Assembly (NCBI GenBank): GCA_028753945.1
Contig: JAPNXP010000008.1
Location: 4,464,001-4,528,000, forward strand
Direction: 5' to 3'
DNA from: Hexactinellida sp. DTS-2022
Taxonomy: Eukaryota; Porifera; Hexactinellida
DNA length: 64,000 bases
Shown: positions 1 through 64,000 of the stretch, one piece after another
Position numbering within the stretch: the first letter of the stretch is position 1
Layout: every line of letters begins with the position of its first letter
The notes under the pieces: model-generated
The model's input: only the letters and a program-made list of their open reading frames with translations
Database searches by the model: none
Told to the model about the DNA's origin: nothing
Program-made: the position numbers and the translations under genes

Positions 1-954
1 ATTTTCAATTTTCGTTTATTCAAGGAATAACTGTGTTATATAACACATCTGATATAAAGTTTCACTTTTACTTGATTCATAGAATCAAAATTGAAAATGT
101 AATTCAATATATATCACTATGTTAGTTCTTTATTAAACTGCTTATTTTGAAAGTAAAACATTCAATTAAGCATTGAATAAATTATAATAGAGCCAATTAT
201 GATATTATACAGCTGATTTTAATTAACAGTTCTTTAATTAGGTCCAACACTAATATCTGTTTTAAAACGCACATAATTTGGTAAATACATATCTCATTCA
301 ATTAATGCCAATTTATCACAAATTTCTATTTTAACCCCCAATTTTTAAAAATATTATTTCTCTTGAGATTTAAAGGATATCCATTGCTATGGGATATTAT
401 TTGTTTTGAGCGAAATTTATTTGTCAACAAATACAAATTTTTCTTCAATTAACCTAATTTCACAGGCAAGGTGTAGAAGCTACAGTTTGTAAAATTGATA
501 ATTAATTAAATAAACAATAAAGTACATACAGTCGGCTCCGCTTAATAGAGTCACCTCGGGACCAGATTAATTTGACCCGAAAAAGCGGAGAAATCTATTA
601 ACCGAAAATATTTTAAGCCAAACTGTCATTAGGTCCCATAAATCCTGTGAAATTTTGATCTCAATAAGCGGAGAAATCTATTTGCCGGTGGCTCTATTAA
701 GCGGAGTCTACTGTAAATATAAAACTGGTTTTCTGCATTTAATTACTGAATTCCTTATCCGAAAATAATCTTCCTACTTCTATTGGTACCAACAATGTTC
801 AAATTAAAATTTTAGTTTAATTAATTAAGCATACAACAAAGTGTAATTAGCAGCATAATGCAAATAGAGGCACATTAAATATTCTTAAGTTATAAGTGTG
901 TATGTCCAGTTATAGCAAGTGACATTTCAATTGTCACAACTGGTTGTGAACATC
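1..954. other. Gene-free A+T-rich flank
   Basis: No reading frame with recognisable content. The only structured item is the pogo-like MITE listed separately at 527-715. The last part is the 3' flank of the minus-strand gene that ends at 955. Confidence 0.6.
527..715. repeat. Pogo-like MITE, family A
   Basis: Flanked by TA on both sides. It starts CAGTCGGCTCCGCTTAATAG and ends with the inverted complement CTCTATTAAGCGGAGTCTACTG. Terminal CAGT and a TA target site are typical of pogo/Tigger-type Tc1-mariner elements. There is no coding capacity. Sister copies lie at 5293, 11604, 34870 and 47511. Confidence 0.85.
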
Positions 955-1437
955 TTAATAGTTTGGCTGGTCATTAATCCCTTCTAACGAAAAAGCTTTT
1001 TCATAAAATAAAATTTCTGCTAAAAGTTCATTCTTTTCCACGCTATAACAATCTCTTATATTTCCAAGAATAAACATATCTGATTGGTGGAATTCTTCAC
1101 TGAAAACATCATTTCTTTCCTTCACATGTCTTACAGATTTCTTTCGTTGGACTCTCCTTTGATATTTCAAATAATTATAAGTATCTTCAGGAAGATAGTT
1201 TGATAATAGTTTTTTTACTTCACACCATTTTAAGTCTCTTAATTTCTGTAAATCGAAAAGTTCGATTACTCTTGCACCGATTAAAAGACTGAAATCTGCT
1301 TCAACCAATTCTTCCCATCTTAAAATCAAATATTCTTCTAATTTCCTTAAAATCTCGATTGTTAGAATAGAAGTTGGTTCTGATGGTTTGACTTCCTTAT
1401 TTTTAGGTTTGTCTACTGTGTTGGTGATATTACTCAT
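955..1437 (-). CDS. Maf/CNC-like bZIP-derived protein, subfamily 1
   Basis: Single-exon 160-residue protein. Seen: an N-terminal segment TSILTIEILRKLEEYL (22-37) shared with the genes at 4631 and 6167; a predicted helical segment (52-90) that I align with the Maf/CNC extended homology region; LPEDT (82-86) leading into a basic stretch QRRVQRKK (93-100); and a C-terminal coiled-coil motif VEKNELLAEILFY (133-145) common to the whole cluster. In a gapless alignment the invariant bZIP Asn is Lys99 and the invariant Arg is Glu107, so ordinary DNA contacts are not expected. The start is the ATG complement at 1435-1437. A minus-strand TATA-like sequence (about 1511-1522) lies some 75-85 nt upstream, with no other in-frame ATG between. 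Inferred role: nuclear coiled-coil protein, perhaps a dimerising regulator. Function unknown. Confidence 0.75.
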   Translation of the reverse strand: MSNITNTVDKPKNKEVKPSEPTSILTIEILRKLEEYLILRWEELVEADFSLLIGARVIELFDLQKLRDLKWCEVKKLLSNYLPEDTYNYLKYQRRVQRKKSVRHVKERNDVFSEEFHQSDMFILGNIRDCYSVEKNELLAEILFYEKAFSLEGINDQPNY

Positions 1438-2083
1438 ATTTAACTTGTATTTAGTTTATTGTTCAAGTTGTTTGTGTTTTTTGTTTGTGATAATAACTGA
1501 TTAACATTCTCTTATATACTAGTTTAAAAACCTTCCAAATGTACGGATAATGAAAGAAGGAATTCAGTTATAAAAATAGAAACTGATTATCACCTGGACT
1601 TGTAACTAGAAACAGAAAGTATTTACTTTTTATTTTGCAAATGTATCATTAGTATTCAATATAGAAAACACGACTCACAAAAAGGAGCATCTACAAAAAC
1701 TATGCTTAGTCTAAAATGACCGATACTCTCAAATAATTATATCACCAATTTAAAAAGATTGCGAGTTCCATAAAACATACGATTGACATGAAACATCATC
1801 TGAAAACAACTTCTGACCAGTAAGCCATTATTAAGAAATGTAGGTCGTTTTAACAGAGCAGGATTAAGCAATTCATAAGTCCTGACCAATATTAAACGAG
1901 GCCCAATTCCATTACGCAATTTCACGCTTTCCTCTGTAAGTCAAAATAATAATTAAAATTCAGAATTATTTTTAATAAATGGATCAATTAAAGTTGCATT
2001 GACGTATATACACGATTTACCATCTTCATACCACAGGTAATAAATTACAATAATATTTCAACAACTCAAAGAACGATAATTAT
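1438..2083. promoter_or_regulatory. Upstream region of the 955-1437 gene
   Basis: On the minus strand a TATA-like element, ctagtatataag, lies at about 1511-1522. Beyond it there is nothing recognisable up to the foldback element. The 8-bp sequence ATAATTAT at 2076-2083 is the left copy of that element's apparent target duplication. Confidence 0.45.
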
Positions 2084-3672
2084 GGGTCTGACTGAATGGT
2101 GGAAAATGGTGGAAAATGGTGGAAAATGGTGGAAAATGGTGGAAAATGGTGGAAAACATCCGAGAGTGGTGGAAAATGGTGGAAAATGGTGGAAAATGGT
2201 GGAATTTCTGAATTTTCGTCGAAATGACTGAATGGTGGAAAGTGGTGGAATTTCTAAAAATCGACTGAAAGGTGGAAAATGGTGGAAAACGACTGAATGG
2301 TGGAAAACGACTGAATGGTGGAAAATGGTGGAAAACGACTGAATGGTGGATAATGGTGGAAAACGACTGAATGGTGGAAAATGGTGGAAAACGACTGAAT
2401 GGTGGAAAATGGTGGAAAATGACTGAATGGTGGAAAATGGTGGAAAACGCCTGAATGGTGGAAAATGGTGGAAAAACGGGGGCTGACTGAATAGTGGAAT
2501 CTAGTGGAATCTTTGACTGAATAGTGGAATCGAGTGGAATTTGATTAAATTGTTAAACACTACGTATATGCTATAAGCTACGTGTGTATCATATTACGTT
2601 AATTTTCGCCCATGTAAAATTGTTTGCAATGATTGAACTAGTGTTGTGCATGAAGTGGGACAATATGATACTATATTAGTATTCTTACTAATCATCTCTA
2701 TTGAACTGCCCAATGAATACCAACTGGATTTGATAAGGAATTGTTGATAAATAATGTAATAAGATGTGTCTAAATAACATGGTAACAAAGCCTAACTAAT
2801 AAATCCTATTGTGTCACTTCAATCATTGCAAACAATTTTACATGGGCGAAAATTAACGTAATATGATACACACGTAGCTTATAGCATATACGTAGTGTTT
2901 AACAATTTAATCAAATTCCACTCGATTCCACTATTCAGTCAAAGATTCCACTAGATTCCACTATTCAGTCAGCCCCCGTTTTTCCACCATTTTCCACCAT
3001 TCAGGCGTTTTCCACCGTTTTCCACCATTTTCCACCATTCAGTCGTTTTCCACCATTTTCCACCATTCAGTCATTTTCCACCATTATCCACCATTCAGTC
3101 GTTTTCCACCATTTTCCACCATTCAGTCGTTTTCCACCATTATCCACCATTCAGTCGTTTTCCACCATTTTCCACCATTTTCCACCATTCAGTCATTTTC
3201 CACCATTTTCCACCATTCAGTCATTTTCCACCATTATCCACCATTCAGTCGTTTTCCACCATTTTCCACCATTCAGTCGTTTTCCACCATTATCCACCAT
3301 TCAGTCGTTTTCCACCATTTTCCACCATTCAGTCATTTTCCACCATTATCCACCATTCAGTCGTTTTCCACCATTTTCCACCATTTTCCACCATTTTCCA
3401 CCATTTTCCACCATTTTCCACCATTTTCCACCATTTTCCACCATTTTCCACCATTTTCCACCATTTTCCACCATTTTCCACCATTTTCCACCTTTCAGTC
3501 GATTTTTAGAAATTCCACCACTTTCCACCATTCAGTCATTTCGACGAAAATTCAGAAATTCCACCATTTTCCACCATTTTCCACCATTCAGTCAAGTAGT
3601 TTTCCACCATTTTCCACCACTCTCGGATGTTTTCCACCATTTTCCACCATTTTCCACCATTCAGTCAGACCC
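2084..3672. mobile_element. Foldback transposable element with minisatellite arms
   Basis: Two long inverted arms (2084-2637 and 2818-3672) surround a ~180-bp unique centre. The outer parts of both arms are tandem decamers of GGTGGAAAAT (or the complement) broken by CGACTGAAT units. The inner ~110 bp of each arm is a non-repetitive inverted copy. Outer ends are GGGTCTGACTGAATGG and its complement. ATAATTAT stands immediately outside both ends (2076-2083 and 3673-3680), an apparent 8-bp target duplication, though it is itself palindromic. The arms differ in length (554 versus 855 bp), which fits slippage in the decamer array. The layout matches foldback (FB-like) elements. No transposase is present, so it is non-autonomous. 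The frame reading through the decamers (Trp-Lys-Met-Val-Glu-Asn...) is a repeat artefact. Confidence 0.85.
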
Positions 3673-3680
3673 ATAATTAT

Positions 3681-4630
3681 TGATTTGAATACAGTACTAA
3701 AATAGTACTTGGGTTTCCAAGTTGACTAATTCATTGAATAATAGCCAAGAAATGAATAATTCAGGAATATTGATGATTTGTAAATCAGTGAATCTTCAAG
3801 TAAATTTACTCGTACTATAATACATATATTACAATTATGTTATGGAATATCTGCCATTATCTATCAAGAATCAAGATTGGAAAAATAAATTATAACGATA
3901 AAAGTTTATCAACCATTTATATAATTCAATGAATTAGTCAACTAAGTAAATGGATTCAATGATTATTACTGTTATCGAATACCTTAAGCCTCACTTTGAG
4001 GCCTTCACCAGGAATTAAGCGCCTCCTTTTGTCTGGGAAAAAAAGTGAGATACAGTAGATGCCGGATATAAGAACACCGGTTATAAGAACATGCCGGTTA
4101 TAAGCACACTGGTTATAAGAACATTATACACGTATGCAGTTCCCGACGATGTGAGTTAAATTAGGTCAAAATCAAATGACTTAATAATCCTACTGTCTAC
4201 GAGGTATCACACTGTTAATTATTATTTGGAAAGAAACGAACAAAGAAATGGACAAAGAAATGGCCCTAATTCGCTTTGCAGTTTTGTTAAATTTAATTGG
4301 TCAATCTATTGATTTTAGTAAAAGTCTCAGGTTTTGGGAAATAAAGTAAATGAATTCTCGGAATTGAGCTATAAATAAATAGCAAATATTATTTAGTACT
4401 TTTTTCTTGTTGTTTTCAAACTGTTGTTTTAAACTGAAATATAATTTAAGTTTGAGAAAACTTACTCTATTATAGATAGCAAATATGGAATACTCAGTAG
4501 CTAAATATAATTGTAAACATATGGAATTCCCTATTGAAACTTAAGCCAAGCGGTTATACATATATATAGAGAAATATTCATACAAAATAAGAAATAAACA
4601 ACAACAACAACAATAATAACTGAGAATAAA
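3681..4630. promoter_or_regulatory. Intergenic region and promoter of the 4631 gene
   Basis: Contains a family D MITE (4051-~4152). Near its right end a TATA box, acatatatatagag, lies at about 4557-4569, roughly 65 nt before the ATG at 4631, followed by an A/C-rich leader with CAA repeats. Nothing else recognised. Confidence 0.5.
4051..4152. repeat. Family D MITE (pogo-like), partial
   Basis: Begins TACAGTAGATGCCGGATATA and carries the family D core of repeated GGTTATAAGAACA/GCACA units and 'gcagttcccgacgatgtg'. The right terminus is not evident, so the element looks 3'-truncated. Confidence 0.7.
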
Positions 4631-5218
4631 ATGTCTGTAAATAATAACAACATTCAATCAGATAACGGAGTAGTTTATGAAAAAAAACCTGACGCACCAA
4701 CTTCTACAGTAGATATTCAAGTGCTATTAAGATTAGAGAAATTCTTGTATCCAATTTGGAGACAAACAGTTTTAGCAGATAGCAATAAGCTGAAAGGTAC
4801 AAATGTTATTGGCCTATTTAACCTTGAGAAATTAGTTAAGCCTAATTTATGGAAAATAAGAGGACAGCTGTCAATACTTCCAAGGGACACTTTTCTTTAT
4901 TTGATGTACCAAAGAAGGAGAGTTCAAAAGAAATTAAAGAGACAAGTTAGAGTACATTTGGATAATGTAGACAAATCTAATTTTTGTGAACTCCAAATAT
5001 TAAAACAACAGTTATTAGAAGAAAAGAGAGTCCTCTTGGAAGAAATATTTTTCTACAAACAAGAAATAGAGCATTCCTATGCTACAATACAATATCCAGA
5101 GTATTATACACAGTACCAACAATGCCAATACAATCAGCAGTGCTATAATGGCTACAACACAGAACAAATGCAGTACGCCTTTAACTACCAACCTTTTCAA
5201 GCAGCAGACCCTTACTAA
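4631..5218 (+). CDS. Maf/CNC-like bZIP-derived protein, subfamily 1, with Tyr/Gln tail
   Basis: Single-exon protein of 195 residues, paralogue of the genes at 955 and 6167. Order: low-complexity N-terminus; shared motif TSTVDIQVLLRLEKFL (24-39); EHR-like region (53-90) with LKGTNVIGLFNLEKL and LWKIRGQL; basic stretch YQRRRVQKKLKRQVR (93-107); coiled coil with LLEEKRVLLEEIFFY (118-132); then a Tyr/Gln-rich tail (138-195). Compared by eye with Maf (RELNRQLRGFSKEE...), the EHR and basic region align without gaps from Trp74 on. The invariant Asn position is Lys100 and the invariant Arg position is Val108. The tail resembles low-complexity activation or aggregation-prone segments, but that is inference. 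TATA ~65 nt upstream of the ATG. Stop TAA at 5216-5218. Confidence 0.8.
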   Translation: MSVNNNNIQSDNGVVYEKKPDAPTSTVDIQVLLRLEKFLYPIWRQTVLADSNKLKGTNVIGLFNLEKLVKPNLWKIRGQLSILPRDTFLYLMYQRRRVQKKLKRQVRVHLDNVDKSNFCELQILKQQLLEEKRVLLEEIFFYKQEIEHSYATIQYPEYYTQYQQCQYNQQCYNGYNTEQMQYAFNYQPFQAADPY

Positions 5219-5292
5219 GAACAGCATTCTGAGTGTAAAGTAATATTTGTATTTATTTCATGTCTTGTTTTACTTTTGCAGCTATTATATAC

Positions 5293-5398
5293 TACAGTCA
5301 ACTCCGCATAATAGAGCTACCGGTTAATCGGTTTCTCCGCTTAATCGGGTCAAAACAACCTGGTCCCGAGGTGGCTCTATTTAGCGGAGTCGACTGTA
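5293..5398. repeat. Pogo-like MITE, family A, short copy
   Basis: TA-flanked. CAGTCAACTCCGCATAATAG at the left and GCGGAGTCGACTG at the right. Internally deleted relative to the 189-bp copy at 527. It lies ~75 bp after the stop of the 4631 gene. Confidence 0.8.
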
Positions 5399-5696
5399 AT
5401 TGTATCTATTTGTATTTATTTCACGTCCTGTTTTACTTTTGTAGCTAATATATAATTGTAATTATTTGTAAGTTATTAACTATGCTAAATGAATAACCTG
5501 TAAAACTTGCTTTTGGAAACTCCGTCTATATTACAGTAGTTAAAATAAGAATACGGATTAGGCGAATATCGGTTAAGACGAACAAAGTTTAATTCCCCTA
5601 GGGGGCCTATACTAATATATGCAAGAAGTCCGGGTAATATGAATGAACGAGATTCTATTGTATTACAGCAATTGCTATCTGAATGTGCAATTAATA

Positions 5697-5874
5697 TACA
5701 GTGGATGCCGGTTATAAGCACATCGTCGGGAACTGCACTTAATGTGCTTATAATCGGCATGTTCTTATAACCGACTTAAGTTATATAGGGTATATGGCAA
5801 CCGTTTTCCAACATAGTGTGCTTATATCCGATATGTTCTTATAACCGGTGTGCTTATATCCGACATCTACTGTA
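5697..5874. repeat. Family D MITE, complete
   Basis: TA-flanked, starting CAGTGGATGCCGGTTATAAG and ending CCGACATCTACTG. The inside is built of repeated GGTTATAAG/ATATAAG units facing each other, including 'gggtatatggcaaccgttttccaacatagtg'. Non-coding, pogo-like ends. Confidence 0.85.
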
Positions 5875-6166
5875 TCCCTCTCCCGTATATTCCTTATAAG
5901 GAATGCCGTTATATGATACCCATGTGGATTAAGCTAATATTTTTGAAATTTATACAGCTTGGCATTGAGTATCAAATTACTACAAGATGAGTTTGAAACT
6001 TATTATTAGTCTTCATAATCAAATCATTTATAACATTTGTGCATAATAATTATTAAATTAAAATAGTATATTCTACTAAAATGTCTACAGTAAAAGTAGT
6101 AGAAAAGAAATATCAAATAAATAAGAGGGCGATATTATAACTACTGAAATAAGAATAAATCTCATA

Positions 6167-6787
6167 ATGGCCCTACAATGTAAACCAACAGAACCATGTT
6201 CTAGCATTGATATTCAGATTCTAACTAACCTAAGCATTAAACCCTATTTAGCAAAAGATAAATATCAAGAAAGATGTACTAATAAACCAAAAGAAGCAAA
6301 ATCTACAATTGATTTTCAGACACTTTGTGAAGAGAGCATCAAACCATACTTATTACCAGATAGTTTAGAAAAAGCCAGTAAAGACAGTACTTTGTTGAAG
6401 GGAAATAAAGTAACTGACCTTTTTAACTTTGATGAGTTAATTGAGTGGAAACCAAATGAAATACAAGTTCATTTCTCAAGATACCTTCCAATGGATATCA
6501 CGGAGCACTTAGTTTACGAACGAAGGAGGGAACAGAAATTGTCTGAAAGGAAACAGAGAGAAGCGAACGAGAGGAAAGAAAAAAGACACTTAAATGAACT
6601 GGAAAGAGAGAGAACAGAATTGTTAAGCGAAAAGAGTGCTCTTATTTGCGAAATAGATAACTACAGATATAAATTTGGAGAATACAGGCCTAACTATGTA
6701 GGACAAGGAAACAGAATGCAAGAATATATTCAGCCTATTTACCCTAATGATATTCCCCACCAACACTACATGCAAATGAATGAGTAG
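6167..6787 (+). CDS. Maf/CNC-like bZIP-derived protein, subfamily 1, duplicated N-terminal motif
   Basis: Single-exon 206-residue paralogue of 955 and 4631. The N-terminal motif found once in the relatives occurs twice here: KPTEPCSSIDIQIL...SIKPYL (6-28) and KPKEAKSTIDFQTL...SIKPYL (40-62). Then come an EHR-like segment (78-117; LLKGNKVTDLFNFDELIEW, YLPMD), a basic region YERRREQKLSERKQR (117-131) and a strongly charged coiled coil to ~165 with LLSEKSALICEIDNY (152-166), then a Pro/Tyr/Gln tail. The invariant-Asn position is Lys124 and the invariant-Arg position is Glu132. Basic plus coiled-coil character is the most bZIP-like of subfamily 1. A MITE starts one base after the TAG stop. Confidence 0.8.
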   Translation: MALQCKPTEPCSSIDIQILTNLSIKPYLAKDKYQERCTNKPKEAKSTIDFQTLCEESIKPYLLPDSLEKASKDSTLLKGNKVTDLFNFDELIEWKPNEIQVHFSRYLPMDITEHLVYERRREQKLSERKQREANERKEKRHLNELERERTELLSEKSALICEIDNYRYKFGEYRPNYVGQGNRMQEYIQPIYPNDIPHQHYMQMNE

Positions 6788-6788
6788 A

Positions 6789-6890
6789 CAGTAGAACCTG
6801 CCTAATCCGACACTCGTTGGGATAGGAGATTTGTGTCGGGATAATGCGAATTTGGATTATAGGGGGTCGGATTTCGCAGGTTCTACTGTA
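6789..6890. repeat. MITE, family E, abutting a stop codon
   Basis: Starts CAGTAGAACCTGCCTAATCC and ends with the inverted complement 'gcaggttctactg' plus TA. It begins one base after the TAG stop of the preceding gene, so the 3' UTR of that gene is made of this element. Confidence 0.8.
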
Positions 6891-7052
6891 GTTTATTAAT
6901 TAATCATAATTGACTGCTCTGCTATAGCATCTTAATTGCATAAAGCTTATATGTTGTAAAATTAATTAAAGCATTTCAAATAGGTTGTCTTTGTTGAGGG
7001 AAAATAATTATTTAAATGATGTGCTAATCCCAAATAATGAATTGGAAAGTAT

Positions 7053-7190
7053 ATACAGTGGAATCCCGGCCATAATTAGGGGTGACCGTAATTGTGAAAT
7101 AAATTAAAGGTAATATCTATTATGTGAAGTCAAACTTGACTTTAAAAAGTGACCGATATTCCGGGGTGACCGTTAAGGGGTTACACTGTA
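7053..7190. repeat. MITE, family F
   Basis: TA-flanked. Left end CAGTGGAATCCCGGCCATAA, right end CCGTTAAGGGGTTACACTG. The body repeats 'ggggtgaccgt' in both halves. Non-coding. Only copy of this family noticed in the window. Confidence 0.75.
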
Positions 7191-7250
7191 GTATAAAAAC
7201 ATCCATGGTTAAATAATACAAATTGTTAATATTGTAATATACCCACAGAC

Positions 7251-7421
7251 CATGAATTATCCAGGAGCGCGAGATGCTCCTTTTGGAGTATGATTTTTGG
7301 AAAATTTCAATTATGAGCGCGAAAATTTGAATCTTCTCCTATACCGTAACATTAATTTGTGATTTAGGCGTATGAAAATTGAATCAGACAAGGATTAGGA
7401 GCGTATTTACAAATGGCTGTT
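7251..7421 (-). repeat. Dispersed repeat, family G
   Basis: Reverse copy of a ~180-bp unit that reads in the other orientation 'acagccatttgtaaatacgctcctaatcc...ggtataggagaggatt...gctccaaaaggagc'. Further copies lie at 48100, 49225, 53489, 55865 and 61493. It contains a short internal inverted repeat (GCTCC-tttt-GGAGC type) but no clear terminal inverted repeat. Class uncertain. Confidence 0.75.
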
Positions 7422-8767
7422 CAATACACTGCCACATACTGTGTAATATACCCATTGGATTTGGTGCTACACTTATATGAGGAAATGTGTTTATTTGTTC
7501 AATAATATTTGAAAAATAATGGCTACAGACAAGAGTTTCATAATAATTCCAGTAATAAAACTCTTGCTTTATCATCCAGTAAATTTATTCAAAGGAGTAT
7601 ATCTATAATTATCGACTACAAAAAACAATTTCACTTGAAAATAGAATTAATACGAAATCATTTCAGTTCGAGTTTGTAATTAAAAGCGACTTTTTAGTAA
7701 CTTTCCAGTATTGTGAATTGAAATTATCACATAATTACGACATTTTAATATCTAGAAGGTAATCAAACTTTGAATCAATAGAATACAAATAACTTCATTT
7801 TTAACAAGTGGTTACTAATGAAAGAGTTTTGAATAAATTAAAAAGTGTTGTAATTAATGTATTATATTTAGTGGTTCAGCATTAGAATATTGTTAATAAT
7901 TTATAATTCATATATTTGGTATAATACGTAGTATGTATACATACTTTATTGTTAGTTAAGTTGGTTAACAAGTCAAGGTTAATACATTGTAAAATCCATT
8001 TACTTTCAATAGAAGTACAAAACATATGGTAATTGCAGTATACGTACGTACAATAAAATCCAAAAAAGCTGACTTACAAAACAATCAGTTTCGATGTAGT
8101 ATATGTTTTATAATCAAATTATTAATATTTACGTTACTATTTTCTATTTGCAGTATTTGCATGTAATGTGTAATTTAAGAAAACTAATGGATTCATCAAA
8201 ATGCAAAATTTACACCTGATCTTTGCATCCTAAATTTTTAGTTTTAATAGATTTATATTGTTAATTTGTTCCAACTCTATAATATTAGTAAATATACTAC
8301 CAATTTACCATTGGGATTAAATTGTATGTAATGGCGGTTCAAATGTTACATAACGCTTCCAAGGGAGAGTTTAACCAATGTTTGACATACGATCTTTACT
8401 GTAGTACAAAATTGCCAAAATGAGTGATATAAGAAGGGGTGTCTAATTTAGGGAATTTTGAGTTACATGACGTTTGAACGCCCCTATTATACATAGTTTA
8501 CAGTGCAATGTAAATTAAACAGAATATATTTATTACAGTCGAAACCGGGATTTTCTAACTAACTATTTATTCTAAATGTGTAATAAATTCCAATTTAGTT
8601 GTATTTTCGATCGGTTTATTCTAACTATCGGATTTTTCTTACTTTATTTACATGCAAATAACTGGTTTTAAAAAATCATCAAAGTTGCCCTGAAAATACA
8701 TGGTGTAAACTGAAGCATTATGTACTTATCTTTGCTTAGTTAATATTAAATTTGAACCAAGGATATA

Positions 8768-8952
8768 TACAGTAGAACCTCGTTAATACGAACACCAACG
8801 GACGGTAAATATTTGTTTTTATCCGCAGTTCGTATTAACTGGAGTAATACCCATTGAATAGCCATTGTAGGGACCTGATTTTGTGGAACTGTTTGTTCGT
8901 CTTAACCGGAAATTCGTATTAACCGTGTTCGTAGTAACGAGGTTCTACTGTA
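8768..8952. repeat. Family B MITE (pogo-like), complete
   Basis: TA-flanked, CAGTAGAACCTCGTTAATAC at the left and GTAACGAGGTTCTACTG at the right, ~185 bp. The internal sequence is related to the ends ('gtattaaccgg', 'ttcgtattaac'). This is the commonest element type in the window. Confidence 0.9.
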
Positions 8953-9835
8953 CATTCTATTAAATATTGAAATTACAAGTAGAATAACAGAGAAATTTAG
9001 CCCGCATAATTTTAATGTTTTCTACTGTTACCACTCATTTCTGCTATTACATGCGTAGCAAAGTAGATAGTGTCAACATGTTTAATTAAATTGTATACTT
9101 CCCATATTGGTTAAGGTTTATTAGAAATTGTTACACAATTTCTACTCGATTAATCATAGACTCAAATATCAATCATTGTGGTACCATACTCCGTAGAAAT
9201 TCTACTTGTTAGTGTATTAGTTTGGTGAATGTAGATACTTATTATGATGTTGGTAGTAGAATTATTTATACGTCAAATCAGAATTTTTAAAGGAGCAAAT
9301 ATAATTCCTTAAAATGTTTTAATAGCATAGGAAATTACCCTTCGCAGCAAGAGATCTATATATTTAAAATCAGTTTGGAAACAAATACACAAAACTATCT
9401 GGCTAAATACAACAAATAGGAAAAACTTTTCTAATTAAGAATCAAAAAGTTAGCTAAAATGTATTTGCAATCCTTGTAAAGTTGCTCCCTCTGAGATAAA
9501 AATAACCATTAATATATGTTGCCTAATCTATAGGAATATATATGCACTTTTAAATTGTATCTAATTACAGTACTAATTATATAATATAAAATTAACTGCT
9601 AATATAATATTAAACTGCATATAAATGGGAAGATATATCGTACCAAATTTAAAGTGATTTACTCACAAGTTTTACCAGATAAAATTGTTTTTTTAGTGCA
9701 ATCGATAGAGCATAGTATTTTGTTTTTAAAAGTAAAAGGGAAGTTCGATCCTAAATTATATCCTCTTTTAAAAGCGAAAGCAAATATTTTTATTGTTATG
9801 CTACGGACTAAAGTTTAGCTGTATGTACTTCACAA

Positions 9836-9980
9836 TACAGTGGATGTCTGATATAAGCACACTATGTTGGAAAAAGGTTGCCATATACCCTGTATATTTT
9901 ATGTCGGTTATAAGAACATGCCGGTTATAAGCACATTAAGTGCAGTTCCCGACAATGTGCTTATAACCGACAACCACAGT
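9836..9980. repeat. Family D MITE
   Basis: Begins TACAGTGGATGTCTGATATAAG and contains the 'ctatgttggaaaa...ttgccatataccctgtat' core and 'gtgcttataaccgaca' near the right end. The right terminal ACTGTA is degraded ('aaccacagta'). Confidence 0.75.
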
Positions 9981-10463
9981 ATTAGTTGTATAGAGTCAAT
10001 TCAGAGCTTTCTGACAAATTTGAAATTGCAGGAGTCGCAAGAACCTGGGTTATTATAATTTCGGCGACGGTTCGGGTGAATAATATGAACTAACAGGCAT
10101 GGCACGTCCTTTTTAAACCTGGTAGAATTTTACAGTTTCGTATATTTCCAGCGACTAGCACCAGGTATAAAATTATCAATTTTTAATTACGAACATACAA
10201 AGGCGGAACAGCAAAGCTGGCAATTCGGGACGCTGGGACATTCCCAAAGTGGTACTGCGCTCGCACAACCATCCCTTACGTGTAATAGTGAAAGATGGTA
10301 GTAGAAAATAATCATAAGAGTTCTACGATTTTTAAAAATTCTCTTAATTCTACTCAAAAACTTAAAAATTCTACTCTTACAATTATTGTACTATATATAT
10401 TGGCCTTAAAATCAATATTAAGTAAATAAATTTTACTTTGAATCAATAATACTTTGATTCATC

Positions 10464-11024
10464 ATGTCTTCTAACTCCATTAGTGAGCCAATTTTCAATT
10501 GCATTAATGAAAAAAGTTATTTATTAACTTTTGAATTACGAAATAAACATAATTTAAGTTTAATTCATCTGTTAAAACATGACCCTGCTAGTACCCTAAA
10601 AATAACAAGTTGTGGAAAATACTTACAATTTGAAATTGACATGAATAAAGTTGTTAGTGTTACAAAGTTTAAATTGTTGGCCATCATTAAATTTACCCCC
10701 GAAAACAAATCTGAACTTCAAAATATTCGTCTCAACAAAAATGGTGTCCCTGGTCACCAAAATTCAGGAAAATTAAATACTAACTTTAAATTTGACACCT
10801 TATACGATTGGCTCAAGGACGGCAAGACAAGAGCTTCAAAAAATCAGTCTAGTAAACTAAAAAGGGAGATACAATCACTGGAATCAGTAAAAATAAAACT
10901 TGAGGATAAAGTACACTTACTTATTTCTGAAATTAACAACTATTACCAAGCTGAACTTGAAGAATATAACAGGCAAAACATGAAGAAGATATATCCAAGT
11001 GAGATATTAATCTTGTATAATTAA
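10464..11024 (+). CDS. bZIP-derived protein, subfamily 3 (G-x7-G), probably spliced at its 3' end
   Basis: As one exon it encodes 186 residues. Order: LTFELRNKHNLSLIHLLK-type N-terminal module (21-60) shared with 12410 and 33840; EHR-like helix FTPENKSELQNIRL (77-90); Gly94-x7-Gly102 exactly where bZIP has Asn-x7-Arg; the subfamily signature (K/I)T-x-F-x-F-x-TLYDWLKDG (104-120); a basic stretch KTRASKNQSSKLKR (121-134); and a coiled coil ending LEDKVHLLISEINNY (146-160). A good donor (AA|gtgaga after 10998) and acceptor (ttttctag before 11071) suggest an alternative C-terminus of about 29 residues (TSQGDNYTLEPFNQQP...) ending with TAA at 11157-11159, plus a 3'-UTR intron (11179-11276). TATA ~65 nt upstream. 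Function unknown. Confidence 0.75.
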   Translation: MSSNSISEPIFNCINEKSYLLTFELRNKHNLSLIHLLKHDPASTLKITSCGKYLQFEIDMNKVVSVTKFKLLAIIKFTPENKSELQNIRLNKNGVPGHQNSGKLNTNFKFDTLYDWLKDGKTRASKNQSSKLKREIQSLESVKIKLEDKVHLLISEINNYYQAELEEYNRQNMKKIYPSEILILYN

Positions 11025-12409
11025 ATTTGCTCTTTACATAATTTGTTGACAATTGTTTTCTATTTTCTAGCTAGTCAAGGTGACAACTATACACTAGAAC
11101 CTTTTAATCAGCAACCAATCAGTCAGTGTTGTGTCCAAGGAATCGATTTCTGCTATTAAATTGATCAAGCAATTCATGGTAAGTCATTAGTAAATGTATG
11201 TAGTTTCAATTGAACAATAGTACATGTATTACAAATAAATTTATAATAAACTTAATCGGTTAATTTATTTATTTAGATTTCACAACATTTGAAAGACACT
11301 CCCAACATATTTACCAACATCAACATCAAAATATGGACTTATTTAAGTAAACTGAATTAAGTTTTGAAAAAAAGTGTCTAGCTTTTGGTATATTTGTTTA
11401 ATTTGAACTTAAGATATTTGTATTGTATAATTAATATTTTAGTTATTAGTTTGTATATATTAGAGTTTGTATATTATTATCAATTAAATAGTCTGTTGTA
11501 AAGTAATCCAAGCTTTAATTGTGTGATTGACACATGGGTTATTAATAAGGGGTGAAACATTAGCATAAATACAACAATAATAAACACAAGTTGAATGAAT
11601 ACATACGGTCGACTCCGCTTAATAGAGTCACATAGGGATTTAGGTTGCTTTGACCCAATTAAGCGGAGAAATCTATTAACCGAAATATTTTAAGCCAAAC
11701 TGTCATTCCGTCCTATAAATCCTGTGAAATTTTGACCCAATTAAGCGGAGAAATCTATTAACCGAAATATTTTAAGCCAAACTGTCATTCCGTCCTATAA
11801 ATCCTGTGAAATTTTGACCCCATTAAGCGGATAAATCTATTAACCGGTGGCTCTATTAAGCGGAGTTGACTGACATGTAATTCTTAGTGTAATTAGTCAA
11901 GATAAATAACTCTTCAAAAATCTTATCTTAACTTATTCAAAAATCGTATCTTAATCTTATTTCTAGAAAAACAGATACGGTATAATTAAATAATCGAAAT
12001 CTAGTATATAATTTCAAGAAAATATACTATATTTATTCATTTTTTCGGGTGGAAGGTCATTAATTATTCAAGAATTATTAATTTAAGAGATAATTTAATA
12101 CCCTAGAATTATTATAATTAATTAATACACTGTCAATAAGTCAGACTCTGTTTGATCTTTTTAGATATTTAGTCACCAAATAGAGATTGACGTAATAGCC
12201 ATTAATTAAGTTGTCTGTTTCAATTCACATGACAAGAAGAACAGAAAACATATCTAAATAAGGAAAAAAATATTCCCAAGGTGTATAAAGGTGGTTTAGG
12301 GAAATACCGGAAATGTGGAATAAGCTTTAAACTGAACGAGACTTGAATATAAATACGTGTGCAAACTGACATATACATACTACACATAACTCACACCAAT
12401 AATAACAAC
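11025..12409. other. Downstream exons of the 10464 gene, MITE and promoter of the 12410 gene
   Basis: 11071-11178 and the stretch from 11277 look like 3' exons of the 10464 gene. A MITE occupies 11604-11872. The TATA-like aatataaatacg at about 12346-12357 lies ~60 nt before the ATG of the next gene. No other gene seen. Confidence 0.45.
11604..11872. repeat. Family A MITE with internal tandem duplication
   Basis: Ends as in other family A copies (GGTCGACTCCGCTTAATAGA at the left, CTCTATTAAGCGGAGTTGACTG at the right). The middle carries two head-to-tail copies of an ~86-bp segment beginning 'gacccaattaagcggagaaa' and ending 'cctgtgaaatttt', which enlarges the element. Confidence 0.85.
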
Positions 12410-12985
12410 ATGGGAAAATGTAAATCTGATATATATTCATTTGAAGTTAAACTGAGGAGTAACAAACACGGTAATAAATTCCTTGAAATTTATGGAAAAG
12501 TCTTGAAAATCGTAGCAGAAAATAAAAAACTGAAATTAGAAATAGATCTCAATAAATACAACAATAAATACAGCGATAATAAAGTGAGGGAAAACAAAGC
12601 TTTCGATTGGCTCCTACATCTAGCTTTTGAAATAATTCCAAAAAATGCAATCAAGGAAGAAAGAACTCGATTCTACAGAAGAGTTTGGAAAAGGAATCAT
12701 GACAAGAAAATGTCCAATATTTATTCACTACAAACCCGACAGGAATATCAACACAGTAATATGGGTCCTCTAGAAGTTACAACAATTGAAATGCAACAGC
12801 CTTACATTCTGGAACAACAACAACAACAACAGGTTCATTATGAAGATAATTACCCTGAGGAAGAATATTATTATTATTATCCATATGAACAACAACAACA
12901 ACAATATGAATATTTGTCCGCTCAAGAATATTACCAACAACGATTTGGAATTTTCAATGGCTACTACTGTCCTATTTATTATTGA
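12410..12985 (+). CDS. Diverged subfamily-3 relative with Gln/Tyr-rich tail
   Basis: Start chosen at the ATG at 12410 (191 residues). The frame is open 17 codons further up but without an ATG, and the TATA box at ~12346 leaves a ~30-nt leader. The N-terminus (YSFEVKLRSNKHGNKFLEIY... LKLEIDLNKYNN) matches the N-terminal module of the 10464 protein (LTFELRNKHN... LQFEIDMNKV), and KAFDWL recalls TLYDWL. The EHR helix and G-x7-G segment are missing between them. After a basic stretch (EERTRFYRRVWKRNHDKK) the coiled coil is absent and is replaced by a Gln/Tyr/Glu-rich tail with QQQQQ runs encoded by CAA repeats. Membership of the superfamily is therefore less certain. Function unknown. Confidence 0.6.
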   Translation: MGKCKSDIYSFEVKLRSNKHGNKFLEIYGKVLKIVAENKKLKLEIDLNKYNNKYSDNKVRENKAFDWLLHLAFEIIPKNAIKEERTRFYRRVWKRNHDKKMSNIYSLQTRQEYQHSNMGPLEVTTIEMQQPYILEQQQQQQVHYEDNYPEEEYYYYYPYEQQQQQYEYLSAQEYYQQRFGIFNGYYCPIYY

Positions 12986-13994
12986 ATTGCAACTCAGATT
13001 CCCTAAGAAATAATTATAGTATCTAATATAGTATTTTGTTCACTTAGAAATCTTGATCAGTATTTGTGATATTATTAGCTTATTATTAATCAATACATTT
13101 GAATGAGATTATAATTTCTCCCTTGATTGCATGCATAATTACTAGTAAAATTATACATAACGTCAATTCAAGTTAGACACAACAACTACATAACTTAACT
13201 AGATAATAATTATATTTTAAAAGTTGATAGTAAAACCAGGGAATAAACCAATAGCAGTTGAGCGAACTTTACCAACGAACGATCGACTTTCCACCAACAA
13301 AAGGGAATTGAACAAACGCTGGTGGTGTTGAAGTTAGGAAGTGAACGTGAACGAACTGAATGTGCGTAAATTTGAGTTTGAACTGAATTTGGTTTATTTA
13401 GTCCGTTAGTGAGCGTTTCAATCCCTGGTGAAAATGAAAAAGCGTTGAGGTTAAATTTTAATAGACGAATTACGACGTCAATCAATTTGTTTATAGCTGG
13501 ATAACAGTTGTCTGAATCTACTTTGTGATTGAAGTATTTTTGAGAGTTCAATGTACCCCTACTATCTAGTGTGTGAAGTTTTAATTAAAACTAATTCCAC
13601 TAAGACTTTCAATAATAGCCTGTTAATTAAACCAATCTAGGACTGACCAACCAGATCATGTGCTTTACCACTGCTTACCAACCATTACAAATTTACAATC
13701 ACAAATTTAAATTCAAATAATTGAACTTCTATTGATATTTATTTATAGCATGAAATAACTAAAATATACATTCTAACATTTCATTAGTGTAACACAACAA
13801 TATAGCTAGCAATTGTTTGTAACAGCAGAATAAAATAATTATTTAATTAATAATATTTCTAGCAGTGATATCTACCTAAGGTGTAGAAACACAATTGACG
13901 AACGCCGTAGAATATTTAGTGTAAAAAGCCGTGTAATATGTATGCGGTGTATTTGCTTGCTGTGCTTTTGGTTTATTAGAAACTAGAAAGCCAA
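12986..13994. other. Intergenic region with a possible MITE
   Basis: The stretch 13236-13434 begins 'aaccagggaataaac' and ends 'gtttcaatccctggtg', an imperfect ~15-bp inverted repeat that could bound a MITE. A 113-codon minus-strand frame overlapping it has no recognisable content. Otherwise plain A+T-rich DNA. Confidence 0.35.
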
Positions 13995-14384
13995 TTAATT
14001 GGCGGAAAATTGATAATAGAAAATATCAATTTCTAGGGATGCTTTCTCTGTTTCCAGATCTGACTTTATTTTCTTCAAATAGTCGACTGACAAAGTTATT
14101 TCGCGTTTATATTTCCTCCGTTGAGCAGTGCTAACTCGCTTATTTTCCCTCTTTCGTATTTCTAAAATTAGATATTTCTCCTCTTGAGTTAATGCCAGTA
14201 GAGCACAAATATTCTCCAAGCATTGAAATGTTACTTGAGTCACTTTGATTCTATCCAATTTTTGCAACCATTCATTGGAGTTATGATCGCAATCATCTTG
14301 AATGAGCAACTGTTTGCCAAATTTTCTTATTATTTCTGTCGAATATATAACTTTATTACGATTATTATCATTATATGAGTCCAT
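13995..14384 (-). CDS. Maf/CNC-like bZIP-derived protein, subfamily 2
   Basis: Single-exon protein of 129 residues, one of the shortest in the cluster. Seen: N-terminal TEIIRKFGKQLLIQDDC (16-32), shared in pattern with 15252, 18772 and 24339; an EHR-like segment (44-64); LTQEEKYLILEIRKREN (65-81), which lines up with Maf FSKEEVIRLKQKRRTLKN; the basic stretch KRVSTAQRRKYKRE (82-95); and a coiled coil ending LETEKASLEIDIFYY (110-124). In the gapless alignment the invariant Asn is Lys82 and the invariant Arg is kept (Arg90). A one-residue shift would instead give Asn81-x7-Arg89, so this is the family member that could most easily retain bZIP contacts. Minus-strand TATA-like sequence at about 14419-14434. 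Confidence 0.75.
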   Translation of the reverse strand: MDSYNDNNRNKVIYSTEIIRKFGKQLLIQDDCDHNSNEWLQKLDRIKVTQVTFQCLENICALLALTQEEKYLILEIRKRENKRVSTAQRRKYKREITLSVDYLKKIKSDLETEKASLEIDIFYYQFSAN

Positions 14385-15251
14385 TTAAATTATTTTATGT
14401 TTAAAATTGTATTTTCTCTTATATTTATATATTTATAAGTTTTAAAAACTGTTATTTCATAAATCATAGGCTGATTGATTAATTTTTGAAAATCCTTTAA
14501 GCTAGTAAGAATTATTAACAATTGTACTGAATTAACAGAATAAAATGTGGCCAACATACAAATCCTTGATATTTTTAGCATGTAAGAATTCTCATCAATT
14601 TATTGATTAAATACGGATTTACATATGTAGCATATGTATATACTTTCAATTCAATATTTAACTGTAAGACTCATTCAATTTTAGGATTAATTGGTGCATA
14701 AAGGACATATAATAATGTCCACATAGTTAATTTAAAATGCTCCAGTTTACTAGAAATGAGTAAAATAAAAAATAAATTATATAACGTAATCTGTATCATT
14801 ATACTACGTACAAATAAATTTCATCAGTTAGAGACTAAATACATACATTAATCAATGTAAGCATCAATTTAAAAAGAGAATTATTTCCACTACTTGTAAT
14901 TGGATCTATTAGAAATTCTGTCCAAAATATTGCACAATTATTAAACAACCTATAAATAGTATACGTATTTGTAGAATTTTGTAGTAAAAGTGTTAAGATA
15001 TAGATTTATAAAATAGAAATGGGACGAATTAGCAAATGAAACAAATTCACTGATACATTAATAGCGCGTTAATAAATAGTAGAATTTGTTGAATCACAGG
15101 CCAATTATATGATTATCCTTGTAACAATAGATTTTTTAGTTAGTTTGTTAGTAGACATTCTAGTGTAAAAATAAACCAATAATGTATATAAAAATGAGAA
15201 AAAATTACAGGAATATTATCTACAAACAAAACTCAAATATAACAAGGAAAC
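14385..15251. promoter_or_regulatory. Shared upstream region between divergent genes
   Basis: This 867-bp spacer separates the minus-strand 13995 gene from the plus-strand 15252 gene, so both promoters lie here: an A/T-rich TATA stretch near 14419-14434 for the minus gene and gtatataaaaa at about 15183-15193 for the plus gene (~65 nt before its ATG). Nothing else recognised. Confidence 0.5.
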
Positions 15252-15827
15252 ATGAATTTATTTTCTAATATAGCAGCCTGCAATATAATCAATAGAGAGG
15301 AAGACAGTTATCTAAGTTATTTTGATCTTGGAGAAAATCTAACAACAGAATATTCATCTGTTAATAATGAAATAATAGATAACTCAAATGAATTAGGGAC
15401 ATCTTTTGAATGTACCAATGATACGTCAGGGAAAGATGCTAAATTTACCAAAATCTATACCGATAATGAAATTATTGCGAAAGGAAAGAAGTTTTTCCAA
15501 CAAAGTGACTGTATTGACCCTGAATACAAACTCGAAAATATGGACCGTTCCATGTTAGTGGGAATGGAACGGAATTGCTTTACCAGATCGCTTCAAGTTC
15601 TACTGCTAAACGAAAGCGAGATTGTGGTAGTTAAAAGAGCGAGAGAACTCGAGAGTAGGAAAATAAACACACAGAATACAAGATTGAAACAATGTAGGGA
15701 GTTATTGGATTGGGATTATGAAATCGAAAATCTAACAATGATGAGAGAAGGTCTTAAACAAGAAAAAGGAAATTTAGAAATTGAGATCTCCAATTATCAA
15801 CGGTTATTAAGAGAAATCTCTTATTAG
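15252..15827 (+). CDS. Maf/CNC-like bZIP-derived protein, subfamily 2
   Basis: Single-exon protein of 191 residues with the clearest CNC-like match of the cluster. An Asn/Ser/Glu-rich, acidic N-terminus (1-63) unique to this copy precedes FTKIYTDNEIIAKGKKFF (65-82), an EHR-like segment (94-118) and LNESEIVVVKRARELESRK (119-137), which lines up residue for residue with CNC LNEAQLSLIRDIRRRGKNK. Then INTQNTRLK (138-146) sits opposite VAAQNCRKR. The invariant Asn is Arg136 and the invariant Arg is kept at 144. The coiled coil runs to the C-terminus with LKQEKGNLEIEISNY (158-172). Inferred: a dimerising nuclear protein with altered DNA recognition. A decayed copy of this gene lies 1.3 kb downstream (17070-17420). 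Confidence 0.8.
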   Translation: MNLFSNIAACNIINREEDSYLSYFDLGENLTTEYSSVNNEIIDNSNELGTSFECTNDTSGKDAKFTKIYTDNEIIAKGKKFFQQSDCIDPEYKLENMDRSMLVGMERNCFTRSLQVLLLNESEIVVVKRARELESRKINTQNTRLKQCRELLDWDYEIENLTMMREGLKQEKGNLEIEISNYQRLLREISY

Positions 15828-16611
15828 CCCTGTTCATAAGAGTTATTCTACACACCAAATAATATAAAAAGCAATGTACTCATAACTATACATTATCTAA
15901 CATGCATTTTAGACACATAAGAACTTTTCAAGACTTTGCAAGCTATTATTACCCGCAATAACTCTCCTTGCATTTTGCATATTTTACATACTTTTTTCCC
16001 ATACCAACTAATACTGTATTTCCCATTATATTATAAGTTTATTTATCTACGTATGTATGTACTTTTTAATATTAATTTATTGTTATACATTACGCGCTAT
16101 TAAAAAATCAAATTAAAAGGCTAGTCTTAATGTCTTACGTACGTAGTAAATGTAAGATAAAAATAGAAAACTAATTACTTAGTCATAATTCAATAATTTA
16201 TTTAAAATATTTAACTATATACGAGAACATATTTTAAATTAAATTACTTTATGATTAAATGCAGATTTACTTTCTGTGCCATTTATGTTATATAATTCAT
16301 AAATTACATAGAACACATAAAAAGGGATTATATACTACATGGACAATATTATGTAACTCATTTATGCCATGATATTGCTCCATTAGTTAGTTAATTAAAT
16401 TAATGCTATAAGATATATGTATAATAGCTGTTGTAATATAATATGCATAAGGTATTTAGTATGTATCCATTATGTGAAATATAATACAAGTAGACTCAGT
16501 TTATTATTAATAGAGACAATGGTTATTAGGTTATATGTACGCTTAATTATACCAAGTGATTGATTATGCTGTGTGAAATATAATTCTAGTGAACTGCGGA
16601 AATTTAATGCT

Positions 16612-16746
16612 ATTTTTCGGAAATTCGTATTAACTGGAGTCATTTGCTTGCATTTGTATAGGCTAGTGGATACGAATTCCGGATATGACAAACACATTTT
16701 GGCGGTCCCCTGGTGTTCGTACTAAGTTACTAACGAGGTTCTACGT
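16612..16746. repeat. Family B MITE, 5'-degraded
   Basis: Retains 'ttcggaaattcgtattaactggagtcatttgc', 'cggtcccctggtgttcgtac' and the right end 'aacgaggttctacgta'. The left terminus is not recognisable. Confidence 0.65.
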
Positions 16747-16783
16747 ATATGATATGATGTAGGTATTTAAACATAGAGTATAC

Positions 16784-16913
16784 TACAATAGATACCGGAT
16801 ATAAGAACTATATGATGGGAAACGGTTATATTTAATAGAATTAAAAGTATCTGTTATAGAAGAACGTATTTACCTAATATACTACCTTGCTCTTATAACC
16901 TGTATCCACTGTA
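16784..16913. repeat. Family D MITE, diverged
   Basis: TA-flanked, CAATAGATACCGGATATAAG at the left and CTTATAACCTGTATCCACTG at the right. The centre differs from other copies. Confidence 0.75.
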
Positions 16914-17069
16914 CTTGAAACTAAACATATACTTAGTAGTCAAACTATCTTACTTATCCATTGTTTAATAATTTTAATAATTAATTAATGGTGAAAGTTT
17001 TGATTAAATCGTTAAGATACATTGTCCAAATATAATGTTGGATAAAACAAACACATACAACAACAACAA

Positions 17070-17420
17070 ACTGGAAGTCCTATAGCTAAATGAAAGCGAT
17101 ATTCTTAATACTTATAAGCTGGATCAATTCTATTTTGCATATGAATCACTACTACTTAGTACTGTCCAAAAATTAATTGATCAAACATGAAATCAAGGAA
17201 AAAAATTTCGGTGAGCCATTAACCTTAAGTGAGAGATCTAGAGACTAGAAAAATAAACACATAACAAATGATATTAAAACAAAGTATGTAGTTAATGGAG
17301 AGGAAAACTGAAATCCAAAATATCAAAATAAAAGAGAGACTGCCTCAAACAAGAAAATGAAAATCTCGAACGGAGATTTGCGAATATAAACAGTTATTAA
17401 TAGAATCTGTCCCATTAATT
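17070..17420 (+). pseudogene. Decayed copy of a subfamily-2 bZIP-derived gene
   Basis: Two blocks match the 15252 gene. 17073-17105 ('ggaagtcctatagctaaatg...') corresponds to its EHR-end codons. 17222-17410 ('gagagatctagagactagaaaaataaacacataac...', '...caaacaagaaaatgaaaatctcgaac') corresponds to its basic region and coiled coil up to 'cagttatta'. About 110 unrelated bases separate the blocks, several frame changes and stops occur, and no 5' part is visible. It shows the cluster grew by local duplication with loss. Confidence 0.75.
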
Positions 17421-18771
17421 AATGACTATAGCACTTAATTAATTAACTTATTAATAAAATACTTCCTTAAAAACTACAAATAAAATCTTAATATTAGTTT
17501 AACTTACATATTTAGAGTCTGAGGTGAGTCCAGGGTGTACATAGATTGGTATGATGTTCATATGTGATACGGTACCAGTCGTGTTACAAGGTCTGTATAG
17601 AAGTAACCTAATATTATACGCATATAAGAAGTCTGTATATTAATAACTGATTAATACTTGTGTTATGGAACTTAGTTACTGGTATAATAACAACTATATC
17701 ATATAAATATTAAAATTATAGCTCTCATTAATTATGCATGGTTCAATAGAAAATCAATGCAAGTGGGAAAATTTAAACAAATAAAATTTCGGAAATTATG
17801 AAATACTCAACTAAAATGGTTGCAATTATTATAGAAAATGACAGCAAAAAAAGTTTTGAAATTACTAGACTCTAGATATTACGACGGTATTACAAGGCAA
17901 AATATCGGTTAAGGAGTATAAGGTTAATTCCCCTAGCCTAATTAAAGTAACTCCGGTTAATAATAATTACCGAATAATACGAACATATTTCGACGATCCC
18001 CTGGTGTTCCTATTAACAAGAGTCTACTGTATTTATTTGTGCTAATTTATTTTGATTTTGATGAGCTAAGCTGTATATATTTCCTATTGTTTCATATCTA
18101 CTAATTATAATAGTGTATTATATAATTTTCGTATATTGGACAATAAAGTTAATTGTATAAATAGACGGGAATTTTAGGCTACAAAAAGTTTCATAATGAT
18201 CAGGTTATACTTGCAATGTTACGTCCAGGCGATATTTTTTTAACTCCGTTAAGATTATATTTCTATATTAAAGAATTAAAGGAAGATCAAATTCACAAAG
18301 AGACTGAGATATCGATTTAGTATAAAATCTGGATTCAAACGAATTAATTGCAAATACTGTTAGAAATATACGAGTATACACAATCTATTTTTAAATCTAT
18401 TGATCCAAAATACTAATCTACTGAGTCAAAACTGAAATAAAGAGCCAATTTTTGAATATCTGTTACTTAAATATTTATATTTGTTTTCATTTGGTATACA
18501 AAAACAGGTTGTAAAAGTTGAACTACAAATTATACTATACTCCAATTTAGGAACTTAAGCTTGGAATGTAACCTGTTTGACTCGGAAGCAATGTTAAGGA
18601 AAATTAAAACCTGCCTTTTAATTACCTTTTAAATTATACTCGACAAAATATTTGTTGAAAAAACACTGTAACAGAAGAAAATATATGTTATAAATTCGAA
18701 GAAAATTTTAAATATGAACAAATATATTACTTTATAAGTAATTATAACCAATACTAAAATACATTCTTATA
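17421..18771. promoter_or_regulatory. Intergenic region and upstream of the 18772 gene
   Basis: Contains a family B remnant (17886-18031). The region just before the ATG has A/T-rich tracts ('tactttataagtaattataacc', about 18728-18749), possibly the TATA element. No gene recognised. Confidence 0.4.
17886..18031. repeat. Family B MITE, partial
   Basis: Has 'aaatatcggttaaggagtataaggttaattcccctagccta', 'ccggttaata' and the right end 'ttcctattaacaagagtctactgta'. The left terminus is degraded. Confidence 0.7.
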
Positions 18772-19248
18772 ATGGCAAAGAGATACAGTGGAATTCTCAA
18801 TACCTTTTGCACATCAAGTATGGGGTACCATATTTGTAACTCTAATAATTTCGATCAGACAGATCTAAATGGTAAGTTTACAAAAGACTTTACCAAAAAT
18901 GAAATTTTGAGTCATGGTAGATGGTTTTTCCTGAAAGAAAACTGTTTAAGCAGCGAATATATTCCTGAAAATCTGAACAGAGATTTTCTAGTGAAAATAA
19001 ATCGAAAATGTTTCCATAATGCAATGATTTTCCTACAACTTAACAAATATGAAATTGAGATTCTAAAGCAAGCAAGAAACAAGGAAACTCGATTACTGAA
19101 CACTAGAAAAACAAGAGCAAAGCAACAAAAAGAATTTAGAGAAAATGTACAAGCGGTCTACAAATTGCGAGCAATTAAAGATGACCTATTGCGAGAAAAG
19201 GATGACCTTTTTGAAGAAATAAAATTTTATGAAAAAAATATTTGGTAA
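18772..19248 (+). CDS. Maf/CNC-like bZIP-derived protein, subfamily 2
   Basis: Single-exon protein of 158 residues, closest to 15252 (shared FTK-x-FTKNEILSHGRWFF at 36-53 and PENLNRDFLVKINRKCF at 65-81). The EHR-end helix LNKYEIEILKQARNKE (90-105) and basic stretch TRLLNTRKTRAKQQKE (106-121) align without gaps with Maf/CNC. The invariant Asn position is Arg107 and the invariant Arg is kept at 115. The coiled coil ends LLREKDDLFEEIKFY (139-153), five residues before the C-terminus. The protein lacks the long acidic N-terminus of 15252. Function unknown. Confidence 0.78.
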   Translation: MAKRYSGILNTFCTSSMGYHICNSNNFDQTDLNGKFTKDFTKNEILSHGRWFFLKENCLSSEYIPENLNRDFLVKINRKCFHNAMIFLQLNKYEIEILKQARNKETRLLNTRKTRAKQQKEFRENVQAVYKLRAIKDDLLREKDDLFEEIKFYEKNIW

Positions 19249-21600
19249 CACCTGGAATAATAACAAATACACACAGTTAATTATTCCGCTAATAGGATAT
19301 CGGTTAATCAGACAAATATCCAGCAACTAATGTGTTTATATTAAGCGCAATATACTATACTGCAAACTACATTATTAACGGTAAATGCATCCATGGCATA
19401 GGTTTATACTGTTCTCCGTAAAGCTAAATATTTATTCACTATCTTTTGTATTTATTTATCTTAGCTAATTTATATTAGTATTGTTAATACAGCGCTAAAT
19501 TATTAAAATAATTATTGTGTCCCAAATTACTATACTATGAATGAAATAAGTTATTTTCTATTAGATTCTTATAATAAGAAATTAACTATCTAAATTATTA
19601 GTTACATTAAGGAAACATACATAGTTTGAAGAAGCACGAGTTCCATTACAAAAATTTAAAGTCATTTTGGAATTATTGTCGATTAAGACTATATAATTCC
19701 GGACTTGATTGGAAGTACAGGACTTTTTTGGAAATTTTGGCCTAATAGAGTCAACAAAATAGGTCATTTCTATTGAATTTAAATTCCAATATGGAAGACA
19801 ATTATTACGGTATATTCCACACGATTTCTTTATAATGATCATAAGGAAGTAATAATGTAATACACTTATTCATAAATTTATTCTGGCACAAACTACATTT
19901 TAGCTTATGGGTCTTTTATGAATCAAAATTGTTAGAGCTGTAATAAGATACACAATTTAAGACAAACCACATTTTAACTTTGGAAAACGAATATCTGTAG
20001 ATATAAGGTTTCTCCTTAATTAATTGTAGTCAAATTCCTGCACTATTTAACTAACAACCTTTAATCCCAAAGGAATATTTGTCCAATACAGAATTATATT
20101 TGTTAATATAATTGTAGAATAACTGGCTAGTAAATTACTGATATGTATTATTTATAACTAATAAATAATAATATTTATACCGGAACTAAAATATCCTAAA
20201 TTCTAAGTGTTATTGAACAAACTTATTGTGTCATTAAATAAAATAGAAACATCGAAAATCCAGGAAAATTATCCAATAATATATAATGTTTTTTGGCTCA
20301 ATTGTGGTTGTGAATAAATTTACAAACTGGGTAATTTAATGTAAACGCTTTGTTGCGTACTATATTACCCAGTAATTTCCAGTAAAAATTAGAATTTGCT
20401 TAACATATGCCACTCTTGTGAGAGTATGAATAATAAGTAGCACTTTGTTATTGGAACAGTTGCAATTCTAAATTGGATTATCAAGTAGATTGAGAGAATA
20501 AGAAAACGAGCCAATTTCGACTTAGTATTCTAAATTAAATACTGTTAAACCTAATCAACCAAAAATATATACTTTCAATAAGATAATTATGTAAATTATA
20601 ACGTTAATAATCTCGACTCATTGCTAGTTTTGAGACAAAATGTATGGAGCAAAATTAATGTTCCAGAAAAAACCTGTGAAAATTACATTTTCTTACATAT
20701 ATGTTAGTTTTCAAAGTAGAATAAGTCAGGAAGGTAAATTTTGAAAAAGTGTGATTAGAACTGGGCCACTATACTATAGTATAGTCGGCACAGTAATAAC
20801 TTAATTGAATGGATAATTTGAGACGATATATCAAATTTAACATTCTTAAGATAACATTGGTTGATAGGATATTATTACTAATAAGGTTATATGAATTTTG
20901 AATAATAAGGAAAAATCAATCGATAATAATAATTAGAAAAGAAACCATTTTTGATAACTTATATAAATAATTGCTAAAGTTTATTGCTATTTGCTCAGTA
21001 TAAATTTGATATTCTACTTAGTAGAAATGTATAATATGCACGTTCACAAATAATTTAAATCATTTCCTAATTTGAATTGGCAAATTTTAACTAATTAAAT
21101 TCTCACTGAAAATTGTATAAATGCATTAATTAAAATTCTAAAGTAAGCATTGTGGCTACAAAAGATAAATCTTATCGTAAAGGTTAATTAATAAAAATTA
21201 TAATTGTGCTAGCTATATCTTTAATAGGAATATGGTTGTATAGAAATAAAATCCTAAAGAGTATAAGATTACACATTTTAAGTTGATTTTAAACTAATTA
21301 ATTGATTTATTTGGCATGAATAAAACTTCATATTTTGCTAATTTTTGCTAATTAAAATTCTAGGTATCTCGAAACGTGAATAACTTTTAATATGTAAAGG
21401 ATCTAAAAAATTGGAAATTCATAAATTTTTATAACAGTTAATTCATGAGATGTTTCAATAGAAATAAGTATGAACCATGATATAGTAATTATGCACCATA
21501 TACTAGATAAATTTTGCTATTATTTAGGGAATTTATAACTACTAGTTATTGAAATATATATAAACAAATGACTGAATTAAATAATTTAAATTGTAATCTA
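19249..21600. promoter_or_regulatory. Intergenic region and promoter of the 21601 gene
   Basis: No gene or MITE with clear ends found over 2.3 kb of A+T-rich DNA. An 18-bp near-palindrome (actatactatagtatagt) lies at about 20770-20787. A strong TATA box, TATATATAAA, is at 21555-21564. Confidence 0.45.
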
Positions 21601-22950
21601 ATGGATTTCTCATCTAAGAAAATCAATGATCTACTCAAGCAATATAAATCAAAACAGTTTAAGGGATGGGATAAAATTTCTAAAGGAATAAGTAAATCGA
21701 GAATTTTTGTATCAAATTCTACTGCTAGTAGAGGAAAGTCCTTCTTAATGAGTGAATTAAAAACGGATTGGTTCATGCAAACACCAGACTATTCTAGTAA
21801 AATATACTATTTAGTTTGTAACGTGAGTGATTTGGAAAAGGAAAGCTTATCATTTTGGGAAAATTTTAGGGACAATATTTATTGGACGGAAATTATCCAA
21901 TTCTATGACGGGAAAATGGAATTGAATATTCCATATTTGTATGAGAAAACACTAGAAGATCTAGAAATTAGAAAAACAATGAAAAGACACTTCGATCAAG
22001 CACATAATATTGGAATTGAATACAAATGTGAATTACCATCTGAATTTGATAAGGCCTTACACAAATACATAAAATGTCTCAGTAAACGTAAATCTGATTT
22101 GTTAAAGAAGATAAACAGAATGACAGTAAAAAGCTTGGGAAATGACCTTTCTCCAGAAACAGAATCTGAATTCCAATCCAACCTAGATTTGTTAGAATCG
22201 CCAGATCAAGATGTATTTAATGAATATCCAACTCAATGGGAAAATGCAACTGGTGGACAAATAGAAAATATTCCAATTAATGATGATTCAATAATTGAAG
22301 ATATTGAAATGGAAGAAATTCGAATGCCACCAAAACAAATAAACATACAAAAGTTAATGGAATATCAAACTCAACATGGCTTTGTCAACTGGAGCGACAT
22401 AATCTCACAACTCTCACAACACTTCCAAATAATCGATGATTCTGAAGAAATGAAGAAAAAACTCATCAAATTACTGAAAAATAAATGGTTTATAAACAAT
22501 AGAGATATTGAACTAGAAAGCAACACGGTTTGTTACTTCGTCGATGAAGAAACAATTCTAGAAAATTGGTGGCAATCGGGTAACGGTGCGATACAATTTG
22601 CAGAAATTTCGAACGGGGAATTGAGGATAAATATTCCTAAATTGTTTCTACAAAACAAAGAAAAGAAGAGTGAAGTTAAAAGGAAATCAGAAAACCTATT
22701 TTCTGAAGAATATTCTCAAATAATTGATTCAATGAATATTCAATCTACCAAGAAAAGCATCGACTCATTACTCAAAACTTACATAAAGCGGTTATTCAAG
22801 AGGAAAAATGATTTCGTAAACTCAATAATTAAGGAAGCGATTCCATTTGAAAACGAAGATACATTAACGGCATCCTACCAACCTATTCCCGTACAAATTA
22901 TAACTCCTGTACAAATAGTATACATTACAAGTTACGTGCAAATTAACTAG
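21601..22950 (+). CDS. Uncharacterised protein with two copies of a ~165-residue domain
   Basis: Single-exon protein, paralogue of the gene at 27169. The frame also has an ATG at 21568, but that lies only 13 nt downstream of the start of a TATA box (21555-21564) and so probably before the transcription start. The ATG at 21601 (449 residues) is preferred. Two tandem modules (about 5-165 and 245-430 from the preferred start) share: Leu-x2-Tyr/Gln...F-x2-W-x2-I; a (L/M)-x2-LK-x2-WF motif; an NIP-x-L strand; and a C-terminal basic helix Y-(I/L)-K-x-L-(S/F)-KRK-x-D(L/F). An acidic, Pro-containing linker joins them. No known domain recognised. The paired helical/basic architecture suggests nucleic acid or chromatin binding, but this is only inference. 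It sits inside the bZIP-derived cluster and has the same core promoter type. Confidence 0.7.
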   Translation: MDFSSKKINDLLKQYKSKQFKGWDKISKGISKSRIFVSNSTASRGKSFLMSELKTDWFMQTPDYSSKIYYLVCNVSDLEKESLSFWENFRDNIYWTEIIQFYDGKMELNIPYLYEKTLEDLEIRKTMKRHFDQAHNIGIEYKCELPSEFDKALHKYIKCLSKRKSDLLKKINRMTVKSLGNDLSPETESEFQSNLDLLESPDQDVFNEYPTQWENATGGQIENIPINDDSIIEDIEMEEIRMPPKQINIQKLMEYQTQHGFVNWSDIISQLSQHFQIIDDSEEMKKKLIKLLKNKWFINNRDIELESNTVCYFVDEETILENWWQSGNGAIQFAEISNGELRINIPKLFLQNKEKKSEVKRKSENLFSEEYSQIIDSMNIQSTKKSIDSLLKTYIKRLFKRKNDFVNSIIKEAIPFENEDTLTASYQPIPVQIITPVQIVYITSYVQIN

Positions 22951-24338
22951 TTTTTCCTACATAAAATAACTTTTTCCTTATTCAAAACATTTAGCTATCT
23001 AGTGTGTTGTATCCAGTGATGTTTTGGGAGGGGGGCTCGGGGGGGCGCGCCCCCCCACTTATTTCGCTAGGGGGGTCGCTTTTATCCCAGGGGGGGCGCT
23101 CCTTCCTATCAGTTATCTATAGATTCATTATTGGGGGCCGTTTTCTAAGAAAATGCTAAATTTGAAAAGGGAGCGCCCCCCCACTTCTTTTTTTGGCAAA
23201 ACACCACTGGTTGTATCTACATTTAATATGCTTGCAGATAAATAATGTCTTGATTAATTAATTTATTTATCTATTATTGTTTTATTCTTTCTTATTATAA
23301 GCTATTAAATTACTTATTATGTGTAATCTCATTCGTTAGTAAATTGGGATAATATGGACAAACTGTGATAGCAGTAAATTAGTAAAATTCGGCTAAATAT
23401 TAAGAATAAGTATTAGATCTTAACAACAAAATTTCATAAGAAAATTTTACAAGTATAGATTTTTAGAAATGATTCATTGGTGCTAATCAACTTCAATAAT
23501 TCATTTTAATTCATTTTATTTCAGAAAATTAGATGATAAATTTTTAGAATATTCGTTCGTTTAGAAAAATGTTCATTCACTATATTCCGAATATTCGTTT
23601 CAGTTCTAATAATTTTATTTGTGATCCAAATGGGAGATCTAAAAAAATATTTGTGATAAAAAGTGGGGAAAACTTAAATATAGGTAGTGGGTACATATAT
23701 TACCATGAAAGTAAAACTAATAAGTCTCAGTTTGTTCGAATTACAAAGGTTTGATAACTTTGGTTCGGATTATCGAGGGTATTTCGAACGAATTAACTAA
23801 TCGGAAAATAAAATTTTGAATCAGAATACCGCTGTTCGGATTGCAATGGTCTACTGTACTTTACTGAATGTAATATGAGTAAAAATTATATTTGTAATAA
23901 TATTATGTTAGTACAGGTGTTGAAGGTAAATTCCTGTCTAAATAAATCTTATTTTGTCTACAGCTACTCATACGAATGCATACATAGTATGGCGATTTGA
24001 AAACAAATAATTTAAGTGTTTAAATTTTATATTGCACATTAATTGTGACATACATATTTAATTGATACTTAAAACTAATACCTTAGTATAAATCTATGTT
24101 ATGCAACTAATTGGGGTGTGTAGGGTAAATTAAGTTACCGGTAATATACATTTCGTATGGAGTGATTCAGAACTCGAATAAAATAAAATTACCCATTCTG
24201 ATTCAAATATTTTTGGGTTACCATGACAAGCATGGTGCAACTTAAAAAATATATTTAAACCTGAAATTAATATAAAAAGACTAAACTGAAATTCAAATAC
24301 CAACTTCAAATACCAACTCCAATTTAATCAACAACAAT
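22951..24338. other. Intergenic region with hAT MITE and promoter of the 24339 gene
   Basis: Holds the hAT-type MITE at 23014-23209 and a degraded inverted-repeat element ending 'caatggtctactgta' near 23858. A 61-codon frame at 23569-23754 has no recognisable content. TATA-like aatataaaaag at about 24270-24280, ~65 nt before the ATG. Confidence 0.5.
23014..23209. repeat. hAT-type MITE with 8-bp target duplication
   Basis: Starts CAGTGATGTTTTG and ends CAAAACACCACTG (13-bp terminal inverted repeat, one mismatch). Directly outside stand identical 8-mers GTTGTATC at 23006-23013 and 23210-23217. CAGTG ends with an 8-bp duplication are typical of hAT elements. The body is unusually G+C-rich, with long runs of G and C. 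Non-coding; the exact duplication suggests a fairly recent insertion. Confidence 0.9.
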
Positions 24339-24761
24339 ATGCAACAAAATTTGAGAAATCCATTCAACGATGACAGGTTCACCTTAGAAATTCCAAAAAG
24401 CGAGATTAAAAGAATTGGGAAATTAATATTCCTGAAAAGAGGGTATACTGTATATACTCCTGAAAATATTGATAGGGAATTCGTAGTGCAACTAACGAGA
24501 GGGTGTTTCAGTGTAACAATAATGACAGTAGGATTAAGCTTGGGGGAAAAACAAATAGTTAAGAAGGAAAGAGAGAGGGAAATTAGAAAAAGAAACACCT
24601 GCATATCAAGAAATAATGAAAGAAATAAGTGTAAAAATGAAGAATTAGAACTGGAACAGTTGAGTTTAGTGAAAAAAGAGTTAGAAAATGAGAAGGAAAA
24701 ACTACACAGGGAAATAAATGGATTCAAAGCTAATATTATGGGGATCGAAGCACAAAAATAA
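24339..24761 (+). CDS. Maf/CNC-like bZIP-derived protein, subfamily 2
   Basis: Single-exon protein of 140 residues. FTLEIPKSEIKRIGKLIFLK (14-33) and PENIDREFVVQLTRGCF (41-57) match the N-terminal and EHR-like parts of 18772. LSLGEKQIVKKEREREIRK (66-84) and RNTCISRNNERNK (85-97) form the basic region, with Arg83 at the invariant-Asn position and Arg91 at the invariant-Arg position. A highly charged coiled coil follows (98-130), ending LENEKEKLHREINGF. The basic and coiled-coil halves are contiguous, as in a true bZIP. A long minus-strand frame over the same bases is a shadow of this gene. TATA ~65 nt upstream. Confidence 0.78.
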   Translation: MQQNLRNPFNDDRFTLEIPKSEIKRIGKLIFLKRGYTVYTPENIDREFVVQLTRGCFSVTIMTVGLSLGEKQIVKKEREREIRKRNTCISRNNERNKCKNEELELEQLSLVKKELENEKEKLHREINGFKANIMGIEAQK

Positions 24762-25083
24762 GTACTTATTATAAGAATTACAGCAGCTAAAGCATTTGTT
24801 ACACTAAGCATTTTAGATTTATTTATGTTATTTAGTGTCAACACCTTTTTAATATAATGTCAGGCAATGGCAAGGCCATTGTTTTAACAACAAAAATTCA
24901 CCTTTTGTATCCCCGGGTTTTATATTGAAAGGTGATGGCCGATATATAAGTAAGCGCAACATTTTAATAACTTTATTGTGTGATTTGATATTATTATATT
25001 TATTTGGCTATTACGTGTATTTTTAATTGGCTTAAAAGGGAAATAGTATCATATTTAGAATAGAAATAGCAAAATTATTTAAC

Positions 25084-25274
25084 TACAGTAAAACCTTTAG
25101 AAAGTGAACACCCTGGGGACCAGCCAAAACGTTCACTTTTGAGAGGTGTTCACTTTTCATGATTTATCATAACGTGTGTCTAAAGCATTGGGGAAAATTT
25201 GGGACCGAGAAAAAGTGTTCATATTTTGGATTTGTTCATTTCTTGGAGGTGTTCACTTTTGGAGGTTTACTGTA
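25084..25274. repeat. MITE with 'gttcacttttg' repeats
   Basis: TA-flanked, CAGTAAAACCTTTAGAAAGT at the left and CTTTTGGAGGTTTACTG at the right. The body has several 'gtgttcacttttg' units in both halves. Pogo-like ends; only copy noticed. Confidence 0.8.
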
Positions 25275-25315
25275 GTATTTACTACTAAATACAGAGGTGG
25301 GCTGAAATTGCCATT

Positions 25316-25355
25316 AAGCTTGATTATAACTGTACTTACAGTTATAATCAAGCTT
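25316..25355. repeat. Perfect palindrome with 19-bp stem
   Basis: AAGCTTGATTATAACTGTA, two bases, then TACAGTTATAATCAAGCTT. The stem is fully matched and the loop only 2 nt, and it abuts the degraded GCGCGCC element. Could be a recent inverted duplication or a cruciform-forming site. Confidence 0.8.
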
Positions 25356-25908
25356 TTACTAGACAAAATTTCTGCGCGCCTAGATTTTGTTTGAGCTCGC
25401 TTACACGCGCCTAAATTACTCAATTTGTATTACGTCTATTTCTATATACAACACTCGATTTTCGCGCGCCTAGAAAATTTCCTTTGGGATTTACGCTTTA
25501 GATTAAATCCTAGTTCTTATTTCCATTGTTCCTATACAGTCAAACACTTTACTAATCAGACAAGCTAAATTACTATAATAAAAGCTAAATTACTTTTTCT
25601 AAGTTTAGCTGGCTACGTAATACCACTAAAGTTATTTCGTATTAACTGTTGCAATAGATACATGAATTTTTTTCCTAAAATAGCCACTTGTATTAAATTC
25701 CAAATAAGGAAAAGGGAGAGTATTTGCAACAAGTTGGAAATAACCTTTAATTAGCAAATACTTGAATCATCTGAGGGTAGTTTATAAAATATGATATAAC
25801 TACGTTATTAAACGTAATACTACAGTCTACAGTGAAAGTATTGTATTAAAAATAGCTATTAATTACGACAATTGTTATTAAATGTATACTACCAGTAACT
25901 GTAGAATT

Positions 25909-26089
25909 CGATAACTTCCAAACTCGTTAGACGAACACGTAATAACTAAATTCCGGGTAATACGAACACAATTTTCAGTCCCCTTCAAAGCCTTTTCAAT
26001 ATAAATTATATTGGTAAATACGAATTCCGTATAAGGCGAACACAATTTTGACAGTCCCCTGGTGTTCCTACTAACGAAGTTTTACTGTA
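25909..26089. repeat. Family B MITE, diverged left end
   Basis: Contains 'gaacacaattttcagtccccttcaaagccttttcaatataaattatattgg' and ends 'gttcctactaacgaagttttactgta', as in the copies at 46831 and 56088. Confidence 0.7.
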
Positions 26090-26309
26090 GGTAATTACAA
26101 AACTAACAAAGGAAAATATCACCAATTCGTCTAAAGATAAAACTATCTTCTTATTGTTATAAGAATATTAGTTACAGGCCCGGCGGAAGCAGTTATAAAG
26201 TGGTCTGATCGTTCTAACTAGTGATCAGGCCAAGGTCTGATCCACCAATAAGATGGTCAGGTAATGACTGACAGCTTCCGAAAACAATGAAGTATATGTA
26301 TATAAATGT

Positions 26310-26370
26310 TATAGTGGATGCCGGTTATAAGAACATCGTCGGGAACTGCATATATGTTCTTATATCCGGC
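26310..26370. repeat. Family D MITE, internally deleted
   Basis: Only ~60 bp: TATAGTGGATGCCGGTTATAAG...'catcgtcgggaactgcat'...'gttcttatatccggca'. Both halves of the inverted structure meet with almost no centre. Confidence 0.7.
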
Positions 26371-26423
26371 ATAAATTATATATATTGATATCATTTGAAT
26401 TAAAAGGTTTGACAGACTGAAAT

Positions 26424-26484
26424 AGTGTTCGTATTAACTGGAAATTCGTATTACCCGTGTTCGTACTAACGAAGTTCTACTGTA
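26424..26484. repeat. Family B MITE, right end only
   Basis: 'gtgttcgtattaactggaaattcgtattacccgtgttcgtactaacgaagttctactgta' matches the right half of family B. Confidence 0.7.
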
Positions 26485-27168
26485 GATTGCTGGAAATATA
26501 TTTCTAAAATGTATGTCCTCAAAGAACACGAAACGAGAGTGAAAATTCAGACTTTCGAAGTTTCTAAAATGTGTCCAGGGAAATGAACCTATGTCCAAGG
26601 AATTTTTGACAAACGTCCAAGGATTTTCAAGGAATTTCCAAGGAATTTCCGACTATGTTGTAGGTTCAGCTGTGGTACAAATACGGGCTAGAAAGAAAAT
26701 TTATTTATTGGCAAGTTTTTTTTTTCTTAACCACAGTGTCAGGAAATTCCTTGGCTCAGAAATTTGCAATTCTACCTTTTAATAAATCCGTCATGTAGTT
26801 CAATCACTTTCAAGTAGTCCATTATTAACTAAATTAAATGTTTAATAAAACTAATCAATTGCTTAATAACTGTTTTAGTAGTAAAATATACTTGATCCTA
26901 TATCAAGATAATATTACCAAATTCCATTGTTATGGCTTAATGTAGAAATACGTATTTAATTACAAGAACTATATAGGATACCAATTAAGATCTGCTGATA
27001 AAGCTAATATGAAATAAAATTTAAGTGATCGGTCGAATTGGTAGTAGAAAATATAAAAATATAACTAAATTTACAGTAATCGAAGAGTAGATTTTACCCG
27101 ACTGTTTTCAATTTTCATATAAAAATGAATTCAAGAAAAAATATTGTATCTTGAAAATAAATTCAAAA

Positions 27169-28446
27169 ATGAACTTCAGAAATAACAGTATTAAATTACC
27201 AATAATTTCTAACAAATTATTGAATGAATATGAAAAGAATCATCCATTTAAAGGATGGTCTCTAATACGAAAACTTGTCTTACAAAATTCGGAACAGAGT
27301 GGAAAAACTGGATCATCAAAATTCAATTTAATGAAAACTCTAAAAAACTACATGTTTATCATGGAATCTGATTACGAAAATAATTCCTATATTTTCGAAA
27401 TATCTGGTATTTCAATTGAGGATCTTAACCTTTGGAAAGAAGACAGAAAATTGAATCAAAAGATGATTTTTCAAATTGGAAACGGTATGACAAAGTTTAG
27501 CATTCCGTATTTACATGAAAAGAATGCCTTCAATCACATAAAGATGAAGGAAATTAAAGAAAGTTTGAAAAAAATAATTGATCAAGAAACCAAGATGGGA
27601 GAATTTTCAAATGAATTATATCGCTATGTCAAGTGCCTGAGTAAACGCAAAGCTGATTTCATAATCAAGATACAAGGGTACTGTAACAAGGATTCCAAAA
27701 ATAAAAGAATAAAAAAACCTAAAATATCAGATTTGGAAAACTATGAAGGCGAATTTAACGAGGAAGAAGAACTAAAGTTTTCAAAACAAAATGATGAATT
27801 GATTGAGGAACAAAATTATAATCTACCTTTTGAATATCTTACTCAAGCGATAATAGTGGATTACCAAAAATACCACCCTTTCCAGAATTGGAGTGAAATA
27901 ATAAGTGTCTTACAAACTTTCAAAAACAATTATTTGACAAAGAGAAAACTTATGCAAGCTTTGAAAAATGATTGGTTTGTAGAGCCAACGGATTCAATTG
28001 CACCAAATAACACTATTTGTTATAAAGTGGCACCAAATATCGATTTAGAACCTAATTGGAATTATTTTGCTACAATCTGCAATGATGAACTTGAAATAAA
28101 TATTCCTAACTTATTTATCCAAACAAAGGAGATCAAGAGCAAAGTGAAACAGTGGTTATCACTCAAAATATCGGATTACAAACTATGCCCTATCGAAGCG
28201 AGATATCTCCTAACTGCAGAGCATAACTTAGATTCATTACTTACTTTATATTTAAAGCGGCTAAGTAAAAGGAAGAATGACTTCATAACTTCAATTTTTC
28301 AGAAAGCAACAATGAAAGCTCAACAAGATGATTATCCAGATGAGCATATACCTACTATAGAATATCAGCCGTATCAACCAATCATATTTTATTGTTTTGT
28401 CCCACAACCGTTTATGCTAATTTCTAACCAACCAGATTCAAGTTAA
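27169..28446 (+). CDS. Uncharacterised protein with two copies of a ~165-residue domain (paralogue of 21601)
   Basis: Single-exon protein of 425 residues from the ATG at 27169. Six further upstream codons are open but lack an ATG. Module 1 (about 10-160): LLNEYEKNHPFKGWSLI, LMKTLKNYMF, FSIPYLHEK, LYRYVKCLSKRKADFI. Module 2 (about 220-395): DYQKYHPFQNWSEII, LMQALKNDWF, INIPNLFIQTKE, LTLYLKRLSKRKNDFI. The second modules of this and the 21601 protein resemble each other more than the two modules within a protein, so the internal duplication predates the gene duplication. No known domain recognised. TATA ~50 nt upstream gives a short leader. It shares the cluster's intronless, TATA-driven style. 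Confidence 0.72.
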   Translation: MNFRNNSIKLPIISNKLLNEYEKNHPFKGWSLIRKLVLQNSEQSGKTGSSKFNLMKTLKNYMFIMESDYENNSYIFEISGISIEDLNLWKEDRKLNQKMIFQIGNGMTKFSIPYLHEKNAFNHIKMKEIKESLKKIIDQETKMGEFSNELYRYVKCLSKRKADFIIKIQGYCNKDSKNKRIKKPKISDLENYEGEFNEEEELKFSKQNDELIEEQNYNLPFEYLTQAIIVDYQKYHPFQNWSEIISVLQTFKNNYLTKRKLMQALKNDWFVEPTDSIAPNNTICYKVAPNIDLEPNWNYFATICNDELEINIPNLFIQTKEIKSKVKQWLSLKISDYKLCPIEARYLLTAEHNLDSLLTLYLKRLSKRKNDFITSIFQKATMKAQQDDYPDEHIPTIEYQPYQPIIFYCFVPQPFMLISNQPDSS

Positions 28447-29058
28447 GATCAGAGCATAGTTAATAGGCCTTGCACATTCAAAACAACAATCCAGATAAAA
28501 ATCACCGCAATAATATAATCTTTCTGTTTGCTTTTTTGCTTATATTTAGTTTGCTTACTTCTTTGCTAGAGATGTATTTCCATTGCTTGCCATTGCTGGA
28601 TTTTTGCTTTATATTAACTTGAAATTATATGTAATCCACTATTAGTTAATTATTACTTATTTAGTTAATTGATAAGCTTTTAGGGTCAACATGCCCCTAT
28701 TTAGCTAAGTTTACTGTAATTATTGATAGTTAATTAAAAGTTGCTCAAAATGTTGTACAAAATTTGATATAAAATTGGGCTTAATAATTAATACACAATA
28801 TTTTATAATGGACTAATCAATGTGTTATTTAATGTAAAGTTATATGATTAATTGGTTTATAATATTTTTTAGGATAATTTCCATTAATTAAGTGACCTCT
28901 TTATTAAAACATTTGCAAAGTATTAATATAATTATGTACATTTAAAAAAATAAGTAACAGGCAGGAATTTGATAAAAATAAACAAAATAGCATATATAAA
29001 TGCAATGATTAAAGGCAGTCAATTATAGAAGGGAATTAGCTTAAAATTGTGAATAAAT
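28447..29058. other. Spacer between convergent genes
   Basis: A+T-rich, with no gene or clear repeat. 'ttagctaagtttactgta' near 28700-28717 may be an eroded MITE end. It separates the plus-strand 27169 gene from the minus-strand 29059 gene. Confidence 0.4.
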
Positions 29059-29703
29059 TTAACTTTCAATATACTGGAATTTGCATGCAGGTTGTAAAGC
29101 AGTAAAATTCAAAGATTTCATTTGTGAGCCAAAATTAAATAAGTAAGGCATATTTAATACACCTTGGTCTTCATAGAAAATTATTTCTCTTTTTAGTTGA
29201 TTTTGTACTTCCTTTAAATAATTTCGTTCATTCTTAAGAAATTCAATTTCAATAAAAAGATCTTTTGACTCCCTCCGTTTACTCTTAATCGAACTTGATT
29301 TTATAAATCGTTTTCTTCCATCACGAATCCAATCATATAGAGTTTTGAAAGTAAATTCAGTGTTTATACTACCAACATTATTACTAGCCGGTTTGCCACT
29401 CCTCTTATTTCTGATTTCTTTCAGGCAATCAATTGCATCGGATAAAAACAGAAATTTCGATAATTCTATTTCAAACTCAGTATTGGGAGCGTATTTGAGC
29501 TTGCTTTTATCCATTTGGTTTATATTAACAACAATTTGTAGAAAATCTTCATTAGGTGAGGGTAGTATTCTGAAAGCATGATCAGAGCTCATTATTTCAA
29601 TTGCTCTTTTAGATTGCGAATTTTCTTTTATTTGGAATATTATTTTTGTTGAATCTTCACCCAAAACTTTAAAAGTTTGGGAATTTGTTGCATAATTATT
29701 CAT
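29059..29703 (-). CDS. bZIP-derived protein, subfamily 3 (G-x7-G)
   Basis: Single-exon protein of 214 residues, close paralogue of 30799. N-terminal module TFKVLGEDSTKIIFQIKEN...KRAIEIM (10-38); EHR-like helix FLSDAIDCLKEIRNKRSG (86-103) lining up with Maf FSKEEVIRLKQKRR...; Gly103-x7-Gly111 in place of Asn-x7-Arg; INTEFTFKTLYDWIRDGRKR (113-132); basic stretch FIKSSSIKSKRRESK (133-147); coiled coil with LKEVQNQLKREIIFY (163-177); then a 37-residue unique tail. The Gly pair at the exact positions of the two DNA-contact residues is conserved in four paralogues. Minus-strand TATA (tatataaatag, about 29741-29751) ~45 nt upstream. Function unknown. Confidence 0.78.
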   Translation of the reverse strand: MNNYATNSQTFKVLGEDSTKIIFQIKENSQSKRAIEIMSSDHAFRILPSPNEDFLQIVVNINQMDKSKLKYAPNTEFEIELSKFLFLSDAIDCLKEIRNKRSGKPASNNVGSINTEFTFKTLYDWIRDGRKRFIKSSSIKSKRRESKDLFIEIEFLKNERNYLKEVQNQLKREIIFYEDQGVLNMPYLFNFGSQMKSLNFTALQPACKFQYIES

Positions 29704-30798
29704 TTTTTAACTTACTTAATTAATAGCATGTTTATACATCTATTTATATATTTTTACACTCCTATTTTGGACTTGCAACCCAAAATTTCTATTTTTAAAA
29801 TTCTTTAAAATTTCCACATGACTTATAAAAAATACAATTACTAGATTATTTTCTTGGGAAGTATACAAAAGCAGTAGGCATAATATAATAGTATAATAAT
29901 ACAATAAGTTAATTTTATCTGAGTAATAGTCTTGAACAATTAAATTCAAATTTAGAATGAACCAATAAATTCCTTTTGTGTAGTCAATCTCTGATAATTA
30001 AAGCAAATAAATAATCTTAGATCATGGGTCTGTAGTTTTTTAGTTAAACTTACGCTTCCAAAAAAGCAACAAATTAAATGTAATACTTCGTATTGTTGTT
30101 CGCATGTGATAAAAATACCCTACACTTTTTATATAACCAGAAATTACAAATAATTTGTTTGTAAATACATCTGATAGGAACAAATACCTTCATATTGGTG
30201 CAACGGCAACTGTAACCCAAGAGAAAATGATGGCAAAAATAATATTAAATAAGCCCAAAACAACTGTTCAACCTTTTCAAAATAATATTAGTTGAATGTA
30301 ATGGGACAATGGTTCTGTGAATACGAATAGAGATTATTTGCCTAGGCCTTAAGGTATAATGGTAAATCGATCTACGTATATAAAAGCTATCAGATAATGC
30401 CCTGAGACAATCTTATTGGTATGTATTATTGTTTAAGGACATGCTAAAACTTTAATTATATTTTCTTAACCAAAATGTGAAGTAAGTTAAAGCTTTTTTC
30501 TTAATTAAAATAAGAAATTTATAACTGTAAGAATAATAATTTCTAGAATACATTTGATACCTTTCCAATGGCTATACATAATAGTACTTACTATTAAGAA
30601 GAAATAAGATAGCTTTTGAAATAATATTAGCATAAAAAATTGCTGAGAAAACAATAATCACAAGGGAAAATTAAAAATATGCACAATTACAAATACTTAT
30701 TCTAAAATGCAACTAATTTATGTAATGCAAACAAAGTCCTTATAAGCAGATTAAATTAACATATGGCCATATGATATTTAGTGTATAGTTGTATCCTT
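29704..30798. other. Intergenic region
   Basis: Promoter of the 29059 gene at its left edge (TATA at about 29741-29751 on the minus strand). The remainder is A+T-rich DNA in which I see no gene or repeat with recognisable ends. Confidence 0.45.
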
Positions 30799-31356
30799 TC
30801 ACTGTGTAGGTAGTTTAGATAAGGCATACTGATAGGAAGTTATTTCTTTATAGAGATCTTGTTTTTCTATTATTAGCAATTCCTTCATATGTTTGAGATC
30901 CTCAATTTCTTCAACAAAGCGCCTTGAATTATCCCGTATAGTTTTGATAGATTTTGATTTGGTAAAGCGAACTCTGGCATCAATAATCCAATCATAAAGT
31001 GTTGTGAAATTAAAATCAGTTTTTATCCTACCAATGTTTTTCCCAGCTAATTTTCCTTTTCTATTTTCGCGAATTATTTTCAAAATCGTAATTGCTTCAA
31101 CTGAAAATTCGAATTTTTGCATTTCTTTCGCAAATACTGAATTTGGAGAATATTTTACTCTGCTATTGCCCATTAGGGAAATGTTAACCATAACCTGAAT
31201 TGTATTTCTATCAGGCAAAGGTAGAATACTAAAAGCAGGGTTAGCGCGAAATATCTCAATAGCTCTCTTAGACTGTTCATTTTGTTGAATTTCAAATGAA
31301 ATTGCATTCGGGCTTTCAAGTAAAACTATGAAAGTTTGTATGTTTTTTATCGCCAT
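30799..31356 (-). CDS. bZIP-derived protein, subfamily 3 (G-x7-G)
   Basis: Paralogue of 29059; 185 residues from the preferred start. The frame has an earlier ATG at 31372-31374, but a minus-strand TATA box (31387-31396) lies only 13 nt before it, so that ATG is probably upstream of the transcript. The ATG at 31354-31356 (MAIKNIQTF...) also aligns best with 29059. Numbering from the longer frame: EHR-like helix FSVEAITILKIIRENRKGK (90-108), a near match to Maf FSKEEVIRLKQKRRTLKNR; Gly107-x7-Gly115; TLYDWIIDARVRF (125-137); basic KSKSIKTIRDNSRR; and a coiled coil ending LIIEKQDLYKEITSY (167-181). KGKLAGKN (106-113) closely recalls CNC KNKVAAQN. Function unknown. Confidence 0.78.
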   Translation of the reverse strand: MAIKNIQTFIVLLESPNAISFEIQQNEQSKRAIEIFRANPAFSILPLPDRNTIQVMVNISLMGNSRVKYSPNSVFAKEMQKFEFSVEAITILKIIRENRKGKLAGKNIGRIKTDFNFTTLYDWIIDARVRFTKSKSIKTIRDNSRRFVEEIEDLKHMKELLIIEKQDLYKEITSYQYALSKLPTQ

Positions 31357-31385
31357 TTGTTTGTATTTTCTCATTCCACATTTTC

Positions 31386-31397
31386 ATTTATATATAC
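31386..31397 (-). promoter_or_regulatory. TATA box of the 30799 gene
   Basis: Minus-strand TATATATAAA (31387-31396). Its position decides the start: an ATG 13 nt away would fall before the usual transcription start ~30 nt downstream. Confidence 0.55.
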
Positions 31398-32197
31398 TAC
31401 TTTAAGTTGGATTTCGCAAAGAATTTAAATGTGGGATTTGTAAAATGCTATTTTTAGATTTTTTGTTACTATTTTCAATTCACAGATTTAATAGGTTTTT
31501 AATCGCTAATAGGTTAAATATAATGTACTTTCATTAATGTTATATAATTTTTGTGGATAAATAATAAGATTGGAACTGGAATTATAAATAGTGCTGAATA
31601 ATAACTGTGTAATCAGTGCTAAGTAACATAACTTTCATTTTATACTTAAAGTACTAGACAAATTCTATTATTAGTTAAGAACTAAAGCGAACTTTTGAAT
31701 TTATTATATTAAACTTTATGCTTAATTTATTCGAATAATTTATTAATACATCAATTCTGAAAGAATGTAGTTTTACTAGTTTAGTGTTATTAGTTAATAA
31801 ACAATTCAAATAATAAGTTAACCCATAGTTAGCAACTCCATAGGAGAAATGGAATCTCATCATCTATAACATTACAATCTATTTTTTCATTTTAACAAGG
31901 GAATAGTATGTATATTGAGATCAGCTATTGACATTTCAATTTTAAACAACAACTAGTTGATATATAAATTCAGACTTACTAAGTTCAATAACGAACTTCT
32001 GTTTTAAATAAGCGCTCTATTTGTATCTACTAAATAGCATTTGCATATACACTTAACATATGATTAGCTAAGTTTAGTTGTACACTGTGTAACCGAGGAT
32101 ATGTCAAATGGGTATTTGCATAAATACAATTATTATAAGAGAATCCAAACATTTATGAACAAAAATACACAAAAATATAAATTTTAGTGCTTCCTTA

Positions 32198-32764
32198 TAC
32201 ACTAACCGGCCAAAAGTATTTGAACAGCAATAATATGAATTCATACATTTGAGGTTATACCAGCATAATAACATTAGTAGATGCTATAAAATGGCTATTA
32301 ACATGGAACGATATGTAAAGTATAATAAATCAGCAAAATTTTCGAATTTAAATTTTTATGGAGGCGTTAAACTCATTAAATATATAATTAACTAATTAAA
32401 TAATTAATTTGTGATCATTAAGATGCAATGTTAATTAATTAATTCTGATAGCGGATTTGTATTCCACATGGTTAACTTACTCTAAGTACATTATTTCAAA
32501 TCAATCCGAATATTTTCTACTGTGATACAGCCACATTTCCATTTGTGCCACTTATGCCACAAGTGGCACGTGGATGAAAAACTTGTGCCACTTCATGGAT
32601 ATTTTCTAAATTAATTGAAATCGCAATATTTTGTAATGTATATCTATAATAAGATATTTATAGTCATTTCAGAATAGTTTAGATAGCCGTTAATAAGTTA
32701 CCAGACGAGTATTGTGTGTGCATTAAAATTCCTATTGTTCAAATACATTTGGCTGGTTAGTGTA
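32198..32764. mobile_element. Non-autonomous Tc1/mariner-like element
   Basis: TA-flanked, ~565 bp. Left end CACTAACCGGCCAAAAGTATTTGAACAG and right end its inverted complement (tgttcaaatacatttggctggttagtg). 'CCAAAAGTATT' near the terminus is typical of Tc1-like elements. No transposase frame remains. The middle has a small inverted repeat (gtgccactt...aagtggcac, about 32555-32580). Confidence 0.85.
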
Positions 32765-33249
32765 TGTAGACTGTCTACAGTTATTTCTAAATGTAACAAT
32801 AATTCTCAAATTTAGTACATAATTATTCCGTTATACCAATAACCATCAGATATGGTACTGAAAGTTGTGCAATCGATAATAAATTTAATTATAGCATTAT
32901 TAAATTAAGTTAAAATTCCCTAAATAATTATATTGATTGATCGCATAATTAACAGGAAAGTAGTAAATATCTACAAAGGAATTATAAGTCAGTTATACTA
33001 GCTAATTAATTTGCATAACAAGGTTATATTATACCCAAATAAGTAATATTTGAACTGAAAGAGATTACTACCGAATAAGACAGAAATATTATGTATGGCC
33101 ATTTTGTGGAATTTAGAACTTAATGGCTAATTTTAGGAATAATATTGCTCTAATGCAAGTTAGTATTAATTTATAAGCTATATTAAGAATAAGCATTCAA
33201 TAGAATTGAATATAATCCTCCAACTTTACAGCTTATAAGAATATAACAA

Positions 33250-33426
33250 TACAGTAGATGTCGGATATAAGCACACCGGTTATAAGAACATATCGGATAT
33301 AAGAACACTATGTTGGAAAACGGTTGCTATGTCCCTATATAATTAATGTCGGTTATAAGAACATACCGGTTATAAGCTTATTAAGTGCAATTCCCGATAA
33401 TGTGCTTATAACCGGAATCCAATGTA
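33250..33426. repeat. Family D MITE, complete
   Basis: TACAGTAGATGTCGGATATAAG at the left and 'gtgcttataaccggaatccaatgta' at the right, with the full 'ctatgttggaaaacggttgctatgtccctatat' core. Confidence 0.8.
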
Positions 33427-33839
33427 GCAATAGAGGTAAGTAAACCGTCATACAACAGAACTAATAAATTTATAGCAATCGTTCCATTTAATACATATCA
33501 AAAAGAGCCAAAATCAAAATGCAAAGATAAATAAACAATGAGCATTTGCACATTACAAATAATAACTAAATTACAAGCGAAATTAAATTCAAATTATTAA
33601 TTCCAGTTATTGAAGCTTCAGAGGTTCCTAAAAGATGTAAATAATTAATTTAATTATACAATTATAATGTTCAGCTTTTAAGAATAATCGTTTGAAACAT
33701 TTGAAAATCCCATTAATGCAACTACAGCAAATAAATAGATTTTATTAATAAACTTACTAATGTGAAAGATTGAATCAATTATTGTGAAATTGTTCTTCAA
33801 TAATTTGTAGCTGCAACACCTTAAAAAGATAAGATTTTG

Positions 33840-34418
33840 TTAATAAAAGAAAAGAAAAATGTTGGAAAATGAGCCAAACTTACACATTCCTGAAAGTTGT
33901 AATTTATAAAAATATATTTCCTCAATTAAATTTTGTTTTTCTTCCAAAAGATAACATTTCAAAGAATTGAGAGAAAGTATAGTTTTCAAACCATTTCGTT
34001 TTGTCCTTATCGAAATAGATTTTGTAGATCTTGTTCTACCATCCTTCAACCAATCATACAAAGAACTAAACTTAAAATCAGTTTTTATTCTGCCAGATTT
34101 ATCTCGACCAGTTGACCCATTTCTTTTGTTACGAATATTTCGCAAAACATTATTTTCCAAACTTGTAAAATCATAATCCGCCAATTGTTTAAATTTAGTA
34201 ATTCTCCTAACTTTATGCATATTAACCTCAAATCGAATCCAGTTAACATTATAACACGTTACTTTTGTAGAAGAATCGCTTTTTAACAAATTAATAGCTT
34301 TACTACTGATTTTATTGTTGGGAATTTCAAATTCGAGCGAACCAGATAATTCATTAATACATTTGAAAACTAATACTGGGTTTTCCCCTGAATTTGTTGA
34401 AGAAATACAGTTAGTCAT
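33840..34418 (-). CDS. bZIP-derived protein, subfamily 3 (G-x7-G), likely spliced 3' end
   Basis: As one exon, 192 residues. N-terminal module SGSLEFEIPNNKISSKAINLL (25-45) and IRFEVNMHKV (61-70) shared with 10464; EHR-like FTSLENNVLRNIRNKRNG (84-101); Gly101-x7-Gly109; IKTDFKFSSLYDWLKDGRTR (111-130); basic STKSISIRTKR (131-141); coiled coil ending LLEEKQNLIEEIYFY (157-171). After LQLSGM a strong donor (T|gtaagt, exon end 33884) and a pyrimidine-rich acceptor (ttgcag, exon start 33810) suggest a 73-nt intron, giving the C-terminus SGMSTNY instead of the hydrophobic read-through tail CKFGSFSNIFLFFY. A second small intron may follow in the 3' UTR. TATA (about 34467-34479) ~55 nt upstream. Confidence 0.77.
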   Translation of the reverse strand: MTNCISSTNSGENPVLVFKCINELSGSLEFEIPNNKISSKAINLLKSDSSTKVTCYNVNWIRFEVNMHKVRRITKFKQLADYDFTSLENNVLRNIRNKRNGSTGRDKSGRIKTDFKFSSLYDWLKDGRTRSTKSISIRTKRNGLKTILSLNSLKCYLLEEKQNLIEEIYFYKLQLSGMCKFGSFSNIFLFFY

Positions 34419-34869
34419 TTCAAGTAGAATAAAAGTTTATTGTATTAATAATAATATAAGCAACCAATATATATAAATTAGACAGCCAAGTAAGCACTTA
34501 AATTGTAGTCATTTCGGAGCAAATTTCTTTCAAGTAAACCAAGATTTTAGCAATTTACGGTATTTTAATTAAGTAATTATAGTATGCTAAGATGCTAACA
34601 AATAACCTTTGCTGGAATAGACACTGCAACTAACTTTGGATCGATTTATGCGAATTATAAATGCTAAGCCAATGTGGTTACAATATACAAAATCAACCAA
34701 AATATAATAGAATTTTATTATTTATAATATTACCAATTATTCTGGTACATTATATTGGCTCATCAGTTTTACCAAAATAATTATGTTAATACCATGTTAC
34801 CATTCCCAACTTAATGCAATATAAATTTACAATTTATTTGTATTTATATAAATTTAATTAAAAAGTATA

Positions 34870-34975
34870 TGCAGTGTACTCCGCTTAATAGAGACACCGG
34901 TTAATAGATTTCTCCGCTTAATCGGGTTAAACCAACCTGGTCCCGAGGTGACTCTATTAAGCGGAGTCGATTGTA
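34870..34975. repeat. Family A MITE, short copy
   Basis: 'gcagtgtactccgcttaatagag' at the left and 'ctctattaagcggagtcgattgta' at the right. Same internal deletion form as 5293-5398. Confidence 0.8.
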
Positions 34976-35252
34976 ATTAATTTCTTGAGATATTAATAAT
35001 CAATAAGTTCAGTATAATATTCTAGAATCTAGAATAAGATAATCTTTTGTTTTTTATGACCAAACAGTATAATACGTATATAAATCCTAGTAGATATAAA
35101 TAAATACTAGAGATTAACTAAAACTTTTTCAAACCATAGCACAAAAGCCAAGAATATTCCAATGGATATCGACAAACAAAAAATACTTAATGAAAGTGTC
35201 CATGGATACATAGACTTGAAATTATACTAAAATTAACTTTTGAATTAAGACC

Positions 35253-35392
35253 GTTATAACGAAATGGATATTTCCTTGAAGAGCACTAAAGCAATATTAT
35301 TAATTTAATAATAATCGCTTATAACGAATATCCAGATATAACGAAGGAATTTACAGGTCCCAATCACTTCGTTATAACGGGAGTTCTCTGTA
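35253..35392. repeat. Family C MITE ('cgttataacg')
   Basis: Body with facing 'cgttataacgaa' and 'ttcgttataacg' units and the right end 'gggagttctctgta'. The left terminus is truncated. A second copy forms part of the composite at 52604-52820. Confidence 0.7.
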
Positions 35393-35611
35393 TTATTAGT
35401 GTTAATAATAATATTTTGTAATTTCAGGAGTGATGAGTATTACAGGAACATGGATTTGCTACAACAAAACATAACCAGTAATTACAACAAACACTAACCT
35501 AGGATTTATGTAATTGTAATATGTTATCATTAGTCAAGGAAATATACAGTATAATTAATGGGATGCTTATAAATAGTAAAATACACTGGACAGAGTCTAA
35601 TAATAACTAAT

Positions 35612-38600
35612 TCAGTTCTCAATTGTAAAGGGACTGTTGTCAATCTCAACTCCATGCCATTTGACACTTATGGTAGTTGGGCCTGCCTCCAATAAATCGT
35701 ACGTGACAGCAAACGTAAAATCCCCGTTATGTTTTACAGAAATAAATTCTGCCGGAAAGAATTTCCCTGTCACTCCGACTTGTACCAAACCAGACCCCCC
35801 AGCCTCGGTTGCGTCCACTATAAACCTCCCATGGGTCTCTAAATCTATGACTTTTACTCGACTGGCATCAGGGCTGCATCGAGTAACTGGAATCTGAAAT
35901 GGACTCCCTTCAACAACTTTTTCTGAGAAAGAAACATTTAGACTGTAGAACCCAGGGCATGTTGGTTTATAGCAAACCTTGTATACCCCATCTTCAACTT
36001 CAGTGCATTCAACCGGAGTTTGTGCTGGTCCTTCCAATGCTAATCCAATTGAACCGTCACCTGCATGCTTAGTATCGATATAGAACTCTCCTTGTTCGGA
36101 CACAATACAACCATCGAGCCCCGATCCATACAACTTTATAGAAGACTGGTCTATACCCGATACTTCGTAAGGAGAACTCTCTATTTCCTGTCCGTCGAGT
36201 AGAATCGATATTGTATATGTATTCGGGTCTGGAATCATATAACTGTAGGTGTAGATAGAGTCTGATACTTTATCTTTGTTGAATCTCAGCTTAATATTTG
36301 AATCTTTGCAAACAATTCGCACTAACACGTCTTCACATCCCGTTTTGGAGTTATCTACTGTAAAGTTTGTTTGTATGTTCGTTGGAATTTCTCTTTCTAT
36401 GCCAGGGCCATCGATAATAATCGCTTTTGGATCCACCACGCGAATTATATATGTATCAATGGAAATTCCTCCGTAATTAATTTGTAGCGTATATAATCCG
36501 GGTCGAATCGGTGAGTAATTCAACTGATAGTGAGTATCCGTTTTCGGAAGAAGGGTTACGTTTACATTTCTCTTCTTTTGGTTTTCAGCCATTAACACAG
36601 TAAGCTCACCGGGACCTGCTCCATTCGTTTTAACATCAACAATATTATTTCCGTTAACAATCCCCAATTTAAGCCCTGGACCACTGGCAGTAATAGCATT
36701 AGGATCTATCACAGGTACAGTGAATGGTGATCCGTGTACAGCAATGCCCACCATTGAGATATCAACTGTATACAGCCCTGGCTTATTCGGTATATAGGAT
36801 CCGGAAAGTGTAACCTCATCGAGAGTATCAAACTGCACTTTACAAACGGTACCATTTGGATCCTTTGTCTCACAGTTAACCTCACAGCGACCTGACTTCT
36901 CAATGTCTAAATATATCAGAGCTCGCTCCCCGATCAAACTGGGTTCACCCGACAAACCAGGTCCACTCGCGATAGCCTTTGTTACGTCACAAGCGTATGC
37001 AATATAAGGACTTCCAGGTACATCCTTATTGTCGAACTGTATTATTATCTTATAGGCGCCTATTTCAATCGGGAAGTATGTTACGTCACAAGACCCATCT
37101 CCGTGATCTTGGTAATCAGCATCGCATTTTGACGGTCCCTCAATCGCCATGTCAATACTACCATGGCCAGCCTCCCGTGTATCGATTGTAAACGTGAGAG
37201 AATCGTTAATCTGTCCACCGGTTAACCCCACTCCGTATACGCTAACAAAGTTAGAATCCCCTGTCTTGTCTGATACCACGACATTGAAGGGACTGCCTAC
37301 AATCGCCGTTCCATTAAAGCTCACTTCCGTTATATAATCACCAGCAACTGAAGGCACAAACACTACATCGAACTTTCCATCATCGGTCATGTTGACATTG
37401 AGATCGCTATCGATAAGCGGTCCCTTTGGTCCGGTCACCTCGATTGAGAGCTGACCCTCTAGATCACCAGTGTCTACTGTGAACGGACACGGATGTTCTA
37501 AATATAGCTTAGGGCCCTGTACACCTGGCCCGTAGGCTCGCACTACATTACTCTCATCCTCTTCGTTCCCATTCTCGTTTGGCAGAACATTAACTTTGTA
37601 GCGAGATGGAGAAATCGGTCCGTTTTCAGATTCGATATTAACCTCGTGTGTACCTGGCTCGTACACTTGGAAGCTACAAGTTATAACACCTTTATCAGAA
37701 TCTGGGGTTTGACAGACATCTAGCCTGTTGCCAGTTGGCCCTGTTAGGTACACTTTGAGAGGTTTCTGTGTGCTAGGGATGCTCGGTTGTATGTAGAACT
37801 CTGTGACTTCTCCTATAAGCACCTCACCATCCACACCGGGGCCGTATACCTGTAAGTTATCCTGACTTGTTTGCGGCGTATCTTGTGTATCCTGTGATAC
37901 CCCATTCTGTTGAATAGCAACCGGTTGAGCCACAAGGAATGCAGATAGGTATATCATCATGCTAGGTTCATCAAGCTTAGCTGCTAACAAATCTTCAGGG
38001 GATAACAATCTAGGGACCCCTAGGTTAGTGTATGCTATGTCAATAGCATCCTTAATGTTCTGAAATGTGTTGTCATTCGATAGTTTTTCTGCATTTCTGA
38101 ATGTCCCTGGGGCTAATACATCGCATAGTGCTGCTAATCTCTTTCCATCGGCCCAGTCGCTTGTGAAATTAACCGGTGGACCGACCACGTGATCGCTTAG
38201 CTTTGTTTGTAGCCATTTTAGTAGCGCTTGTTTAGCTGTAATTCCTTTGGCGTTTCCAATAATGCCCGCTTTGCGACACGACTGGTTAATTTGGTAGTGT
38301 TGGATAAGAGTCCAAATTAATCCGAAAACAAGCTTGGGATTGCCATCTACAATATCACAGGGACCAACTCCGATTAGTTTGACTTTCTCCTTTGAGATTA
38401 GTTGAAGGGCTTGTTGTACGTTTTCTAATTTCTGTGGTCGCAATTTGGGTTTTTTGTTGTAGCGACCAATCTTAGTTTCTGTCAACACCTCGATAAGTTT
38501 TATAAGTTTGACTCCATCTTGGATATCAGATAATAAGTCTGCAAATTCTACATCTTGATCCTTTAGCTGTTCATTACACCAACGTTTGAACGATTTTTCT

Positions 38601-38686
38601 TGTACGCTTTTCCATTCATCTTCAATGGGAATTCCTTCAGAATGTTGTAAGGACATTGTGCTTTTAGATTTACGTTTATGTAACAT
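35612..38686 (-). CDS. Filamin, short form (2 CH domains + 8 filamin repeats)
   Basis: Actin cross-linking cytoskeletal protein of 1024 residues in one uninterrupted exon. CH1 (about 25-130, FKRWCNEQL...GLIWTLIQHYQI) and CH2 (about 148-256, ALLKWLQTKL...NFTSDWADGKRLAAL) form a filamin-type tandem actin-binding domain. Eight immunoglobulin-like filamin repeats follow, most opening with a Gly-Pro-Gly-(V/L/I) motif (e.g. VYGPGVDG, AYGPGVQG, VYGVGLTG, ASGPGLSG, ASGPGLKL, IDGPGIER, LYGSGLDG); the last is recognised by GSGLVQVGVTG and ends almost exactly at the C-terminus. Vertebrate filamins have 24 repeats and Dictyostelium ABP-120 has six, so this is a short type. In the family, the last repeat usually dimerises. 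Intronlessness is unusual for an animal filamin and could mean retroposition or lineage-wide intron loss. Less A+T-rich than its surroundings, as expected for a constrained gene. Confidence 0.95.
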   Translation of the reverse strand: MLHKRKSKSTMSLQHSEGIPIEDEWKSVQEKSFKRWCNEQLKDQDVEFADLLSDIQDGVKLIKLIEVLTETKIGRYNKKPKLRPQKLENVQQALQLISKEKVKLIGVGPCDIVDGNPKLVFGLIWTLIQHYQINQSCRKAGIIGNAKGITAKQALLKWLQTKLSDHVVGPPVNFTSDWADGKRLAALCDVLAPGTFRNAEKLSNDNTFQNIKDAIDIAYTNLGVPRLLSPEDLLAAKLDEPSMMIYLSAFLVAQPVAIQQNGVSQDTQDTPQTSQDNLQVYGPGVDGEVLIGEVTEFYIQPSIPSTQKPLKVYLTGPTGNRLDVCQTPDSDKGVITCSFQVYEPGTHEVNIESENGPISPSRYKVNVLPNENGNEEDESNVVRAYGPGVQGPKLYLEHPCPFTVDTGDLEGQLSIEVTGPKGPLIDSDLNVNMTDDGKFDVVFVPSVAGDYITEVSFNGTAIVGSPFNVVVSDKTGDSNFVSVYGVGLTGGQINDSLTFTIDTREAGHGSIDMAIEGPSKCDADYQDHGDGSCDVTYFPIEIGAYKIIIQFDNKDVPGSPYIAYACDVTKAIASGPGLSGEPSLIGERALIYLDIEKSGRCEVNCETKDPNGTVCKVQFDTLDEVTLSGSYIPNKPGLYTVDISMVGIAVHGSPFTVPVIDPNAITASGPGLKLGIVNGNNIVDVKTNGAGPGELTVLMAENQKKRNVNVTLLPKTDTHYQLNYSPIRPGLYTLQINYGGISIDTYIIRVVDPKAIIIDGPGIEREIPTNIQTNFTVDNSKTGCEDVLVRIVCKDSNIKLRFNKDKVSDSIYTYSYMIPDPNTYTISILLDGQEIESSPYEVSGIDQSSIKLYGSGLDGCIVSEQGEFYIDTKHAGDGSIGLALEGPAQTPVECTEVEDGVYKVCYKPTCPGFYSLNVSFSEKVVEGSPFQIPVTRCSPDASRVKVIDLETHGRFIVDATEAGGSGLVQVGVTGKFFPAEFISVKHNGDFTFAVTYDLLEAGPTTISVKWHGVEIDNSPFTIEN

Positions 38687-39457
38687 TTTACAAATAAAAT
38701 ATTATAATATACAAGTAGAATAAGCTGACAAATTGAATGACTATTGATTGTCTTGTATTTAACTATACCGTTGTAAGCCTAGTAAGTTGTTCTTTCCAAA
38801 ACGTTATAATATAATGCCCATTGTAGGATCATACAGATAAGAGAAATTTGATACTATGGTATCAATATAGAATCCTTTTGAGTTCATATTAATTGAGTAG
38901 CAATTTGATTTATTGAATTAAACTCTTTATTAGTTGCTAATGCTTACAGTTGAAATTAATAATTATCTTATTGGTGTTTGCCACTATTAATTATTAATGA
39001 AAATACAAAGCGATTTCATATTAAGTATATTTAACAGCTGTGTGAATAGTTTTACAACGATTTGGTAACTAAGGAGATGTAATAGAAATGTTATTAGCAA
39101 TAAGTTGAGAATTGATTTTGGACAAAAACTTTTGGAAAGTGTAAAGGAAACCGGTGAATTATCTCAGAATTGAATAAGTTTTATTTCCTAAAACAATTTT
39201 CCAAATATGTAGATGTATCTAGAAATTATTTATGTATCGGCCAACACATTTTCTAAAATAATTTCATTTTTACAAACATCATAAATACACCATTGCGAAG
39301 CAGGGTTTTATATTGAAAGGTGTTTGCCGATATATAAATTAGTCCTTATTTGTAAGACTAGTTTGTGTAAAATGGCATTTTTGAAATCAACAATAAAGAT
39401 TACTATTTTATGAGAAATGAAAATCACAAGTCAATGACCAGACAATATAATAATTGC

Positions 39458-39530
39458 TACAGTAGAACCTCGTTAGTACGAACACCAGGGGACAGTATCT
39501 AAAATTACGAAAATTATTATTTCCCGAATT
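39458..39530. repeat. Family B MITE, left end
   Basis: TACAGTAGAACCTCGTTAGTACGAACACCAGG-type left end. The matching right end is not found. Confidence 0.65.
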
Positions 39531-40512
39531 TATATATACTTTTTGAGATTTATACTTTAAATTATTAGCATTGCAAACGATAGGGATTATTATATGTATA
39601 TATTAATAACAATTTTCCTGTGGTTATAAAATATTTGTGTCCAAATTCCATTTTGTGTAAATTGGCTTAATTCGAATATAATTGATCAGCTGTTATTGTT
39701 ACAAAGCAAATGAATTTCGTGAAATGCATAAATTAAATTAATCGGGAAGAAGTCTTTTTTGGTTACATTAATTAAAATAATTTGTATTTCTAGTAGGATA
39801 ATCAAGTTCATTAAAATACAAGGAAAAAATTCAAGTTCAAATTGACGTTCGTTTACTTCCATAAGGACAAACCATATAATATTATTTACGATGAAATACA
39901 GAATAAATATATTTAGATAACAAATAATTATACTACCTTTGCGATTATTCAGAATAATAGAAAGAACAATAAACAATAAAATGAATTCAAAATTGATATT
40001 TTCGTATTTATAACTTTGTAAAACTGTGGTTTGTCCTTGAGAAAATTATTAATTATTATTACGCAATAATATAATATATATTATTACTTTGCTGTCTAGC
40101 ATTAAATAGCATTCTGCATATATATGAATTTATATTGACGTAATTTGTTTACAAGTTTAATTCAATTATTGTTGAATCACCTCAGTCTACTAGTATTTAA
40201 GAATTGTCCTGTAATTACCCCTATTCCTATTTTCAATTTATTTCAAATCTAATAATTGAATTAGTCATATGTCACTTCGTTATAAAGGTGTTTACTTTAT
40301 TTTAGAGAAACATATTTCAGTCCCTTTCAAAGCCATTACAATAAAATGGCATTTACTATTTTATAGATACAATTGTTTCAAATTATCTTATGTTGCCTGC
40401 TACTTGATATTTACAGGAATAAGTTTAGGAATTATTTTTACAGAAAATAGGAACGAAACTACGCCATAGGAATCTGTGTATTATACAGCCATTTATAAAC
40501 AATAATACCAAA

Positions 40513-40548
40513 TACAGTAGAACCTCGTTAGTACGAACACGGTTACTT
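40513..40548. repeat. Family B MITE, solo left end
   Basis: TACAGTAGAACCTCGTTAGT...cgaacacgg, after which similarity stops. Terminal fragment only. Confidence 0.65.
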
Positions 40549-41199
40549 AATTAACTGTAGACTAGGTTTGTTAGCTTATGTTGTATGAGACTCTATTAAT
40601 TAATAAGTTATAAGAATTCTTTTAATCTGTAACTAAATCATATATTAAAAAGTACATACAACATGTAATACAAGTACATACAACATGTAATATAAGTAAA
40701 ATATTTTATTTTGAAAAGAAAGCCTAATCACATGAAGTGAATCAAGTGATATTCCTTAGGGTCCTCTTTTCTACAGAGAATACTGAGACAAAAACAAACA
40801 TAAAATAAATTAAGAACAAATAAATGGCTAACAAGAAATTGCTGAAGATTAAAAGAGCCTCGAACGGATTAGTAATATTATATACAAACAACAGACGCAA
40901 ATTCATTTACAACTAACACATTATATTAATTACAGTAATAACGACCGACATAACTGATAGTATCTTATAATTAAAATTTCAAATTAGTTCAAATTATTAA
41001 TTGCGTTTATTTTATTCATATTATTAATTTCGTTTATTAAATTCAAATTATTAATTGCGCAAATTATAAGATCTATAACTATAATTATCCCCGTTAGTAT
41101 ATTAGTGATTGAGATTTGTATACTGTTTAATGTTATAATAATTACAATACAGAAAGTAATAATTACAATACAGAAAGTAATATTAATTTAGTACAAATA

Positions 41200-42700
41200 T
41201 AAGTTGGCTGGGGGGCCCTCAGGGTTGCAGTAGAGCTGAGCTGTGAGTGCACTTGGGACACACTCTGTACCTTTCCACCCCAGCTGAGAAGTTTGATTAG
41301 TTTGATAGTTTGGTCTGAGTTTGATAGGTAGTTTGGTCTGAGTTTCGAGTTGGGCTGGGGTGGGAAGCGATTCAACTAGAGAGGACAGGGTAAAAATAGA
41401 TCCAACAAACAATTGAAATTTTTGTACAAAATAACTCACCATAAGGTAGTTGAGCTTCAGTAAGTAGTTTTCGTTGAATTTGCAAACCAGGGACCGGTGC
41501 CGGCGGACCCCCTACTCCGCACTGGAAATCCCCCCAACAAGCAACGCTCAGCTTCCGCAAGCCGATTGCCACTCATTGAGGTTCAAACACCACTGAAAAA
41601 GCAGGGGACAACACCAGCCCGATGGAATGACAAACGAAGGGCCGGTGCCGGCGGACCCCCTACTCATCACTGGAATCTCCCCCCAACAAGCAACGCTCAG
41701 CCTCCGCAAGCCGATTGCCACTTATTGAGGTTCAAAAGCCAGCGAAAAAGCAGGGGACAGCACCAGCCCAATGGAATGACAAGTGGATCTGAGAGAGAGA
41801 CGTCAAGATAACTATTGAAGGGAGCCGTAAAAATATATACAACGGGAATTAAATTACAAGCTAGCTTACAATTTGATCTGATCTGATGTATAAGAATGGA
41901 GCTACTGATCATGGCACAGGGAGCACCCTCACTTCCAACTGAAATCCGCACCCAAATCGTCGGTCACGACCCGCCCCAAGGCCGATCTCAAGTCGCTGAG
42001 CGCAGAAGACAGCTGAGAAGCAAGGGACAGCACTAATCACAGCAGTCCATTCGTGAGAGCACAGAGAGAGAGAGAAACGTCAAGATAACTATTGGAGGGA
42101 GCGTAAAAATACATACAACGGAAATTAAATTACAAGCTAGCTTACCAATTGATCTGATCTGATGTGTACATGTAATAGGTCTGATGTGTACATGTAATAG
42201 GTAAGTGGTTACTGCTAGTTGTCGTTCAAGATTCAAACGAAGGGCCAGTACAAACGAAGGGCCAGTACAAACGAAGGGCCAGTACAAACGAAGGGCCAGT
42301 ACAAACGAAGGGCCGGTGCCGGCGGACCCCCTACTCATCACTGGAATCTCCCCCCAACAAGCAACGCTCGGCCTCCGCAAGCCGATTGTTACTCATTGAG
42401 GTTCAAAAGCCAGCGAAAAAGCAGGGGACAACACCAGCCCGATGGAATGACAAGTGAGATATACCCAAGTTAGTATATCTCGAGATATACCCAAGTTAGT
42501 ATACTCTCGAAAAGCACTGACCTTCTAATTCCTAACCGCTAGCACTGACGGACCCCCCTCCCCCCAACTGAAGTTTCACCACAAAGCGTAGTTCGCAACC
42601 TCCGCAAGTTGCTCCCTACACTTTATGGATCCAAATCAGTTGAGAAGAGAGGAACAGCACTAGCCAATGCCAATGGACGCGAGAATACCCAAGTTGGTAC
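41200..42700. repeat. G+C-rich composite repeat block
   Basis: Base composition differs sharply from the surroundings. Unit R1 (~145 bp, 'gggccggtgccggcggaccc...gcaagccgattg...cagcccgatggaatgac') occurs at about 41491-41634, 41639-41783 and 42308-42453. Unit R2 (~90 bp, 'gtcaagataactattg...gagc...gtaaaaata...ttgatctgatctgatg') occurs at about 41802-41890 and 42080-42168. A third, looser unit ('ccaactgaa...agcactaa/gcc') lies at 41926-42040 and 42545-42670. Short direct repeats fill the joints. Open frames across it look like by-products of the repeats, not genes. Class unknown. Confidence 0.75.
42232..42313. repeat. 17-bp tandem repeat inside the G+C-rich block
   Basis: About five head-to-tail copies of acaaacgaagggccagt, the last merging into 'gggccggtgccgg' of unit R1. 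Contiguous, with no spacers. Confidence 0.9.
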
Positions 42701-44645
42701 CCTCTGAACGCTAATGGAATGAGGTGAAAAGAGCGAGCATCAAGTGAATAACTTCATGATAAATTGAAGAGTAAAATAATTATTTATTCCGGTGTATATA
42801 TACTTTTCGTGTCTGTAACAGGTGTTCAGCCCTGTAAGTATAGAACATACACTTCAGGTTAAAACACCTGCACTTAATGTAGAACCAAATTGCAGGTGTT
42901 TCAGTCTGAATTAAATTGCAAGTTTATACTGTAGTTGACTAATATTATAGTACAAGACTGACATATTCAAACACCCATAACATTCTGTAATCATTGATCT
43001 AGCAACGTAAGACAACTTTCTTATAATTTGTACAATTATAGCAAACTGATTAGAAACAGATTAATTATTTCGCATGGTCGCATGCATAATGTAAAATTCA
43101 ATACCTCGGATAATCTTCTATATGAGGTGTTATTTGTTTACATAAACCATAGTCGATGACATAAACAAACCATTAAGTTAATTAAACACATACAATTATA
43201 TGTTTCACAACTCAAAAGACAACTTTAGGCAATTCATCAAAATATTATTCCTACAAGCTGCTCGTCCGCGCTACGCGCGTTCTTACAACTTGCACTCGGG
43301 CCTGTGGCCCTCGCTTGTATTCATGGCAAATATATTTTCAAAATGTTATGCCAGTTGTATTTAAATACTGTGGAATGTAACGGAAATTTAACGAAAATTA
43401 TACATCCCATTCCTTACGTCAATTTTTTGCCATTTTGGAATAAAAACTACGGTCTGTGACATTCGTTATCCTTCTCCTCCCTCGAAAGCGTTACTTAAAT
43501 TTCGAAAGCCTCATACGCAGGTTAATTATATTATGGGAAATCTTTTAGGAATATAATAGCTGGCCGCTAGCCTATGTACAAATGACAGTTGTATAGAGTA
43601 ACCTTTAGCAGATTCTACTATACAGTATGTAGGTAGCAGATCCCAACTTTATTGAGCTGTGACCCCTAAGCAGTATATTTAAGCTGATCGACCGCACTAC
43701 GCGTTCTCACTCGAGTCTTCGGTCCTCGCGTGTATTTACAACAATTTTGATTCCTTAATTAGATTATACAAATTTGTTACTTCAGAAAGAAAGTAAACAG
43801 CTCAAACTTTCAGACTAAATCATAAAAATATATGCTCATGATTCTCGGTAAATTAATACGTTAATTCTTGCTAAAAAAGTCATTGATACGAAAATTATTC
43901 TTAACTGACAAATATATCTTTTTTCGGGTTTATGAGTAGCAAATCTGAAATCAAATTGATTAAATAATCAAAAGTTTGGAAATGAAGATTTTATAAGGTG
44001 GAATGAAAGGTGTAGTTTAACTTTTACTAAATAAACTATTTATGCGATTAATGGGACTATTAAAGTACTAACTTATAGGGTAAAATTTATTGGTCAAATT
44101 TATTGACTCAGAATTATTTGTATTTATTTTTTCAGCCAATTAAATTGCAGTCTCAGTTAGGCTTTCTATAATGCATAATTAACAGCTGATAGTTTTGTCA
44201 CCTTTTGAAAGGGAAGATACGAATATTTTTCTTAGATATTAGAACTTGTTCCTAAAAACAATATTTTCTACCCCTCTGCCAAATTTCAAGTCTGTAGCTC
44301 TTACCAGTTCCTCAATCAATTCCGAACAAACAAAAAAAACAAATCATTGTGATTTAATATATAAGATATTAATACAGAATATTATTCCCCCATAGAGAAA
44401 TGATTGGCTGATTGTCTCATATATTACATGCTAATATTATTACTTAATTCAGTGTTACCCGGTGTCATTTGTATTGAAAATTCTTTGAAGGGTCAATTAT
44501 TTGTGTTCCGTATCAAACAAATGACACCAGTAAAAAGTACGAATTCCGGATAAGGCGAACACATTTAAGTTAACGGTCCCCTGGTGTTCCTACTAACGAG
44601 GTTCTACTGTATTCCTGTTAGTATCTACATTAGATACCTGTGTGC
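42701..44645. other. Gene-free stretch before the NHL gene
   Basis: Two related CG-rich motifs at about 43258-43325 and 43683-43738 ('cg(t/a)ccgc(g/a)ctacgcg...ttc...cgg(g/t)cc...tcg...tgtatt'). A rearranged family B MITE at 44453-44611 ends only ~35 bp before the ATG. No gene recognised. Confidence 0.5.
44453..44611. repeat. Family B MITE, rearranged
   Basis: The right end is intact ('cggtcccctggtgttcctactaacgaggttctactgta'). The left half carries the inner 'gtcatttgtattgaaaa' segment in inverted order. Confidence 0.65.
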
Positions 44646-44890
44646 ATGGCTTGTGTGTCTCATAACTTGACACCTCTCCCAAAGAGACACAGGGCAAACT
44701 ATTCCTCTCCAGAGGAACAAATACAGGCAATGAAGCAGGAAATAAGGGGTAAGATAAAACCCCTTAGAGAGAAACTGGATACCTTGGAATGTGAGCTCTT
44801 AGCAGAGGTAGATCGATTGGGAGATTTGCAGGTAAATAATAAAAGGAGAAAATAAATCGAATTTTCTCTAAAATGACATTATTTTCATGA

Positions 44891-45056
44891 AATAACTTAT
44901 ATGTAGACCGTCTATTTCTAGACCAGGTTTTCTTACATATACATTAGTATTACCCATAGACGGCAGGGCTTTGGTCTACAGAATTTATAGACGGTCTACA
45001 AATTTTGGCTTAGTTTGTATGAGCTTTTATAGACGGTCTACATATAAGGATGCTCT
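44891..45056. repeat. Family H MITE (GTAGACCGTCTA palindrome)
   Basis: Ends 'aataacttatatgtagaccgtctatttctagacc' and 'tagacggtctacatataaggatgctct'. The body carries several 'tagacggtctaca' units in both orientations. Three more copies lie in semaphorin introns. Confidence 0.85.
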
Positions 45057-45125
45057 ATTATTCATTTTCAGTTCTGCTTATCTTTGACAATAGTAGTTTT
45101 ACAATTTTAGAAATGACTATTTCTT

Positions 45126-45303
45126 GACAATCAGGTTATTATATTATGAACATTCAAGGGACCAAAATTGTGTTCATAATAGAGAGACTTTATAATAAGC
45201 GAACTCAACTTAATACAAACCCTATGTAAAGTTGTTATTAAATTGGGACCATAGGGCTTGTTCATAATAAAAAGTTTTCACAAAATAATCAGACCTGACT
45301 GTA
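45126..45303. repeat. Family I MITE
   Basis: 'gaacattcaagggaccaaaattgtgttcataatagagagac...agttgttattaaattgggaccatagggcttgttcataataaa...cagacctgactgta'. Reverse copies at 53115-53278 and 60219-60410. Confidence 0.8.
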
Positions 45304-46830
45304 TTTGGTAGAATAATAATATTCGGTATACAAATATTATAAATTGTGTTATATAGATTAGCGAGAGAATCGAATTAGAATCAAAACTTTATAATTTGAA
45401 GAAAGGAAGAACGAATTTAGAAAAGACAAACAAAAGTATGGTAGTCAAAAGTTCGATCGATTTAGCTATTAAAGATTTGAACCTGAAAATAAAAGAAGTT
45501 ACCCAAGAATTAAATCAATTTCAAGAAATTAATTCAACTTGGAATCTAGACTATTGGGATGGCGATCAATATTTCAAATTTCATACAATTGATATGTTGT
45601 GTAATCTCTCAAATAATATAATAACAGATTCTGTTTACAAAAGTAAATCTATTCCTAAATGGCAGATTATCCATGGTACAAATCCGTCCCAATTAATGTC
45701 TCCAAATGGTTTTGCTATTCAGGCAAACAGTAATAATATATAATTTGTTAGTGACAGTCAAGGTAAGAGAATTCAAGTTTTCTCCGAAACAGGAGAACAT
45801 ATTTTGTTAATTGAGAAGTTTACTAAACCCCTCAAGGTATTTTTTGTTAACGAGTCTTATATTTATGGTTTTTTTAATTCTACTAATTTTCCAAAAGGTT
45901 ATTTTAAACATGGGATTTATTCAAAAGGTACTCTAACTGAAATTAATTTGTCTAATTTAACAGAACGAATTATCGATGATTATTATAATAATGCCAATTT
46001 TAAGTATGCTCATTATTATTCATCTTATACCGATACAAACTCATTTATCTTTTATTCTAATTCCCGAAGTAATATTGATATAATATCTGAGAATAAACCC
46101 AAAATTGAAATTCCAAACACCTCTGCTAAACCTTGGGTTAAGTCAAATTCTTCTAACAAAAATAATGATACAATATTAGACAACACCATCAAACCAGTAG
46201 ACATTACAGTTAATGGAGATATTATATATCTGCTTGTTTTGGAAAACGATTATTTGGTGCTAGAATTCAATACCGATTTTAAGCTAATACATTCCATTTG
46301 TCCTTCTTCGTTGCTAGGAGAACCTCGGGCTATTTGTGTTGACAAGGAAGATAATATTATAATAGCCGGACACAATCAAGATGAGACCGATACGAAAATA
46401 TTAATTCTTTCGAAAGATGGAAATATAATTCATGAAATTGTTCTCTCTTGTAACAATTGTATTGGGATTGCAGTTAATTCTAAATTCAATTTATTTGTAC
46501 TTAACAATGATAGTAATTATTCGCTCACTTCTATTTAATATTATTTTATTAACATTACTAGTATCATTTACTCGTTACTTTTGAATTAAATTATATTTTC
46601 TATTTTACTATGGATAATAGACTAAATATAACTTGGTTACGAGAAGGGTAGAATGGCATGTCCAATAGTTAAAACTTAAACCCTAGTTAACCTATCATAT
46701 TTGAGGTTTTGAAATGCATAATTCCTTCAAACCAACCACGAATACTATTGGTCTATGGATATTGTAAAGTAATAGGGGAAATTTGCTTATTCCAATATGA
46801 TCCATATTCCAATATACTATTAAGCTATTT

Positions 46831-46998
46831 TCCTCGTTATACGAACACGGTTAATACGATTTCCGTTTAATACGAACACTATTTCAGTCCCCTTCAAAGC
46901 CTTTTCAATACAAATGATATTGGTTAATACGAATTCCGGATAAGGCGAACACATTTTTGACGGTCCCCTGGTGTTCCTACTAACGAGGTTCTACTGTA
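46831..46998. repeat. Family B MITE
   Basis: 'cctcgttatacgaacacggttaatacgatttccg...aaagccttttcaatacaaatgatattgg...cggtcccctggtgttcctactaacgaggttctactgta'. The extreme left terminus is eroded. Confidence 0.8.
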
Positions 46999-47510
46999 TT
47001 CGAATCGGCTAATATTTAATTATTTTTCCTTGCAAGTTTAAGTTATTTATTATAAGTGCTTTTATTAGTTTAAAAAAATAAAATATAAAACTGTAAATAT
47101 GAATTTTCTGGAATTTGTGTATTTTTACCTTAATAAATGAAAGCTAATATATTCTTCACATAATTATTAATCAAATGAATGATTTAATAATTATTATAGC
47201 GTTATTTGATCCAACGAAAGCACGAATGTGTTTATTCTTTGAATAATAATTGTGGTTTATTACTTGTGATATATAGCTCTAATATTTCGGTATAGCTAGC
47301 TCTCTTATTACTTTCCTTCTATAATTGCTAATTATGTAAGTTCAATCTCCAAGATTAATGTCGCCAAGTTAATTGGTTAACATGGTTGGTAGAAAACATA
47401 ATTAAAACATTTTAATTAATGATTAATTTCAAATATATTTCTTTAATTCACAAGGATTTCTCGTGTTAATTGATTCAGTCCTATTTTGCAAGAATATATG
47501 ATTAATTATC

Positions 47511-47695
47511 TACAGTCGACTCCGCTTAATAGGTTTACTTTTCCAGGGTAGTTTGACCCGATTAAGCGGATAAATCTATTAACTGAAAATATTTTGAGTC
47601 AAACTGTAATTCCGTCCTATAAATCCTGTGAAATTTTGACCCAATTAAGCGGATAAATCTATTAACCGGTGGCTCTATTAAGCGGAGTAGACTGT
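47511..47695. repeat. Family A MITE, complete
   Basis: TA-flanked, CAGTCGACTCCGCTTAATAG at the left and CTCTATTAAGCGGAGTAGACTG at the right. Nearly the same length as the copy at 527. Confidence 0.88.
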
Positions 47696-48099
47696 ATTTA
47701 AATAAGCAACTATTTGAATGTTATTTCTATTCATTTTACAATATTTACCTAATATTATTCCTGTAAATTTGAAATGTTTAAATAATATTATCAACCTAAT
47801 CTTTTAATATAGTATTGTAATTAATCACAGTAATAATTATTGTGTCATTTTATTGAATTTAATACCCAGTAATTAATCTTGTTTAAGCTCATACGAAATC
47901 ATCTCATTATCTCATTAATTAATAAATGTCTTCTAATATGAGTGCTGCGATAATAATGCAATTAACTATTATAGAAAGTGTAATAGTTAAGTAATTACAA
48001 CAAAATTGATAATATTACAATAAACTGGTGTTGCTATAAGGAAATATAGTGACCTAATAATATTATATTCGTGTTAATTCGTGATACAGTAGAAGGCTC

Positions 48100-48335
48100 A
48101 GGATATTATACAGCCATTTGTAAATACGCTCCTAATCCTGGTCTGATACAATTTTAATACGCCTAAAGCACAAATTAATGTTACGGTATAGGAGAAGATT
48201 CCAAATTTTCGCGCTCCTGTATAATTCAATGAGTAAAACCTCGTTGACACGAACATCTTTCAGTCCCCTTCAAAGCCTTCTCAAAATAAATTATATTGGT
48301 TTATACGAATTCCGGATAGTACACATTCCCTACAT
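48100..48335. repeat. Family G copy nested in a family B MITE
   Basis: A left family B end (tacagtagaa, ~48084) is followed by a family G unit (48101-48233), then by the continuation 'taaaacctcgttgacacgaacatctttcagtcccc'. It looks like insertion of G into B. Confidence 0.6.
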
Positions 48336-48515
48336 TCCTAGGTAATACACATTCCAAAGTTTAATAATATTAATTAAGTCAATCTATAAGAATTTAGCAA
48401 AGTGTCTAATAATTCGATGTTAGTTAGTTATCATCACTGATTTCTAGATTTTAAAACGTGCTTATACGAAATCATATTTTATATTGATTCAAACTATTTA
48501 AAAATTGAATATAAT

Positions 48516-48586
48516 TCTCGTGACCACTGTGAAAATATTTCTCGTGACCACTGTGAAAATATTTCTCGTGACCACTTCTGAAAATA
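48516..48586. repeat. 24-bp tandem repeat, three copies
   Basis: Unit tctcgtgaccactgtgaaaatatt; copies 1 and 2 are identical and the third differs near its end. Lies ~225 bp upstream of the semaphorin start codon, in the likely promoter region. Confidence 0.85.
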
Positions 48587-48807
48587 ATTTATTATAACTA
48601 TTGCAATTCGGAAATTCACCCTGAATTAATTAACTATTGATAGTAAGTTGTTGATGTAGATTCTCTGCTCAGTTTATATATGCTTATTCCACTATGAATG
48701 CACTGTATCAATTTCTATATATACCGAAGTAACTTATTCTATTGAGTTTCAGTTGATTATTCTAAAACTTGCATTTCATTTCTTGCGTATTTCTATTTTG
48801 TATAAGA

Positions 48808-51800
48808 ATGTTGGTTTTTAAGAATATTTGGTTTACAATTTGGTTGTTGTTACTCTTCCAATTACATTTGGTTTATGGCAATGTATTCTATCCAATTTCT
48901 TATCCAGGTGAGTTGTTTACTAAACAGACAAGCAAACAAACAAACAAACAAACAAGCAAAAAAACAAACAAACGAACGAACAAACTTATTCATAAACAGA
49001 AAATGTATTTAGGCAATAATTTGAACATTTATATAACTTTTTCACAGAATTCATTTCAATAATTTATAGCTTTCTCATAGAACAAACAGATAAACAAATT
49101 GAATTTTTGCAATTATTAAATTATACTTATTATCTCCCAATTTCTCTGATAAAAGTTCATTAGCTTATTTATTACTGCATATCCGGGTTTTTTTATGTTA
49201 ATTATTAAGTTATAATATATGCAGTATATTATACAGCCATTTGTAAATACGCTCCTAATCCTGGTCTGATCCAATATTAATACGCCTAATTCACAAGTTA
49301 ATGTTACGGTATAGGAGAGGATTCCAATTTTTCGCGCTCCTGTATAATTCAAATTTTCCAAAAATCATGCTCCAAAAGGAGTGTCTCGCGCTCCAAGATA
49401 ATTCCTTGAATTTATGTTCTTGCAAACGTAACCATATTTGTAATCGTTTGGAATTCTTAAAGTAATAAATGGCTTCTAATGTTAGCAAATGCATTTGGAG
49501 TTTCATGAAAACTTATTGTGTTAGCTCAGCCAATCCGTTTGCCTACTTTTACCGTCGTTTTTATGTTAGAAGTTAGAAGCCTAATGTACTTATTTGTATT
49601 TGTTTGTGTTCTTACAATTATTCTTTTTAGATCGAATCTTGTTAGAAGAGAATAACATTGTAGTCGGTGCAAGGTAAGAATCCTAATAAACCAATCAAAT
49701 TGGAGTCTAGCTAGTTCCAATATTTATCATGGTTAATTCCATAATTTTAATCGCTTAAATTGTCGATTTAGGAGTTCCTTATAAGAACATTAATATAGAA
49801 ACAAGTTTTACTGATAACTAAATAGATAATATAATGACAATACTTATTTCTACAGTGATAAATTCACAATTTTTGGGCTCCAAATTTGAAGATAATAATT
49901 TTGGCCCGCTTCGCTTATAATATCTAAATCCTTACAATCGATTATTAATGAAATCACAAACGAGTTAACTAGATTCTGATACGAATTTTCGTGTTTGGAA
50001 ACCATTAAGGTTGGGTTTATAATGCTGTATCTTATGGACTGTCTCAGCAAAATCTTATCTACTATAGTATAAGTTTGAATAATTGAAATGTTTAATCATT
50101 TCTTATACAATGCATCATTTACACACACTAATTAGTATAATTATCTGGATATTTAACATTGCTATATGCTGATTTAATTCTTATGAGTAAGCTGACAAGT
50201 AAGAGTATTGTCCACTAATATCCGCCATCTGGAATCAGTACTGATATAATTGTGTCCTTTCATAATGACAATCGAGAAATTAATACAGTAGACTCTGTTA
50301 ATAGGAACACGGATAAGGGATATGTCTGTTAAGGAGTGTAAGGTTTAATTGCCATAGCCTATACAAATGCCTGCAAGTGACTCCGGTTAACACGAACTAA
50401 TGGTTCCCTGATGTTCCTATTAACAGAGTCTATAATATTATACAAATTCTATGACATATTTCTAGTTATCTATAACAGGTGATCTTTGAGACTACAGGGC
50501 TCTAGTTATTTAAGTTCTATGGGAATTAATATTCGAGATTCTATTGAAATTCTATGGATGGAAATCTTATATGAATTCTTGAAAATTGATTATTAATTCT
50601 GTGGAATTATATTGGAATTTTGTGCGAAATTTTTTGGAGTTGTAATGATTTATTTTCCTTCGTTAAGACCAAATAAAAGATATAAATTTGTAGTTTTATT
50701 GTAATGACAGCTATTCCATTCACTACAATATTATAACCACATATTAATTAATTATAATATATAATCTGTTTATGTATATGTTTATGGGCGTTCTTACAAA
50801 CATCTGAAATACTATAAATGATCAACTGTCTAATGAAATAATGAAATTACTGATTAATAAGTTAATAATTGAATAATCTTAATTCTGTTGCTATCACTAA
50901 CATTTCGTCCTGTCTATCCTAGATTTGTATTTATTCTAATTAAATATTATTTTGAATAATTCTTTGTAGTTAGTCATAATTTGTTTATTCTACTTGTAAA
51001 TATAGTAATACTTTCACAATTTCTTTAAATTATATTTTGATTTTTTTAAGTGTTTAATTATTGGAATATTTCCACTAAAATTAATTAATTAATAGCAAAT
51101 TCCTTAAAATATTTTTTAATAAAATAAATTCAATTTATTTTCAAACAATATATTTTAAACTAAATTAATTAATTAGAATTTTAATTAGTCTACGATTATC
51201 ATAATGCTTATGGTACATACGTATTAAATATTTCTTTTTCTTTAGAAATTCGATAGTTAGATTGAACACACAACTTTCTGAAGTTATTAATGAGCAGGTC
51301 AGTTTATCAATAACATAATCAGACAATGTCTCAGAAAACTGTCTCCTTTATTTAATGAAGCACTTAAATTCAAATTCCTTTATTTTATAGGATTTTATCT
51401 GTATTTATTCAACCAATTTCTTTGTTAATTGTGTAAAATACAAAGTCTGACAATCGTTAGAAACCTTGCTATTGATTTTATTCGGTTTCTTGTAATGCTA
51501 CAACTTTTATTGTAAAAATAATGACTAATTGTTCTAATAAGGACTGTTGACTTTCCTATTTCTAATTATTTAATCATACTTTATACTGCGTAATAGACTA
51601 ATTTCCCGATCCATTATTCGTAATTACTATATTAATAGTTTGACTATGGTAACTGATTATATGGCTTGAAATTATTGCATCCTCTCGTTAATACGAACAC
51701 GGATAAGGCGAAATATCGGTTTAGGAGTAAAAAGTTTAATTATGCAAATGCATGTAAGTGACTCCGATTAATACGAATTACCGGATAATACGAACAAACA

Positions 51801-53919
51801 TTTCGACGGTCCACTGATGTTCCTATTTACGAGAATCTACTTTATATTCATTCCTGAAAGGATTTATGTGGCCTTTTCAAAAACAATATTTTCACATAAA
51901 TATTTATTTATTTATTTAAGACGTACGGAATAAAATATCATTACTGAATAGACAAATTCACTCCAACTATATTATAATCCATTTTTTTGCTTCAGTCTTT
52001 ACGCAACTTATTGAATATTTAAATTAGCTTGTCAGTACTATCTATGTGATATTTGCATCCCTTAATAATTATATGAATATAATTAGTAGCTACTTAAATC
52101 AAACGAACAGGTGATACCATTTTAATTAACTATTAAATCAATCTTAAATTGTTCCTTTTACTTAACTGGACACACGCACACACAAAGTATAGTTGTGACC
52201 TTATGTTATTAGTGCCTTTTCTTATCAACTTATTGTAAGAGACATAGACTTAATGGCTCCTAGAAAGTAATATTGTAATGTAATCTTTCCTTATGAATTA
52301 TGCTTTTGATCAATTTCAATGAACTTAGTTAACTTATATATCATATCATATATCATACTATATAGCTATATAGTATATACTATTCATTTCAATTTCAATG
52401 AACTTAGTGTATTAATTTACGATTAAACGAACTTTAAATGGATTTTATTTAAGAAATATTATGGTCATGATTATAGTTCATTTCCTTCACATTCCTATGT
52501 ACATTCAGAGTTGTCATGTGATGTCCCCAGGGGCAAAGTATTATGTAATAATGCAATAAATTCACAATAAGCAAAGTACAGCAATAAATTCACAATAAGC
52601 AAAGTAGAGTAAAACCTCGTTAGTAGGAACACCAGGGGACTGCCAAAATGTGTTCGCTTATCCGGAAATTCGTATTAACAAATATCATTTGTATAACGAA
52701 ATGGAAATTTTCCCCCAGAGTACTAAATACATTAATTATTATCCGCTTATAACGAATATCCGGATATAACGAAGGGATTTACAGGTCCCAAGCACTTCGT
52801 TATAACGAGAGTTAACTGTATTCTAGTTATATATCTCAATAAGTTTAGCTATATCTTAACTTTATTACTTATTATCTATAAATAGGATTTGACGCCCTCA
52901 GAATATGATTCTAATCAGTGTTTGATAAATGGTTGGCCAACGGTAAGTGACAAATTATATATTTATTTTCTTCTAAGTAATATGTTGTTTATATTTATAC
53001 AGTAGTTCATGAATGAATAGTTATTTTATTGACTGAATTTTTATATATTTTGGGTGGAATTATTCAGCAATTCTTTTATTTGTCTTTTACCAAAAAATTA
53101 TTGTTAACAACTTTTCGTCTGCTTAATATGAAGTTTTTTTTATGAACAAGCCCTATGGTCCCAATTTAACAACTTACATAGGGTTTGTATTAAGTTGAGT
53201 TCGCTTATTATGAAGTCTCTCTATTATAAACACAATGTTTGGTCCCTTGAATGTTAATAATAAAAGAACCTGACTGTATAACGTTTAATGCTTTTATGTA
53301 TGCTATGCTATTAGGATGACTGTAACAATGATGTTTGCATTATACTCACTCCTACATCCGATCAATTGATACCTGGCTCTTCTAAGAAACAGAATACAAC
53401 AATTCTAACTTGTACAACTAATGCATACTCTCCTGTTTGTACATATAGAGATGTGAGTAATTGCTAGTTAATATATTATAGTATTATACACCCATTTGTA
53501 AATGCTGATCCAATTTCATACGCTTAAATCACAAATTAATGTTACGGTATAGGAGAAGATTCCAAATTTTCGCGCTCCTAATTAATATTTTTTCATAAAA
53601 TCATACTCAGTTGATTTTGCACGAAATTTGCTTTCTAATAGTATAACTTGCTTATTTGATTATTAGAATTAATTAATTAATTAAAACACTAAATGCTTGC
53701 TTGTGTATGAAAACTTGAAAACTAACTTCCTATAAGCAAATACCACTGTGTTAAATTTAGTCCCAATTTAACCATCTTATATAATAATCATTATATGTCA
53801 GTCTTTGGAATTTATTCTATTTATAGACAAATACTTTCGAGTCTCTCTATTCATTCAATGGAGACCAGTTTATATCTTCAGACAAAAACTATCAGTCTGC
53901 TCATTTGTTTACTAGTAAG

Positions 53920-53956
<37 letters not shown>

Positions 53957-56900
53957 GTTCAGTAGACTCTCGTTAATTAATAGGAACACCAAGGGACCGT
54001 CGAAATTTGTTTGAATTATCTGGAAATTCGTGTTAACCGAAGTCACTTTCATGTATTTAATATTATAGGGGAATTGTTCCTTGTACTCCTTAACCAATAT
54101 TTACTTGTGTTGTTGTTGTTGTTGTTGTTGTCTATTAACGAGAATCTATTGTATTATTATAACCCTGTATATTAACTGTGTTTATTGTTTACTTTTAGGT
54201 GACGGAGATTTGTTTACATACAGACAAGAAGGCTTGGGAGATGATTACGTCATAACTAAACACAAACAACCTTTATCTGATAACTCGTATGTACGAACAA
54301 GAAATTATTTCAAAACCTCTCTTTGGTTAAAAGGTTTGTTAATAATTACAATATAATCCGCTTAATTAAATACGATCAGTTTAATATTGTATACTTATTG
54401 TATGTTTGCCTAACATTTTTCTGTTAATTACTCAGACTAACTGTCTCGAATAATATTTGTTGTGATTATAAATTATTCTTCAATTATTATGCTCTCAATA
54501 TATTTTGTGGGTAATATGAATTGCTTATCAAATGAGGAATTTGTAACAAGTCCGTTAGAATTTTAACTGGCATGATTTCTGTTGCTTTTATGAATAAATA
54601 GTGTTTATTCCACAATACCTTGTTTACCTTATGTAAAAGTAATTGAGCATCCTTATATGTAGACCGTCTAGAAATAGACGGTCTATAAAAGCCCATACAA
54701 ATAAGCCAAAAATTTGTAGACCGTCTATAAATTCTGTAGACCACTTGCCCTGCTTTTTATGGGTAATACTAATGTATAGGGAATAAAACCTGGTCTAGAA
54801 ATAGACGGTCTACATATAAGATATCTCAAAGTGTAATTTAATTATGAATTTAATTATTAGGTTATAATTGCATATTTCAGACTAATAGATTTTTTCTGAA
54901 ATATTATAAATTCTATGTTGTTGTTTTTTATTGTTATTGATATTTTTGTTTGCATTTTTGTTTGCTTTTTTTGCTTACGTTGGTGTTTATATATTGTGTT
55001 TATGTTGTTGTTTATGTTGGTGTTTATGTTGTTGTTTACTTGTTTAGAAGCAGAGGTTGTTAGTATGTACGAAGAGGGAGATTTTGTTTACACTTTTCTT
55101 CGCGAAAAAGCTGTAGAAGTTACAACTCGTATTTCACAGGTAAACACAATTATATTTATATTAACTTAAATATTTAACATTGACTTGTTATTGGTTATAT
55201 TAGACGCTAAATTGAAAGCAAGGTGCTTGTCCATAGATATGTAATTAGATTTTATGCAATTTGTTTAATGTTTATTAATATTTTCGTAGAATGAGATTGT
55301 CTACAGTAGAGTTGCCAGGATTTGTAAGGTATGTTTTCAATTGTGGTTGATTTGCTGTTATTAATCGATTTTTGGTAACTTATTAAACTTATATACTTCT
55401 AATTAACTGATAGTATATTAGCTAATCAGTTCTAATTAACTGTTAGTACCAGAATTACCTAATATTCAGTCTATATTTTGTTTATGAAATAACTTGTATG
55501 TAGACCGTCTATTTCTAGACCAGGTTTTCTTACATATAAATTAGTATTACCCATAGACGGCAGGGGCTTTTGGTCTACAGAATTTATAGACGGTCTACAA
55601 AATTTAGCTTCGTTTGTATGGGCTTTATAGACCGTCTAGAGATAATAAATCGGTCTACATATAAGAATGCTCTTTCTTTTTTAGAACGATTTGGGATCAG
55701 GATCTCCGGAAAATCATTTTCTATCCTTTCAGAAAGCTCGCATTAGTTGTGTGTATCAGCAAACTTCGCAAACTCCAGCTTACCACTACAACGAAATACG
55801 TGAGTTGTTAACAAACCATTTCTAACGATTCGATTTGCAACTATTTTTGGTTTAATTTCAAGCAGTGTATTATACAGCCATTTGTAAATACGCTCCTAAT
55901 CCTGGTCTGATCCAATTTTCATACGCCTAAATCACAAATTAATGTTACGGTATAGGAGAGGATTCCAAATTTTCGCCTTCATAATTAAAATTTTCCAAAA
56001 AATCATGCTCCAAATCCTGGATAATTCCTTGATTTCAAGGTTTAATCCGCTTCAACCAAATAAATACAGTATATTTTAACAACCAAATACAGTAGAACCT
56101 CGTTTGTAGAACACGGTTAATACGAACACTATTTCAGTCCCTTCAAAGCCTTTTGAATACAAATGATATTGGTTAATTAAGACCAATATAATTTGTATTG
56201 AAAAGGCTTTTAACAAGGTTCTACTGTACTATATTTCGTCAACCCACCAAATATAAACTATTTCCAAAAGCAATTTTTAATCGAACATTGAATTAATTAC
56301 ATTCAATCCATAACTTGAATACCAATCGACATAACAATGTTAAATTCGGTTAGTTGGTACCAATTTCAGTATTACAAATTTCGCATTAACTGAATGACGA
56401 ATTCTACCAAACAAATGTCTTATCCTTGTATGGATCTACTTATATTATTTAATTATAAATAACTTTGGTTTAATAACTCCTTATTTATAGTTTCAATTAG
56501 AACTTGTGATAATACAATTCTGAGAAATTCTAATCAAATAAATCTTTTTGAGGTTATGATATAATATTTTACAAAATTGCACTTTAAAACTCTGTTAATT
56601 AATTTATCACTGAACACATTGAATTTTGCTTGTGTCTAATCTCATAATTCTCATCTACTTATTTATCTAATTATACCGTATACTATATAGCAATTATTAT
56701 TGTATAAATGTACTAACTTGAATTGATATACGTATAATACAGAATATATAGGCTAGAATTTGGTTGTAAGTTTCAAATAATAATTAAGTTATTTAAAAAC
56801 AATATTGTCTGATCAATAATTCAGTTTTAAGACATTTGTCTGAACCAAATTCTGTAAAATACTATAACTACTTAGCAGATATTTGTTATGTCTGATAAAA

Positions 56901-59900
56901 ACAAATGAATATTGTTTGTTATCTCACAAAATTCTGAGATATTTAACTAACATTATTTAGTTCCAAATCTATTAAATTCTTTACCAGAATGGGGGAGTTA
57001 TCTAGTTTCTATAACCCAAACATTTTATTCATCGTTCCCTAATAAAGGTGATACACTCATCCTGTAATTAATACAGACCCATTTCATTTTAGAAGATACT
57101 TTTAAACTGATGGGATCTTACGCCAAGAGTTCACCTTTCGAACAAGTTTATGCTGTATTCTCTTCGCCTGTGTAAGTTACTCAAAAGTAATATAATACTA
57201 TCTATTGTAAAGTATGAGTTAGTTTATAGCAAGGTTGGTCTTATTTCGGCTTGTGATTTTGCTCCTTAGATAACTTGTGATATTAAGTGCTAATTAATTT
57301 AGCTGCCGTATTAACTAAGAGTTAAATTACTTATTTAAGTAACCCCCTTGACTGGTTGAAGTTCGAACTTAACTTCTAAGTGAATTCTTATAATAGCAAG
57401 CTTATTTTTGCAATTATGCTCGTTTTCAGGCAAACCTATTCTTTGTAATTGTGACATTTTATAAGTACGTACCTTAATGGATTAAAGTTCTTTCAAAGAA
57501 GAGCACTAAATACACAGTAAATGTATTCTCTATTTATCCTATAGTATTATTTAATACAGTTGTATCATTGACAAAATATTGTTCGGATTAGTGAATAGTG
57601 AATACCTATTATACTTAGTGACAATTATAATTTGCATTGTTGTTAACTTAAGTATACCTATTTATCCAATGTAATAAGTACTTATTAGGACTATTAGAAA
57701 TCCTCGCTAATCCGAACCCCAGGTTTTAGTAGAAACCGTCTAAATATGTTCGTATTATCAGGAATTCGTATTAACCGGAGTCACTTGCATGCATTTGTAG
57801 AAACTAAGGGAATTAACCTTGTACTCCTTAACCGATATTTCCCTTATCAGTGTTCCTATTAACGAGAGTATACTGTAATTATAAAACATAATAATTTAAT
57901 CACAATATAATTACAATTTAATTTATCTAATTATAGTGGTTATATAGCATTATAATATAATCAAATATAATTACAATATAATTACAATATAATTAACCTA
58001 AGAGCATCCTTATATGTAGACGGTCTATAAAAGCCCATACAAATAAGCCCAAATTTGTAGACCGTCTATAAATTTGTAGACCAAAAGCCCTGCCGTCTAT
58101 GGGTAATACTAATGTATATGTAAGAAAACCCGGTCTAGAAATAGACGGTCTACATACAAGTTATTTCTTAATGTAATTATTATATTATTATTGTAGGAAT
58201 GGACCAATTGGCTCTGCTGTATGTGTGTATACTTTCGATGAAAATAACTTTGATTTGGTAAAAGCTTTTCGCGGGAAATACATCAACGAACTTGCGCCGT
58301 ATAGTTGGGGATTTAGTGAAGAGAAAGGAAATATAGATGTTAGTTATTAGTTATTATACTCACTTTCTTATAGAAATATAAATGTTAGTTATTAGTTATT
58401 ATACTAACTTATTATACTCACTTTCTTATAGAAATACAGATGTTAGTTATTATACAGTAGATACCGGATATAAGAACAATATATTGGAAAACGGTTTCCA
58501 TATACTACCCTGTATAATTTATGTCGGTTATAAGAACAAGAAATTAATATACAGTATATGAATTTCCCGACGATGTTCTTATATCCGGTATCCACTGTAC
58601 TAACTTTGTTATAGAAATATGTATGCTAGTTATTACACTAACTTTGTTATAGAAATATAGATTTATTAACTGTATAAACTTCTAGTGTCAGGCTAATCCA
58701 ATTCGGACAACGAAAGAGGCTAAAAGGAATGTTATAATGCAGTTCTCTGTGGAACAAGCGCACCAATCAGATCCATTGTTTTTTATTAACAACCAAAAGT
58801 ATGTGCTAGTGGATTTAATTTATTTCCAAAAAATTAAAACATTTTTTTTGCATTATATAACAAATTATTAAGTTTTTATGTATTTATTTATGTATTTATT
58901 TGTTTGTTTGTTTATTTGTTTAATGTTTATTTATTTATTTGTTTATTTAGGTTTCTTAAGATTGTTGTTGACAGAGTCAGAACAATTGAAGGGGACTTTA
59001 TAGAAATGATGTTTATTCTGGCAATTTCTTATCAACCTACAAGTAATTACAAACTTATTAAATATCATTATTAATACTTAATTAATTACAAATATGGGTG
59101 TTTAATATAAGTAAGCTTTGAACACAAATTCTCACTTCCCATAGGATTTATGATAATGCCAAATTTCCTTATATTTAAGTCCAATATATTTACTTAAAAA
59201 TTATAATTCGCACTTAGTATTTATGACAGACCAAGTTTGGTTATAATAACGTCAATATTTCCTTAATTATAAGCAAACAAATAGCAATAAATACACTATG
59301 TTATTACCTTTAATATCTATTTTATAACATTATTCTCTACAGTTGATATTATGCTGCATAGAGTTACATACAACCCTTGGAGAAATATCAAATCCAAACT
59401 TATATCAACTAACACTGTTGTAAGTTATTTATGCAAACAATTACAAATATCAATTTTGCTATATTATAAAATATGTTTGTATATTTGCAATAGAGTTTAG
59501 ATTTCAATAGGAAATTAACGTGTTATTTCAGATCCTATAATAACAAGCGCTTTATGCAAAATCAAACTTGCTATTAACAAAACTACTGTTTAAACCATGG
59601 ATGTTTATAATTTAAACAAATTTGTTTTCAGGTTAGCGACACCTCGGATCTCTATGTAACTGAAATGAAATTATACAAAAATGCTATCAACCAATCAGAG
59701 GTGAGCTATAACATAATTTATTTTACTTACAGAATATAAATATTTGTGTTCTAGTGTGAAATCAATAAAATTATACTATTGTTTATACATTTGTGCATAA
59801 TAGCGATTACAGTAGACTCTGTTAATTAATAGGAACACGGATAAGGGAAATATCGGTTAAGGAGTACAAGGTTTAATTCCCCTAGCCTATACAAATGCAT

Positions 59901-60694
59901 GCAAGTGACTCCAGTTAATACGAATTCCGGATAATACGAACATATTAAGACGGTCCCCCGGTGTTCCTACTAACGAGAGTCTACTGTAGATATATTTAAT
60001 ATTATTAATTAATTAATATTCATAGATATGCTACAATTGTTTTGAGTTTAATTGTACGTTTGTAGGAAGGAATTCTGATAGGAATTAAATCCGGAATCTT
60101 CAAAATTCCTCTCCACTCTTGCTCAAACTACAAATCTGCTGAGTAAGTAATATTCTTATAAAGCATAATAGCAATATTATATATTTATTGTAGCAAATTC
60201 GCTTATTATGTATATAACTACAGTCAGGTCTGCTTATTGTGAACATTTTTTAATTGCTTAATATGAACTTTTTATTATGAACAAGCCCTATGGTCCCAAT
60301 TTAACAACTTACATAGGGTTTGTATTAAGTTGAGTTCGCCTCTTATAAAGTCTCTCTATTATGAACACAATTTTTGGCCCTTGAATGTTCATAATAAGAG
60401 AACCATACTAATTTATATTTGTTATTTATATTATATTTTTTATTTTTAGAGAATGTGTTGGGTCAATGGATCCATATTGTGTATACAGTTGTAAACAACA
60501 ACAATGTGTATCTATATACAATCTAAACCATAGGTAAGTGTATTAGTAACAAATATACTCTCAGTAATACGAACACCAGGGGACCGTCAAAATGTTGTTC
60601 GCCTTATAATATAGTTTTATGTTTTAGTATTGCTTTTATTATTATTTTTATTATTATTTTTTTAATTATTATTATTATTATTTTATTATTATTA

Positions 60695-60728
<34 letters not shown>

Positions 60729-62480
60729 TTATTTATTTTATTTTTTATTATTACAGTGGGGATCATTTCCTATACAATTACACAAATGGATTTCTATGGA
60801 ACTGTCCAATTAAATTCATTCCTGAATTTGGTGAGTTATTATTCTATAAATATTGCAAGCACCTTTTTATACAATTTTCATGTAATTTTTAACATGCAAA
60901 ATTCAAAATCGTTTTTAAATTCAGAAGGTATTGACCGATATATAAGCTCTTAAATATTTGTTATTATTTGTATTCATATTAGATACAAGTCCAGTTACTA
61001 CTACTTATGTAATGAATTCTACTTTCACAACAACAACAACAACAACAGCAAAAATAATAACGAAAATAACAGGCAAGTACTATGGATAAAATCGTGTTTG
61101 AAACTACAGTAGACTCTCGTATTAACCGGAGTCACTTGCATGCATTTGTATAGACTAGGGGAATTAACCTTCTACTCCTTAACCGATATTTCCCTTATCC
61201 ATGTTCGTATTAACGAGAGTCACTTGCATGTATTTGTATAGGCTAGGGGAATTAACCTTCTACTCCTTAACCGATATTTCCCTTATCCATGTTCGTATTA
61301 ACCGGAGTCACTTGTATGCATTTGTATAGGCTAGGGGAATTAACCTTCTACTCCTTAACCGATATTTCCCTTATCCATGTTCGTATTAACCGGAGTCACT
61401 TGTATGCATTTGTATAGGCTAGGGGAATTAACCTTGTACTCCTTAACCGACATTTCCTTATCCGTGTTCTTATTAACGAGAATCTACTGTAATGTATTAT
61501 ACAGCCATTTGTAAATACGCTCCTAATCCTGGTCTGATCCAATTTAATTCGCCTAAATCACAAATTATTGTTACGGTATAGGAGAGGATTCTAAATTTCG
61601 CGTTCCTAATTAAAATTTTCCATAAATAATACTCCAAAAGGAGCGTCTCGCGCTCCTGGATAATTTCTTGGTCTACTGTATTACCTAATTTATAGATTAT
61701 ACTTGTATTTCCTAATTTAAAGATTACTCCTTTATACTTAACGAGAGTCTACTGTATTTCCTAATTAAGATTATACCCTGTCTACTATTTATTAACTTTA
61801 TTTCCACAGAATCTACTACAGACTTATTCCCCCTTCTAATCCCGCTTTCCCCAATCCCGATAGAATACTTAATACTCAGTCTACTCGCTTCCTCAATGCT
61901 ATTCTGTTTAATGGGGATACTAATATCCTTATGCTACATAAAGATATCGTTATTCCTAGAAAAACGCCGACATTTAGATTACATACGAACAGAAACAGAC
62001 ACATTTGCCTCACAAGAGAGTTCGCCAATTCCAAAACAATTTTGGGAACCTACTACTGCTGTAATGCCTTACGAAGTACCAACGAATAATAATTACAATA
62101 AATATAAACCAAGTCATTTACAATCATCGCCTGCTATTAATGGCTCAAATTATTCTACTTATGCACTTAATTCGCATAAAAGTTGGTTGTTTGGTTCATC
62201 TATTTTAAACGGGTCGCTTGTTAAAAATAAGTTCGCAAGTACTACTATAACTCGATCACATTCCCCTGGCACATCCGGGTTGCCACCGTTACCACCACGA
62301 AAGAATTCAAACGGTTTTCTATTTCACCCAACTTTAAATCCTCCGAATAGGCCTAACTCTGCTAGCGCATTCCATCAGCAACAGCTTAGCAACCAATACA
62401 AACGGTACAATCCTGATAATCGTACTTTCACACCTGACTTTCTCTCTATACCGGACAGGGGAAGTAAATCTGAAATTTAG
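48808..62480 (+). CDS. Transmembrane semaphorin, 21 exons
   Basis: Axon-guidance-type cell-surface ligand; its family binds plexins through the sema propeller. Exons, all in phase: 48808-48907, 49631-49673, 51246-51297, 52886-52942, 53315-53452, 53827-53914, 54199-54333, 55048-55139, 55290-55328, 55685-55799, 57093-57171, 58197-58338, 58686-58798, 58951-59042, 59343-59419, 59632-59700, 60066-60142, 60450-60533, 60757-60830, 60983-61072, 61810-62480; 808 residues. Signal peptide (1-25), then sema domain (~35-502) with VVGARNSI, LTCTTNAYSPVCTYRD, FVYTFLREKA, VYSRVARICKNDLGSGS, ARISCVYQ and GSAVCVYTF. PSI domain (~503-555; CVGSMDPYCVY). Thr-rich stalk. Transmembrane helix (~605-628). A 180-residue cytoplasmic tail with a class II SH3-ligand-like LPPLPPRK. 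No Ig or thrombospondin repeats, so closest in layout to class 1/6 semaphorins. Intron 20 uses a GC donor. Start: first ATG followed by the signal peptide. Introns carry many MITEs. Confidence 0.93.
49225..49415. repeat. Family G repeat in semaphorin intron 1
   Basis: Full-length unit: 'acagccatttgtaaatacgctcctaatcctggtctgatcc...ggtataggagaggattcc...cgcgctcctgtataattc...gctccaaaaggagtgtctcgcgctcc'. The same intron also holds an acaa/acaaac microsatellite at about 48920-48985. Confidence 0.8.
50284..50434. repeat. Family B MITE (variant 'gtagactctgttaatagg')
   Basis: TACAGTAGACTCTGTTAATAGG at the left and 'gttcctattaacagagtctata' at the right. Semaphorin intron 2. Confidence 0.8.
51679..51845. 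repeat. Family B MITE, eroded ends
   Basis: 'cctctcgttaatacgaacacggataaggcgaaatatcgg...ctccgattaatacgaattaccggataatacg...gatgttcctatttacgagaatctacttta'. Semaphorin intron 3. Confidence 0.7.
52604..52820. repeat. Composite MITE: left half family B, right half family C
   Basis: Left 'agagtaaaacctcgttagtaggaacaccaggggac...aattcgtattaacaaatatcatttg' (B), then from ~52692 'taacgaaatggaaattttcccccagagtactaaa...cttcgttataacgagagttaactgta' (C). Preceded by a direct duplication of 'gcaataaattcacaataagcaaagta' (52553-52605). Confidence 0.75.
53115..53278 (-). repeat. Family I MITE in semaphorin intron 4
   Basis: Reverse orientation relative to the copy at 45126. Right end 'aacctgactgta', left end truncated. 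It ends 36 bp before exon 5. Confidence 0.75.
53489..53590. repeat. Family G repeat, truncated, semaphorin intron 5
   Basis: 'acacccatttgtaaatgctgatccaatttcatacgcttaaatcac...ggtataggagaagattccaaattttcgcgctcc'. Internal and 3' parts missing. Confidence 0.7.
53921..54153. repeat. MITE with flanking and internal (TTG)n tracts, semaphorin intron 6
   Basis: A (TTG) tract of about 12 units (53920-53956) begins just after the exon 6 donor. A family B variant follows (CAGTAGACTCTCG... at 53960, ending 'attaacgagaatctattgta' at 54153). A second TTG tract (~54102-54130) interrupts its right half where other copies have the 'aaccgatatttcc...gttcc' segment. Confidence 0.7.
54641..54835. repeat. Family H MITE, semaphorin intron 7
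   Basis: 'gagcatccttatatgtagaccgtctagaaatagacggtc...ggtctagaaatagacggtctacatataag'. Strong inverted structure of 'tagacggtctaca' units. Confidence 0.8.
55497..55675. repeat. Family H MITE, semaphorin intron 9
   Basis: 'gtatgtagaccgtctatttctagaccaggttttcttacat...cggtctacatataagaatgctct'. Ends 9 bp before exon 10, so it lies directly against the polypyrimidine tract. Confidence 0.85.
55865..56035. repeat. Family G repeat, semaphorin intron 10
   Basis: Nearly full-length unit, missing part of the 'gctccaaaaggagcg' end. Confidence 0.75.
56088..56228. repeat. Family B MITE collapsed into a hairpin, semaphorin intron 10
   Basis: TACAGTAGAACCTCGTTTGTAG at the left and 'caaggttctactgta' at the right. 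The middle consists of 'aaagccttttgaatacaaatgatattgg' followed by its inverted complement, unlike other copies. Confidence 0.75.
57692..57877. repeat. Family B MITE, semaphorin intron 11
   Basis: 'cctcgctaatccgaaccccagg...cggagtcacttgcatgcatttgtagaaactaaggg...gttcctattaacgagagtatactgta'. Confidence 0.75.
58007..58172. repeat. Family H MITE, semaphorin intron 11
   Basis: 'gagcatccttatatgtagacggtctataaaagcccatac...cccggtctagaaatagacggtctacatacaagttatttc'. Ends ~25 bp before exon 12. Confidence 0.85.
58330..58680. repeat. Exon-12-donor-like tandem repeats around a family D MITE
   Basis: The exon 12 end 'gaaatatagat|gttagttattagttattatact' recurs in the intron ('agaaatataaatgttagttattag...', 'agaaatacagatgttagttattat', 'agaaatatgtatgctagttattac', 'agaaatatagattta'). 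A family D MITE (58453-58599; TACAGTAGATACCGGATATAAG...CCGGTATCCACTGTA) sits within the array. Confidence 0.75.
59808..59988. repeat. Family B MITE (variant), semaphorin intron 16
   Basis: TACAGTAGACTCTGTTAATTAA at the left and 'cccccggtgttcctactaacgagagtctactgta' at the right. Complete. Confidence 0.85.
60219..60410 (-). repeat. Family I MITE, semaphorin intron 17
   Basis: TACAGTCAGGTCTGCTTATTGTG at the left. The right end is eroded ('gagaaccatacta'). Inside: 'gaacaagccctatggtcccaatttaacaac' and 'gtctctctattatgaacacaa'. Confidence 0.8.
60636..60754. repeat. TTA/TTTA microsatellite before semaphorin exon 19
   Basis: About 120 bp of nearly pure ttattatt/tttatt repeats run straight into the exon 19 acceptor (ttattacag), serving as its polypyrimidine-rich tract. 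Confidence 0.85.
61104..61491. repeat. Family B MITE expanded by four internal tandem units, semaphorin intron 20
   Basis: TACAGTAGACTCTCGTATTAACC at the left and 'attaacgagaatctactgta' at the right. Between them four ~86-bp units of 'cggagtcacttg(c/t)atg(c/t)atttgtatag...ggggaattaacctt(c/g)tactccttaaccga...ttccttatccatgttcgtattaac'. Confidence 0.85.
61493..61671. repeat. Family G repeat, semaphorin intron 20
   Basis: Begins directly after the preceding MITE ('tattatacagccatttg') and ends 'cgcgctcctggataatttcttgg', followed by a stray 'tctactgta', a MITE right end. Compatible with insertion into another inverted-repeat element. Confidence 0.75.
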
Positions 62481-62934
62481 TTTTTTGTAACTTTCGATTG
62501 TAAAAGTCACTTGAATTCAAATCACTCATTTAATTTTCTTCTTTTTTTAGCGTTTTTGTTTTAGATATTTTCTTTGAACATTCCCTGTGCATAATTTCCT
62601 CACGTGACAATATTTAATTTGTAATTTTGTACGTATACCTAGAATTATTAAACCTTTATTTACTAAAATAGATATTTTATTATAATCTAATGGGATATCC
62701 ACAAATTTTGAAAAAATCCAGAAAATAATATTTAGGTGGAGTTAATGAGGATTAGAGTATAATTTTTTATTAATACCTAACACAAAATTATAGTGAAAGA
62801 ATATCAAATAAGGTGTAAAACAGTTAGTTTTAGTAAATTACAAATTATAGGATGATAGAGTGAATACTGTTTGAGTTATAACTTTGCTATTTGTGATGTC
62901 ATGACCCACAATGTGTAAACAGGTGTTTCACATT

Positions 62935-63138
62935 GGGTTAACCCAGAGTTTCATCTAGGCGTATGCGACGCGCCTCCAGGCGCGTAATTTCAAAAGGAAA
63001 CTTTTCTAGGCGCGCGAAACTCGAGAGATGCTCCCATAGACGTAATACAAATTGAGCATTTTAGGCGCGTGTGAGCGAGCTCAAACTATAATCTAGGCGC
63101 GCGGGAAATTTTGCCTGGATGAAAGCCTGGGTTAACCT
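62935..63138. repeat. MITE with GGGTTAACCCAG ends and GCGCGCC motifs
   Basis: Left 'gggttaacccagagtttcatc', right 'gatgaaagcctgggttaacc' (~20-bp inverted repeat with few mismatches). Inside are several 'taggcgcgc'/'gcgcgcctaga' units. A degraded relative lies at about 25370-25490. Confidence 0.75.
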
Positions 63139-63340
63139 GTTCTATGAAATATAGAGTCAATCCGATCGAAATTGAAGGAGTTGTGATAAAAAATACCTAT
63201 CTTATTACGTCATAATCCCGAAATTTCGCTTCGAAACCAATAGATCGGTGTTTGCAGTACAAAATTATAGAAATTTTCAGCTATCTTGGACACACAGTCT
63301 TCCAATTAATTCTGACAAACGAGAATTGTGTTTAATATAG

Positions 63341-63501
63341 TACAGTGGATGCCGGTTATAAGCACATCGTCGGGAACTGCACTTAATGTGCTTATAACCG
63401 GCATGTTCTTATAACCGACAAATTATATAGGGTATATGGCAACCGTTTTCCAACATAGTGTTCTTATAACCGATATGTTCTTATATCCGACATCTACTGT
63501 A
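63341..63501. repeat. Family D MITE, complete
   Basis: TACAGTGGATGCCGGTTATAAG at the left and 'cttatatccgacatctactgta' at the right. Very similar to the copy at 5697. Confidence 0.88.
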
Positions 63502-63593
63502 TATGCAATTGGGTTCATATTTCCTATTATTTATAATCTAATTTTCGGCTACTGGTTGGTAAGTTCATTTTTAATTAAATTAACCGATTCTAC

Positions 63594-63772
63594 TACAGTA
63601 GACTCGTTAATACGAACACGGATAAGGCGAAATATCGGTTAATTAAGGAGTATAAGTTCAATTCCCCTAGCCTATACAAATGCATGCAAGTGACTCCGGT
63701 TAATACGAATTCCGGATAATACGAACATATTAAGACGGTCCCCTTGTGATCTTATTAACAGAGTCTACTGTA
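63594..63772. repeat. Family B MITE (variant), complete
   Basis: TACAGTAGACTCGTTAATACG at the left and 'cttattaacagagtctactgta' at the right, with the 'aattcccctagcctatacaaatgcatgcaagtgactccgg' core. Confidence 0.85.
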
Positions 63773-64000
63773 TTTATGCTAGCTATTTAGAATTTTAATA
63801 AGTAGATGTTTATACATTATGTATGCCTTAATTATTATTGCTATAAATAGACTGTATTTCTTTTAGAATCTCATCAGATATTCTATTTATTTTTGGGATT
63901 CAACAATGGTTAATTAATGTGAGTTTATATCTACTATAACAGTTTTATATTTTCTATAGAACATTAATTAACCTATTTATATACTTTGCTATAACTTCTT

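Follow-up and report, generated by a model that had tools for sequence, protein, structure and literature searches.

Asn-replaced bZIP proteins and the gene cluster

The basic-region Asn is nearly universal in bZIP proteins and normally reads the DNA letters. In the CNC bZIP protein NRF2, this residue (Asn507) touches a flanking purine via water, and the R502M and R504M substitutions cause a more than 30-fold loss of DNA affinity, for which the authors suggest a dominant-negative effect (excerpt of PMC9756947). Expanded bZIPs with Asn replaced by Cys, Arg, or Val (the C-R, R-R, and V-R classes) were described in Phytophthora sojae (PMC4046829). Charged a positions in the zipper are said to drive heterodimer formation in Arabidopsis bZIPs (a passage of PMC6213907).

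The window analyzed here is a stretch of DNA of 64,000 nucleotides. Its positions 955–34418 contain eleven related ORFs of 129–214 aa with no introns visible, and one decayed copy (Table 1). The sequence-only reading had reported eleven intact genes and one pseudogene, and its coordinates, given for the intact genes and not for the pseudogene, were right for 11/11 ORFs; in the decayed copy, each of the three forward frames across 17101–17460 is interrupted by stops. The genes are named below by their first position and form three subfamilies: A, B, and C. All eleven proteins are short, and no regulatory domain was recognized in them, which sets them apart from CNC bZIPs. Positions 1–35000 hold, over both strands, fifteen ORFs that start with ATG and reach 129 aa or more, eleven of them being the family genes; 200 second-order Markov sequences had 0.045 such ORFs on average and never more than 2. 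An upstream 8-mer common to the genes was not above the null. Viral origin was considered, and no relative of C, A, the 21568/27169 pair, or 15252 was found in viral contigs; prokaryote genomes yielded no relative with the C query or the NRF2 query.

Table 1. The eleven family genes and associated features, in window positions. EHR, extended homology region; Asn position, that of NRF2 Asn507 in the gapless register.
Feature	Positions	Strand	Details
Subfamily A gene, 160 aa	955..1437	-	EHR+basic 1102-1260; Lys at Asn position
Subfamily A gene, 195 aa	4631..5218	+	EHR+basic 4811-4969; Lys at Asn position; tail Tyr/Gln-rich
Subfamily A gene, 206 aa	6167..6787	+	EHR+basic 6419-6577; Lys at Asn position (HMMER register: Arg)
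Subfamily C gene, 186 aa	10464..11024	+	EHR+basic 10626-10784; Gly at Asn position
Subfamily B gene, 129 aa	13995..14384	-	EHR+basic 14100-14258; Lys at Asn position; predicted fold similar to CNC proteins
Subfamily B gene, 191 aa	15252..15827	+	EHR+basic 15540-15698; Arg at Asn position
Decayed B-like copy	17229..17399	+	tblastn E 0.002 with 15252; translation
Subfamily B gene, 158 aa	18772..19248	+	EHR+basic 18973-19131; Arg at Asn position
Subfamily B gene, 140 aa	24339..24761	+	EHR+basic 24468-24626; Arg at Asn position (HMMER register: Lys)
Subfamily C gene, 214 aa	29059..29703	-	EHR+basic 29356-29514; Gly at Asn position
About 28 extra residues, basic region/coil junction of the 29059 gene	29311..29394	-	Spacing and alignment; exact ends inferred
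Subfamily C gene, 191 aa	30799..31374	-	EHR+basic 31015-31173; Gly at Asn position
Subfamily C gene, 192 aa	33840..34418	-	EHR+basic 34077-34235; Gly at Asn position

The cluster resembles the P. sojae set in its apparent duplication-driven expansion and in the replacement of Asn (by Arg in one P. sojae class), and the P. sojae classes keep the Arg of N-x7-R, as subfamily B does. Unlike the present family, which has an EHR, the P. sojae set was predicted to carry no extra functional domain except in one PAS protein; it comes from an oomycete, not an animal, and some of its members passed standard bZIP domain screens, whereas none did here (PMC4046829). The concept of the sequence-only reading, which knew of no such family, has a precedent in these expanded bZIPs with Asn replaced, which would have no CNC/EHR region.

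Likeness to CNC and Maf proteins

Profiles were searched against the PDB (177,635 sequences). With the profile of the four B proteins, NRF2 was found first (E 3e-4), then BACH1 (0.0031) and vimentin (0.0066); CNC proteins scored well over the zippers of Fos type and of ATF4, with Jun absent from the list. The alignment to NRF2 was gapless across the EHR, basic region, and zipper. A TxxEIxxxG-like B segment may correspond to the additional N-terminal helix of CNC proteins (RDExRAKAL motif), on which an alignment places it. The profile of all 11 proteins matched BACH1 (0.0028) and NRF2 (0.0076), with SKN-1 and MafG under epsin-5 and vimentin. When the coil was removed, the 11-sequence EHR+basic profile, with fragment borders chosen after the first CNC matches, found NF-E2 first (E 0.0049), the next unrelated protein being at 0.87. 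No CNC protein in the PDB was found with the EHR+basic profile of B alone or of A alone; the whole C profile gave six weak matches, mostly coil and none CNC, and the whole A profile matched Fos only (E 0.88 and above).

The EHR+basic fragments were compared with five CNC/Maf proteins by hhalign, yielding P values of 4e-8 (all 11), 7.6e-6 (C), 1.6e-4 (B), and 0.0023 (A, the weakest); in each of the four sets, the real score was reached by 0/200 column permutations. Between subfamilies, the same fragment alone gave P 0.0015 for B–C and 0.54 for both A–B and A–C, so A is tied to the others by the coil and the common CNC likeness.

With an HMM of the five CNC/Maf proteins, ten of the eleven members occupied ranks 1–10 among 244 ORFs (best reversed-ORF E 0.68); 15252 was the best single match (E 4.7e-7) and 4631 the sole member missed. 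When the four B proteins were added to the model, the seven A and C proteins, which were not in it, took ranks 5–11 (E 2.6e-7 to 0.052; next ORF 0.73, best reversed ORF 0.099). Two variants were weaker: an HMM of three CNC proteins only (family at ranks 1–7, a noise ORF at 8, best reversed ORF 0.28; 955 absent among the best 13 matches listed) and an EHR+basic-only HMM (family at ranks 1–5, noise ORFs at 6–9; four members absent among the best 16 matches listed). Among the Pfam matches listed for the eleven proteins with E-values of 10 or less, where HMMER filters drop many weak matches, there was no bZIP model (bZIP_Maf or bZIP_1), and thus none above the gathering threshold, nor was there one for four consensus strings with X or profile letters inside; the NRF2 control scored 63.6 bits.

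Structures were predicted for two of the eleven proteins, 13995 (B) and 29059 (C). The 13995 model has an unbroken helix from the basic region into the zipper and also a helix at residues 15–26. Against the PDB (Foldseek), the top seven of its 21 matches were CNC chains, with weak E-values (0.4–2), and it was superposed on SKN-1 at 1.4 Å over 46 columns. The 29059 model consists of an N-terminal beta-beta-alpha-beta-beta part, a loop, and a long coil, the helix being broken between the basic region and the zipper; neither the best 50 of its 667 PDB matches, which included no CNC chain, nor the best 50 of 773 in a viral fold library contained anything convincing.

These sequence and model comparisons support descent from CNC/Maf bZIP proteins, since the likeness tops that to generic coiled coils and persists without the coil. 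The proposal of Maf/CNC descent, which was to fall if the likeness was no better than that to generic coiled coils, is therefore retained, with the affinity lying with CNC (NRF2, NF-E2, BACH1, SKN-1) more than with Maf. As in Maf (MafG, MafB), the EHR is followed by the basic region and the zipper, and A has the shortened EHR spacing of Maf, but the family scores lower against Maf than against CNC, its Asn is replaced, and no member (0/11) has a Tyr at the Ala510 position.

Basic region, zipper, and the extra residues of subfamily C

Residues were numbered after NRF2 (Arg502, Asn507, Ala510, Ala511, Cys514, Arg515) in the gapless register of the sequence-only reading, aligned by hand. At the Asn507 position, Lys is found in four proteins, Arg in three, Gly in four, and Asn in 0/11 (Table 1), in agreement with the residues listed originally. 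HMMER alignments of single proteins to the CNC/Maf model gave the same residue in 7/11 (955, 4631, 13995, 15252, 18772, 29059, 30799) and a different one, after a small insertion, in 6167 and 24339; the matches of 10464 and 33840 end before the column, and Asn appears in 0/9 alignments that reach it. The gapless alignment claimed for all copies applies to the basic region; upstream of its first position, the EHR is gapped in A (1–2 residues, as in Maf), 10464, and 33840.

The Arg502 equivalent is present in 11/11, and it is shared with CNC bZIPs, as are the EHR/CNC helices. The family differs from them in the loss of Asn507, of the Ala510–Ala511 pair (both retained in 0/11), and of Cys514 (0/11), with Arg515 kept in B only (4/4, vs 0/7 in A and C). 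All four B paralogues have an [NS]-T motif in common, and the gapless register aligns one Glu and one Thr that are invariant among them.

The zipper has Leu-Leu-Leu-Tyr/Phe at the d positions (10/11) and Lys/Arg at two a positions in succession (9/11), while the matching g positions have Glu at the first (9/11) and Glu/Asp at the second (11/11); Lys at a and Glu at g are also found in CNC bZIPs. The NRF2 zipper phase is kept in 955, 15252, 18772, and 24339 and shifted by 4 residues in 4631, 6167, and 13995. The helix-basic-coil half ascribed to all members is contiguous in A and B. In the C proteins, unlike CNC bZIPs, 20–28 extra residues lie between the basic region and the zipper, and the zipper leucine is 52–60 residues away (60 in 29059 vs 32 in three B genes). 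The extra residues contain a conserved block, LYDW[IL]xD[GA][RK]xR. Because of these residues, and because the helix is broken in one C model, Gly at the Asn position in C may be read as a basic region cut off from the zipper rather than a new reader. An alternative C register, with LYDWIRDGRKR as the basic helix and Lys at the Asn position, was not supported (hhalign P 0.25 vs 7.6e-6 for the original register). The whole-protein A–C comparison does align LYDWIRDGRKR-type segments.

Candidate explanations and meaning

We consider the eleven genes to be CNC-derived and to have a dimerizing regulatory role, with a probability of roughly 0.7. They would be duplicated, diverged offspring of a CNC-type bZIP transcription factor in a genome that is probably an animal's, with the EHR-like helices, Arg502, the positive charge of the basic stretch, and a short zipper visibly retained and the base-contacting Asn lost. 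The heptad residues at d, a, and g suggest a preference for heterodimers, in which the partner would be a Maf-like protein, some other bZIP protein, or another member of the family. Subfamily B probably still grips DNA, as its basic helix is continuous in the model and Arg515 is kept; that it reads an altered half-site is a tentative proposal, somewhat short of even odds, and overlaps with a dominant-negative role. Subfamily C, with its basic region separated from the zipper, has most likely lost half-site reading and is probably a dimerizer drawing partners off canonical sites, and A would be intermediate between B and C. A rather doubtful extension is that an animal lineage rebuilt a CNC bZIP as a local set of partner proteins: an Arg/Lys class reading a new half-site, and a second class, in which the conserved new module LYDW[IL]xD[GA][RK]xR sets basic region and zipper apart and a separate beta-alpha-beta part precedes them, acting as an uncoupled dimerizer with its own new contact surface.

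The most serious competitor, possible though clearly below even odds, is that all members, B included, lost specific DNA binding and pair with small Maf or other bZIPs in a dominant-negative manner, which for A and C overlaps with the explanation preferred here. The replacement of Asn507 and the broken Ala pair throughout the family, the separated C basic region, and the dominant-negative effect suggested for NRF2 mutations of phosphate-contacting Arg (excerpt of PMC9756947) fit this, but Arg502 in all members, and Arg515 with [NS]-T in 4/4 B, suggest a maintained contact surface. It is unlikely that these are CNC-type bZIPs with ordinary DNA binding in which Asn was kept and shifted by a small indel. 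Asn does occur one residue upstream in 13995, which would give a classical N-x7-R, and three residues downstream in the other three B proteins, and HMMER moves the register in 6167 and 24339; B would, however, need two different shifts, and the gapless register, which lines up the invariant Glu and Thr, is HMMER's own choice when the B profile is aligned to NRF2 and when 13995, 15252, and 18772 are aligned to the CNC/Maf model.

That these are short coiled-coil proteins of unrelated origin, carrying a basic patch, whose charge and heptads converged on a bZIP likeness appears highly improbable. Vimentin and other coils do rank just under NRF2 and BACH1, and neither single proteins in Pfam nor C alone, nor A or B alone without the coil, point to bZIP or CNC proteins, but the coil-free fragment of the eleven matches CNC/Maf (NF-E2 first), and the B search and the 13995 fold search both favor CNC. 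It is just as improbable that the cluster consists of decaying duplicates that no longer function: one copy is a clear pseudogene, identity between members is only 25–48%, and repeats lie all around, but there are far more long open frames than the Markov mean, the zipper motif and Arg502 are preserved across the family, and dN/dS is 0.33–0.53 in the six unsaturated of eight pairs, a rough estimate because dS exceeds 1 in six pairs and is saturated in two.

The CNC-derived set would be a variant of the expanded Asn-replaced bZIPs already known in oomycetes (PMC4046829). If the host is an invertebrate, CNC proteins would have expanded outside vertebrates, against what one paper states (in a passage of PMC6213907). 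With Asn replaced by Lys, Arg, or Gly, the eleven CNC derivatives would form a natural series on the changing or losing of DNA reading by bZIPs, spanning basic region and zipper both in frame and uncoupled, with dimerization kept under the preferred explanation.

Gene cluster and neighbouring features

Eleven ORFs of 129–214 aa, named here by their start coordinates, lie within 955–34418 of the AT-rich window (GC 27–37% in 4-kb steps), and were assigned to subfamilies A, B, and C by alignment and BLAST. Positions 1–35000 contained 15 ATG ORFs with a length of 129 aa or more; in 200 Markov sequences the mean number was 0.045 and the highest 2. The ORF at 12359–12985 (+) has an N-terminal part similar to that of 10464 (blastp E ~0.01) and a Gln/Tyr-rich tail without the family coil. 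No tRNA was found in the window by ARAGORN with the bacterial code.

Features of the window and their coordinates
Feature	Coordinates	Strand	Remarks
Subfamily A (gene starts)	955, 4631, 6167		
Subfamily B (gene starts)	13995, 15252, 18772, 24339		
Subfamily C (gene starts)	10464, 29059, 30799, 33840		
Decayed B copy	17229–17399		
Filamin-type protein	35612–38686	-	Two CH (calponin-homology) and eight filamin stretches (Pfam)
Protein pair	21568–22950 and 27151–28446	both +	37% identical when aligned
Dispersed repeats, examples	562–747, 5697–5834, 8760–8950, 11649–11846, 61117–61477		

The filamin-type protein (1024 aa) is encoded by a single uninterrupted ORF, and its domains suggest that the DNA comes from an animal or a close relative. 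By eye, each protein of the tabulated pair carries two internal repeats with an SKRKxDF-like motif at their end; neither had a Pfam match above the cut-off, and a search for a viral relative of them yielded none. At 44634–46538 (+), nearby ORFs in different frames, the last with a weak NHL match below the cut-off, may represent an intron-containing TRIM-NHL-type gene or a broken copy. At ~2090–3670, TTTTCCACCA-type units form a large fold-back array with 212-nt arms of 100% complementarity, which resembles a mobile element of the foldback type or a satellite. Several short repeat families (CCGCTTAATAGAG-, GCCGGTTATAAGCAC-, and TTAATACGAAC-type) are dispersed throughout the window and appear MITE-like by eye.

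Similarity to CNC and Maf proteins

An HMM built from NRF2, NF-E2, BACH1, MafG, and MafB was applied to 244 stop-to-stop ORFs (≥50 aa) from all six frames. Ten of the eleven members filled ranks 1–10, with 15252 as the best (E 4.7e-7; best reversed ORF 0.68), and 4631 was missed. When the four B proteins were added to the HMM, the seven A and C proteins were found at ranks 5–11 (E 2.6e-7 to 0.052), followed by the next ORF at 0.73; the best reversed ORF had 0.099. The protein 955 was weak alone in this search (E 0.052), but blastp links it to 4631 (4e-19). Two other versions of the HMM gave weaker results. The Pfam bZIP models matched none of the eleven single sequences.

In profile searches of PDB, the B alignment retrieved NRF2 at the top (E 3e-4), aligned without gaps from the extended homology region (EHR) through the zipper, followed by mutant NRF2 (6.6e-4), BACH1 (0.0031), and vimentin (0.0066). 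For the 11-sequence profile, the top two were BACH1 (E 0.0028) and NRF2 (0.0076), with epsin-5 (0.03), vimentin (0.15), SKN-1 (0.61), MafG (0.8), and MafB (2.0) below. The whole A profile matched only Fos (E 0.88 and above), and the whole C profile gave six weak matches, most of them coil matches. Coils raise the scores in searches of this kind, so the profiles were reduced to the EHR and the basic region (EHR+basic) by removing the coil. The resulting profile of all eleven had NF-E2 at the top (E 0.0049); the first unrelated chain followed at 0.87, and BACH1 stood at 3.5; no CNC protein was retrieved from PDB by the EHR+basic profiles of B alone or A alone.

HHalign comparison of EHR+basic with the five CNC/Maf proteins gave P-values of 4e-8 (all eleven), 7.6e-6 (C), 1.6e-4 (B), and 0.0023 (A), which are somewhat generous because the limits of the fragments were chosen once the first CNC matches were known. 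Reversed columns gave 0.18–0.55, and none of 200 column permutations equalled the real score in any of the four sets, the margin being narrow for A (18.2 vs 16.7 for the best permutation). Between subfamilies, the fragments gave P 0.0015 for B–C and 0.54 for both A–B and A–C; whole proteins gave 3.7e-6 (B–C), 1.1e-4 (A–C), and 3.3e-4 (A–B, coil only).

Basic region and predicted structures

NRF2 numbering was mapped on the eleven proteins in the gapless register of the basic region, and residue roles were taken from the available part of PMC9756947. Arg502 is Arg in all eleven and is the sole invariant column of the EHR+basic alignment. The position of Asn507, the invariant bZIP asparagine, is occupied by Lys (4), Arg (3), or Gly (4). 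HMMER's own alignments placed the same residue there in 7/11, interchanged Lys and Arg in 6167 and 24339, and ended before this column in 10464 and 33840; none had Asn in it. The residue assignments of the sequence-only reading, in which this Asn is replaced in every copy, thus stand, with the amendment that in C the basic region is cut off from the zipper. The Asn position and the reference zipper leucine are 52–60 residues apart in C, 28–32 in A and B, and 25 in NRF2; one heptad of the difference to NRF2 reflects the choice of leucine, so the excess of C over the 32 of B is 20–28 residues. HHalign gave no support for an alternative register for C. Ala510-Ala511 is Asn/Ser-Thr in B, and Arg515 is present in 4/4 B and 0/7 A and C proteins.

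AlphaFold models were obtained for one B (13995) and one C (29059) protein. The 13995 model, built from an alignment of four sequences (mean pLDDT 75.8, pTM 0.49), consists of short helices followed by a single helix at 67–128. Among its 21 Foldseek matches in PDB, the top seven were all CNC (NRF2 five times, NF-E2, and SKN-1), at non-significant E-values of 0.4–2 and probabilities of 0.66–0.94; for this predicted fold the ranking is specific for CNC, though the model depends on sequence. The 29059 model (pLDDT 74.3, pTM 0.59) comprises a beta-beta-alpha-beta-beta part, short helices, a helix-free stretch at 100–120 (pLDDT <50 at 103–114), and a coil helix at 122–179. No CNC chain was among the best 50 of its 667 PDB matches. 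The predicted beta-beta-alpha-beta-beta part (29059–29703 (-), residues 11–60) precedes the EHR and has weak, mixed structural matches.

Published bZIP families and proposed mode of action

In the available part of PMC4046829, Asn is substituted in >30% of 45 Phytophthora sojae bZIP candidates, and duplication enlarged the classes that have Cys, Arg, or Val at this position; the family in the window is therefore not a new category beside the published Asn-substituted bZIPs. No paper on animal CNC proteins with a replaced Asn was among the matches listed in literature searches, as far as their text was available. The accessible text of a survey including three sponges (PMC4736632) describes no such family and does not contain the word CNC. 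The portion available of another, which includes Amphimedon (PMC6213907), counts one or two CNC relatives in each of several invertebrate species and states that CNC expansion appears vertebrate-only.

The zipper d positions are Leu-Leu-Leu-Tyr/Phe in ten proteins, 955 having Tyr at the second. Two successive a positions are Lys/Arg in 9/11, followed by Ile in all, and the matching g positions have Glu at the first (9/11) and Glu/Asp at the second (11/11). The same Glu-with-Lys/Arg pattern is found in the NRF2 and BACH1 zippers, and the same part of PMC6213907 links charged a positions to heterodimers in Arabidopsis bZIPs. The eleven proteins may pair with other bZIPs or with each other; proteins of the B class would still hold DNA and read it in an altered way, and those of the C class would probably not hold it in the bZIP manner. 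In the available text of PMC9756947, the behaviour of NRF2 Arg502 or Arg504 mutants is called suggestive of a dominant-negative effect, and by analogy with these mutants an inhibitory role for the proteins of the window is plausible.
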